In this document: positions 1-43,337 of the stretch, in pieces
How the letters are laid out: each line of letters starts with the position of its first letter
Numbering within the stretch: the stretch's first letter is position 1
Source: Bacteroidaceae bacterium
GTDB taxonomy: Bacteria > Bacteroidota > Bacteroidia > Bacteroidales > Bacteroidaceae
Assembly (NCBI GenBank): GCA_024697785.1
Contig: JAILEU010000103.1
Coordinates: forward strand, 1 to 43,337
DNA: 43,337 nt
Direction: 5' to 3'
Program-made: the position numbers and the translations under genes
The notes under the pieces: generated by a model
Databases searched by the model: none
What the model saw: only the letters and a program-made list of their open reading frames with translations
Told to the model about the DNA's origin: nothing

Positions 1-1
1 T

Positions 2-280
2 TTGTCGGACATCGCGGGAGCCATCTGCCCCTGCTTTGTCATTTGTCAGGGAAACAGCCCCACGCAGGTGGATGCCATAGCGCGCTCGGTGGGCGACAAG
101 CTGCGCATCGACGAGGGCCTGAAGCCTATCGCGGCCGAGGGTCTGCGCGCCGCACGGTGGATTGCCATCGACTACGTAGACGTGATGGTGCACATCTTCC
201 TGCCCGAGGAACGACGATACTATAACCTGGAGAACCTCTGGGCCGACGCCGTGCTCACAGAGGTGCCCGACCTGGACTAA
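2..280 (+). CDS. rsfS: Ribosomal silencing factor RsfS (Iojap/YbeB family), 5' end cut off by window edge
   Basis: The last 92 residues of an RsfS protein are readable, ending in TAA at 278-280. Family knowledge: RsfS binds ribosomal protein uL14 on the 50S subunit and blocks subunit joining when nutrients are short. Seen here: the core pattern CQGNSPTQVDAIA, then WIAIDYVDVMVHIF and the end motif RRYYNLENLWADA, which are diagnostic for the family. About 25-30 N-terminal residues should lie upstream of the window, so the TTG at position 2 is just an internal codon. In many Bacteroidales rsfS is followed by ftsH; here it is followed by repeats and a lipoprotein gene. Confidence 0.93.
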   Translation: MSDIAGAICPCFVICQGNSPTQVDAIARSVGDKLRIDEGLKPIAAEGLRAARWIAIDYVDVMVHIFLPEERRYYNLENLWADAVLTEVPDLD

Positions 281-562
281 ATATAATTAGGAATTAGGAA
301 TTAGAAATTATAAAAATGAAAAATGAAGAATGAAGAATGAAAAATAAAATGTAAAAACTAAAACCAAAAACTAAAACTAAAACTTGAGAATTCTTGGAGC
401 AGCGAGCGTCAACAAACTCGTTTGATTGGCCGAGTCGCGACAAGAAAAGACGAAGTCAAATGTCCTGCATGCCATACACCAAAGCTATTCAAAAGTTTTA
501 GTTTTAGTTCAAAGTTTTAGTTCTAATTCCTAACCCAATCTTCAATCTTAAATTATCGAAAG
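281..562. repeat. Nested inverted word-repeat element between rsfS and the lipoprotein gene
   Basis: The gap holds, in order: TAGGAATTAG words (about 286-310), ATGAAGA/ATGAAAA words (315-350), AAAACT words (352-385), a GC-richer core (about 386-489), then AGTTTT words (490-530) and CTAATTCCTAA (521-534). The outer and inner words reappear on the right as reverse complements in mirrored order. Inside the core, CAAAC-TC-GTTTG at 413-424 is a small palindrome. The stretch 455-513 is the reverse complement of the duplicated sequence upstream of pyrG (23100-23256). No open frame of interest was seen. Confidence 0.8.
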
Positions 563-1333
563 ATGAAAAAGCTTTTTACAGCCCTGTTGGGCATGGCCTG
601 CATCGGCCTCATGACCGCCTGCATCCCCGGCGAAGAACCTGAAAACGGCGGAAACGACAATGACGGCACGGGCAAGGACAAGGACAAGACCGAGAACGTC
701 ACACCCGAACAGATGAAGGAGAAGGGCTACGCCCTGAAGTACACCTACTACAACCTGTACGGACAGACCCAGACGGCCATCTACTCCCGCAAAGGCGCCA
801 GCACCCGCCTAGACCTCATCTACATGACCGACGACGACGAGGGCCAGCCCTACGAAGCCCACCACGTCTATATCGAGACCAAGGATGCCAAAGGTAACTA
901 CACGGGCTACGGATATCCCAACGACGAGGACGAAGACGTCTGGACGGACGACGACTACCGCGCACGCCAGACAGCCAACAACGCCTTCGCCATGATTCTC
1001 GACATGAGCGAACACTTCCTGCAGCACGGCTACGAGGCCAAGGGCACCACCACCATCTGCGGCCGCACCTGCAACGTCTATGAAGGAACCTACACCCGCG
1101 GCAACTCCATGCTCGCCGTCTATGATGAGTTGGGGACCGAAGGCAAACACGGCTCCTTCGCCACATGGAACGGCTTCGCCCTCCGCGCCAAGTGCGACGT
1201 CTGGGGCTACGACGAGGAAACCGATGAACGCACCGTCATCGGCGAGCGCACCACCTTCGAGTGCAACGCCATTCAGATTGGCATACCTGACGACGCGTTC
1301 ACCAAGACTCTCGACGTTAAGTGGATTAAGTAA
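563..1333 (+). CDS. Secreted lipoprotein of unknown function, 256 aa
   Basis: The N-terminus MKKLFTALLGMACIGLMTAC is a lipoprotein signal peptide with lipobox LMTAC and acylated Cys20. The next residues are highly acidic and low in complexity (EEPENGG, then a D/K-rich stretch to about residue 45), which looks like a surface-export and tether segment of the Bacteroidota type. The remaining 210 residues are rich in Tyr, Thr, Asp and Glu, with predicted beta-type spacing. Two cysteines close together (ICGRTCNVYEG, near residues 170-175) could form a disulfide. No family was recognised. The ATG at 563 is the only start that gives a signal peptide. A strong terminator follows 54 bases after the stop, so it is probably a single-gene transcript. 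Confidence 0.82.
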   Translation: MKKLFTALLGMACIGLMTACIPGEEPENGGNDNDGTGKDKDKTENVTPEQMKEKGYALKYTYYNLYGQTQTAIYSRKGASTRLDLIYMTDDDEGQPYEAHHVYIETKDAKGNYTGYGYPNDEDEDVWTDDDYRARQTANNAFAMILDMSEHFLQHGYEAKGTTTICGRTCNVYEGTYTRGNSMLAVYDELGTEGKHGSFATWNGFALRAKCDVWGYDEETDERTVIGERTTFECNAIQIGIPDDAFTKTLDVKWIK

Positions 1334-1387
1334 CCCCACACTTTCCCCGCTGCCATAGCTTAAACAACTACCATAAACCCTGTTCAC

Positions 1388-1421
1388 CATCGATGGCCCG
1401 ATCGGGCCATCGATGTTTTTT
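1388..1421 (+). terminator. Strong intrinsic terminator after the lipoprotein gene
   Basis: A perfect palindrome occupies 1388-1415 (arms CATCGATGGCCCGA and its complement) and is followed directly by six T at 1416-1421. GC-rich stem plus T tract on the plus strand is the classic rho-independent layout. Confidence 0.9.
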
Positions 1422-1579
1422 AAAAAGATCAATCGCAATACGCCATAGATAGCATCGGGCAAAACAGCTTTTCCCCTAACTCCCCTCGTGCTTCCCGAAA
1501 AGCCAGAAGGGGCATCCTTGCGGATAACATATATAAATAGGTGCAAAATGACCGATTGAGGTGAAAAGAAGGAGAATTA

Positions 1580-1611
1580 TTTGCATTTCCCTTCGCCACA
1601 CCTTATCTTTG
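1580..1611 (+). promoter_or_regulatory. Bacteroidota-type promoter for the GH2 gene
   Basis: TTTG at 1580-1583 and TATCTTTG at 1604-1611 are separated by 20 bases, matching the -33/-7 consensus TTTG and TAnnTTTG of the Bacteroidota primary sigma factor. Transcription would begin about 10-15 bases before the ATG at 1630. This rules out the in-frame GTG at 1561 as start. Confidence 0.85.
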
Positions 1612-1629
1612 CAAGAAAAACCGTATACA

Positions 1630-3987
1630 ATGAAAACAAGACAAGCAATCACCACACTTTTGCTGGCCTCCCTGCTGGCAATGGCAGGCGCAAATGCCGC
1701 CGAAAGACAAATCTCCCGTAAGCAACTGTTTGACGACAACTGGCTGTTTGCCCTTGCCGACAACGCCACAGCTTGGCAAACCGTCAACCTGCCCCACGAC
1801 TGGAGCATCGCAGGTCCCTTCGATTCCGCCGCTCCCGCAGGCAACGATGGCGGCTATCTGCCCACAGGAAAAGGCACCTACCGCAAGACGTTCACACTCA
1901 GCGAGGCACAGCGCAAAGGGGTGCTGCGGCTCTACTTCGAGGGCGTCTATATGAACGCCGAGGTGTTTGTGAACGGACAGAAGGCGGGCGGACATCCCTA
2001 CGGCTACTCATCGTTCTTCGTTGACGTCACCCCCTACTGCCAGACGGGGCAGAACGAGGTGGAGGTGCGCGTCGATAACAGCCAGCAGCGGAACAGCCGC
2101 TGGTACAGCGGCTCAGGCATCTACCGCCACGTGTGGCTGCTCACCACGCCGAAGATCTATCTCGACGACTGGGGCCTCAACGTCCGCACAGCACAAAAGG
2201 GCAACGACTGGCAGCTTACCGTCAGCAGCCCCTTAGCCAGCTCAGCGGCAAACGAATCGCCTGCCGGACATTACCTCTTCCGCCACAAGCTCTACGATGC
2301 CGAGGGGAACGTCATTGCCGAGGCCGACGGCGCTGCCGACGCCCAGACGATGGCCGTCAGGCAGCCACGCCTCTGGTCGCCCGACGAACCTAACCTCTAT
2401 CGGCTGAAGACGCAGCTCGTGCTCGACGGAGAGGTCATCGACGAGCTGACGACACCCGTGGGCTTCCGCACCATCGACTACACGGCCGAGCGCGGACTGC
2501 GGCTGAACGGACAGCCCATCACCCTCAACGGCGGCTGTGTGCACCACGACAACGGCATCCTCGGTGCCTCGGCCTTCGACCGCGCCGAATACCGCAGGGT
2601 GGAGCGGCTGAAGGCAGCGGGCTTCAACGCCATCCGCACCTCCCACAACCCGCCGTCGCCCGCTTTCCTGACGGCTTGCGACGAGCTGGGACTACTCGTC
2701 ATCGACGAAGCCTTCGACGGCTGGCGCGACAAGAAGACCGAGCACGACTACGCCTCGCTGTTCGACGCCTGGTGGCAGGAGGACCTCCGCGCTATGGTGC
2801 TGCGCGACCGCAACCACCCCAGCATCTTCTGCTGGAGCACAGGCAACGAGGTCATCGAGCGCAAGCACATCGGCGTCATCAAGACCGCCCACGACCTCAC
2901 CACACTCTGCCACGAACTCGACCCCACACGCCCCGTCACCTCCGCCCTCTGCGCCTGGGACAGGGATTGGGAAATCTACGACCCCTTGGCAGCCGAGCAC
3001 GACATCGTCGGCTACAACTACATGATATTCAAAGCCGAGAGTGACCACGCACGTATTCCCGAACGGGTGATGGTGCAGACGGAGAGCTATCCCCGCGATG
3101 CCTATCGGAACTATCGTGCGGTACAGGATCACCCTTACGTCATCGGCGACTTCGTCTGGACGGCTATCGACTATCTGGGCGAGTCGGGCATCGGACGCTG
3201 GTACTACGAGGGCGACATCGACAACGAGCATTGGGTACACCCGCTCTTCCCATGGCATGCCTCCTATTGCGGCGACATCGACCTCATCGGGCAGCGCAAA
3301 GCCATCAGCCACTATCGCAGCATGCTCTGGAACGATACCGAACGCCTCTACATGGCTGTCCGCGAGCCCGACGGCTACTATGGCCGGAAGGTGAGGGAGA
3401 CGAACTGGGGCTCATGGCCTACGTTCGAGAGCTGGAGCTGGCCGGGGTGGGAAGGAAAGCCCATCGACGTGGAGGTTTACGCCCGCTACCCGCGCGTCAG
3501 ACTCTACTTGGACAATCAGCTGATAGGTGAGAAGGACGTTCCGGCCGACCGCCGCGTCAGCTTCAACCTGCCATACGCGGCAGGCACGCTGCGCGCCGAG
3601 GGAATCGAGAATGGTGACGTCAAGGAGAGCACCCTGCTGATGACGGCCGGCGACGCCCGCACCATCCGCCTCACAGCCGACCGCACCACGCTGGCGGCCG
3701 ACGGACAGGACCTCGCCTTCGTCACCGTGGAGCTGGTGGATGCAAAAGGCGTTGTTCATCCGCTTGCCGACAACCTGCTGACGGCCACCGTGAAGGGCCC
3801 TGCCAAGCTGGCAGCCTTCGGCAATGCCGATATCAAGGATACGGACAGCTATGCCGACTCCCAGCACCATGCCTGGAAGGGACGTGCCCTCATCGTCGTG
3901 CGCAGCACACAAAAGAAGGGCACCGTGACGCTCAGCGTCGGTGCCCAAGGACTGCGCACGGGTAATGTCACCCTGCGCTTCAAATAA
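1630..3987 (+). CDS. Secreted glycoside hydrolase family 2 (beta-galactosidase-like), 785 aa
   Basis: A GH2 retaining beta-glycosidase, predicted to be exported and to cleave terminal beta-galactosides or similar residues in the periplasm or at the surface. The start at 1630 gives the signal peptide MKTRQAITTLLLASLLAMAG and sits just after the promoter. Domains in order: jelly-roll sugar-binding domain (about 25-180; NLPHDWSI, GVYMNAEVFVNG), immunoglobulin-like domain (185-285), TIM barrel (290-580), a DUF4982-like domain (600-670), and a C-terminal GH2 C5-like domain (675-785). The acid/base is Glu407 in STGNEVIE. The probable nucleophile is Glu485 in VQTESYP. Substrate specificity cannot be read from sequence; beta-galactosidase is the family default. 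It stands alone rather than in a visible utilisation locus. Confidence 0.92.
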   Translation: MKTRQAITTLLLASLLAMAGANAAERQISRKQLFDDNWLFALADNATAWQTVNLPHDWSIAGPFDSAAPAGNDGGYLPTGKGTYRKTFTLSEAQRKGVLRLYFEGVYMNAEVFVNGQKAGGHPYGYSSFFVDVTPYCQTGQNEVEVRVDNSQQRNSRWYSGSGIYRHVWLLTTPKIYLDDWGLNVRTAQKGNDWQLTVSSPLASSAANESPAGHYLFRHKLYDAEGNVIAEADGAADAQTMAVRQPRLWSPDEPNLYRLKTQLVLDGEVIDELTTPVGFRTIDYTAERGLRLNGQPITLNGGCVHHDNGILGASAFDRAEYRRVERLKAAGFNAIRTSHNPPSPAFLTACDELGLLVIDEAFDGWRDKKTEHDYASLFDAWWQEDLRAMVLRDRNHPSIFCWSTGNEVIERKHIGVIKTAHDLTTLCHELDPTRPVTSALCAWDRDWEIYDPLAAEHDIVGYNYMIFKAESDHARIPERVMVQTESYPRDAYRNYRAVQDHPYVIGDFVWTAIDYLGESGIGRWYYEGDIDNEHWVHPLFPWHASYCGDIDLIGQRKAISHYRSMLWNDTERLYMAVREPDGYYGRKVRETNWGSWPTFESWSWPGWEGKPIDVEVYARYPRVRLYLDNQLIGEKDVPADRRVSFNLPYAAGTLRAEGIENGDVKESTLLMTAGDARTIRLTADRTTLAADGQDLAFVTVELVDAKGVVHPLADNLLTATVKGPAKLAAFGNADIKDTDSYADSQHHAWKGRALIVVRSTQKKGTVTLSVGAQGLRTGNVTLRFK

Positions 3988-4005
3988 GAGGACTTGTTGA
4001 ACTGA

Positions 4006-5274
4006 TTATTCCGTGTATTGCTCAATTAGGCGGATGAGGAGGGCGTTGAGCTGCTCCACCTCATAGTCGCCCACGGTGGCCTTGATGTGGGAGTTGCCCA
4101 CGCCGCTGTCGTCGGTGAGGAAGACGTAGGTGCCGCCGGTGGCGATGGCGAAGAAGCGCAGCATGAACTCGGTGTTCTTATCGACGCCGCTTGCCGCTAC
4201 GGGAATGAGGCGGATGCCCATCTGGGCACAGAGCTGGACGGACTTCTGCAGCGACTGGATGACCTTATCCTCGTGATGGGCGGGGGCATCGAGGATGAGG
4301 AAGGCGAGACGTGTGTGGTTAGCTTGCCACGAGAGTGATTGCAGCATCTGCTCAAGCGCCGTGTGAACGGCTTCGGGATAGTCGCCGCCGCCGTCGGCCT
4401 TCTGCTTACCCACGAAATCGGCTGTCGATTTCAGCTTTTCCGTGAAGTCGCTGTGGCGCGTGACGTACTCGTCGCCTTCGTCGCGATAGAACAGGGCTGC
4501 CGTACGCATCTTCACCGACGGACGGACTGACGAGGCTTTGCCAATGATGTCGACGAGGTCGCTCTTAAGGAAGTTGATTTCGTCCGTCATAGAGCCTGTG
4601 GCATCGACGATGAAGGCGATGTCGGCATGCATCTCGACTGGGGCATCGAGGTGGATGGGAAGGGCGTAGGTGTTGACGGTCGTCTGCTGGGCCGTGGAGT
4701 CCCAGGGACAGAGCAGCGGATGTCCCTCCATGAGCTTTCCGCCGACCGACACGCGGAGTGTCTGGGCGTCGGCCGTCTCCTTCTGAAAGAGCCCTACCCA
4801 GCAGTCAGCAAAGCCGTGATTGTCCGTCACTGTCCTCCACAGCGTAGCTTGCGACTCGCTCGTGCTGCGCAGCAATTCCACCTGCATGCCCACCATGGGA
4901 TTGCCGTCGGCATCGGTGACGCGTACGGCCACGCGGTTGTTCGTATAGAACCGCCAGTAGCCGCTCTTGTCGGCATAGCCCGCAGAGTCGGTGTCCTGCA
5001 TCAGGCGCGACCAGAACGCCCAGTGGTTGAGGTCGCACCATTCGCCGGCCGTCACGACGCCCGCCTGGGTGTTGCCGTTGCCGTTAGCGTCCCCGCTGCC
5101 ATCCGAGCCGCCGGGGAGGAAACCCATGCCGTCGCTTGCCTCTCCACTCAAGGCGTAGCCGTCGCCCTTACTGTATTCGGATGCACCTATCGGTTCGCCA
5201 TATTCCGAGCAGGAGGTGAAACACATCATAACCATCAGCGTCAGTGTGCTGAAGAAACTAAGGTACTTTTTCAT
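4006..5274 (-). CDS. vWA-domain lipoprotein, 422 aa
   Basis: A lipid-anchored protein with lipobox FTSC (Cys22) after a hydrophobic signal. A Gly/Ser/Asp-rich linker runs to about residue 70. Residues about 113-160 (RVAVRVTDADGNPMVGMQVEL) look like a carboxypeptidase-regulatory or Ig-like fold. A von Willebrand A domain begins near 218 with the metal-ion site DATGSM (Asp224, Ser228); later motifs are GGGDYPEAVHTAL and RLAFLILDAP. Family knowledge: such domains bind protein ligands through Mg2+. Role unknown; adhesion or a surface-assembly partner are possible. It is convergent with the GH2 gene, with an 18-base gap, and its upstream edge (5276-5296) is a GGAATTA word repeat. Confidence 0.87.
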   Translation of the reverse strand: MKKYLSFFSTLTLMVMMCFTSCSEYGEPIGASEYSKGDGYALSGEASDGMGFLPGGSDGSGDANGNGNTQAGVVTAGEWCDLNHWAFWSRLMQDTDSAGYADKSGYWRFYTNNRVAVRVTDADGNPMVGMQVELLRSTSESQATLWRTVTDNHGFADCWVGLFQKETADAQTLRVSVGGKLMEGHPLLCPWDSTAQQTTVNTYALPIHLDAPVEMHADIAFIVDATGSMTDEINFLKSDLVDIIGKASSVRPSVKMRTAALFYRDEGDEYVTRHSDFTEKLKSTADFVGKQKADGGGDYPEAVHTALEQMLQSLSWQANHTRLAFLILDAPAHHEDKVIQSLQKSVQLCAQMGIRLIPVAASGVDKNTEFMLRFFAIATGGTYVFLTDDSGVGNSHIKATVGDYEVEQLNALLIRLIEQYTE

Positions 5275-5373
5275 ATAATTAGGAATTAGGAATTATTTAT
5301 TGAAAATTCTCTATTGCACTAAACGCACGGATTCCCGGAATACTGCTTCCCCCGAAACGATGTTTAACTTTCC

Positions 5374-6186
5374 TTAACACAGCATGTCGCGCAGCGCCAG
5401 GAGCAGGCCTTTTTTCAGATAGAGCCCGACGAGGGTGTCGCGATAGGGGCGGTAGAGCCCCGCCGCGCGGGCATAGCTGAGGACGGTGTGCCACGAGCGG
5501 AGGCGGTTTCGCCAGCGGGTGGTGTCGCGCCGGCGGCTGACGGACTGAGGCGTCATGACGTAGTGATAGACGGCATCGGGGGCTTCGGCGATGCGCTCGG
5601 CCGTCAGCAGGCAGCAGGCAAGGAAGCAGCTGTCCTCGGCGCTGCGCGTGGCGGGGAAGCGGATGGCATGGTCGTGGAGGAACTGACGGCGATAGACAAA
5701 GGTGGTGAAGTAGGACTTATATCGCCGCATGAACCGGCGCTTCGCCTCCCCCGTGAACAGTCCGTCGGCGGGGACGGGAGGGTTATGGCGACGGACGGAG
5801 CGGCCGTCGGGATAGTCGAACGAGATGCTGCCGCCTGCCATGTCGGCACGGGCGGCATCGGCAGCCTCGGTCAGCAGGCGCAGAAAGCCCTCGCCGACCC
5901 AGTCGTCGCTATCGACGAAGGCCACGTAACGGCCCGTAGCGGCATCGATGCCTATGTTGCGCGCTCCGCCCGGACCGCGATTCTCGCCCCCGTCGATGAA
6001 GACGACCTTGCACGACATAGGATGCTCACGGACATAGCGGCGGGCGCGCTCCATGCTGTCATCCTGCCCGTGGTCGTCGATGAGCAGCACCTCGACGTCG
6101 CCATCGCACTGGGCGTCGATGGACTGCAGGAAGGACTCGATCGTCGCAGCAGCATTGAATACAGGACAAATGACGGAAACAATCAT
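5374..6186 (-). CDS. Family 2 glycosyltransferase (GT-A fold), 270 aa
   Basis: A GT2 transferase that adds a sugar from a nucleotide donor to a lipid- or glycan-linked acceptor at the inner face of the membrane. Seen: MIVSVICPVFNAAATIESFL at the start, LLIDDHGQDDS (first Asp motif), GPGGARNIGIDAATGRYVAF and the DxD-type DSDDW near residue 97. The C-terminal half (residues 150-270) is less conserved and gives acceptor specificity. It is shorter than many GT2 enzymes but ends naturally. It is the last gene of the minus-strand glycan cluster; a double-hairpin repeat separates it from the next GT2 gene. Confidence 0.9.
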   Translation of the reverse strand: MIVSVICPVFNAAATIESFLQSIDAQCDGDVEVLLIDDHGQDDSMERARRYVREHPMSCKVVFIDGGENRGPGGARNIGIDAATGRYVAFVDSDDWVGEGFLRLLTEAADAARADMAGGSISFDYPDGRSVRRHNPPVPADGLFTGEAKRRFMRRYKSYFTTFVYRRQFLHDHAIRFPATRSAEDSCFLACCLLTAERIAEAPDAVYHYVMTPQSVSRRRDTTRWRNRLRSWHTVLSYARAAGLYRPYRDTLVGLYLKKGLLLALRDMLC

Positions 6187-6198
6187 GATGTTTTTTTT

Positions 6199-6346
6199 AT
6201 TGTCTATTGTCTATAGTCGATAGTCTATTGCTTTTCGCGGCCTTTTGGCCGCCACGCCCCAAAGGGGCGTAAAGAGCGATTGACCATAGACTATTGACCA
6301 TTGACCATTGACTATTGACTATTGACCATTGACTATTGACCATTGA
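6199..6346. repeat. Double-hairpin word-repeat element, copy 1
   Basis: Left words of the type TATTGTCTATAGTC (6199-6230) flank a core at 6231-6279. The core has two GC hairpins: GCGGCC-TTTT-GGCCGC (6237-6252) and ACGCCCC-AAA-GGGGCGT (6254-6270). Right words GACCATTGACTATT follow (6280-6346). The core is nearly identical, in reverse complement, to 16896-16942. It may also act as a transcription barrier between the two GT2 genes. Confidence 0.88.
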
Positions 6347-6361
6347 CCCCATAATAGACCA

Positions 6362-7441
6362 TTATGCTTTATGAAACATGTGGATGAAGAGCCACTTCAT
6401 CACCCTGTCCACCACATGGTTGAAGGCCTCGAACCAGCGTGGCCAGCGGCGATGGTGGCGGTGCCAGTAACGGAGGGCATCGGCACGGACGATCTTGTTC
6501 TCCGGATAGAGCCTGACGGGGCCGAAGCCGTAGCGCTGGCAGGCGGCTGTCAGCTCATCGTCGAGAGCTGCAAAATGGGCGGCATCGAACTGACGGCGAG
6601 GGATGTCGAGCAGATGGCACTTGTACATCAGCCGGATGCGGTTGGTGTAGTACTGGCTAAGGAACGCCCGGCGTGTGGCGGTGAGGCGGCTGAGGTCCTG
6701 CGAGCCGTAGAAACAGAGCATCTGGCGCGTCATCTGCTCCATCTGTCCGAGGCTGCGGGCGATGACCTTGGGGTCCATGGTCTGCCCTTCGCGCGCCAGA
6801 TTGTATTGGTAGAGGTTGATGTCGAGGAAGACGATGTCATCAGCGTAGAACACGGGGTAGCACGACCACTCGGTGTCGGTATAGGAGATGCCCTCTGTCT
6901 GGCGGTAGCCCATCCGGCGCAGCAACGCTTTCCTGTAGGTGAGGGCATGCATGAGGAAGTAGCGGATGTAGCCGCCCGCCAGCACCTCGTCCAAGGGATA
7001 GACGCGGCCGTAGTCGTAGGGCTCGCGGCCATAGACGTTGTATTTCGTCAGCTCGCGTGTGCCGTCGTCGTGCAGGATGGTGAAGTGGGTGACGACCATG
7101 TCGGCCCCGGCACCTTCCAGCTTGTCGAGAAACGCCACCAGCGCAGCGGTGTCGAACCAGTCGTCCGAGTCGAGGACCTTGACGTACTTCCCCTGTGCGA
7201 CGGGCAGGGCTGCGTTGATGGTCGAGCCGTAGTTGCCGTTGGGCTTGTCGATGACGGTCACCGTCTGGGGGAAGCGCTCCTTGTAGCCTGTCGCCACAGC
7301 CAGCGAGCCGTCGCGGCTGCCGTCGTTGACCACCATCACTTCCAGGCGCTCTAACGTCGCCGGCACCAACAGCGATTCGAGGCATCGCGGCAGCAACGCC
7401 TCCATGTTATAGGTGGGGATGATCAGGGAAAGAAGCTTCAT
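6362..7441 (-). CDS. Family 2 glycosyltransferase, 359 aa
   Basis: A GT2 transferase of the surface-glycan cluster. Seen: MKLLSLIIPTYNMEALLPRC, the Asp motif VMVVNDGSRDGS, GNYGSTINAAL (nucleotide-sugar contact region) and VKVLDSDDWFD (DxD-type metal site, near residue 95). The C-terminal region contains YYTNRIRLMYKCHLL and ends in a basic amphipathic stretch (RWFEAFNHVVDRVMKWLF) that could attach the enzyme to the membrane. Donor and acceptor are unknown. The start at 7441 gives the canonical N-terminus. It lies 110 bases downstream of the acyltransferase gene, with a word repeat between. Confidence 0.9.
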   Translation of the reverse strand: MKLLSLIIPTYNMEALLPRCLESLLVPATLERLEVMVVNDGSRDGSLAVATGYKERFPQTVTVIDKPNGNYGSTINAALPVAQGKYVKVLDSDDWFDTAALVAFLDKLEGAGADMVVTHFTILHDDGTRELTKYNVYGREPYDYGRVYPLDEVLAGGYIRYFLMHALTYRKALLRRMGYRQTEGISYTDTEWSCYPVFYADDIVFLDINLYQYNLAREGQTMDPKVIARSLGQMEQMTRQMLCFYGSQDLSRLTATRRAFLSQYYTNRIRLMYKCHLLDIPRRQFDAAHFAALDDELTAACQRYGFGPVRLYPENKIVRADALRYWHRHHRRWPRWFEAFNHVVDRVMKWLFIHMFHKA

Positions 7442-7450
7442 AAAATTATA

Positions 7451-7548
7451 TGGGTTAGGGGTTAGAGGTTAGGGGTTAGGGGTTAGTGTTCAGAGGACGT
7501 GTTCGTTAAACGTTAAACATTAAACGTTAAACATTAATTATTAACTAT
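7451..7548. repeat. GGGTTAG words and GTTAAAC words between glycan genes
   Basis: GGGGTTAGAGGTTA-type words fill 7451-7487. Then comes the 16-mer GACGTGTTCGTTAAAC (7496-7511, reverse complement of the recurring GTTTAACGAACACGTC) and ACGTTAAACATTAAACG words to about 7535. The block lies immediately 3' of the acyltransferase gene. Confidence 0.75.
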
Positions 7549-7551
7549 GAA

Positions 7552-8721
7552 TTATGATTTAACCAGCCGTTGTCCCGTCAGGACATTCGCCACGGAGGGC
7601 AGGAAGCGTTGCAGGAGCATGAAGATGAGGTGGCAGATGAGGTACGTCAGCGCTGCCCCGGCCACGAACAGGAGTATCTGCATCCACGCCGAGCGGAAGG
7701 GCAGGGACATGACGGCCCACATGACGGCACTCGCCACGACAACCATGTGTGAGCAATAGACGAAGAAGCTGCTGCCTGCCAGCCGGCCGGAGGGGCGGAT
7801 GACGCCTTTCCCGATGAGCAGAGAGACGGTGCCCAAGCTGAACATCACGGCGATGATGATGAACAGCCGGACAGCCAGTTGGAACAGCTGCCGATCACCA
7901 TCCCACAGGAAGGGGATGAGAGCCAGGCCGACGAGAAACAGCAGGCCGACGGGCGCCGCCACTTTCCGGAACGACTGGGCGAAGCTCTTCCCCTTGATGG
8001 CGAACAGACTGCCCCATGCAAAGAAGAACGTCGCCTTGATTCCGAACCCCGGGACGGGAATCCAGACATCCGCCAGAAAGAGCGCACCCAGGACGGCTAC
8101 TGTCGCGGCGCCCGTCTTCCTGACCAGCCAATGGATGACAGGCGTGAAGAGAACGACAACCATCAGGTCGCGGACAAACCACAGAGGGGTGTCCATCGGC
8201 TGTCCGGAGGGCATGCACCAGCCCAGCAGATTGGTGGTGCTGCCCGCCACCCCGTCGAACAGCGTCCTGTCCCAGAAGAGCCTGAGCAGGCCGCGCTCGC
8301 GGATGACGCCCCACAGGTTGTCCGCCGCCATCGGCGTGCCCTTGAGGAGCGAGCCTCCAAGACGCGTCAGGGGGAAGGCGGCCAGGGCGATAAAGTTCCA
8401 GAGCACGTAGGGCACCAGCAGCGTCCGTACACGTCTTGTCATCTTGCGTTTCCAGACCCCGCTGTCCCAGCTCTCAAGTCCTTGGAAGAACAGGTATCCG
8501 GAGATGAAGAAGAACGTCGGCACGGCCACAGGGCACAACGTCTTACACAGGCAGATGACAAAGACGTCAAACGCCCCGCCGCCGAGCGCCCACTGCCGTC
8601 CGGTATAGAACAGCTGGACGTGGAGGCAGACGACCATGAAAGCCATCACCGGCCTCAGCCAGTCGATGGTCGCCGACTGCACCCGCCGCCAGTCCGTGCC
8701 CGCCATGTCTGATCGTGTCAT
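7552..8721 (-). CDS. Membrane acyltransferase 3 family protein (OafA/YrhL type), 389 aa
   Basis: An integral membrane O-acyltransferase, expected to acetylate or otherwise acylate a sugar of the surface polysaccharide. About ten hydrophobic segments are visible. Family motifs: IDWLRPVMAFMVVCLHVQ near residue 18-35, with the conserved Arg and His, and PTFFFISGYLFFQG near residue 70. The ATG at 8721 overlaps the stop of glf in an ATGA arrangement, so translation is probably coupled to UDP-galactopyranose mutase. This suggests, by context only, that the acylated sugar belongs to a galactofuranose-containing glycan. Confidence 0.9.
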   Translation of the reverse strand: MTRSDMAGTDWRRVQSATIDWLRPVMAFMVVCLHVQLFYTGRQWALGGGAFDVFVICLCKTLCPVAVPTFFFISGYLFFQGLESWDSGVWKRKMTRRVRTLLVPYVLWNFIALAAFPLTRLGGSLLKGTPMAADNLWGVIRERGLLRLFWDRTLFDGVAGSTTNLLGWCMPSGQPMDTPLWFVRDLMVVVLFTPVIHWLVRKTGAATVAVLGALFLADVWIPVPGFGIKATFFFAWGSLFAIKGKSFAQSFRKVAAPVGLLFLVGLALIPFLWDGDRQLFQLAVRLFIIIAVMFSLGTVSLLIGKGVIRPSGRLAGSSFFVYCSHMVVVASAVMWAVMSLPFRSAWMQILLFVAGAALTYLICHLIFMLLQRFLPSVANVLTGQRLVKS

Positions 8722-9815
8722 ACGTCTAAGGATAGGACACGCTCCACAATCTGGTGCATGTCGTAATACGTGTACTCAGCCAGCCGGCCGCCGAAGCGAA
8801 CGTGCTTCTCGTGGGCGGCCAGCTCGGCATAGCGGGCGTAGAGACGGTTGTTACGCTCGTTGTTGATGGGATAGTAGGGTGCTGCGCCGGCCTCCCAACG
8901 CTGGGGATACTCATAGGTGATGACGGTGTCGGGCTGCTGGCCGAACTCGAAGTGCTTGTGCTCGATGCAGCGCGTATAGGGCACCTCGACCTCAGTGTAG
9001 TTGACGACGGCATTGCCCTGAAAATCCTTCACCCCCTCAAGCAGCTTGTGCTCGAAACGGAGCGAGCGGAAGTCGAGTTCGCCGAAGCGGCAGTCGTAGA
9101 AGCTGTCCAAGCGGCCGGTATAGACCACCGTCTCAGCCAGGCTGTCGAAGTAGCTGCGTGCCTCGAAATAATCCGTCTCCAGACGCACCTCGCTGCCCTC
9201 AAGGAGGCGTTCGAACAGCCGCGTGTAGCCCCCGACGGGAATGCCCTGAAAGGTGTCGTTGAAGTAGTTGTTGTTATACTCAAAGCGGAACGGCAGCCGG
9301 CGGATGACGAACGCCGGTATCTCCGTCGCCTTCATGCCCCACTGCTTCTCAGAGTAGCCCTTGACAAGCGTCTCGTAGATGTCGCGCCCCGCCAGCTTCA
9401 GCGCCTGCTCCTCGAGGTTGGCGGGCTCAGCCAGATGGGCGAACTCCGCCCGCTGCTGCTCAATGATGGAGCGAGCCTCGTCGGCTGTTTCCACACCCCA
9501 CAGCTGGTGGAAGGTGTTCATGTTGAACGGCAGGTTGTAGCGCCGTCCGTGATAGCAGGCGATGGGCGTGTTGACGAAGTTGTTGAACGGCACCAGGCTG
9601 TTCACGAAGTCCCACACCGCCTTGTTGGACGTGTGGAAGATGTGCGGCCCGTACTTGTGGACGTTGATGCCGCACACCTCCTCCGTGTAGCATCCGCCGC
9701 CTATATGGGGATTTCTGTCGATGACGAGGCAACGCCTGCCCGCCCTCCGAGCACGGTAGGCGAACATGGCTCCGTATAGCCCCGCCCCGACAATCAGGTA
9801 ATCGTAGTGCTTCAT
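8718..9815 (-). CDS. glf: UDP-galactopyranose mutase, 365 aa
   Basis: This flavoenzyme converts UDP-galactopyranose to UDP-galactofuranose, the donor for galactofuranose in surface glycans. Seen: FAD-binding YDYLIVGAGLYGAMFA at the N-terminus, CLVIDRNPHIGGGCYTE, NVHKYGPHIFHTSN (residues about 50-65), and KQWGMKATEIPA. The C-terminal part has YPINNERNNRLY. Length agrees with bacterial Glf (about 365-370). The ATG at 9815 is preferred over an upstream TTG because it places the Rossmann strand at the very start, as in the family. ATGA overlap with the acyltransferase gene downstream. Word repeats lie directly upstream. Confidence 0.95.
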   Translation of the reverse strand: MKHYDYLIVGAGLYGAMFAYRARRAGRRCLVIDRNPHIGGGCYTEEVCGINVHKYGPHIFHTSNKAVWDFVNSLVPFNNFVNTPIACYHGRRYNLPFNMNTFHQLWGVETADEARSIIEQQRAEFAHLAEPANLEEQALKLAGRDIYETLVKGYSEKQWGMKATEIPAFVIRRLPFRFEYNNNYFNDTFQGIPVGGYTRLFERLLEGSEVRLETDYFEARSYFDSLAETVVYTGRLDSFYDCRFGELDFRSLRFEHKLLEGVKDFQGNAVVNYTEVEVPYTRCIEHKHFEFGQQPDTVITYEYPQRWEAGAAPYYPINNERNNRLYARYAELAAHEKHVRFGGRLAEYTYYDMHQIVERVLSLDV

Positions 9816-9830
9816 ATTTTGGGGTTTCAA

Positions 9831-10037
9831 CTTTCAACTTTAACGAACACGTCTGGCGCCTTCGGCGCAATTGATAATTGATAATTGAAAATTGATAATT
9901 ATCCATTGACCATTGTCAATTGTCAATTAACGAAGTTATCATGGTCGTTAAACATTAAACGTTAAACCAATTATCAATTACCAATTATCAATTATCAATT
10001 GCGTGAGGTTTTGCGCCTCGGCGTAAAACCTCACGCC
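9831..10037. repeat. Nested inverted word-repeat element overlapping the licD 3' end
   Basis: In order: TTTAACGAACACGTC (9839-9853), hairpin GCGCC-TTC-GGCGC (9856-9868), TTGATAATTGA words (to about 9900), mixed core with GTTAAAC words (9901-9966), then ATTATCAATT words (9967-10000). A perfect 12-bp stem follows, GCGTGAGGTTTT at 10001-10012 paired with 10026-10037. The last hairpin and the words lie inside the 3' end of the neighbouring licD gene and supply its final codons and stop. Confidence 0.82.
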
Positions 10038-10818
10038 AGTCGTGCTCGGCATCGATGATGAGCTCGCCGTGGCCCGACGAGTCCTGACGGGGCGTCATGT
10101 AGTCAGCGCCGTAAAGCGTGCTCAACACCTTGTCGTATCCAACCGGAGCGGGCATCTCGATGTCCTCAAAAGGCAGCATCACCGTCTCGTCGTACCACGT
10201 CTGCTCTTTGGCCTCGCGCTCCACCTGCCGCCAATCGTACGTCGGGCAGGCCACCCGCTTCGTTTCCACGCTGTTCCACTTCGTAAACTGCCGCTCGAAC
10301 AGGCGGTACAGCCGCTTGTAGCCCAGCGTGCCGCAGACCGTTCGTGCCACCATGCGCTTCAGCCCCCGGCCATACTGCGCCGTGAGCAGACACTTCTGCG
10401 CCAGCCGTGCCGTGCGCAGCGAGCGTCGCCACTCGGCACAGCTCAGGTCGTCGGGGATGCGGTCATAGACAAAGACATCCACGAAGATGCCCTGATGGAA
10501 CGGCTGCCCCACATCGGCAGGCAGTATCGCCGCCGTGCCGTCGTAGCGCACCTGCGCATGACCGCGATAGTAGCCCCGCTCCGTGTGGACGCTCTGCAGG
10601 AAGAAGGGCGGACGGAACTCCGTCGCGGCCAGCGCGATCAGCCGCTCATAGTCCTCGCGCATCATCATCAGGTCGATGTCGTCGTCCCAGGGAATCATTC
10701 CCCCCTCGCGCACCGCCCCCAGCAGCGTGCCCCAGTCGGCCCACACGCGCAGCCCGTGCCGCTGGCACACGTCCAGCACATGGGCGGCAATCCTCAGCTG
10801 TATCTCACGCCCCGTCAT
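9988..10818 (-). CDS. LicD-family phosphotransferase, 276 aa
   Basis: LicD proteins belong to the nucleotidyltransferase-like group and move phosphocholine, or a related phospho-substituent, onto surface sugars. Seen: VWADWGTLLGAVREGGMIPW followed by DDDIDLMM, the family signature with the metal-binding Asp pair (near residues 45-51), then DYERLIALA. The start overlaps the stop of the second licD gene (10815-10818, ATGA). The C-terminus is odd: the last dozen codons are encoded by a perfect hairpin and by TTGATAATTG repeat words, ending AIDN and TGA. The natural C-terminus was probably replaced by a repeat insertion. Substrate is inferred from family only. Confidence 0.88.
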   Translation of the reverse strand: MTGREIQLRIAAHVLDVCQRHGLRVWADWGTLLGAVREGGMIPWDDDIDLMMMREDYERLIALAATEFRPPFFLQSVHTERGYYRGHAQVRYDGTAAILPADVGQPFHQGIFVDVFVYDRIPDDLSCAEWRRSLRTARLAQKCLLTAQYGRGLKRMVARTVCGTLGYKRLYRLFERQFTKWNSVETKRVACPTYDWRQVEREAKEQTWYDETVMLPFEDIEMPAPVGYDKVLSTLYGADYMTPRQDSSGHGELIIDAEHDWREVLRRGAKPHAIDN

Positions 10819-11678
10819 CGCTGCACGTCATTATTGGTGTAACACTGGCTCGTATCGGAGCACATGAACACAGCGTGCATCTTACGCTGCCCCTCAGGCG
10901 GCAGCGTCATGAAGTCACGGCCGTAGATGCTGTTCAGCCGCGCTTCCACGTTCCGCGGCACGCATAGCGTGTGCCCCTCAAACTCCAGCGTGTCCGTCGG
11001 ATAGAGGTCGGCCGTGGGTGTCGGCACCTTTGTGTCGTTGCGCTCCAGCGTCCCCGCCTCGCGGTCCTTAGGCACGAGGGCCCCCACCAGCGCCCACAGT
11101 CCTTTCATCAGCACATACTCCATGGGGAACACCATGCTGCGCACCACGTTCAAGAAGCTCATCGGCTTCGGATAGGCGAAGAAGCCGAACGACTTGCTCA
11201 CCCTGCGGTTCATCCAGTGGAAAAACTTCCGGCTCACGGCCGGCGTCGCCACGCTTTCGAAGATGTCGATGGAGATTCCCCTGTGGTACGTCACGTGGAA
11301 GTCCGATGCACGGTTGATGGAGAGCGTGCCGTCGCGGCGTATCTTCATCAGTCCGTGTCCCATACGCGCCTCCTTGTCCGACAGCCTTGTCTGGAGAAAG
11401 AACCCTTCGCCCAGCATCGCCGGCGCCACCTGCTGAAAGCGCCGGTAGTCCGCCGAAGGCATCGACACGTCCACGTCGTCATCCCACGGGATGAAGCCCC
11501 CATGGCGGTAAGCCCCCAGCAGCGTGCCGTAGTCCAGAAAATACGTTAGTCCCTCAGCGCGGCAGATGCGGTCGAACTCCACCAGAATCTCCACAAGCCG
11601 ATGCTGCACCTCGCGCTTCGGCGACCCCTCGGGGTTATACCGCCTGCGCAGTTCCTCCTGCTGTTCTGCGTCCATCAT
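10815..11678 (-). CDS. LicD-family phosphotransferase, second copy, 287 aa
   Basis: A paralogue of the downstream gene. Signature: YFLDYGTLLGAYRHGGFIPW then DDDVDVSM, with DYRRFQQV after it. Other visible blocks are YHRGISIDIFESV and FEGHTLCVPRNVEARLNSIY; the last is a motif region typical of the family. The start is taken as ATG 11678; a GTG at 11684 in the same frame is possible. It is the first gene of the minus-strand glycan cluster. Two divergent LicD copies in tandem suggest two acceptors or two positions on the same glycan. Confidence 0.9.
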   Translation of the reverse strand: MMDAEQQEELRRRYNPEGSPKREVQHRLVEILVEFDRICRAEGLTYFLDYGTLLGAYRHGGFIPWDDDVDVSMPSADYRRFQQVAPAMLGEGFFLQTRLSDKEARMGHGLMKIRRDGTLSINRASDFHVTYHRGISIDIFESVATPAVSRKFFHWMNRRVSKSFGFFAYPKPMSFLNVVRSMVFPMEYVLMKGLWALVGALVPKDREAGTLERNDTKVPTPTADLYPTDTLEFEGHTLCVPRNVEARLNSIYGRDFMTLPPEGQRKMHAVFMCSDTSQCYTNNDVQR

Positions 11679-11703
11679 TGTCACATCATTTTATATTTAC
11701 CAA

Positions 11704-11769
11704 CGTTTTCGTTAAGCCAAATCAGCAGAGCGATGCTCGCATCAGCTCTGCCATGGCGAGAAAACGAAG
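11704..11769 (-). repeat. 66-bp hairpin element, copy A
   Basis: Read on the minus strand, this is the same length as 12611-12676 and shares 18 identical bases on the left and 19 of the last 21 on the right. The middle 27 bases differ but form the same stem: GCAGAGC/GCTCTGC, a bulged T, and GATGC/GCATC around a GA loop. The outer bases CGTTTTC/GAAAACG can also pair. Confidence 0.85.
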
Positions 11770-11825
11770 GATGAAATCCAACCGCAAAACTACAACAAAA
11801 AAACCAAACCACCAAACAAAAGAAT

Positions 11826-12010
11826 TGAAGAATGAAAAATGAAGATTTGGTTTAACGTTTAAGGTTTAATGTTTAACGAACACGTCCTCTGATTTCTGAT
11901 TTCTTACCTCTTACTTCTGACCTCTGGCTTCACTTCCTGCCGCAAGGTCGTTAAACATTAAACGTTAAACGTTAAACGATAATTATCAATTGCGTCTTCG
12001 GCGCTGGTTA
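11826..12010. repeat. Word-repeat block upstream of the small gene
   Basis: ATGAAAAATGAAG words lead into GTTTAACGTTTAAGG words (11850-11880) containing GTTTAACGAACACGTC (11871-11886). A TCTGATTTCTGA / CTCTTACTTCTGA core follows (11887-11948), then CGTTAAACATTAAACG words (11949-11977), and AATTATCAATTG with TCTTCGGCGC (11980-12006). The GTTTAAC words on either side of the core are inverted. The rest of 11679-12148 holds only the hairpin copy A, A-rich sequence and the promoter below. Confidence 0.78.
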
Positions 12011-12103
12011 GGAATTAGGCAATGTTGGAAAGGGACGATGGGTTTCAAACTCGTTTTTTTTGAGGGAAATCGGTTTCGGAACTTGAAAAAACAGCGCGAA
12101 AAA

Positions 12104-12134
12104 TTTGGAGATTGAAAAAAACGCCGTACCTTTG
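12104..12134 (+). promoter_or_regulatory. Bacteroidota-type promoter for the 42-aa gene
   Basis: TTTG at 12104-12107 and TACCTTTG at 12127-12134 with a 19-base spacer match the -33/-7 consensus. The ATG of the small gene lies 15 bases further on. This is one of the best promoters in the window. Confidence 0.85.
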
Positions 12135-12148
12135 CACCGTCAAAACAG

Positions 12149-12277
12149 ATGAAAGTAGGACAAATGTTGGTTTACGGTGCATATAACTGCCTGTTCAATA
12201 AGATGAACGACAAGCTGAACTGGAATAACAACCAGCGTCAGCAGCAATCGTCGTATCAGGCCAACCAGTCCGACTGA
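12149..12277 (+). CDS. Small protein of unknown function, 42 aa
   Basis: An open frame from ATG 12149 to TGA 12275-12277 with a canonical promoter just upstream and hairpins downstream. The peptide begins MKVGQMLVYGAYNCLFNKMN; the second half is Asn/Gln/Ser-rich and ends in YQANQSD. The first 18 residues are moderately hydrophobic with one Cys (residue 14), and could form an amphipathic helix; the tail is polar and probably disordered. No family is recognised. The promoter spacing, GC-richer codon use than the flanks and a tandem stop (TGATAG) support a real gene. It lies between two inverted copies of a 66-bp hairpin element. Confidence 0.68.
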   Translation: MKVGQMLVYGAYNCLFNKMNDKLNWNNNQRQQQSSYQANQSD

Positions 12278-12318
12278 TAGAGGATGAGTTAAGACAATGT
12301 AGAAGTATATAAAAGGAA

Positions 12319-12347
12319 GGGCTGGTTTTTTAATAAGAAACCAGCCC
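12319..12347. terminator. Hairpin after the small gene
   Basis: GGGCTGGTTT at 12319-12328 pairs perfectly with AAACCAGCCC at 12338-12347 around a 9-base loop. There is no T tract on the plus strand; on the minus strand the stem is followed by TTCCTTTTATA. It probably ends the short transcript or protects its 3' end. Confidence 0.55.
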
Positions 12348-12522
12348 CGACTGTTATAAAGTGGTTAGTGGTTAAAGGTACTAAGATTGTTTTTAGGAAA
12401 AAAGAACAGAAAGGTATGAAGGTCACTCGGGAGACAATGAGGATGGAGGCTTGCAGCCTGTGCAGTCCGGTCGCAGAGACGGGACGGATGCTGTCGCCCC
12501 TCACTCCCTCCCACTCCCTCCA

Positions 12523-12560
12523 CGAAAGGCTGGTTCCCTACGAGCCAGCCTTTCGTTTGA
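12523..12560 (+). terminator. Second GGCTGG hairpin, possible terminator
   Basis: CGAAAGGCTGG at 12523-12533 pairs with CCAGCCTTTCG at 12545-12555, followed by TTTGA. Its stem shares GGCTGG with the hairpin at 12319. The sequence between the two (12348-12522) contains direct CACTCCCTCC words and no convincing frame; a small RNA ending here is possible but not demonstrated. Confidence 0.5.
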
Positions 12561-12610
12561 CGTATGAGACACGGTCAGGCACCGTTTTTAGTTAAGAGTT
12601 GAATTTCATT

Positions 12611-12676
12611 CTTCGTTTTCTCGCCATGCCAAAGCTAAAGCGAGCTTTGCTTTGGTCATTTGGCTTAACGAAAACG
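12611..12676 (+). repeat. 66-bp hairpin element, copy B
   Basis: Inverted partner of 11704-11769. The 27-base centre folds as CCAAAGC/GCTTTGG, bulged T, AAAGC/GCTTT, GA loop. Four of the 12 base pairs differ from copy A and all four differences are compensatory. It sits 48 bases upstream of glmS. Confidence 0.85.
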
Positions 12677-12723
12677 TTCTTTTAATGAGAAACAAATTAT
12701 GAACTATAAATAATGATAAAAAG

Positions 12724-14571
12724 ATGTGTGGAATTGTAGGTTATGTAGGTAGAAAGCGGGCTTACCCCATTCTGATAAAGGGGTTGAAGAGACTCGAGTA
12801 TCGCGGCTATGACAGCGCCGGCGTGGCCATGATTGGCGACGACGGAGGTCTGAACGTCTATAAGTCGAAGGGCAAGGTGGCCGACCTCGAGACGCATTGC
12901 GAGGAGAAGGACACGACGGGCACGACAGGCATTGCCCATACGCGCTGGGCTACGCACGGCGAACCCAACAGCGCCAACGCCCACCCCCATTACTCGGCTT
13001 CGGGACGGCTTGCGCTTATACACAATGGCATCATCGAGAACTATGTCACCCTGAAGGAGAACCTCATGAAGCGGGATATCGCCTTCAGGAGCGACACCGA
13101 CTCGGAGGTGCTCGTGCAGCTCATCGAGTATATCATGCTGAGCAACCAACTGGACCTTTTCCAGGCAATGCAGGTGGCGCTGCATCAGGTCATCGGGGCG
13201 TATGCCATTGCCGTGCTGGACAGGGAGCATCCGGACACGATTGTCTGTGCCCGCCAGAGCTCGCCCCTCGTGGTGGGGCTGGGAGCCGACGGCGAATACT
13301 TCCTGGCGTCCGACGCCAGCCCCATCGCCGAATATACGGACCGCGTGGTCTATCTGAACGACGGCGACATCGCCGTGCTGCAACTGGGGAAGAGGCTGAA
13401 CGTGGTTAGTCTGTCGGGCGAGAGGCAGCATCCGAAGGTTAGGCAGATAGACGTCACGCTGGGTCAGCTGGAGAAGGGCGGCTACCCGTTCTTCATGCTG
13501 AAGGAGATTTTCGAGCAGCCCCAGTGCATCCGCGACTGCATGCGCGGACGCATCAACGTCGAGGGCGACCGCATCACGCTGAGTGCCGTCATCGACTATC
13601 GCGAGGCGCTAGTCGCCGCACGCCGCATCATCATCGTGGCCTGCGGCACCAGCTGGCACGCGGCGCTCATCGGGAAGCAGCTGATAGAGAGCCTGTGCCG
13701 CATCCCCGTTGAAGTGGAGTACGCCTCGGAGTTCCGCTACCGGAATCCCGTCATCCAGCCCGACGACGTGGTGATAGCCATCTCGCAGAGTGGCGAGACG
13801 GCCGACACGCTGGCTGCCGTGGACCTCGCCCGAGGGGCGGGGGCACTGGTGATGGGCGTGTGCAATGCCATCGGCGCCTCCATCCCCCGGCTGACGCAGA
13901 CGGGTGTCTATATCCACGTCGGACCCGAGATCGGCGTTGCCTCCACAAAGGCTTTCACCGGTCAGGTGGCCGTCCTCGCCATGCTGGCGCTCTGCATCGC
14001 CAAGGAGCGGCAGACCATCAGCGACGAGCTCTACAAGAGCATGGTCAGGGAGCTGACGCTGATTCCCGAGAAGATGGAAAGGACGCTTCAGGCCAGCGAG
14101 CACATCGAGAAGATGGCGTCCATCTTCACCTACGCCCGCAACTGCCTCTACCTGGGGCGCGGCTACAACTACCCCGTGGCACTCGAAGGGGCGCTGAAGC
14201 TGAAGGAGATCAGCTATATCCATGCCGAGGGCTATCCCGCCGCCGAGATGAAGCACGGCCCCATAGCGTTGATTGACTCCGAGATGCCCGTCTTCGTCAT
14301 CGCCACCCGCGACAAGCTCTACGAGAAGGTGGTGAGCAACGTGCAGGAGGTGCGTGCCCGCGGAGGCCGCGTCACGGCGCTCATCACCGAGGGCGACGAG
14401 CAAATCCGCCATCTGGCCGACCACGTCATCGAGCTGCCCGACACCATCGACTGCTTCCAGCCCCTCATCGCCAGCATCCCCCTGCAGCTGCTGGCCTATC
14501 ACATCGCCGTCTGCAAGGGCAAGGACGTGGACCGCCCGCGCAACCTCGCCAAGAGCGTCACGGTGGAATGA
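12724..14571 (+). CDS. glmS: Glutamine-fructose-6-phosphate aminotransferase, 615 aa
   Basis: GlmS makes glucosamine-6-phosphate from fructose-6-phosphate and glutamine, the entry step to peptidoglycan and LPS amino sugars. Seen: MCGIVGYVG with the N-terminal nucleophile Cys exposed after Met removal, LEYRGYDSAGVA, HTRWATHGEPN (about residues 72-82), and HNGIIENY in the glutaminase domain. Two SIS sugar-isomerase domains follow (about 290-430 and 460-600), with CGTSWHA, ISQSGETADTLAA and the C-terminal LAKSVTVE that closes the active site. Length is normal. No glmS ribozyme is visible upstream. It begins the run of glutamine genes. Confidence 0.97.
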   Translation: MCGIVGYVGRKRAYPILIKGLKRLEYRGYDSAGVAMIGDDGGLNVYKSKGKVADLETHCEEKDTTGTTGIAHTRWATHGEPNSANAHPHYSASGRLALIHNGIIENYVTLKENLMKRDIAFRSDTDSEVLVQLIEYIMLSNQLDLFQAMQVALHQVIGAYAIAVLDREHPDTIVCARQSSPLVVGLGADGEYFLASDASPIAEYTDRVVYLNDGDIAVLQLGKRLNVVSLSGERQHPKVRQIDVTLGQLEKGGYPFFMLKEIFEQPQCIRDCMRGRINVEGDRITLSAVIDYREALVAARRIIIVACGTSWHAALIGKQLIESLCRIPVEVEYASEFRYRNPVIQPDDVVIAISQSGETADTLAAVDLARGAGALVMGVCNAIGASIPRLTQTGVYIHVGPEIGVASTKAFTGQVAVLAMLALCIAKERQTISDELYKSMVRELTLIPEKMERTLQASEHIEKMASIFTYARNCLYLGRGYNYPVALEGALKLKEISYIHAEGYPAAEMKHGPIALIDSEMPVFVIATRDKLYEKVVSNVQEVRARGGRVTALITEGDEQIRHLADHVIELPDTIDCFQPLIASIPLQLLAYHIAVCKGKDVDRPRNLAKSVTVE

Positions 14572-14681
14572 GGCCTCTTCGACGCAATTGATAATTGATA
14601 ATGGATAATAATGGATAATACCTAGTTTTTAAATTCTTCATTAAAAAAAGCCCAACTAAACCTATATACCATTTTATTATA

Positions 14682-16868
14682 ATGAGCAAACTGAGATTTG
14701 ACGTAGTGCAGGATGCCTTCAAAAAGAAGGCAGCTGCCGTGGATACCCCCGACAAGAAGACCTCCGAGTATTTCGGAGAGCTGGTGTTCAACAGGGAAAA
14801 GATGCGCAAGTATCTCGACGACACAACCTTCAAGGCCCTTGTGAGCTGCATTGACAACGGCGAGCCGCTTGATCACAAGACCGCCGACAGCGTGGCAGCC
14901 GGCATGAAGCAGTGGGCCATGGAGCACGGCGTGACGCACACCACACACTGGTTCCAGCCGCTCACCGAGGGTACGGCCGAGAAACACGACTCGTTCATGG
15001 AGTATGACGGCAAGGGCGGCATGATAGAGACCTTCGACGGCAAGGCGCTGGTGCAGCAGGAGCCCGACGCCTCGTCGTTCCCCAGCGGCGGCATCCGAGC
15101 CACCTTCGAGGCCCGAGGCTACACCGCCTGGGACCCCACGTCGCCCGTCTTCATCCAGGACGACACCCTCTGCATACCCACCGTCTTCATCTCCTATACG
15201 GGCGAGGCGCTTGACTACAAGACACCCCTCAAGAAGGCCCTCAAGGCTGTCAGCGACGCTGCCGTGCCCATCTGTCGCTTGTTCGACCCGAAGGTCAGGA
15301 AGGTCTGGTCGTATCTAGGCTGGGAGCAGGAGTACTTCCTTGTCGATGAGGACCTCTACGCCGCCCGCCCCGACCTGATGCTGACGGGCCGTACGCTGAT
15401 GGGCCACGCCTCGTCGAAGAACCAGCAGCTCGACGACCACTACTTCGGCGCCATCCCCTCGCGTGTCGCCGCCTTCATGCGCGACATCGAGATTGCCGGC
15501 TACAAGCTGGGCATCCCCCTCAAGACACGCCACAACGAGGTGGCCCCCAACCAGTTCGAACTCGCACCCATCTACGGCGAGACCAACCTCTCGAACGACC
15601 AGAACCAGCAGATGATGAACGTGATGAACACCATCGCCCGCCGCCACGGCTTTGTGGTGCTCTTCCACGAGAAGCCGTTCAACGGCATCAACGGCTCGGG
15701 CAAGCACAACAACTGGTCGCTCGGCACCGACACCGGCACCCTGCTGCTCGCCCCGGGCAAGGACGCCATGGGCAACCTGCAGTTCGTCACCTTCTTCGTC
15801 AACGTGCTTGCCGCCGTGCAGAAGCACAACGACCTGCTGAAGGCATCCATCGCGTCGGCCACCAACGCCCACCGCCTGGGTGCCAACGAGGCTCCGCCCG
15901 CCATCGTCTCGGCATTCCTTGGCCGAACCATGACGGCCGTGCTGCGCAAGCTGCTCGAGGTGCCGTCCGACACCCCCATCGAGATTGCCGGCAAACGGGG
16001 CAAGTCCGTCGGGCTGGTTGAGATACCGGAAATCTTCATCGACAACACCGACCGCAACCGTACCTCGCCCTTCGCCTTCACTGGCAACCGCTTCGAGTTC
16101 CGTGCCGTGGGCAGCAGCGCCAACTGCGCCGGAGCCATGACAACGCTCAACGCCGCCGTGGCCGAGCAGCTCATCCTCTTCAAGGCCGACGTGGACAAGG
16201 CGATGGCTGCCGGCAAGCCCATGAACATAGCCGTCATGGACACACTGAAACCCATCATCCGGAGCATCATCGACGTGGTCTGCTTCGAAGGCAACGGCTA
16301 TACCGACGAGTGGAAGGCCGAGGCCAGCCGCCGCGGACTCGACGTCGAGACCAGCGTGCCCGAGATGTTCCGCGCCTTCACCACCCCCAAGGCCATCAGC
16401 CTGTTCACCTCGCTCGGCGTCTATACCGAAAAAGAGCTCTATGCCCGCAACGAGGTCAAGTGGGAGACCTACACCAAAAAAGTGCAGATCGAGGCCCGTG
16501 TGATAGGCCGCATGGCGCTGAACCATATCATCCCCGCCGCCCTGGCCTACCAGACCAAGCTGCTCCAGAACATTTCGCTCATGAAGGAGGTCTATGGCGA
16601 CGGCTACGCCGCGATGGCAGGCGTCAGCATGGGCTTTGTCAAGCGGATTTCAGAGCTCGTCGGCCAGCTCAGGGAGCAGGTCGATGCTATGGTCGATGCC
16701 CGCAGGGCCGCCAACAAGATTGACGATGAGTATCTCAAGGCTAAGGCCTACCACGAGATTGCCGAGTCGCTGTTCGCGCTGCGCCGCTCCATCGACAAGC
16801 TCGAGGAAATCGTCGACAACGACATGTGGCCCCTGCCCAAGTACCGCGAGCTACTGTTTATAAACTAA
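14682..16868 (+). CDS. glnN: Type III glutamine synthetase, 728 aa
   Basis: GSIII makes glutamine from glutamate, ammonia and ATP. It is the large hexamer-of-dimers form typical of Bacteroidota, about 730 residues, with no adenylylation site of the GSI kind. Seen: an N-terminal GSIII domain (FGELVFNREKMRKYL, about 32-46; THTTHWFQPLT), then the catalytic core with NGSGKHNNWS, RHNEVAPNQFELAP (Glu ligands), and the C-terminal helix-rich domain (ALRRSIDKLEEIVDND). Upstream lie TTGATAATGG words from the 3' flank of glmS; downstream is a double-hairpin repeat. It supplies the substrate used by the neighbouring amidotransferases. Confidence 0.97.
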   Translation: MSKLRFDVVQDAFKKKAAAVDTPDKKTSEYFGELVFNREKMRKYLDDTTFKALVSCIDNGEPLDHKTADSVAAGMKQWAMEHGVTHTTHWFQPLTEGTAEKHDSFMEYDGKGGMIETFDGKALVQQEPDASSFPSGGIRATFEARGYTAWDPTSPVFIQDDTLCIPTVFISYTGEALDYKTPLKKALKAVSDAAVPICRLFDPKVRKVWSYLGWEQEYFLVDEDLYAARPDLMLTGRTLMGHASSKNQQLDDHYFGAIPSRVAAFMRDIEIAGYKLGIPLKTRHNEVAPNQFELAPIYGETNLSNDQNQQMMNVMNTIARRHGFVVLFHEKPFNGINGSGKHNNWSLGTDTGTLLLAPGKDAMGNLQFVTFFVNVLAAVQKHNDLLKASIASATNAHRLGANEAPPAIVSAFLGRTMTAVLRKLLEVPSDTPIEIAGKRGKSVGLVEIPEIFIDNTDRNRTSPFAFTGNRFEFRAVGSSANCAGAMTTLNAAVAEQLILFKADVDKAMAAGKPMNIAVMDTLKPIIRSIIDVVCFEGNGYTDEWKAEASRRGLDVETSVPEMFRAFTTPKAISLFTSLGVYTEKELYARNEVKWETYTKKVQIEARVIGRMALNHIIPAALAYQTKLLQNISLMKEVYGDGYAAMAGVSMGFVKRISELVGQLREQVDAMVDARRAANKIDDEYLKAKAYHEIAESLFALRRSIDKLEEIVDNDMWPLPKYRELLFIN

Positions 16869-16986
16869 GGTCAATAGTCAATAGTCTATGGTCAATCGCT
16901 CTTTACGCCCCTGGGGCGTAGCGGCCAAAAGGCCGCAAAAAGCAATAGACTATCGACTATAGACTATCGACCATCGACCATAGACC
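16869..16986. repeat. Double-hairpin word-repeat element, copy 2 (inverted)
   Basis: GTCAATAGTC words (16869-16895), core 16896-16942 with hairpins ACGCCCC-TGGGGCGT (overlapping) and GCGGCC-AAAA-GGCCGC (16921-16936), then ATAGACTATCGAC words (16943-16986). It is the reverse complement of 6199-6346 apart from a few changes. It fills the whole gap between glnN and carA. Confidence 0.88.
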
Positions 16987-17000
16987 CCAAAAGCATAATA

Positions 17001-18083
17001 ATGAACTACGAACTAAACAAGTCCGCCATTCTCCGTCTGGCTGACGGCACCGAATATCGGGGATTCTCGTTTGGCTATCCGCGGAGCACCACGGGCGAGA
17101 TGGTGTTCTGCACAGCCATGACGGGCTACCCCGAAAGCCTTACCGACCCGTCGTACTGCGGACAGATTCTCGTCGCCACCCATCCGATGATGGGCAACTA
17201 CGGTGTGCCCGACGACGAGCGCGATGCCTACGGGCTGTCACGCCATTTCGAGTCGGACCACATCCAGTGTGCCGCTCTCGTGGCAACAGACTATTCCGCC
17301 TGCTACAGCCATGCCGACGCCCGGCGCAGTCTGGGGGAGTGGCTCTCGGGCGAGCGCATCCCTGCCCTCTGCGGCATCGACACCCGCGCACTCGCCAAGA
17401 AGCTGCGCGACGAAGGCGCCATGACGGGCACCATCGTTTTCGATGACAGCCCCGTCGCCCCACCCGTCCATGATGACTGTCTGGTGGCTCGCGTCTCGAC
17501 AAAACAGATACAGGAGTACGGCCACGGACGGCCGAAGGTGCTGCTGGTCGATTGCGGCGTGAAGAACAACATCCTGCGCCTACTGCTGGAGCGGGGCGTC
17601 AGCGTCCGGCGCGTGCCGTGGGACTACGACTTCACGCACGACGACTACGACGGCCTCTTCATCTCGAACGGCCCGGGCGACCCTGCCGCGTGCATCCCCA
17701 CCATACAGCATCTGCGTGCCGCGCTCGCCGACGACCGCCCAATCATGGGCATCTGCCTCGGCAACCAGCTGCTCGCCCTGGCCGCAGGAGCACGAACCTA
17801 TAAGATGAAATTCGGCCACCGCGGACACAACCAGACCGTCCGGCAGCCGGGCACCCACCGCTGCTTCGTCACGGCGCAGAATCACGGCTATGCCGTCGAC
17901 CCCGCCACCCTGCCCGACGACTGGGAATGTCTGTTCGAGAATCTCAACGACGGCACCAACGAGGGCATACGCCACAAGCAAAAGCCCTTCTTCTCCACAC
18001 AGTTCCACCCCGAGGCCAGCAGCGGCCCCGTCGATACCATGGGGCTGTTCGACCAGTTCATTGAGAAGATGAAGGAGGTTTGA
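17001..18083 (+). CDS. carA: Carbamoyl-phosphate synthase small subunit, 360 aa
   Basis: CarA hydrolyses glutamine and channels ammonia to CarB for carbamoyl phosphate, used for pyrimidines and arginine. Seen: the N-terminal CPSase small-chain domain (LADGTEYRGFSFGYP, GEMVFCTAMTGYPESLTDPS), the GATase class I domain with KVLLVDCGVKNNILR, FISNGPGDPAAC, the nucleophile Cys252 in GICLGNQLLALAAGA, and TQFHPEASSGP with the His/Glu partners. Length is usual for the family. It precedes carB, separated by a 201-base nested repeat, so transcription may or may not run through. Confidence 0.96.
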   Translation: MNYELNKSAILRLADGTEYRGFSFGYPRSTTGEMVFCTAMTGYPESLTDPSYCGQILVATHPMMGNYGVPDDERDAYGLSRHFESDHIQCAALVATDYSACYSHADARRSLGEWLSGERIPALCGIDTRALAKKLRDEGAMTGTIVFDDSPVAPPVHDDCLVARVSTKQIQEYGHGRPKVLLVDCGVKNNILRLLLERGVSVRRVPWDYDFTHDDYDGLFISNGPGDPAACIPTIQHLRAALADDRPIMGICLGNQLLALAAGARTYKMKFGHRGHNQTVRQPGTHRCFVTAQNHGYAVDPATLPDDWECLFENLNDGTNEGIRHKQKPFFSTQFHPEASSGPVDTMGLFDQFIEKMKEV

Positions 18084-18284
18084 ATTTCGTTTAACGTTTA
18101 ACGACCATGCGGCAGGAATATGAAAATGAAAAATGAAGAATGAAGAATAAATTGCTTTGTAATCGGAACGCTGCATACGGGACATTTAATTTTTCATTTT
18201 TCATTCTTCATTCTTAATTGCGCCGAAGGCGCCAGACGTGTTCGTTAAACATTAAACGTTAAACGTTAAACAATATATTTGTTT
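18084..18284. repeat. Doubly nested inverted word-repeat between carA and carB
   Basis: Outer left words GTTTAACGTTTAACG (18091-18104), then GCGGCAGGAAT, inner left words ATGAAAAATGAAGAATG (18121-18148), a 41-base core, inner right words TTTTTCATTCTTCATT (18189-18215). Next come the hairpin GCGCC-GAA-GGCGC (18220-18232), GACGTGTTCGTTAAAC (18235-18250) and outer right words CGTTAAACATTAAACG (to 18270). Both word pairs are inverted about the same centre. The segment around 18098-18114 matches 11938-11958 in reverse complement. Confidence 0.88.
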
Positions 18285-21200
18285 ATGGAAAAAGATTTTG
18301 GCAAAAGGATATTGCTGTTGGGTTCGGGAGCGTTGAAGATTGGGCAGTCGGGCGAGTTCGACTACTCCGGTTCGCAGGCCCTGAAGGCCTTGCACGATGA
18401 ACACCGCTACACCATCCTCATCAACCCCAATGTCGCCACCGTGCAGACCACCGAGGGCATGGCCGACGCCATCTACTACCTGCCCATCACCCCCGAGTAT
18501 GTGGAGCAGGTCATCCAGAAGGAACACCCCGACGCCATCATGCTGGCCTTTGGGGGGCAGACGGCACTGAACTGCGGCATTGAGCTCCATCAGCGGGGCA
18601 TCCTCGACAAATACGGCATCCGCGTGCTGGGGACACCCGTCAGCGCCATCATGCAGACCGAGGACCGCGAGCAGTTTGCCTCGCTGATGCACCAGATAGG
18701 CGTCAAGACGCCGAAGAGCGTGGCCGTGGGCAGCGTCAGCGAAGCCCTGGAGGCCGTGCGGGTGACGGGCTATCCCGTCATCGTCCGCGCCGCCTACGCG
18801 CTGGGCGGACTGGGGTCGGGGTTCTGCACGAACGACGACGAGCTGACGGCCCTCGCCTCGTCGGCCCTCGCCTACTCCCCGCAGATCCTCGTCGAGGAGT
18901 CGCTGAAGGGCTGGAAGGAGATTGAGTATGAGGTGGTGCGCGACGGCTACGACAACTGCATCACCGTCTGCAACATGGAAAACTTCGACCCCCTCGGCAT
19001 CCACACGGGCGAGAGCATCGTCGTCGCCCCCTCGCAGACGCTCACCGACCACGAGTACCACCTGCTGCGCCGCATCGCCATCCACATTGTCCGCCATGTG
19101 GGCATCGTCGGCGAGTGTAACGTGCAGTATGCCCTCGACCCCCATTCCGACGACTATCGCGTCATCGAGGTCAACGCCCGCCTGAGCCGCTCGTCGGCCC
19201 TGGCCTCGAAGGCCACGGGCTACCCGCTGGCGGCTGTGGCGGCTAAGCTGGGGCTGGGCTATGGGCTGGACGAGCTGCCCAACGCCGTCACCCGTGTGAC
19301 CACCGCCTGCTTCGAACCCGCCCTCGACTATGTCGTCTGCAAACTGCCGCGATGGGATTTGGGCAAGTTCACGGGCGTCAGCCGGCAGATAGGCTCGTCC
19401 ATGAAGTCCGTCGGCGAGGTCATGGCCATCGGACGGACGTTCGAAGAGGCCATCCAGAAGGGGATGCGCATGGTGGGGCAGGGCATGCACGGCTTTGTAG
19501 GTAACGCGCTGGACATCCCCGACCTCGACGGCGAGCTCCGTAACCCCACCGACAAGCGCCTGCCCGCCATCGAGCTGGCCTTCGACCGCGGCTACACCGT
19601 AGAGCAGCTGCACGACATGACGAAAATCGACCGGTGGTTCCTCTGCCGGCTCCATAACATCCATCGCACCAAGCTGCGGCTGACCGCCTGCACGGGGCTG
19701 GACGACCTCGACGCCCCGCTGCTGCGCCGAGCCAAGGAGCAGGGCTTCAGCGACCACCAGATAGCGAAGCTTGCCCTGCAGGGCGACACCACGATGTCGC
19801 CCCATGCCAAGGCCGACAGTGTGCGGGCACGACGCAAGGCGCTGGGCATCGTGCCTGTGATAAAGCAAATCGACACGCTGGCTGGCGAGGTGCCGGCACA
19901 GACCAACTACCTCTACGTCACCTACCACGGCACGGAGAACGACATCGCCCCCGAGCGCGACGGACGTACGGTGGTGGTGCTCGGCAGCGGTGCCTACCGC
20001 ATAGGCTCGAGCGTGGAGTTCGACTGGTGTTGCGTGGCGGCCATGCAGAAGATACGCTCGCTCGGCTACCGCGCCACGATGATCAACTACAACCCCGAGA
20101 CGGTGAGCACCGACTACGATGCCTGCGACCGCCTCTTCTTCGAGGAGCTGACGCTGGAGCGTGTGCTGGACATCTGCGACGCCGAGGCTCCCCGCGGCGT
20201 CATCCCCTGGGCCGGAGGGCAGATACCGAACAACCTCGCCCTGCTGCTCAACGAGCGGGGCGTACCTATCCTGGGCACACCCGCCGCGTGCATCGACATG
20301 GCCGAGGACCGTCAGAAGTTCTCTGCCCTGTGCGACCGTCTCGGCATCGCCCAGCCGCGGTGGAAGCAGCTCACCAGCCTTGCCGACATCGACCGCTTTG
20401 CCGACGAGGTGGGCTTCCCGCTCCTCATCCGTCCGTCGTATGTGCTCTCGGGTGCTGCCATGCGGGTGGTGACGAACCGTGCCGAGCTCGAGTCGGCCCT
20501 CGCGACCGCCGCTGCCGTCAGCGCCGACCACCCCGTGGTGGTGACGGAGTTTCTGGAGCGGGCCAAGGAGGTAGAGATTGACGCCGTGGCTCAGGAGGGG
20601 CGGATGGTGTGCTACGCCATCAGCGAGCACGTGGAGTTTGCCGGTGTACACAGCGGCGATGCCACCGTCGTCTTCCCCGCACAGAAAATCTACTGCGAAA
20701 CCCTCCGCCAGATGAAGCGCACGGCACGCAAGCTGGCCGAAGGACTGCACGTGACGGGGCCGTTCAACATCCAGTTTCTGGCCAAGGACAACCGCCTGAA
20801 GGTCATCGAATGTAACCTGAGGGCATCGCGCAGCTTTCCCTTCGTGTCGAAGATGACGAGGCACAACTTCATCTCCACCGCCACCGAGGCGGTGCTGGGC
20901 AGCACGCTGACGCCTGTCCACGGAGCGTTTGAGGAGATGGACCGCGTGGGTGTGAAGGCCTCGCAGTTCTCGTTCACCCGCCTGCTGCGTGCCGACCCCG
21001 TGCTGGGTGTCGATATGGCATCGACGGGCGAGGTGGCCTGCATGGGCGACAACTTCTACGAAGCGCTGCTGAAGAGCATGCTGTCGGTGGGCCATCGCGT
21101 GCCGCGGAAGGAAAAAGGAGTGCTGCTGTCGTCGGGTCCGGCGAAAGAGAAGGTTGAGCTCCTCGAAGCCGCACAGCTGCTGGCCCGCAGCGGCTACAGG

Positions 21201-21482
21201 CTGTTTGCCACAGGCGGCACAGCCGACTTCCTCGCTGCACACGGTGTGGAGACCGTACGTCTCCACTGGCCGGATTCGACCCAGCGTCCCTGCGTCATCG
21301 ACTACCTGAAGGCGGGCGAGATAGACCTTGTCGTCAACATCCCCAAGAACCACACGCCGCGCGAGCTCGAGAACGGCTACCAGATACGGCGCACAGCCAT
21401 CGACTACAACGTCCCCCTCATCACCAACGCCCGCCTCGCCGCAGCCTACATCCAGGCGTTTTGTGGGATTGGATGCAATTGA
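18285..21482 (+). CDS. carB: Carbamoyl-phosphate synthase large subunit, 1065 aa
   Basis: CarB phosphorylates bicarbonate and carbamate to form carbamoyl phosphate with ammonia from CarA. Seen: two homologous ATP-grasp halves, the first opening with LLLGSGALKIGQSGEFDYSG, the second near residue 560 with VVVLGSGAYRIGSSVEFDW. Both glycine motifs resemble the pattern I recall from Bacteroidota and CAD-type enzymes. A C-terminal MGS-like allosteric domain lies at about 945-1060 (FATGGTADFLAAHGV, NIPKNHTPRE). Start ATG 18285 chosen over a TTG six bases upstream. The last codons are TGC-AAT-TGA, where AATTGA is the start of a repeat block. Confidence 0.96.
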   Translation: MEKDFGKRILLLGSGALKIGQSGEFDYSGSQALKALHDEHRYTILINPNVATVQTTEGMADAIYYLPITPEYVEQVIQKEHPDAIMLAFGGQTALNCGIELHQRGILDKYGIRVLGTPVSAIMQTEDREQFASLMHQIGVKTPKSVAVGSVSEALEAVRVTGYPVIVRAAYALGGLGSGFCTNDDELTALASSALAYSPQILVEESLKGWKEIEYEVVRDGYDNCITVCNMENFDPLGIHTGESIVVAPSQTLTDHEYHLLRRIAIHIVRHVGIVGECNVQYALDPHSDDYRVIEVNARLSRSSALASKATGYPLAAVAAKLGLGYGLDELPNAVTRVTTACFEPALDYVVCKLPRWDLGKFTGVSRQIGSSMKSVGEVMAIGRTFEEAIQKGMRMVGQGMHGFVGNALDIPDLDGELRNPTDKRLPAIELAFDRGYTVEQLHDMTKIDRWFLCRLHNIHRTKLRLTACTGLDDLDAPLLRRAKEQGFSDHQIAKLALQGDTTMSPHAKADSVRARRKALGIVPVIKQIDTLAGEVPAQTNYLYVTYHGTENDIAPERDGRTVVVLGSGAYRIGSSVEFDWCCVAAMQKIRSLGYRATMINYNPETVSTDYDACDRLFFEELTLERVLDICDAEAPRGVIPWAGGQIPNNLALLLNERGVPILGTPAACIDMAEDRQKFSALCDRLGIAQPRWKQLTSLADIDRFADEVGFPLLIRPSYVLSGAAMRVVTNRAELESALATAAAVSADHPVVVTEFLERAKEVEIDAVAQEGRMVCYAISEHVEFAGVHSGDATVVFPAQKIYCETLRQMKRTARKLAEGLHVTGPFNIQFLAKDNRLKVIECNLRASRSFPFVSKMTRHNFISTATEAVLGSTLTPVHGAFEEMDRVGVKASQFSFTRLLRADPVLGVDMASTGEVACMGDNFYEALLKSMLSVGHRVPRKEKGVLLSSGPAKEKVELLEAAQLLARSGYRLFATGGTADFLAAHGVETVRLHWPDSTQRPCVIDYLKAGEIDLVVNIPKNHTPRELENGYQIRRTAIDYNVPLITNARLAAAYIQAFCGIGCN

Positions 21483-21509
21483 CCATTGACCATAGACCAT
21501 AAAAAAGAA

Positions 21510-23051
21510 ATGCAAAAGATTATCATTCTGGACTTCGGCAGTCAGACCACGCAGCTGATTGGACGTAGGGTGAGAGAGCTGAACACGTTTTGCGAGATTG
21601 TGCCGCCCGACGGCTTTCCGGCTGATGACACGGAGGTGATCGGTGTCATCCTGAGCGGTTCGCCCTGGTCGGTGCTGGCCGAGGGTGCCCCGCACCCTGC
21701 GCTCGACGGCATCATCGGCCGTCTGCCCGTGCTGGGCATCTGCTACGGAGCGCAGCTGCTGGCCCATACGCACGGCGGCACCGTAACGAGGACCACCCAC
21801 CGCGAGTATGGCCGGGCAGCGCTCACCATCGGCGATGCTAATAACCCCCTTCTGCAAGGCATCAGCACGGACGCACAGGTGTGGATGAGCCACGGCGACA
21901 CCATCACCGCCCTGCCGCCAGGCTGCCGCGTCATCGGCTCCACGCACGACGTGCCCGTAGCGGCATGGGCTGCCGACGACATGCCCGTCTGGGGCGTGCA
22001 GTTCCATCCCGAGGTACACCACACCACCGTGGGCATGACGCTGCTGCGCAACTTCGTCGTCGGCATCTGCGGCAGCCGTGGTGAGTGGACGGCAGCGGCC
22101 TTCGTGCCGTCGGCCATCGCCGAGCTGCGCCGGCAGATAGGCGACGACCGTGTCGTGATGGGGCTCTCCGGCGGTGTTGATTCTACGGTGTGTGCCGCGC
22201 TCATCGGCCGTGCCATCGGCGACAGGCTCACCTGCATCTTCATCGACCATGGCCTGCTGCGCAAGGACGAATACCGCGAGGTGATGGAGGCCTACCGCCG
22301 CCTCGGTCTCAGCGTGAAGGGCGTAGATGCCAGCGCGCGCTTCCTCGGCGACCTGGCAGGCGTCAGCGACCCCGAGCAGAAACGGAAAATCATCGGCCGC
22401 GACTTCGTGGAGGTGTTCAACGCCGAGGCCAGCCGCATAGCCGGTGCCCGCTGGCTGGGACAGGGCACCATCTACCCCGACCGCATCGAGAGCCTGTCGC
22501 CGACGGGCACCGTCATCAAGAGCCACCACAACGTGGGCGGGCTGCCGAAGGAGATGAACCTGCGGCTGTGCGAACCGCTCCGTTGGCTCTTCAAGGACGA
22601 GGTACGTGCCGTGGGGCGCGAGCTGGGGCTGCCCGACGCTCTCGTCAACCGCCATCCCTTCCCCGGCCCCGGGCTGGCCGTCCGCATCGTGGGCGAGGTG
22701 ACGGAGGAGAGGGTGCGCATCCTGCAGGAGGCGGACGACATCTTCGTCCGTGCCCTCCATGCCTACCGCTGCCCCGACGGACGTTCGCTCTACGACATCA
22801 CCTGGCAGGCGGGGGCCGTGCTGCTGGCCGACATACGCACCGTGGGGGTGATGGGCGACGAACGGACGTACGACTACCCCGTGGTGCTGCGTGCCGTCAC
22901 CAGCACCGACGCCATGACGGCCGACTGGGCACGGCTGCCGCACGACTTCCTCGCCGACGTGGCCGACGAAATCATCAACAAGGTGAAGGGCATCAACCGC
23001 GTCTGCTACGACATCTCCTCCAAACCGCCCTCGACCATCGAATGGGAATGA
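21510..23051 (+). CDS. guaA: GMP synthase (glutamine-hydrolysing), 513 aa
   Basis: GuaA converts XMP to GMP using glutamine and ATP. Seen: an N-terminal class I GATase ([20 protein letters not shown], nucleophile Cys78 in [19 protein letters not shown]), the ATP-pyrophosphatase P-loop GLSGGVDST (near residue 220), and a dimerisation domain with [12 protein letters not shown] and the C-terminal KPPSTIEWE. Length is normal (about 510-525). The ATG at 21510 is chosen because the in-frame TTG at 21486 lies in a TTGACCATTGACC repeat that makes up the whole 27-base gap after carB. Probably cotranscribed with carB. Confidence 0.97.
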
Positions 23052-23310
23052 AGCGACAGGCGCCTTTGGCGCAATTGATAGTTTATGAAATTAGAACTAA
23101 AACTTTGAACTAAAACTAAAACTTTTGAATAGCTTTGGTGTGCGACATGCAGGACATTTCTCAAGTTTTGGTTTTAGGTTTTGGTTTTAGGTTTTCTTAT
23201 TTGAACTAAAACTAAAACTTTTGAATAGCTTTGGTGTGCGACATGCAGGACATTTCTCAAGTTTTAGTTTTAAGTTTTGGTTTTAGTTTTTCATTAAAAT
23301 AATCTTCAAT
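23052..23310. repeat. Tandemly duplicated word-core element upstream of pyrG
   Basis: After the hairpin-and-word module at 23059-23078 (GCGCC-TTT-GGCGC then AATTGAT), two direct copies with a 96-base period lie at about 23100-23195 and 23196-23290. Each reads GAACTAAAACT words, a core from TAGCTTTGG to CATTTCTC, then AGTTTTGGTTTT words. The copy at 455-513 is the reverse complement of the same unit. The block fills the gap before pyrG. Confidence 0.9.
23200..23233 (+). promoter_or_regulatory. Promoter-like pair in the repeat core upstream of pyrG
   Basis: TTTG at 23200-23203 and TAGCTTTG at 23226-23233 are 22 bases apart. The first copy has the same pair at 23104-23107 and 23130-23137, also 22 apart. 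The -7 element is canonical; the spacer is slightly long for the Bacteroidota consensus (19-21). pyrG has no better promoter in view, so one or both copies may drive it. Confidence 0.45.
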
Positions 23311-23323
23311 CCTCATAAAAGAT

Positions 23324-25018
23324 ATGGCTAAGTTTATTTTTGTGACGGGTGGCGTGGTCTCCGGCCTGGGCAAGGGGATTACGGCCTCCAGCGTGGCGCT
23401 GCTGATGAAAGCGCATGGCTACAAGGTGTTCATGCAGAAGTTCGACCCTTACATCAACGTCGATCCCGGCACCATGAGCCCCTACCAACACGGCGAGGTG
23501 TTCGTCACCGCCGACGGATGCGAAACCGACCTCGACCTCGGACACTACGAGCGCTTCATCGACGAGGAGCTCAACTACACCTCCAACATCACCATGGGCC
23601 GCGTGCTGAAAAACGTCATCGACAAGGAGCGGCGCGGCGACTACCTCGGCGCCACCGTGCAGATTGTGCCCCACGTGACGGACGAGATTAAGCATAAGAT
23701 TCACGAGGCAGCATCATCGACCGGTGCCGACATCGTCATCACCGAGATTGGCGGCACGGTGGGCGACATCGAGTCAGAAGCTTTTCTTGAAGCGCTCCGC
23801 CAGATTCGCATCGAGCATGCCCCTGCCGACACCCTCTTCATCCACACCACCCTGCTGCCTGCCCTCTACGGCTCGGACGAGCTGAAGACCAAGCCCACGC
23901 AGCACTCCGTCATCGACCTGCGCGGGGCGGGCATACAGCCCGACATCATCGTCTGCCGCACCCCCGTCATGCCGCCCCACGACGTCATGGCCAAGATAGG
24001 CCTCTTCTGCTCCGTCCCCACCGACCACGTCATCGCCAGCGTCGATGTCAGGAACATCTACGAGGTGCCCCTGCTCTACCACCAGCAGCACATCGACGAC
24101 ATCGTGCTCCGCGGTCTCGGCCTCACGCCGTCGCCCCAGCCCCGCCTGCAGCCATGGACCAAGCTTGTCGATACGGTGAACAACCTCAGCGGCACCATCC
24201 GCATAGCCCTTGTCGGCAAATATACCCATCTGCCCGATGCTTACATCAGCGTCACCGAGGCCCTGCATCATGCGGGCTACCACTTCGGCAAGCAGGTGGT
24301 GGTCGATTACATCGATGCCGAGACGCTGGAGCCATCTGTTAGTCTCAACCGACGAACGAAGCAAGAGCAGAACAAACTTGTTTGCTCTGCCTTGCAAGGA
24401 GGAGGAAGAGCGGAGCTCGATTCTGAAGTCTGCCAGTCTAATCTCAGTGCCTACGACGGCATCATTGTGCCGGGCGGCTTCGGCATCCGCGGCACCGAGG
24501 GCATGATAGCTGCCTGCCGCTACGCCCGCGAGCACGGCGTGCCCTTCCTCGGGCTCTGCTTAGGCATGCAGGTGGCGACCATTGAGTTTGCCCGCCACGT
24601 CTGTGGGCTTGCCGACGCCAGCTCCACCGAGTTCAACCCCGCCACGCCCCATCCCGTCATCTGCCTGATGGAGGAGCAGAAGGGCGTCACCCACATGGGC
24701 GGTACGCTGCGCCTCGGCAACTACCCCTGCCAGCTGCAGGCCGGCACCCTTGCCCGCCGTGCCTACGGCGAAGAGAACATCCTTGAGCGCCACCGCCATC
24801 GCTACGAGTTCAACAACGCCTACCGCCGTCCGCTTGAAGCCGCCGGCCTGTGCATAGCCGGCACCAACACCGCCCTCGACCTCGTGGAAATCATCGAGCT
24901 GCCCGGTCATCCCCACTACGTAGCCGTCCAGTTCCATCCCGAGTTCCGCAGCCGCCCCACGCGGCCTCATCCACTCTTCGTCTCGTTCGTCCGCGCCGCT
25001 GGGAGACTCAATCGTTAA
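23324..25018 (+). CDS. pyrG: CTP synthase, 564 aa, with an unusual insertion
   Basis: PyrG makes CTP from UTP, ATP and glutamine. Seen: the synthase domain with FVTGGVVSGLGKGITASS (P-loop), QKFDPYINVDPGTMSPYQHG and EIGGTVGDIE; then a class I GATase with GIIVPGGFGIRGTEGM, nucleophile Cys412 in GLCLGMQ, and VQFHPEF near the end. The family is usually 530-545 residues. Residues about 337-375, between DYIDAETLE and AYDGIIVPGG, replace what is normally a linker of about 10 residues. The inserted DNA is repeat-like (separate entry). The active-site residues are intact, so the enzyme is probably functional. Confidence 0.95.
   Translation: MAKFIFVTGGVVSGLGKGITASSVALLMKAHGYKVFMQKFDPYINVDPGTMSPYQHGEVFVTADGCETDLDLGHYERFIDEELNYTSNITMGRVLKNVIDKERRGDYLGATVQIVPHVTDEIKHKIHEAASSTGADIVITEIGGTVGDIESEAFLEALRQIRIEHAPADTLFIHTTLLPALYGSDELKTKPTQHSVIDLRGAGIQPDIIVCRTPVMPPHDVMAKIGLFCSVPTDHVIASVDVRNIYEVPLLYHQQHIDDIVLRGLGLTPSPQPRLQPWTKLVDTVNNLSGTIRIALVGKYTHLPDAYISVTEALHHAGYHFGKQVVVDYIDAETLEPSVSLNRRTKQEQNKLVCSALQGGGRAELDSEVCQSNLSAYDGIIVPGGFGIRGTEGMIAACRYAREHGVPFLGLCLGMQVATIEFARHVCGLADASSTEFNPATPHPVICLMEEQKGVTHMGGTLRLGNYPCQLQAGTLARRAYGEENILERHRHRYEFNNAYRRPLEAAGLCIAGTNTALDLVEIIELPGHPHYVAVQFHPEFRSRPTRPHPLFVSFVRAAGRLNR
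24332..24448 (+). repeat. Repeat-derived in-frame insertion within pyrG
   Basis: These 117 bases encode the extra linker. They contain an imperfect hairpin at 24361-24395 (GCAAG, bulged A, GCAGA, mismatch, CAAAC around TT). They are edged by TCTGTTAGTCT (24336-24346) and the similar TCTGCCAGTCT (24429-24439). TCTGTTAGTCT is the exact reverse complement of AGACTAACAGA in the word repeat at 29423-29433. AGCAGA and CTCTGCC in the hairpin also occur in the 66-bp element at 11704-11769. Confidence 0.7.
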
Positions 25019-25028
25019 TTGAAAATTG

Positions 25029-25320
25029 ATTCAAGTTTCGCAAGTAAGAATTCGTACCAGAGAGGAGCGCCCCGAAGGGGCAGAGAGCACATAGCCCAGG
25101 GCAACGCCCTGGGTACAAACGGCCAAAGTAACTTTCGCCCTGAAGGGGCAAAAGCGTTCAATATTAAATTCTTTTGCCCCTTCAGGGCGCGAAAATGACA
25201 GGAGCCCGAATAACCACAGGGCGTTGCCCTGGGCTGGGTGCTTCTGGCCTTTCAGGCCGCAAAATGACAGGTGCCCGAATAACCACAGGGCGCCAGCCCG
25301 GTCCTGTGTGCTACGGGTTT
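25029..25320. repeat. Long palindromic element, decayed copy
   Basis: Begins ATTCAAGTTTCGCAAGT (25029-25045), the left end of the element at 42386-42698, and shares 40 identical bases with it (25105-25144 and 42467-42506). Contains paired CCCAGGGCAACGCCCTGGG- and GCCCTGAAGGGG-type blocks on both sides. The right terminal repeat is missing. A segment AAATGACAGG...CCCGAATAACCACAGGGCG occurs twice in tandem (about 25193 and 25261). Confidence 0.85.
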
Positions 25321-25341
25321 TCTAGCGATAGCGGGGTTTTT

Positions 25342-25465
25342 CTTTTGCTCTGGTATCATCCAGTATGGATGATGTTATGGCTGTAGGCTTTTATCTGTAA
25401 GCTGGCTTACAAGGAAAAGCCTACAGCCATAATATCTGAGACAACGTCTCTGAACAGAGCAAAAG
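25342..25465. other. Nested hairpins, possible structured RNA or fold-back element
   Basis: Outer arms CTTTTGCTCTG (25342-25352) and CAGAGCAAAAG (25455-25465) are perfectly complementary. Inside are ATCATCCA-GTA-TGGATGAT, the 18-bp arms TTATGGCTGTAGGCTTTT (25375-25392) with its complement about 22 bases further on, an apical GTAAG/CTTAC, and GAGAC-AAC-GTCTC. It lies between the decayed palindromic element and the esterase promoter. No protein frame fits. Confidence 0.6.
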
Positions 25466-25532
25466 GGTTTTGCTGGTTTTGGTTCATGGAAACACAGGTT
25501 TCTGCAAGTGAACCTAAAAATGCTCAAATAAA

Positions 25533-25564
25533 TTTGGCATTTCTCTCGCCTTGCACTATCTTTG
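25533..25564 (+). promoter_or_regulatory. Bacteroidota-type promoter for the esterase gene
   Basis: TTTG at 25533-25536 and TATCTTTG at 25557-25564 have a 20-base spacer. The ATG at 25594 follows 29 bases later. This places the in-frame start at 25486 upstream of the transcript and so excludes it. Confidence 0.85.
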
Positions 25565-25593
25565 CAGGGCATCAAAAATCTTTTATCTTCTCT

Positions 25594-26937
25594 ATGAAAA
25601 AACATCTCATTCTTCCTTTGCTGCTTTTCTTCGTGGCAAGCCTGCAGACAACGTGCAGCATAGCTGCCACGATGGTCTGGACAAAAGGCCGTGCCCTGCT
25701 GAATGACCCTGCACAAATCACCTCCACTCCCCCGCAGAGCAACCAGTTCGGCGTGGCGAACCTGCTGCGTCCTGAAAGCGACGGCGTGGGTACGGACGAG
25801 TACATCTTCCACACCGCCTGGAGCGGCCCGGGCGTCATTCCAGCTGGCGTTGACCCCTATCTGCAAGTACACTTTACCAAGGCTGAGCAACACATCATCT
25901 TCACCATGACGGGCTCAAACTGGCAATCAACCTACGACACCCCCCTCGAGGTGGATGTCCTCGCTGCCAATCAGCCTGACGGCAAATGGAAGTTCATCCG
26001 TACACTGACGAACATGGACGCCGACTTCACAGCCATGCGCCCCGAACGCTATACCTCGCCCCACATCGACCTTGGCGCAGCCTATACCGACGTCAAGTTC
26101 GTCGTTAAGCGCACGTTAGCCAACCGCACCTGCGACCGCACGTCGCGCACAGGCCTGCTGCTCTCCCTTGGCCGATTCCAAGTCTATGAAGCCATCCAGA
26201 AGGAAGAAGAGGAAAAACCCGTCCCCAGCAACCCGAAAGAGAACATAAACCTCGTCTTTATCGGCAACAGCATCACCTACGGCGCCACACTCAGCCACCC
26301 CGCCACGCAGGCTCCGCCCATCATCTGCCGGCAGATGGTCGAGGACGCCACCGGCGTCACCACCCACGTTTTCAACGGCGGGCACTCAGGCATCACCACC
26401 TGGGGCTATCTGCCAGGACGCTCTGACTTTACCACCGTTTCCATGGCTGCCAACACATTTGTCCGTAACAATGGCGGCCTGCTCTACTTCAGCATCATGC
26501 TGGGTACCAACGACAGCGCCATCATCGGTACCGAAGGGGCGCCCGTCAGCACCGAGACCTACCGCACGAACATGAAGGCTATCATCGACGAGCTCATCCG
26601 CCGCTTCCCCACCTGCAAAATCATCGTCAACTACCCCCTCTGGTATAGCCCCAACACCCACAACGGCTCGCGCTACCTTGAGGAAGGCATGACGCGACTC
26701 CGCTCCTACTACCCCATCATCGATGCCCTCGTAACCGAATACGACCAGGTCTATGCTGGCGAACGGGGCGTATGGGAGTATTTTGAGAACAACCGTCCCC
26801 TCTTTACCGCCGAACGCGGCAACTCGGGCACCTTCTATCTCCATCCCAATGCCGAAGGTGCTGTCCGTCTGGCCGAGATCTGGACACGAAGCCTCCTGAC
26901 ACTCATCAAAGCCGACGGAGTGAAGGTGAAGAAATAG
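25594..26937 (+). CDS. Secreted SGNH-fold hydrolase (probable carbohydrate esterase), 447 aa
   Basis: Exported by the signal peptide MKKHLILPLLLFFVASLQ. Residues about 30-205 form a discoidin-like or carbohydrate-binding beta domain (YLQVHFTKAEQHIIFTMTGS). The SGNH domain follows: GNSIT with nucleophile Ser226, the Gly block NGGHSGITTWG, Asn306 in LGTND, and His417 in LHPNAEG. The Asp expected three residues before this His is Phe here, so the enzyme may work with a Ser-His dyad or use another acid. Family members deacetylate xylan or other sugars; the substrate is not determined. The next gene, a GH109-type enzyme, starts 27 bases after the stop and is probably cotranscribed. Confidence 0.85.
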   Translation: MKKHLILPLLLFFVASLQTTCSIAATMVWTKGRALLNDPAQITSTPPQSNQFGVANLLRPESDGVGTDEYIFHTAWSGPGVIPAGVDPYLQVHFTKAEQHIIFTMTGSNWQSTYDTPLEVDVLAANQPDGKWKFIRTLTNMDADFTAMRPERYTSPHIDLGAAYTDVKFVVKRTLANRTCDRTSRTGLLLSLGRFQVYEAIQKEEEEKPVPSNPKENINLVFIGNSITYGATLSHPATQAPPIICRQMVEDATGVTTHVFNGGHSGITTWGYLPGRSDFTTVSMAANTFVRNNGGLLYFSIMLGTNDSAIIGTEGAPVSTETYRTNMKAIIDELIRRFPTCKIIVNYPLWYSPNTHNGSRYLEEGMTRLRSYYPIIDALVTEYDQVYAGERGVWEYFENNRPLFTAERGNSGTFYLHPNAEGAVRLAEIWTRSLLTLIKADGVKVKK

Positions 26938-26964
26938 TATTTTTTTTCATATGACAAAAAAGAT

Positions 26965-28548
26965 ATGAAGCATCGAATCTTTCTCGGCATAGCTCTGCTT
27001 GCCTTTTGCACCTCCATGGGTGCTCAGAGTATCAGCCCTAGCACAAAATGGCATTGGGAAAAGGGTACCATAGTCATCGACACTCCTGCCCGCCCCGCAG
27101 GGCAGAAAAACGTTCTGGGTCTGACGGCTCCCAAGCTGGAAACGGTTCGTGTGGGATTTGCAGGTCTGGGAAGTCGCGGTCCTTGGGCTGTGAACCGATT
27201 CTGCCACATCCCTGGCGTACAAATTGTAGCCCTCTGTGACTATGAAGAAGAACGCGCACAAGATACCCAGAAATATCTCCGTGACGCTGGCCTCCCGCCT
27301 GCCGCCATTTACAGCGGAGAACTGGGCTACGAGGAAATGTGTAAGCGCGAGGATATCGATCTGGTGTATATAGCAACGGACTGGGACCACCACTTCCCCG
27401 TTGCCAAGTGTGCGCTGGAGAACGGCAAGCACGCAGCCATCGAAGTACCTAGTGTCATGAATTTAGAACAATGCTGGGAGCTCATCAACCTGAGTGAGAA
27501 GAATCGCCTGCATTGTATGCTATTGGAAAACTGCTGCTATGACTACTACGAAATGTGTGCATTAAACATGGCACAACAAGGACTCTTCGGTGAGATTATC
27601 CGTGCAGAAGGAGCCTACATCCACACGCTGAACGAAGCGGGCATCTGGACCGGTTATTGGCATAACCCCGACGGCTCGGATCCGGAAAATCTTCACTGGC
27701 GACTGAAATATAATAAGGAGAACCGAGGCGACATCTATCCCACTCACGGACTGGGGCCAGTAGCTCAGGCGCTGAACATCCATCGCGGCGATCGCTTCAA
27801 AACGCTTGTCGCTATGGACACCGAAAGCTTTTGCGGCCGAGAAGGCTATCAGGAAGTAACTGGTAAGGAGTGCGACGAATTCCGCAATGGCGACCATACA
27901 ACTACACTTATGCGTACTGAAAAGGGCAAGGTCGTAGAGATTCAACACAACGTGATGAGTCCTCAGCCCTACAATCGTCTGTATAAACTCACTGGCACTA
28001 AAGGCTACTGCACCAAATACCCTGACCCAAAGATCTATATCAGCCAGAAGAGTGTCAGCGATATGGGCCTGGCCGAAATGGCGGGTAAGATTTCCGGGCA
28101 CTCCTTCCTTCCCCAAAAAGAGTACGATGCACTCATGACGAAGTACTACCACCCAATCTTGAAAAAATTCGGCGACCTCGGACGTGAATTTGGCCATGGT
28201 GGCATGGACTATACTATGGATGCCCGGCTGGTATATTGCCTTCAGAACGGGCTACCGTTAGATATCGACGTCTATGACTTAGCCGAGTGGTGCGCTTTAG
28301 CTGAACTTGGGGCATTGAGTATGGACAACGGCTGTGCAGCAGTATCTTTCCCTGATTTCACTCGTGGGGATTGGAAAGAACAGAAAGCATTCCGTCATGC
28401 ATACGCCTCTCCCGAAGATGAAGCAATTACCGAGAAAGCCGCACGCGAAAGCACGGCCAGGCAACAGGCTTTGACAGCAAAGAAGAAACTTTGGGAGAAG
28501 TATGATGCCGCAATGTCCAAAAAGAACAAAAAGAGGCAAGGAAAATAG
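26965..28548 (+). CDS. Secreted Gfo/Idh/MocA-fold protein, GH109-like, 527 aa
   Basis: Likely a GH109-type NAD-dependent glycosidase; the characterised members remove alpha-N-acetylgalactosamine. Seen: signal peptide (MKHRIFLGIALLAFCTSMGA), Rossmann motif GFAGLGSRGPWAV near residue 64, VALCDYEEERA, HAAIEVPSVMNLEQCW, and the C-terminal GGMDYTMDARLVYCLQNGLP block that I associate with GH109. An oxidoreductase of the same fold is the alternative. The tail is Lys-rich (AKKKLWEKYDAAMSKKNKK). By eye its codons are less GC-rich than those of its neighbours, which may point to separate origin. It pairs with the esterase upstream, suggesting removal of an acyl group and then the sugar from host or plant glycans. 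Confidence 0.83.
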   Translation: MKHRIFLGIALLAFCTSMGAQSISPSTKWHWEKGTIVIDTPARPAGQKNVLGLTAPKLETVRVGFAGLGSRGPWAVNRFCHIPGVQIVALCDYEEERAQDTQKYLRDAGLPPAAIYSGELGYEEMCKREDIDLVYIATDWDHHFPVAKCALENGKHAAIEVPSVMNLEQCWELINLSEKNRLHCMLLENCCYDYYEMCALNMAQQGLFGEIIRAEGAYIHTLNEAGIWTGYWHNPDGSDPENLHWRLKYNKENRGDIYPTHGLGPVAQALNIHRGDRFKTLVAMDTESFCGREGYQEVTGKECDEFRNGDHTTTLMRTEKGKVVEIQHNVMSPQPYNRLYKLTGTKGYCTKYPDPKIYISQKSVSDMGLAEMAGKISGHSFLPQKEYDALMTKYYHPILKKFGDLGREFGHGGMDYTMDARLVYCLQNGLPLDIDVYDLAEWCALAELGALSMDNGCAAVSFPDFTRGDWKEQKAFRHAYASPEDEAITEKAARESTARQQALTAKKKLWEKYDAAMSKKNKKRQGK

Positions 28549-28560
28549 GAAAAAGGAAAA

Positions 28561-28584
28561 TGGGGCGCGGACATCCGCGCCCCA
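28561..28584 (-). terminator. Terminator between convergent GH109 and sdhB genes
   Basis: GGGGCGCGG (28562-28570) pairs with CCGCGCCCC (28575-28583). On the minus strand the stem is followed by ATTTTCCTTTTT, giving a fair terminator for the sdh operon; on the plus strand it would serve only as a barrier. Confidence 0.7.
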
Positions 28585-28611
28585 ATGAATTAGGGGTGAG
28601 CCGCCCAGGCG

Positions 28612-29367
28612 TCAATCCTTGAACTTGGCGCCGATGAACTGGCGGTTGAGACGGGCTATGTTGGAGATGCTGACGCACTTGGGGCACTCGGCCTCGCAGG
28701 CGCGGGTGTTGGTGCAGGCTCCGAAGCCCAGCTCGTCCATCTTGGCGAGCATGGCCTTGACGCGGCGCTTGGCCTCGACCTTGCCCTGCGGCAGGAGGGC
28801 GAGCTGGCTGACCTTGGCGCTGACGAAGAGCATGGCCGAGCCGTTCTTGCAGGCGGCGACGCAGGCGCCACAGCCGATGCAGGCAGCGGCGTCCATGGCC
28901 TCGTCGGCCTTCTCCTTGGGGATGGGGATGGCGTTGGCGTCGGGCACACCGCCGGTGTTGACGCTGACGTAGCCGCCGGCAGCCATGATCTTATCGAAGG
29001 CGCGGCGGTCAACCATCAGGTCGCGGATGACGGGGAAGCCGGCCGAGCGCCAGGGTTCGACGGTGATGATGTCGCCGTCGTGGAAGCGGCGCATGTAGAT
29101 CTGGCACGTGGTGGCGCCGGTGGCGGGGCCGTGGGGATGGCCGTTGATGTAGAGCGAGCACATGCCGCAGATGCCTTCGCGGCAGTCGTGGTCGAAGACG
29201 ATGGGCTCCTCGCCGCGGTTGATGAGCATCTCGTTGAGGATGTCAAGCATCTCAAGGAACGAGGTGTCGCCAGGGATGTCCTCCATGTAGTAGCTCTTGA
29301 ACTCGCCTTTCTCCTTCGGACCGCGCTGACGCCATACTTTCAATGTGAAGCTGATATTCTTGTCCAT
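28612..29367 (-). CDS. sdhB: Succinate dehydrogenase/fumarate reductase iron-sulfur subunit, 251 aa
   Basis: This subunit carries electrons between the flavoprotein and the haem-bearing membrane subunit. Seen: the [2Fe-2S] motif CREGICGMC (Cys62, 67, 70), the second-cluster motif [11 protein letters not shown] (Cys163, 166, 169, 173) and [14 protein letters not shown] (Cys218, 224, 228, 231) for the remaining [4Fe-4S]/[3Fe-4S] ligands. Length agrees with the B-type, diheme-linked family. In anaerobic Bacteroidota the complex usually works as a fumarate reductase that ends the succinate pathway; direction cannot be told from sequence. Last gene of the sdhC-A-B group; the gap to sdhA is a word repeat of about 180 bases. 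Confidence 0.96.
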
Positions 29368-29379
29368 ATTATTTTTTTT

Positions 29380-29550
29380 GTTTAACGTTTAATGTTTAAT
29401 GTTTAACGAACACGTCCTCGAAGACTAACAGACTGACAAACTGACAGATAATGCGTATCAACGAAGCGGTCCACGGAACATTCATCTGATAGTCTGAAAG
29501 TCTGTAAGTCTGATAGTCTAAAGGGATTATCAATTATCCATTATCAATTA
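29380..29550. repeat. Word-core-word element between sdhA and sdhB
   Basis: GTTTAACGTTTAATG words with GTTTAACGAACACGTC at 29401-29416. Then AGACTAACAGACTGAC words (29423-29448), a core of about 40 bases, and CTGATAGTCTGAAAGTCTG words (29486-29521), which are the inverted counterpart. It ends with ATTATCAATTATCC words that run into the sdhA stop codon. Confidence 0.82.
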
Positions 29551-31509
<1,959 letters not shown>

Positions 31510-31530
31510 TGCAAATGACTTATTTTTGTT

Positions 31531-31583
31531 CATGGTTCATTGTTCATGGTTCATGGTTATCGTTATCGTTAACGTTATCGTTA
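31531..31583. repeat. TTATCG hexamer array and GTTCATG words between sdhC and sdhA
   Basis: GTTCATGGTTCATT words (31529-31556) are followed by TTATCG/TTAACG units (about five, 31557-31583), which form a near-perfect palindrome centred on GTTAAC. They occupy the whole gap between the stop of sdhC and the start of sdhA. Confidence 0.8.
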
Positions 31584-32282
31584 TCATCCTACCAGTCCCT
31601 GGAAGAGTCCGGGAAAGATGGCCCAGTTCAGTCCTTCGGCGCAGAAGAAGAGGATGAGCACCGTGGCAAAACCACCCATGATGAGGGTAACGAAGATGTA
31701 GCTGATCCACTTCAGGCGCACGTACCACTTCTTGTTGTTGAAACCAATGGTCTGCAGCGCGCTCCAGAAACCGTGGGTGAGGTGGAACCAGAGAGCAAGG
31801 AACCAGATGAGGTAGAGCAGCACGTTGTACCACTTCGAGAAGGTGTAGCGGATGAGCTCGACGCCTGCGGCGGGTTCACCGCCCTGCAGCTCGACCAGCT
31901 GCATCTTGCTCCAGAAATGGAAGAGATGGACAAAGAGTCCCACAAACACGATGATGCCGAGCACCAGCATGTTCCTCGACGCGAACTCGACGCCTTTCGG
32001 GCGGGCCGTGACGGCGTAGCGCTCGGCACCGCGTGCCTTGCGGTTGGTCCACGTGAGCCAGAAGGCGTACACAATGTGTATCACCATGAGGATGGCCAGA
32101 CCAATGGTGGCCACCATGGCGTACCAGTTTGCACCAAGGAAGTTGCAAATCCACTCGTACCCCTCGGCTGAAAACAGAGCCACGCAGTTCATGGTCATGT
32201 GGAAAGTAAGGAACAAAATCAGGGCAAGACCCGTGACACTCATTACTACCTTCTTTCCGACAGAAGAATTAAATAACCACAT
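31584..32282 (-). CDS. sdhC: Succinate dehydrogenase/fumarate reductase cytochrome b subunit, 232 aa
   Basis: The membrane anchor that carries haem b and exchanges electrons with quinone. About five hydrophobic helices are visible. Candidate haem-ligand histidines include His28 (LTFHMTMN), His69 (MVIHIVYAF) and those in HLFHFW and WFHLTHGFW. Length and the start MWLFNSSVGKKVVMSVTGL match the Bacteroidota cytochrome b558-type family. First gene of the sdhC-A-B group. The upstream gap is shared with the divergent SlyD-like gene. Confidence 0.94.
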   Translation of the reverse strand: MWLFNSSVGKKVVMSVTGLALILFLTFHMTMNCVALFSAEGYEWICNFLGANWYAMVATIGLAILMVIHIVYAFWLTWTNRKARGAERYAVTARPKGVEFASRNMLVLGIIVFVGLFVHLFHFWSKMQLVELQGGEPAAGVELIRYTFSKWYNVLLYLIWFLALWFHLTHGFWSALQTIGFNNKKWYVRLKWISYIFVTLIMGGFATVLILFFCAEGLNWAIFPGLFQGLVG

Positions 32283-32354
32283 AATTACTTTGATTTTTAA
32301 TGAATTAAAATTGATTTAAGATGTTTTTTCCGGTTTATTGTCATTAACAAGCGT

Positions 32355-32362
32355 CAAAAGTA
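32355..32362 (-). promoter_or_regulatory. Candidate -7 element for the sdh genes
   Basis: On the minus strand TACTTTTG fits TAnnTTTG and lies 72 bases before the sdhC ATG. No TTTG occurs 19-21 bases upstream, where the sequence is very A/T-rich. The same 180-base divergent gap holds a weaker TACCTTCG (32434-32441) for the plus-strand gene. Confidence 0.45.
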
Positions 32363-32462
32363 CATAATTTTATTTAAATAACCCGCATTTTTACAAAAAA
32401 AACGCAGTTTCTTGGATGTTTGATGTTTTTACCCTACCTTCGCAGAAAAATCCAGACAGACA

Positions 32463-33047
32463 ATGAAAGTGAACAAAGGTAAACACGAAGTGAAGGCCTT
32501 GTCGTACGAACTGTACATCGATATGGACGGCACGCCGACGATGGTAGAAGAGTGTACGGCTGAACGGCCGTTCAGGTTTATAACGGGCGTAGGCTACACG
32601 TTCGATGCCTTCGAGGCGGCGTTGGAGCCTCTGGCGGTGGGCGACAGATTTGACTTTGTCGTCAAGGCCGACGAGGCGAACGGTCAGCGCGACGAGGACT
32701 ATGTGTTCGACGTTGACAAGGCCATCTTCAGCGTCGATGGCTCGTTCCCGAGCGACGAGGTCTATCCGGGCAATGTGGTGCCGCTGCTCGATGCCGACGG
32801 CAACCGCCTGCAGGCCACCGTCGTGGCGGTGAAGAAGGACAAGGTGACCATCGACCTCAACCACCCGCTGGCTGGCAAGGACTTGCACTTTGTGGGTATG
32901 CTGCTTGAGGCCCGTCCCGCCACCGACGAGGAGCTGCAGCGCCTGACATCCGGCTGCTGCGGCTGCCACGGCAGTTGCGAAGGCGGCGGTTGCGACAACA
33001 ACAGCTGCTGCGAAGGTGGCAATTGCGAAGGTGGCAAATGCTGCTAA
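32463..33047 (+). CDS. slyD: SlyD-like FKBP peptidyl-prolyl isomerase with cysteine-rich tail, 194 aa
   Basis: A cytoplasmic FKBP-type isomerase and chaperone of the SlyD group. The FKBP domain with inserted flap spans about 1-150 (TAERPFRFITGVG, FEAALEPLAVGDRFDF, LNHPLAGKDLHFVGML). In the family the C-terminal tail is usually His-rich and delivers nickel. Here the last 32 residues carry 10 cysteines and many glycines (GCCGCHGSCEGGGC and later CC pairs) with one His. A different metal, or thiol chemistry, is therefore likely. No signal peptide. Divergent from sdhC. Confidence 0.9.
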   Translation: MKVNKGKHEVKALSYELYIDMDGTPTMVEECTAERPFRFITGVGYTFDAFEAALEPLAVGDRFDFVVKADEANGQRDEDYVFDVDKAIFSVDGSFPSDEVYPGNVVPLLDADGNRLQATVVAVKKDKVTIDLNHPLAGKDLHFVGMLLEARPATDEELQRLTSGCCGCHGSCEGGGCDNNSCCEGGNCEGGKCC

Positions 33048-33065
33048 CGCCCATCGCCCCCCAAA

Positions 33066-33155
33066 AATTAGTATAATTCGTAAAATTCGTAGTGAAAACA
33101 GAATACCGAGTGCAAGACATTTTTTCTTAACTCTTAACTCTTAATTCTTAATTAA
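33066..33155. repeat. ATTCGTAAA / TTAACTC word element before aroC
   Basis: ATTAGTATAATTCGTAAAAT words, a short core containing GAGTGCAAGACATTTT, then TTAACTCTTAACTCTTAATT words. The same succession appears in the array at 38890-39120. Confidence 0.78.
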
Positions 33156-33164
33156 CTAAAAAGT

Positions 33165-34193
33165 ATGAACACGTTCGGGAATCTGTACCGCCTGACGACG
33201 TACGGTGAGTCGCATGGCGCGGCCATCGGTGGCGTAGTGGACGGCATGCCGGCAGGCATAGCTATTGACGAGGACTTCGTGCGTAGCGAGATGGCCCGCC
33301 GCCGCCCGGGGCAGAGCACGCTGACCACCGCCCGGAGCGAAGCCGACGAGGTGGAGTTCCTGTCGGGCATCTTCGACGGACGGTCCACCGGTGCACCGAT
33401 AGGGTTCATCATCCGCAACACCGACACCCGTTCGGGCGACTACGACGCAGCGGCGCTCTGGTACCGTCCGTCGCACGCCGACTACACGTACGACCAGAAG
33501 TATGGCTTCCGCGACCATCGTGGCGGCGGACGCTCGTCGGCACGCGAGACAGCCGTCCGCGTGGTGGGCGGGGCACTGGCCAAGCTGGTGCTGGCACAGA
33601 AGGGCATCAGCGTGAAGGCACAACTACTGCAGGTGGGGAACGAGACGACGGCCGAGGGCATGGAGGCGCTCATCCGCTGCGTGAAGGAGGAGGGCGACAG
33701 CATCGGCGGCGTGGTGGGCTGCACGGTGACGGGCTGCCCTGCCGGACTGGGCGAGCCGCTTTACGGCAAGCTGCACGCTGCGCTGGGGGCGGCCATGCTG
33801 AGCATCAACGCCTGCCACGGCTTCGACTACGGCAGCGGCTTCGACGGCATCGCCATGAGGGGCTCGGAACAGAACGACGCCCTTGTCCGCCACAGCGACG
33901 GCTCCATCGGCACAGCCACCAACCACTCAGGAGGCATCCAGGGGGGCATCAGCAACGGCGAGCCCATCTGCTTCCGTGCCCTGTTCAAGCCCACGCCCAC
34001 CATCATGCGTCCGCAGCAGACGGTGGACAAGGAGGGCAACGTGGGCACACTGGCCATGAAAGGCCGTCACGACCCCTGCGTGGCGCTGAGGGCCGTGCCC
34101 GTCGTGGAGGCGATGGCTGCCATGACCATTCTGGACTATTATATGATGGACTGCGCTGCGCGTCCGTTCCACACGCCGTCGCCGCAGCCATAA
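33165..34193 (+). CDS. aroC: Chorismate synthase, 342 aa
   Basis: AroC removes phosphate from EPSP to give chorismate, the last common step to aromatic amino acids and folate, using reduced FMN. Seen: [20 protein letters not shown] (signature 1), [15 protein letters not shown], the block [15 protein letters not shown] with conserved His and Arg (about 120-134), [16 protein letters not shown] and [19 protein letters not shown]. Slightly shorter than the usual 350-360 residues, with a Pro-rich end, but all blocks are present. The start at 33165 is the family start. It does not overlap the convergent RSH gene (33-base gap). Confidence 0.96.
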
Positions 34194-34226
34194 ACAGACA
34201 AACACTACCCCACCACCGCCGCAGCG

Positions 34227-36557
34227 CTAACTGATGCGCACGGCCGAGGAGACCTCCTTCAGCTTCAACAGGCTCTGGGTGATGGTGCGTATGTCGCTGA
34301 CGTCGTGGACACGCAGACGGATGGTGCCTTCGAACACCCCGTCGTGGGCCTCGATGACGATTTTCTCCATATAGACGCTGAGCTGCGACGAGATGATGTC
34401 GGTTATCCGGCCCAGCACGCCCAGGCCGTCGATGCCGCTCAGGGAGATGGTGGCCGAGAAGAATACCACCTTGTTGGTGTTCCACGTAGCGGCAAGGATG
34501 CGCGGGCCGTAGGCTGCCTTGAGCTTGGCGGCGACGGAGCAGTTGCGCTTGTGGATGACAATCTGGCCGGAATCGTCGATGAACCCCAGGACATCGTCGC
34601 CCGAGATGGGGTTGCAGCAGGTGGCCATGTGGAAGCGGGTGCGGATGAGCTCGTCGGTGAGCAGCAGGGGTTTGCGGCGGTCGATGGTGCTGACGTCGAA
34701 CGGTGCGGGCACGGCGGCATCGGTGGCGGAGGCGGTGTCGGCAGGCTTTTTCGCGTCGGCGGGACGCTGGCGGCGACGGAAGAGGCCCGAGATGCCGGTG
34801 TTGCCGCGGACGACGGTGCGCTCGGCATCACCGAGGACGATGTTGCCGCGGCCGATGGCGGCAAACAGCTTGTCGCGGCTGTCGTAGCCATGCAGACGGC
34901 AAATCTTGTCGATGGCGATGCTGTTGAGGGGCATGTCCTCCTGCCCGAAGAAGGCGTTGAGACGTTCCTCGCCCTCCTTCTGGGCGGCACGCTCCTCGCG
35001 CCGCAGGGTGGCGAGAATCTTACTCTTGGCCTTGGCCGTCGTGACAAACGAAAGCCACTCGGGATCGACGCGCTGGGTGCGCGAGGTGAGCACCTCTATC
35101 TGGTCGCCGCTCGAGAGCTTGTAGCTGGGTGCCACCAGACGGTGGTTGACCTTGGCGCCGATGCAGTGGGTACCCACCATGGTGTGGATGAGGAAGGCGA
35201 AGTCGAGCACCGTGCTGCCCTGCGGCATGGTGCGGATGTCGCCCTTGGGCGTGACGACGAAGATTTCCGAGGCATAAAGGTTGAGCTTGATGGCATCGAG
35301 GAAGTCCATGGCGTTGGGCTGCGGGTCGTCGAGAATCTCGCGTATGTTGTGGAGCCACTTGTCGAGCTCGTCGTCGTCGATGACGGCCTCGTGGACCTCG
35401 GCGTTCTGCCGCTCGGCGTCCTTGTACTTCCAGTGGGCTGCCACGCCCTGCTCGGCGATGTCGTCCATGCGCTGGCTGCGGATCTGCACCTCCACCCACA
35501 CGGCCTTCTTCGGGTCGGACGCACGGCCTTCTTCACGCTGACGGCGCATAAGCGTCATGTGAAGTGCCTGATAGCCATTGGTCTTGGGATGGGTGACCCA
35601 GTCGCGGGTACGCTCAGGGTGAACGGTGTAGAGCTTCGACAGGGCCACATAGATGTCGAAACACTCGTTGGCCTCCAGCTCGGCCGACTTGGGCTGGAAG
35701 ATGATGCGGACGGCCAGGATGTCGTAGATCTCCTCGAACGTGAGGTTTTTGTTCTGCATCTTCTTCCAGATGGAATAGGGGCTCTTGATGCGCCCCTTGA
35801 TGACGTACGAGAGCCCCATGGCATCGAGCCGCTGGCGCATGGGCGCCGTGAACTCTTCGAACAGCGTGTCGCGCTCGGCCTTCGTGGCAGCGAGCTTGTC
35901 CTCGATGCGGGCATACTCCTCGGGATGTTCGTAGCGGAAGCTGAGGTTTTCCAGCTCGGACTTGATCTTGTTCAGGCCGAGACGGTAGGCCAGGGGGGCA
36001 TAGATGTAGAGTGTCTCGCCGGCAATCTTGAGCTGCTTGTTGGCCGCCATGCTGCTGAGGGTGCGCATGTTGTGCAGGCGGTCGGCAATCTTGATGAGGA
36101 TGACGCGGATGTCCTCGGACATGGTGAGCAGCAGCTTCTTGTAGTTCTCGGCCTGGGCGGAGTCCTGGCTGCTGAAGAAGCTGCCGGAGATTTTCGTCAG
36201 CCCCTCGACAATCTGGGCTATCTTGTCGCCGAAGATGTTGCGGATGTCCTCGACGGTGTACTCCGTGTCCTCGACCACGTCGTGCAACAGGGCGGCACAG
36301 ATGGAGGTGGAGCCCAGCCCGATCTCCTCGCAGACGATGCGGGCCACGGCAATGGGGTGCATGATGTACGGCTCACCCGAACGGCGGCGCACTCCACGGT
36401 GGGCATTGCGGGCGAAGTTGAACGCCTTCTCGATAATCTCCCGCTTCTTGCGGTGCTTGGAGGCAAGGTAGATGTTCAGCAATTCCTGAAACGCAGCGTT
36501 TATCTGCGCATCTTCCTGCTCTTCGGTCAGGGTGTAGGGCTGCTCTTCGTTCGTCAT
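34227..36557 (-). CDS. rsh: Bifunctional (p)ppGpp synthetase/hydrolase, RSH family, 776 aa
   Basis: Makes and degrades the alarmone (p)ppGpp. Domains: HD hydrolase (about 45-200) with an intact HDVVEDTE motif (His92, Asp93), predicting active hydrolysis; synthetase (about 230-370) with GRIKSPYSIWKKM, DILAVRIIF and GYQALHMTLM; TGS (about 425-485; FVVTPKGDIRTMPQGSTVLDF); a helical and zinc-finger-like region with HMATCCNPISGDDVLGF; and a C-terminal ACT domain (about 700-776). Length is typical. ATG 36557 follows the mltD-like stop by 19 bases, so it is the last gene of an operon with DUF5683 and the transglycosylase. Confidence 0.95.
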   Translation of the reverse strand: MTNEEQPYTLTEEQEDAQINAAFQELLNIYLASKHRKKREIIEKAFNFARNAHRGVRRRSGEPYIMHPIAVARIVCEEIGLGSTSICAALLHDVVEDTEYTVEDIRNIFGDKIAQIVEGLTKISGSFFSSQDSAQAENYKKLLLTMSEDIRVILIKIADRLHNMRTLSSMAANKQLKIAGETLYIYAPLAYRLGLNKIKSELENLSFRYEHPEEYARIEDKLAATKAERDTLFEEFTAPMRQRLDAMGLSYVIKGRIKSPYSIWKKMQNKNLTFEEIYDILAVRIIFQPKSAELEANECFDIYVALSKLYTVHPERTRDWVTHPKTNGYQALHMTLMRRQREEGRASDPKKAVWVEVQIRSQRMDDIAEQGVAAHWKYKDAERQNAEVHEAVIDDDELDKWLHNIREILDDPQPNAMDFLDAIKLNLYASEIFVVTPKGDIRTMPQGSTVLDFAFLIHTMVGTHCIGAKVNHRLVAPSYKLSSGDQIEVLTSRTQRVDPEWLSFVTTAKAKSKILATLRREERAAQKEGEERLNAFFGQEDMPLNSIAIDKICRLHGYDSRDKLFAAIGRGNIVLGDAERTVVRGNTGISGLFRRRQRPADAKKPADTASATDAAVPAPFDVSTIDRRKPLLLTDELIRTRFHMATCCNPISGDDVLGFIDDSGQIVIHKRNCSVAAKLKAAYGPRILAATWNTNKVVFFSATISLSGIDGLGVLGRITDIISSQLSVYMEKIVIEAHDGVFEGTIRLRVHDVSDIRTITQSLLKLKEVSSAVRIS

Positions 36558-36576
36558 GGTGAGAGGGGGGAGGGGG

Positions 36577-37944
36577 TTATCGGTATATCTTCAGCGTATG
36601 TCCTGCGGTGATGCGGTCGCTGCGCAGGCCGTTCCACTTCTTAATCTGTGCGACGCTGACGCCGTACTTCCGGGCGATGGAGCCCAGCGACTCACCGGCG
36701 CGGATCTTGTGGGTTATCAGCCCTCCCTTGCCGCCTGATGAGCGGGAGGGGGTGACGGCACGGGGCTCGACGGTCTTCTGCGGGGGGAAGAACTTGTCGT
36801 GCTGATAGGCATAGACAGAGTCGCCTTTGTCGATGAACACGGCTATCTTGTCCATGGGCAGGCGCAGCGAGTAGGGCTCGAAGGCGCCGGGGATGAGGTC
36901 TTCCTTGTACTGCGGGTTGAGGGCACGCAGGGCTTCCATGTCGATGTCGCACACGGCGGCAATCTGCTCGAGATAGACGTTGCGGTGGAGCATCAGCGTG
37001 TCGTTGGCCAACGGCAGCGTCGTCTCCATGGGACAGATGCCATGCTCGGCATAGTAGGTCATGATGTAGTTGGCGGCGATGAAGGCGGGCACATAGCCGC
37101 GCGTCTCGCGGGGTAGGTTCCAGTAGATGTCCCAGAAGTCGAGCCTTCCGCCACCCGAGCGGTGGATGGCTTTGTTGACGTTGCCGGCACCGCAGTTGTA
37201 GGCGGCGATGGCCAGCGTCCAGTCGCCCAGCAGGTCGTACATGGCGCGCAGATGGTGGGCTGCCGCCCACGTGGCCTTGATGGGGTCACGACGCTCATCG
37301 ACCAGCGAGTTGAGCTTCAGACCGTATGACTTGCCCGTGGGATACATGAACTGCCACATGCCGGTGGCACCGGCACGCGACACGGCGATGGGGTTCATGG
37401 CCGACTCGATGACGGGCAGGTACTTCAGCTCCTGGGGCACGCCGTAGAAGTCGAGCGCCTGCTCGATGACGGGCGAGTAGAACTGCATGACGCCCAGCAT
37501 GTACGACACGAGGGCACGGCTGCGGGTGGCATAGCGGTCGATGACCGCACGCACGGGCTGGTTATAGACCATCGGCACAATGGTGGGCAGGTTGTCCAGC
37601 CGCTCCATATAGACCGAGTCGGGAAAGTCGGGGTTCGTGCCGCTGCCCACACAGAGGCTGTCGTAGAGCAGGTACTTGCGCGAATGCCAGTCGTGCAGCA
37701 GGCTGTCGAGGTTGACGGACATGCTCTCGAGGACGGCCATCGAGTCGTCGCGGATGGTGCGCCACGTGTCGGACAGCGGGTGCTCACGGAACTCCTTGTA
37801 GGGGTTTTCAGCCTCCAGCCACACGGTATCGACGATGACGATGGTGTCCGTCTTGTGGGCGACGGTTCGCTTCTTCCGGTCCCACACGGGCTGCCACGGC
37901 AGCAGGGTCAGCAAGGCAAAGAGGAGTATGAGCGGTTTTTTCAT
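36577..37944 (-). CDS. mltD: MltD-like lytic transglycosylase with LysM, 455 aa
   Basis: Cleaves peptidoglycan glycan strands in the periplasm. Seen: an N-terminal hydrophobic signal (MKKPLILLFALLTLLPW), an SLT domain (about 160-300) with catalytic Glu180 in LPVIESAMNP, GATGMWQFMYPTG and AIAAYNCGAGNVNKAI, then a linker and one C-terminal LysM (about 408-455; HKIRAGESLGSIARKYGVS). No lipobox Cys, so probably soluble or signal-anchored. It starts 6 bases after the DUF5683 stop, indicating cotranscription. The second LysM seen in many MltD proteins is not obvious, though VYLEQIAAVCDIDMEALRAL near residue 325 may be a diverged one. Confidence 0.93.
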   Translation of the reverse strand: MKKPLILLFALLTLLPWQPVWDRKKRTVAHKTDTIVIVDTVWLEAENPYKEFREHPLSDTWRTIRDDSMAVLESMSVNLDSLLHDWHSRKYLLYDSLCVGSGTNPDFPDSVYMERLDNLPTIVPMVYNQPVRAVIDRYATRSRALVSYMLGVMQFYSPVIEQALDFYGVPQELKYLPVIESAMNPIAVSRAGATGMWQFMYPTGKSYGLKLNSLVDERRDPIKATWAAAHHLRAMYDLLGDWTLAIAAYNCGAGNVNKAIHRSGGGRLDFWDIYWNLPRETRGYVPAFIAANYIMTYYAEHGICPMETTLPLANDTLMLHRNVYLEQIAAVCDIDMEALRALNPQYKEDLIPGAFEPYSLRLPMDKIAVFIDKGDSVYAYQHDKFFPPQKTVEPRAVTPSRSSGGKGGLITHKIRAGESLGSIARKYGVSVAQIKKWNGLRSDRITAGHTLKIYR

Positions 37945-37950
37945 GGGGTG

Positions 37951-38658
37951 TCAGAACGATAGGCTGCACTTCACGCCCAGCGAGCGCGCATGCAGGGAAT
38001 AGTAATCGGTAGCCGGGATGACGGAGGGACGGATGTGGAGGCCCAGGTCCTCCGAGATGTCGAAGTGGGCAAGCTCGGCATCGACGTACGCATCGATGAT
38101 GGAGATGACATAGACGCCGATGAAGCTGAAGATGCTCAGGTCGCGATAGCGGCGGTAGTTGTCCTTGCGGTTCTTGAACACGCGCTTCAGGTACGCCTCG
38201 TTGGCCGTGACGTTGTAGTTTGGCGGCAGGAAGTCGGCATAGCTGGCTGTGGCCGGGTCATCGTCCATGATGTCGAGGTAGGCCTGCGAGTAGTCGCGAT
38301 ACATCTGGTTGTTCCACGTCAGGGCGTAAGCACAGCCGAGGAATCCGCCATAGACGATGGGCAGCTTCCAGTACTTGCGGTTGTAAATCTGTCCGCCGCC
38401 TGGGAAGACGATGCCCATCCACGTGGCACGGGCAGGGTCGGGCGACCATGCTTCCTTACCGGCAAGCGAGTCGAGGGCAGCAACGGCGATGCTGTCGCCG
38501 CCAATAAGCATCAGGCTGTCGGTCGTAGCCTGTACAAGGCTGTCGGCACGGGCATAGAGGACAGAGTCGGTGGTTATCGACTGGGCATGCAGAGCCGTAG
38601 TGACCGTCACCGACAGCCACAACAGCGCCACCACAATTCTACCTCCACGCTTCCTCAT
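37951..38658 (-). CDS. DUF5683-family membrane-associated protein, 235 aa
   Basis: Recognised by the block PGGGQIYNRKYWKLPIVYGG (about 90-109) and the C-terminal IIDAYVDAELAHFDIS. A signal peptide is present (ALLWLSVTVTTALHA). Two hydrophobic segments (about 105-117 and 178-192) suggest membrane insertion. Function is unknown. In Bacteroidota this family is often found beside parAB, a transglycosylase and an RSH gene, exactly as here, so a role at the interface of envelope growth and chromosome segregation is a contextual guess. Long repeat array upstream. Confidence 0.85.
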   Translation of the reverse strand: MRKRGGRIVVALLWLSVTVTTALHAQSITTDSVLYARADSLVQATTDSLMLIGGDSIAVAALDSLAGKEAWSPDPARATWMGIVFPGGGQIYNRKYWKLPIVYGGFLGCAYALTWNNQMYRDYSQAYLDIMDDDPATASYADFLPPNYNVTANEAYLKRVFKNRKDNYRRYRDLSIFSFIGVYVISIIDAYVDAELAHFDISEDLGLHIRPSVIPATDYYSLHARSLGVKCSLSF

Positions 38659-38702
38659 CGCACTCTGGATTTCTTTCTGTACTACTTGCTTTTTACTTTC
38701 TT

Positions 38703-38890
38703 TACTACGAATTACACGAATTATACGAATTATTTTTGAACACGGATTACACGGATTGAACGGATTTATTACCGCTTCGCGGTTTTTTTGGAGTCTGCTT
38801 CGCAGAGAAATGTTTCAAAAATTAATTTCAAAATTAAACAAAATTTGGCATTTGACATTCGGCGTGCGAAGCCTTCGCCGCAGGGAATAA
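38703..38890. repeat. TACGAATTA and CGGATT words with small hairpins
   Basis: CGAATTACACGAATTATACG words (38705-38734), then ACGGATTACACGGATTGAACG (38744-38764), the hairpin ACCGC-TTC-GCGGT followed by seven T (38771-38789, terminator-like on the plus strand), and CTGC-TTC-GCAG (38797-38807). The remainder to 38890 is A/T-rich without a frame. Confidence 0.65.
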
Positions 38891-39120
38891 TTTGTAAAAT
38901 TCGTAGTCAAAAAAGTAGGGTATGCAAAGCTATTTTTCTTAACTCTTAACTAGTTAAAATTAGTATAATTCGTAAAATTCGTAGTTCAAAAAAGTAGGCT
39001 GTATGCAAAGCAATTTTTCTTAACTCTTAACTCTTAATTCTTAACTAGTTAAAATTCGTAGTCAAAAAAATAGTCCGTATGCAAAGCTATTTTTCTTAAC
39101 TCTTAATTCTTAATTCTTAA
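38891..39120. repeat. Three-unit tandem array between parB and DUF5683
   Basis: Three imperfect units of about 65-95 bases: AAAATTCGTAGTCAAAAAAGTA, then TATGCAAAGCTATTTTTC, then TTAACTCTTAATTCTTAACTAG words. On the minus strand each core gives TAGCTTTG or TTGCTTTG (38925-38932, 39006-39013, 39082-39089), resembling the Bacteroidota -7 box and pointing toward the DUF5683 gene. The array abuts the parB stop codon. Confidence 0.85.
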
Positions 39121-40008
39121 CTAAGTAAAGCTCTTATTTATCTTGTCCAGGAGGGCGATGATGCCCTCCAGTTCCTTTTCGTTCTTGAAGGGGATGGAGA
39201 TCTTGCCCTTGCCCTTTGCCCCCACCGACAGCTTCACGTCGGTGTGGAAAAACGTTGCCAGATGTTTCTGCAGCACATCGTAGTCGGGGTCGGACGTACG
39301 GCTGCGGCTGCCTTTTTCAGCCTTGCCCTTGGCCGTCTGCTCCTTCACCATCTCCTCTACCTTGCGGACAGAGTAGCCTCCCTCGCGAATCTGGCGGAAC
39401 AGCCGCAGCTGCTCGCCGAGGTCATCGACGGCCAGCAGGGCACGGGCGTGGCCCATGTCGATCTCCTTGTTCTTCAGCGCCACCTGGATCTCACCGGGCA
39501 GCTTGAACAGACGCAGATAGTTGGCGATGGTGGCACGGTTTTTGCCGACACGTTCGCTCAGGTCGTCCTGCGTTATCTGCAGCTCGTCAATCAGTCCCTT
39601 GTAGGCAAGGGCTATCTCCATAGGGTTGAGGTCCGAACGCTGTATGTTCTCCACCAGCGCCAGCTCCAGCACACTCTGGTCCTCTACCTCTTTTATATAA
39701 GCCGGTATGGAGGTGAGCCCTGCCAGTCCCGACGCACGCCAACGGCGTTCGCCCGCCACAATCTGATAACTGTCGTCGCCCGTCCGGCGCAGCGTCACCG
39801 GCTGGATGACGCCATACGTGCGGATGGACTCAGCCAGCTCGTGCAGCGCCTCCTCGTCGAAGTCCTTGCGCGGCTGGTCGGGGTTGGGGGTAATTTGTGC
39901 GAGGGGAATCTCGCTGATGACGGACGACCCCGCCGTCGTCACCTCGTCGGTGGCGATGAGGGCGTCAAGCCCACGCCCAAGGCCTGTATGTTTCTTATCT
40001 TTTGCCAT
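39121..40008 (-). CDS. parB: Chromosome-partitioning protein ParB, 295 aa
   Basis: ParB binds parS sites, spreads as a CTP-dependent clamp and works with ParA to segregate origins. Seen: the N-terminal GLGRGLDALI motif, the ParB/Spo0J nuclease-like domain (IPLAQITPNPDQPRKDFDEEAL, VAGERRWRAS, LVENIQRSDLNPMEIA), an HTH domain (LSERVGKNRATIANYLRLFKL; about 150-170) and a C-terminal dimerisation region. Normal length. It ends with TAG exactly where the TTAACTC array begins. No parS-like TGTTTCACGTGAAACA palindrome was noticed in the window. Confidence 0.96.
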   Translation of the reverse strand: MAKDKKHTGLGRGLDALIATDEVTTAGSSVISEIPLAQITPNPDQPRKDFDEEALHELAESIRTYGVIQPVTLRRTGDDSYQIVAGERRWRASGLAGLTSIPAYIKEVEDQSVLELALVENIQRSDLNPMEIALAYKGLIDELQITQDDLSERVGKNRATIANYLRLFKLPGEIQVALKNKEIDMGHARALLAVDDLGEQLRLFRQIREGGYSVRKVEEMVKEQTAKGKAEKGSRSRTSDPDYDVLQKHLATFFHTDVKLSVGAKGKGKISIPFKNEKELEGIIALLDKINKSFT

Positions 40009-40082
40009 ACTCTTTTATTTACTTCGTTAATGGATAACGGGTAATGGATAATTATCAATTGTCAATTATCAATTTTTAATTG

Positions 40083-40850
40083 TCAATTGCGCGGAGCGCT
40101 AAGTATCTCCTGTGCCAGCTGCAGGTAGCGCCTGGCACCCTGCGAATCGGCGTCGTAGAGGATGGCGGGGACACCGTGGCTGGGGGCCTCGCTCAGACGC
40201 ACATTGCGCGGGATGACCGTCTCGAACACCAGGTTCTGGAAGTGACGGCGCACCTCGTCCAGCACCTGGTTGCTGAGGTTCAGGCGGCTGTCGTACATCG
40301 TCAGCAGGAAGCCTTCGATGCCTAATGAGGGATTGAGACGAAGCTTAATCAACTTAATGGTGTTCAGCAGCTTGCTGATACCCTCCAGCGCGAAGTATTC
40401 GCATTGGACGGGGATGATGACCGTGTCAGCCGCCACCAGCGAGTTGACGGTGATGAGCCCCAGCGAGGGCGAGCAGTCGATGAGGATGAAGTCGTATGTG
40501 TCCTTGATAGGGCTGATGGCGTCCTTCAGCTTCGTCTCTCGCTCCGAGAGGTTCAGCATCTCTATCTCAGCGCCCACCAGGTCGATGTGCGAGGGGATGA
40601 TGTCGAGCCCCTCGATGTCGGTATGGACGACAGCCTCGTCGGCCTTACACTTGCCGATGATACATTCATAGACGGTCTTCTCGGCCTTGCGCACATCCAC
40701 GCCCAGCCCCGACGAGGCGTTGGCCTGCGGGTCGGCGTCAACGAGCAGCACTTTCTTCTCGAGCGTGGCCAGCGAGGCAGCCAGGTTGATGGCTGTGGTG
40801 GTCTTGCCCACACCGCCTTTCTGATTGGCTAATGCCATTATTTTTCCCAT
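40083..40850 (-). CDS. parA: Chromosome-partitioning ATPase ParA (Soj), 255 aa
   Basis: A DNA-binding ATPase that moves ParB-parS complexes. Seen: deviant Walker A NQKGGVGKTTTAINLA (about 8-23), VLLVDADPQANASSGLG (Walker A'), and FILIDCSPSLGLITVNSL (Walker B). Length is standard for chromosomal ParA. It ends CCG-CGC-AAT-TGA, the last six bases being the first of a TTGACAATT word block that fills the gap to parB (40009-40082). A weak minus-strand -7-like TACCTTCG lies at 40882-40889. Confidence 0.96.
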   Translation of the reverse strand: MGKIMALANQKGGVGKTTTAINLAASLATLEKKVLLVDADPQANASSGLGVDVRKAEKTVYECIIGKCKADEAVVHTDIEGLDIIPSHIDLVGAEIEMLNLSERETKLKDAISPIKDTYDFILIDCSPSLGLITVNSLVAADTVIIPVQCEYFALEGISKLLNTIKLIKLRLNPSLGIEGFLLTMYDSRLNLSNQVLDEVRRHFQNLVFETVIPRNVRLSEAPSHGVPAILYDADSQGARRYLQLAQEILSAPRN

Positions 40851-41028
40851 AACAATTCGTTTCGTACATTAATCCAAGCTGCGAAGGTAGTGAAAAACTC
40901 CGCTACCCCCCGCAGAAAATGTCCTAAACTTTTATAAAATGTGGAAAAAACCCTCCATTTGTGGAAAACTCCCCCCTCTCCCGGCGCCTTGGCGCAATTG
41001 AAAATAGAAAAATGATAAAGATAATGTT

Positions 41029-41161
41029 AGGAGTTCAGGAGTACAGGAGTTCAGGAGTTCAGGAGTACAGGAGTTCAGGAGTACAGACAATAGTGCTGCT
41101 AACGAAAAACTGCATGCAAAGGTATCGTCTGAACTCCTGTACTCCTGAACTCCTGAACTCC
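41029..41161. repeat. AGGAGTTC/AGGAGTAC word array inverted about a 42-bp core
   Basis: AGGAGTTCAGGAGTACAGG words run through 41029-41086, a core of 42 bases through 41128, and CTGAACTCCTGTACTCC words through 41161. The two sides are inverted. The core holds CAAAGGTA (41117-41124), the reverse complement of TACCTTTG, pointing toward parA. A GGCGCC-TTGGCGCAATTG module lies just before (40983-41000). The rest of 40851-41210 shows no frame. Confidence 0.85.
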
Positions 41162-41210
41162 CAAAAACATAAACTCCTAAATAGTCAAACAGCCAAAAAT
41201 TGCCTTTAAA

Positions 41211-41242
41211 TTTGCACAAACCGATTTTTTGCCCCATCTTTG
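41211..41242 (+). promoter_or_regulatory. Promoter of the broken DUF4143 gene
   Basis: TTTG at 41211-41214 and CATCTTTG at 41235-41242 have a 20-base spacer. Downstream are two palindromes, CACGAT...ATCGTG (41246-41268) and GATTTTC-AAT-GAAAATC (41280-41296), which could be operators of the original gene. Confidence 0.65.
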
Positions 41243-41287
41243 CACACGATAATCAATGAAAATCGTGTTTACCACGCAAGATTTTCA

Positions 41288-41762
41288 ATGAAAATCGAGC
41301 GCATAAATTATGAATAGCAAAACCATGTTATAAGGAATCTTTCAAATTGACAAAGAGTTAGACGGAAGTATATTCGATGTCGGAGTAGCCAACTACCTGC
41401 TTCACCGCAAGAATCTTGTCCGTGGCAGCGTTGACTACGGACATGCCTTTGAACATCTGGTCGTGCAAGAACTGGTAGCTTATCTGCACTACAGCCACAG
41501 CGAGGAAAAACTCAGCTATTGGCGCACCTATACCGGTGTGGAGGTGGACATCGTTTTGGGCGATGCCCGCATAGCTATCGAGATAAAGTCAACGGAAGAG
41601 GTGCAGAGCAGACACATGAAAAACCTGAAGGTATTTGCTGAGGAACATCCCGGATGCAAGCTGATGATAGTATCTCTCGATGTCTTTACGCGCCAAATGG
41701 GCAATATAGAATGTATCTACGTCATGGACTTCTTCCACCGCCTGTGGACTGACGGCATTTAG
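41288..41762 (+). pseudogene. Internally deleted ATPase with DUF4143 C-terminal domain
   Basis: ATG at 41288 opens a reading of MKIERINYE that stops at TAG 41315. A second open stretch from 41334 (after TAA 41331) gives the C-terminal part of a DUF4143 protein: GVANYLLHRKNLVRGSVDYG, ELVAYLHYSHSEEKLSYWR, and EVDIVLGDARIAIEIKSTEE, ending at TAG 41760-41762. Family members are about 380-450 residues with an N-terminal AAA ATPase; the whole ATPase domain is absent. The promoter and first codons are still present. The best reading is a large internal deletion. The GTG at 41463 could start a 99-residue remnant, but this has no expected function. Confidence 0.82.
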
Positions 41763-41809
41763 CCAGAATCAGCCAACTTTCTTAACTCTTAACTCTTAAT
41801 TCTTAACTA

Positions 41810-42361
41810 ATGTTGAACCTCCTCTGCCAGTCCATCGAGCAGTCTCTGGGCCATTGCATACAGTCGCCCAAGGACTTTGACCAGCTGCGCGAACACATCT
41901 ATACGCGCTTGCACCAACTCATCAGCACCTCCACGCTAAAGCGTGTATGGGGCTACATCGACAGCGAAAGCGAACCCAGCCGCAGCACCCTCAACGTGCT
42001 GGCCCGTTTCGTAGGCTATGGCAGCTATGCCGACTTCTGCGCCGCAGCGGCCAAGGGAGGCACCGATGCCAGCAATCCTGTCGTCAGCCGGCATATCAAC
42101 GTAGCCACCAACCTCGCCGTTAACGATTGTCTCACCCTCACATGGGCACCCGACCGCCAATGCCGTGTGCGATACCTCGGCAACATGCAGTTTCGGGTAG
42201 AGGAGGCCGCGGGCACACGCCTGCAGGCAGGCGACTCTTTCCAGTGCAGCCTCATCGTAGAGGGCGAACCTCTCTACCTGGCCAACCTCATGCAGCCCGG
42301 GCGACAGGCCACCAACTACGTCTGCGGCAAGCGCGGAGGCATACGCTTCGAGCGGACATAA
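41810..42361 (+). CDS. Unknown protein, 183 aa, possible N-terminal DNA-binding fold
   Basis: No family name can be given with confidence. The first half contains STSTLKRVWGYIDSESEPS and LNVLARFVGYGSYADFC (about residues 38-80), a pattern I have seen in uncharacterised Bacteroidota proteins and one that could form a helix-turn-helix. The second half (about 95-183) is beta-rich: LTLTWAPDRQCRVRYLGNMQ, GDSFQCSLIVEGEPLYLANL and YVCGKRGGIRF. No signal peptide, so cytoplasmic. The ATG at 41810 directly abuts TTAACTCTTAATT words. The downstream side is the palindromic element. Confidence 0.75.
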   Translation: MLNLLCQSIEQSLGHCIQSPKDFDQLREHIYTRLHQLISTSTLKRVWGYIDSESEPSRSTLNVLARFVGYGSYADFCAAAAKGGTDASNPVVSRHINVATNLAVNDCLTLTWAPDRQCRVRYLGNMQFRVEEAAGTRLQAGDSFQCSLIVEGEPLYLANLMQPGRQATNYVCGKRGGIRFERT

Positions 42362-42385
42362 TCATCCATCATTTACAATAGTATA

Positions 42386-42698
42386 ATTCAAGTTTCGGAA
42401 GTTAAAAAACGGTTCCAGACTGCGATGAGCGCCCTGAAAGGGCAGAAAGCCACCAGCCCAGGGCAGCGCCCTGGGTACAAACGGCCAAAGTAACTTTCGC
42501 CCTGAAAGGGCAAAAGCTTTACAATACATGGCTGCTGCTTGTATGTTCCCCTCTGAATGGAATGCTTTTGCCCTTTCAGGGCGGCAGAATGATGTGTGCT
42601 TGAATAAACCCAGGGCGTTGCCCTGGGCTGGTGGCTTTCTGCCCTTTCAGGGCGCTCACCGCTGTCTGAACTCGTTTTTTAACTTCCGAAACTTGAAT
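42386..42698. repeat. Palindromic element with 25-bp terminal inverted repeats
   Basis: Perfect 25-base terminal inverted repeats lie at 42386-42410 and 42674-42698 (outer end ATTCAAGTTTCGGAAG). Inside, a stretch of about 50 bases starting GAGCGCCCTGAAAGGGC (42427 on) is near-perfectly complementary to the stretch ending at 42657. CGCCCTGAAAGGGC blocks repeat on both arms. A decayed copy is at 25029-25320. No transposase frame is present. It looks like a small non-autonomous mobile or REP-like palindromic unit; no clear target-site duplication was seen. Confidence 0.88.
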
Positions 42699-42717
42699 AA
42701 ATAATGAATTAGTAATT

Positions 42718-43337
42718 ATGAAAGGTGCTGATTATAAAAAGGAAAAAGGTCGTAGGAAGAAATGGTATTCCTCATTCCTAATTCCTCATTTTTTAATTAT
42801 CATGCTGTTCTTCTCCAGCTGTTCGGATTTCCTGGGTATCCTGCCGCTGAATGAGATTGTGCTTGAGAACTACTGGACGAGCGAGGACGACGTCCGCGCC
42901 ATGGTGAGCGCCTGCTACAGCCGCATGGCCACCAACGACTTCGTCAAGCACGCCTTCGTGTGGGGCGAGTTCCGCTCGGACAACATCGTGCGCGGCCTGG
43001 GCACCAGCAACGAGGAGATAGAGATCCTCGAGGGCAACCTCCAGCCCTCGCACAGCGTCACCCACTGGGGCGCCTACTACGACGTCATCAACCTCTGCAA
43101 CACCACTCTCCACTACGCCCCCGACGTCCTCGGCCGTGACCCCGACTTCGGCGAAACCGAGTGGCTGGCCCTGCGCTCGGAGGTCCTCGCCATCCGAGCC
43201 CTCTGTTACTTCTACCTCGTCCGTACCTTCCGCGACGTGCCCCTCGTCGTCACCCCCACCATCGACGACAACACCTCCTATCAGCAGGCCGCTGCCGACC
43301 CTGACGACGTGCTTCGCCAGATTGTCAACGACCTGCA
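42718..43337 (+). CDS. SusD/RagB-family lipoprotein, 3' end beyond the window
   Basis: SusD-like proteins sit on the outer surface and hand glycans to a SusC TonB-dependent porin. Seen: lipobox FFSSC (Cys37 from the ATG at 42718), then SDFLGILPLNEIVLENYWTS with DDVRAMVSACYSRM, HWGAYYDVINLCNTTL, and EVLAIRALCYFYLVRTFRDV, all typical of the N-terminal TPR region. 206 codons are visible with no stop. Odd points: no susC gene lies upstream, and the hydrophobic stretch of the signal (SSFLIPHFLII) is encoded by TTCCTAATTCCTCATT repeat words. An ATG at 42802 would leave too short a signal. Confidence 0.9.
   Translation, partial: MKGADYKKEKGRRKKWYSSFLIPHFLIIMLFFSSCSDFLGILPLNEIVLENYWTSEDDVRAMVSACYSRMATNDFVKHAFVWGEFRSDNIVRGLGTSNEEIEILEGNLQPSHSVTHWGAYYDVINLCNTTLHYAPDVLGRDPDFGETEWLALRSEVLAIRALCYFYLVRTFRDVPLVVTPTIDDNTSYQQAAADPDDVLRQIVNDL

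What the first reader, a model, noticed from the sequence alone, without database searches (positions are those of the whole stretch)
281..41161. Genome-scale family of word array / core / inverted word array elements
Seen directly: at least nine gaps follow one plan although their words differ. A 6-10 bp word is repeated with small variations, then comes a core of about 35-70 bp, then the same word in reverse complement. Examples: AAAACT at 352-530, GACTATT at 6199-6346 and 16869-16986, TTGATAA at 9870-10000, GTTTAAC at 11850-11977, ATGAAGA inside GTTTAAC at 18084-18284, AAAACT twice at 23085-23290, AGTCTG at 29423-29521, AGGAGTTC at 41029-41161. Shared plan with different words argues against simple decay of one repeat and suggests an active process that copies local words in both orientations. 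Slippage on a fold-back template or a reverse-transcribed hairpin are possible (inference).
Basis: partly seen in the sequence, partly recalled or inferred. Interest (0 to 1): 0.88.

Follow-up and report, generated by a model that had tools for sequence, protein, structure and literature searches.

The report
Mobile hairpin repeats tied to S23
The mirrored short-word repeats between genes in this bacterium look like cut-down copies of a little-known mobile element that carries one small gene (called IVP or S23), and similar elements appear in cyanobacteria, which gives puzzling bacterial repeats a likely and testable origin.

Summary
In detail: all nine listed gaps have inverted arms beyond 300 of 300 shuffles, and in a 415-kb sample 32 of 159 neighbouring array pairs are inverted against a permuted mean of 6. 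The words are not copied locally; a limited vocabulary recurs, several words with their own recurring core. The unexpected result is a partner gene. In same-genus genomes, 52 of 58 PF05635 genes (23S rRNA-intervening-sequence protein, IVP/S23) sit between inverted word arrays, against 12 of 257 control genes; words follow IVP relatedness. The own genome's GACTATT IVP element shares its end with two window elements; its site lacks it in relatives. Nostoc plasmids show whole elements present or absent between near-identical genes, and a gene-less miniature with a related word at an IVP site. Best explanation: the window elements are miniature members of an intergenic IVP element class related to rRNA intervening sequences. 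How they move is not shown. Against: only one of six word families tested has core homology to an IVP element; IVP copy number does not predict array density; arms show no concerted change.

The parts
352..530 (-). AAAACT element: arms about 353-384 and 494-529; core about 385-493, which holds a second dispersed repeat
   Evidence: matches at E <= 1e-8 on 16 contigs of the genome, and in 5 of 19 genus genomes, own included
6199..6348 (+). GACTATT element: left arm about 6198-6230, hairpin core about 6227-6278, right arm 6279-6348; core homologous to the 5' end of the own-genome IVP element L189
16869..16986 (-). Second GACTATT element with the same core, between glutamine synthetase III and carA; in G009 the same gap holds an AGTCTGAT-type element (read by eye)
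9869..10000 (.). AATTGAT/AATTATC arms around a nested GTTAAAC array
11850..11982 (.). GTTTAAC element with AACACGTCC and CCTGCCGCAAGGT boxes at the core ends
18084..18284 (.). ATGAAGA element (18123-18219) nested in a GTTTAAC element, in the carA-carB gap; gap short and without arrays in G009, G003, G014, G016
23085..23292 (+). AAAACT element in two tandem 96-bp copies in the guaA-pyrG gap; not in that gap in G009, G003, G001, G017 (G003 has a TTAAGAG array there)
29423..29523 (.). AGTCTGAT element in the sdhB-sdhA gap; the same gap holds IVP genes with GTTTAAC arms in G001 and G017
41029..41161 (.). AGGAGTTC element; the word also flanks IVP genes L184 and L197 and, in variant form, L185
7452..7544 (.). 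Neighbouring unpaired arrays (GGGTTAG, then GTTAAAC with GGACGTGTTCG), probably half elements
   Evidence: half-element reading is inference

Best explanation
The window elements are miniature, gene-less members of a class of intergenic mobile element. The full form has an arm of tandem 6-9 bp words, one small gene for a PF05635 protein (IVP/S23, TIGR02436 four helix bundle protein), and the same words inverted. Shown: arms surround IVP genes; words follow IVP relatedness; arms plus gene are present or absent as a unit between near-identical genes; one miniature family in the window shares its end with an IVP element of the same genome. Inferred: the IVP protein, a pentamer in a solved relative, binds the repeated words as RNA or as a single-stranded hairpin, so each family keeps its own word, and this binding serves the copying of full and miniature elements into transcribed gaps. 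In transcripts the arms form a long hairpin, probably cut by RNase III as in rRNA intervening sequences, which would limit damage to the host operon. The strand-transfer chemistry is unknown; since no reverse transcriptase was found, a route through host replication or single-stranded DNA is slightly preferred.
For: IVP flanks: 52 of 58 genes score at least 13 against 12 of 257 control genes and 1 of 48 of 300-600 bp, controls from the array-rich own sample; matched sum 1234 against at most 606.5 in 2000 permutations. Beyond the genus: 21 of 28 order-level and 14 of 30 phylum-level loci reach the 99th percentile of mismatched pairs. Word similarity follows IVP similarity at different loci: rho 0.24, 0 of 1000 permutations. 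Shared end, GACTATT: 23.5 for both window copies, against maxima of 15.0 and 16.5 in 40 shuffles, L189 first of 58 loci. Of 58 distinct words at IVP genes of other genus genomes, 19 occur as tandem dimers in own gaps; shuffled words mean 4.6, maximum 10. Own IVP site: of 11 relatives with both neighbours, none has an IVP listed there; gaps of 46-53 bp in 4; other arrays in G003 and G006; G009 keeps a left-arm remnant without the gene. Nostoc, Site 1: filled 3, 3-bp gap 5; Site 2: filled 1, 0-3 bp 6; Site 3: IVP 2, 52-bp gap 2, gene-less inverted arrays 1 (L315), other repeats 1 (L319); L315 arms beyond 300 of 300 shuffles. Orientation: where both neighbours share a strand, 43 of 46 and 46 of 49 IVP genes point with them.
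Against: Core homology to an IVP element is clear for one of six word families tested; AAAACT, AGTCTG, AGGAGTTC, ATGAAGA and GTTTAAC cores do not beat shuffles. IVP copy number does not predict arrays: 2.8 per 100 kb in 6 IVP-rich phylum genomes against 2.0 in 5 without; within the genus, samples of G012, G015 and G002 had none although these genomes have 8, 8 and 3 PF05635 matches. The own genome has two IVP genes found but many miniatures. 6 of 58 genus IVP genes score below 13, 16 of 30 phylum loci are below the 99th percentile, and of 13 plasmid IVP genes 6 exceed the mismatched 95th percentile; L309 shows no arms and L307 direct ones. No target-site duplication is proven. L315's right junction differs from that of the IVP element. 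The orientation bias could be selection, and orthologous loci are not independent.
Confidence: 0.65

Rival explanations
1. The miniatures are several independent REP- or MITE-like families moved by an unrelated transposase; the IVP elements share the inverted-array plan because both use the same unknown machinery or by convergence.
For: Five of six families tested lack core homology to IVP elements; array density does not follow IVP copy number.
Against: No Y1 transposase or reverse transcriptase in the own genome; words follow IVP relatedness; GACTATT end shared with an IVP element; gene-less inverted arrays with a related word at a Nostoc IVP site. Other transposases were not searched.
Confidence: 0.2
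2. One reading: slippage and fold-back copying of local words build inverted arrays in place.
For: Arrays change length: 9-bp and 47-bp differences between G001 and G017. Same-orientation array pairs are also in excess.
Against: Several unfilled sites lack the words altogether; words are shared across the genome, several with cores; no sign of arm homogenisation between orthologues. Slippage remains a good account of array length.
Confidence: 0.05
3. The elements are vertically kept regulatory RNA hairpins (terminators, mRNA stabilisers, coupling devices), as proposed for cyanobacterial short tandem repeats.
For: Strong predicted hairpins; intergenic position, often between genes of one strand; PMC2670836 (passages) suggests transcript stability or translational coupling for 7-bp repeats.
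Against: Orthologous gaps lack them or carry other words, which argues against a conserved role at a site. Secondary use is not excluded.
Confidence: 0.1

Closest known systems
23S rRNA intervening sequences (IVS) with an S23p/IVP gene (Coxiella, Leptospira)
   Same: Complementary ends forming a long stem; a gene of the same protein family in the loop of some; sporadic presence; called selfish, with mobility proposed but unproven (PMC4990558, abstract and passages).
   Different: Here the elements sit between protein genes, the arms are tandem words, and gene-less miniatures are many. RNase III cutting is untested here.
Cyanobacterial short tandemly repeated repetitive (STRR) heptamers; TAACTGA repeats of Beggiatoaceae, cyanobacteria and Bacteroidetes
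   Same: Intergenic 7-bp tandem words, some able to form hairpins, function not known (PMC2670836 passages; PMC4679880 abstract and passages).
   Different: No IVP/S23 partner gene is named in the passages seen. Here short-word arrays flank IVP genes on cyanobacterial plasmids.
Small dispersed repeats of Nostoc, embedded in heptamers (Elhai and others 2008)
   Same: Tiny dispersed units within heptamer arrays (recalled; paper not seen here).
   Different: No partner protein named there, as recalled.
REP/REPIN with RAYT (Y1) transposase
   Same: Short intergenic hairpin repeats in many copies (recalled).
   Different: No Y1_Tnp found in the own genome; arms are word arrays.
MITE with a minisatellite in Porphyromonas gingivalis
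   Same: Tandem repeats inside a miniature inverted-repeat element (PMC4596501, title and start of abstract in the listing).
   Different: Not compared in sequence here.

Membership tests
23S rRNA IVS elements | Terminal inverted repeats forming one stem | tested here: met
23S rRNA IVS elements | PF05635 (S23/IVP) gene in the loop of the full form | tested here: met
   met for full forms, not for the window's miniatures (own-genome matches lie on contigs C155 and C150 only)
23S rRNA IVS elements | Insertion inside a 23S rRNA helix | tested here: not met
   Elements lie between protein genes; no Rfam family reached its gathering score in the window
23S rRNA IVS elements | Removal from RNA by RNase III | not testable with these tools
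   Needs RNA data
REP/REPIN-RAYT | RAYT Y1 transposase in the genome | tested here: not met
   PF01797: 0 matches, genome 84.6% complete
Retroelement or DGR | Reverse transcriptase | tested here: not met
   PF00078: 0 matches in the own genome
MITE | Terminal inverted repeats shared with an autonomous element | tested here: inconclusive
   Shared end for the GACTATT family with IVP element L189 only; IVP is not a known transposase
MITE | Target-site duplication | tested here: inconclusive
   Possible TTCTA(A/G) duplication at Nostoc Site 1; none clear at Sites 2 and 3
Cyanobacterial STRR | Intergenic tandem arrays of about 7-bp words | tested here: met
   Window and own sample. Descent from the cyanobacterial repeats was not tested

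The most novel reading that the evidence does not exclude
PF05635 four-helix-bundle proteins are the mobility factors of a broad class of minimal mobile elements whose ends are tandem words. The class would include rRNA intervening sequences, intergenic elements of Bacteroidota and cyanobacteria, and gene-less miniatures such as those in the window. A five-fold ring protein would read a run of repeated words, which would explain why the ends are tandem arrays and why each IVP clade tends to have its own word.
Probability: 0.35. Interest if true: 0.95.

Novelty: new variant of a known kind. Interest (0 to 1): 0.84.

Why it matters
PF05635 proteins are common (over cut-off in 113 of 148 genomes sampled from the window's phylum) and are described as having no known function (PMC4990558 passage). 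Intergenic heptamer arrays have been described in cyanobacteria and Bacteroidetes with no known function or transfer mechanism. This result joins the two: some of these arrays are the ends of elements whose gene is the IVP. It turns two open questions into direct tests: does the protein bind its own words, and does it move the element?

Tried and rejected
RAYT and reverse-transcriptase partners: none found. Concerted evolution of arms: no support. Array density as a function of IVP copy number: no relation in the genomes sampled. Target-site duplication: unresolved. Plasmid collection searched with the AAAACT double element: no match. Naming the organism through pyrG: the best named hits are 68-69% identical (two Bacteroidetes MAGs and one Bacteroidaceae MAG), followed mainly by Bacilli and Clostridia, so not informative. 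Literature: in the listings of ten searches no title or abstract start joined four-helix-bundle/S23 genes to tandem words or to intergenic mobility. Only open-licence papers are held and most were seen as listings, so this is weak evidence of absence.
Full report
The window is a 43-kb contig (GC 58%) of a genome held in 201 contigs, 84.6% complete, with ordinary housekeeping genes. That it is a member of Bacteroidota, probably Bacteroidales, is inference from its genes and from the nearest named relatives. No tRNA and no Rfam match at gathering score lies in it.

Observation. All nine examples are real. The left half of each matches the reverse complement of the right half better than in 300 of 300 dinucleotide shuffles, and the folded RNA is unusually stable (z -3.4 to -11.8). 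In 184 gaps from 414,579 bp, those under 3 kb hold 178 arrays against 0-1 in five shuffles. Neighbouring arrays are inverted copies of the same word 32 times in 159, against a permuted mean of 6 and maximum of 13; same-orientation pairs are also raised, 21 against 5.8. The sample is biased towards contigs that had matched earlier searches.

The words are not local. A limited list recurs across the sample (AAACGTT 27 arrays, AATTATC 16, AACTCTT 13, and others), and several words carry recurring cores. The AAAACT element matches on 16 contigs at E <= 1e-8 and in 5 of 19 genus genomes, own included. These are dispersed families.

A partner gene. The same gaps in same-genus genomes are often short, or hold other arrays. 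In two genomes (G001, G017) the sdhB-sdhA gap holds GTTTAAC arms around a small gene. It belongs to PF05635, the 23S rRNA-intervening-sequence protein family (places listed). PF05635 is found in 18 of 19 genus genomes, twice in the own genome. Of 60 loci taken, 58 had an ORF of at least 100 aa. Their 150-bp flanks are inverted copies of each other far beyond chance: median 22 against 7.5 for mismatched flanks; 52 of 58 score at least 13, against 12 of 257 control genes of the own sample and 1 of 48 of similar size. The words differ between loci.

Breadth. Sixty loci (30 order-level, 30 phylum-level, the best HMM matches) were fetched and two cut ones dropped. Arms reach the 99th percentile of mismatched pairs in 21 of 28 and 14 of 30. 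PF05635 is over cut-off in 83 of 119 order-level and 113 of 148 phylum-level genomes. In named plasmids, 14 of 23 records were fetched and 13 compared: 6 exceed the mismatched 95th percentile (Nostoc twice, Calothrix, Geminocystis, Anabaena, Riemerella). Of the other 7, L305, L308, L310, L312 and L314 have short arms by eye, L309 has none and L307 has direct arrays.

Words and protein go together. Between different loci, word similarity follows IVP similarity (rho 0.24; 0 of 1000 permutations). On the tree, GTCAAC- and GACTATT-type words, AGGAGTTC-type words and ATGAAGA-type words fall in separate supported clades. Some gaps were hit by unrelated IVP elements with different words: L184 and L231, with 27% IVP identity, share neighbours on both sides.

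Miniatures and full elements. The own-genome IVP element L189 has GACTATT-type arms and an ATTGCTTTTAGCGGC...GCCGCCACGCCC end. Both window GACTATT elements carry that end (score 23.5; maxima 15.0 and 16.5 in 40 shuffles; sequence). The other five families tested show no such homology. Of 58 distinct words found beside IVP genes in other genus genomes, 19 occur as tandem dimers in own gaps, against a mean of 4.6 for shuffled words. In Nostoc, the gap after a TraM-like gene holds an IVP element in L303 and L318, 52 bp in L316 and L317, other repeats in L319, and in plasmid pNsp_c of Nostoc ATCC 53789 (L315) a 260-bp stretch of inverted arrays with a related word (GGGAAC), no gene, and nearly the same left junction as the IVP element (arms beyond 300 shuffles). 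Its right junction differs.

Movement. Between near-identical Nostoc plasmid genes, inserts of 420-602 bp with an IVP stand where other plasmids have 3 bp (3 filled, 5 unfilled), and one of 505 bp where others have 0-3 bp (1 filled, 6 unfilled). At the own L189 site, 11 relatives have both neighbours. None has a listed IVP there. The gap is 46-53 bp in G001, G017, G016 and G015, and longer in G008, G011, G012 and G014, which were not analysed further. G003 has an AGTCTG-type array and G006 an inverted AGTTTTTG miniature. G009 keeps a left-arm stretch like that of the own genome but no gene, which suggests decay of a shared insertion or an arm-only insertion. In the own genome, G009 and G003 the last residues of the upstream protein are encoded by the arm, whereas G001 and G017 end in IEE. 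A target-site duplication is possible at one Nostoc site only.

How it works. Shown: arms and gene come and go together; words go with protein relatedness; where both neighbours share a strand, 43 of 46 IVP genes in the genus and 46 of 49 beyond it point with them (neighbours by longest ORF, orthologues not removed). Inferred: IVP binds its words and serves copying in cis and trans. The nearest solved structure by sequence is 2gsc, reported as a homopentamer of four-helix bundles (PMC4990558 passage). A ring of five could read repeated words; this is speculation. The chemistry of movement is unknown, and no reverse transcriptase or Y1 transposase was found.

Results against. Five of six families tested show no IVP core homology. 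IVP-rich phylum genomes are hardly richer in arrays than IVP-free ones: 2.8 against 2.0 per 100 kb, and five of ten genus samples had no array. Arms of orthologous elements do not change in concert, which counts against fold-back copying.

Known work. rRNA intervening sequences are described as selfish elements bounded by complementary sequences, some with an S23 gene, cut by RNase III, with mobility proposed and unproven (PMC4990558 abstract and passages). Cyanobacterial 7-bp repeats are described as able to form hairpins, function unknown (PMC2670836 passages). TAACTGA repeats are reported in Beggiatoaceae, cyanobacteria and Bacteroidetes with no transfer mechanism evident (PMC4679880 abstract and passages). 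A link between word arrays and IVP genes did not appear in the listings of ten searches of an open-licence library.

Noticed in passing
window about 394-458; L158 (reverse complement) about 7668-7746; L162 about 7324 and 8026: Another dispersed repeat (GGAGCAGCGAG...CCGAGTCGCGAC...GACGAAG). It is inserted in the AAAACT core, accounts for 58- and 69-bp indels between G001 and G017, and a somewhat similar extra stretch lies inside the carA coding region of G009.
   Followed up: partly
window 38887-39129: A 76-bp unit repeated about three times with TTAACTC and AAAATTCGT words and an ATAGCTTTGCATACG-like core (reverse strand), without clear inverted arms.
   Followed up: no
cores at about 23124-23165, 18149-18184, 41086-41130, 38887-39129: Cores of different word families share short pieces such as AGCTTTG and GGACATTT; AGCTTTG resembles the Bacteroidetes -7 promoter box (recalled, not tested).
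   Followed up: no
window 23324-25018: The CTP synthase is closest among named genomes to three Bacteroidetes or Bacteroidaceae MAGs and then mainly to Bacilli and Clostridia, suggesting transfer between phyla.
   Followed up: no
L308, L307, L311: IVP genes sit inside CRISPR gene clusters on cyanobacterial plasmids: between cas10 and a Cmr3-family gene, and between cas6 and cas4.
   Followed up: no
listing, for example L195: A second class of longer ORFs (about 200-300 aa) matches mainly the first 75 positions of PF05635, weakly.
   Followed up: no
window 25019-25485: Gap after pyrG with several GC-rich hairpin-like repeats (CGCCCTGAAGGGGC and similar), different from the word arrays.
   Followed up: no
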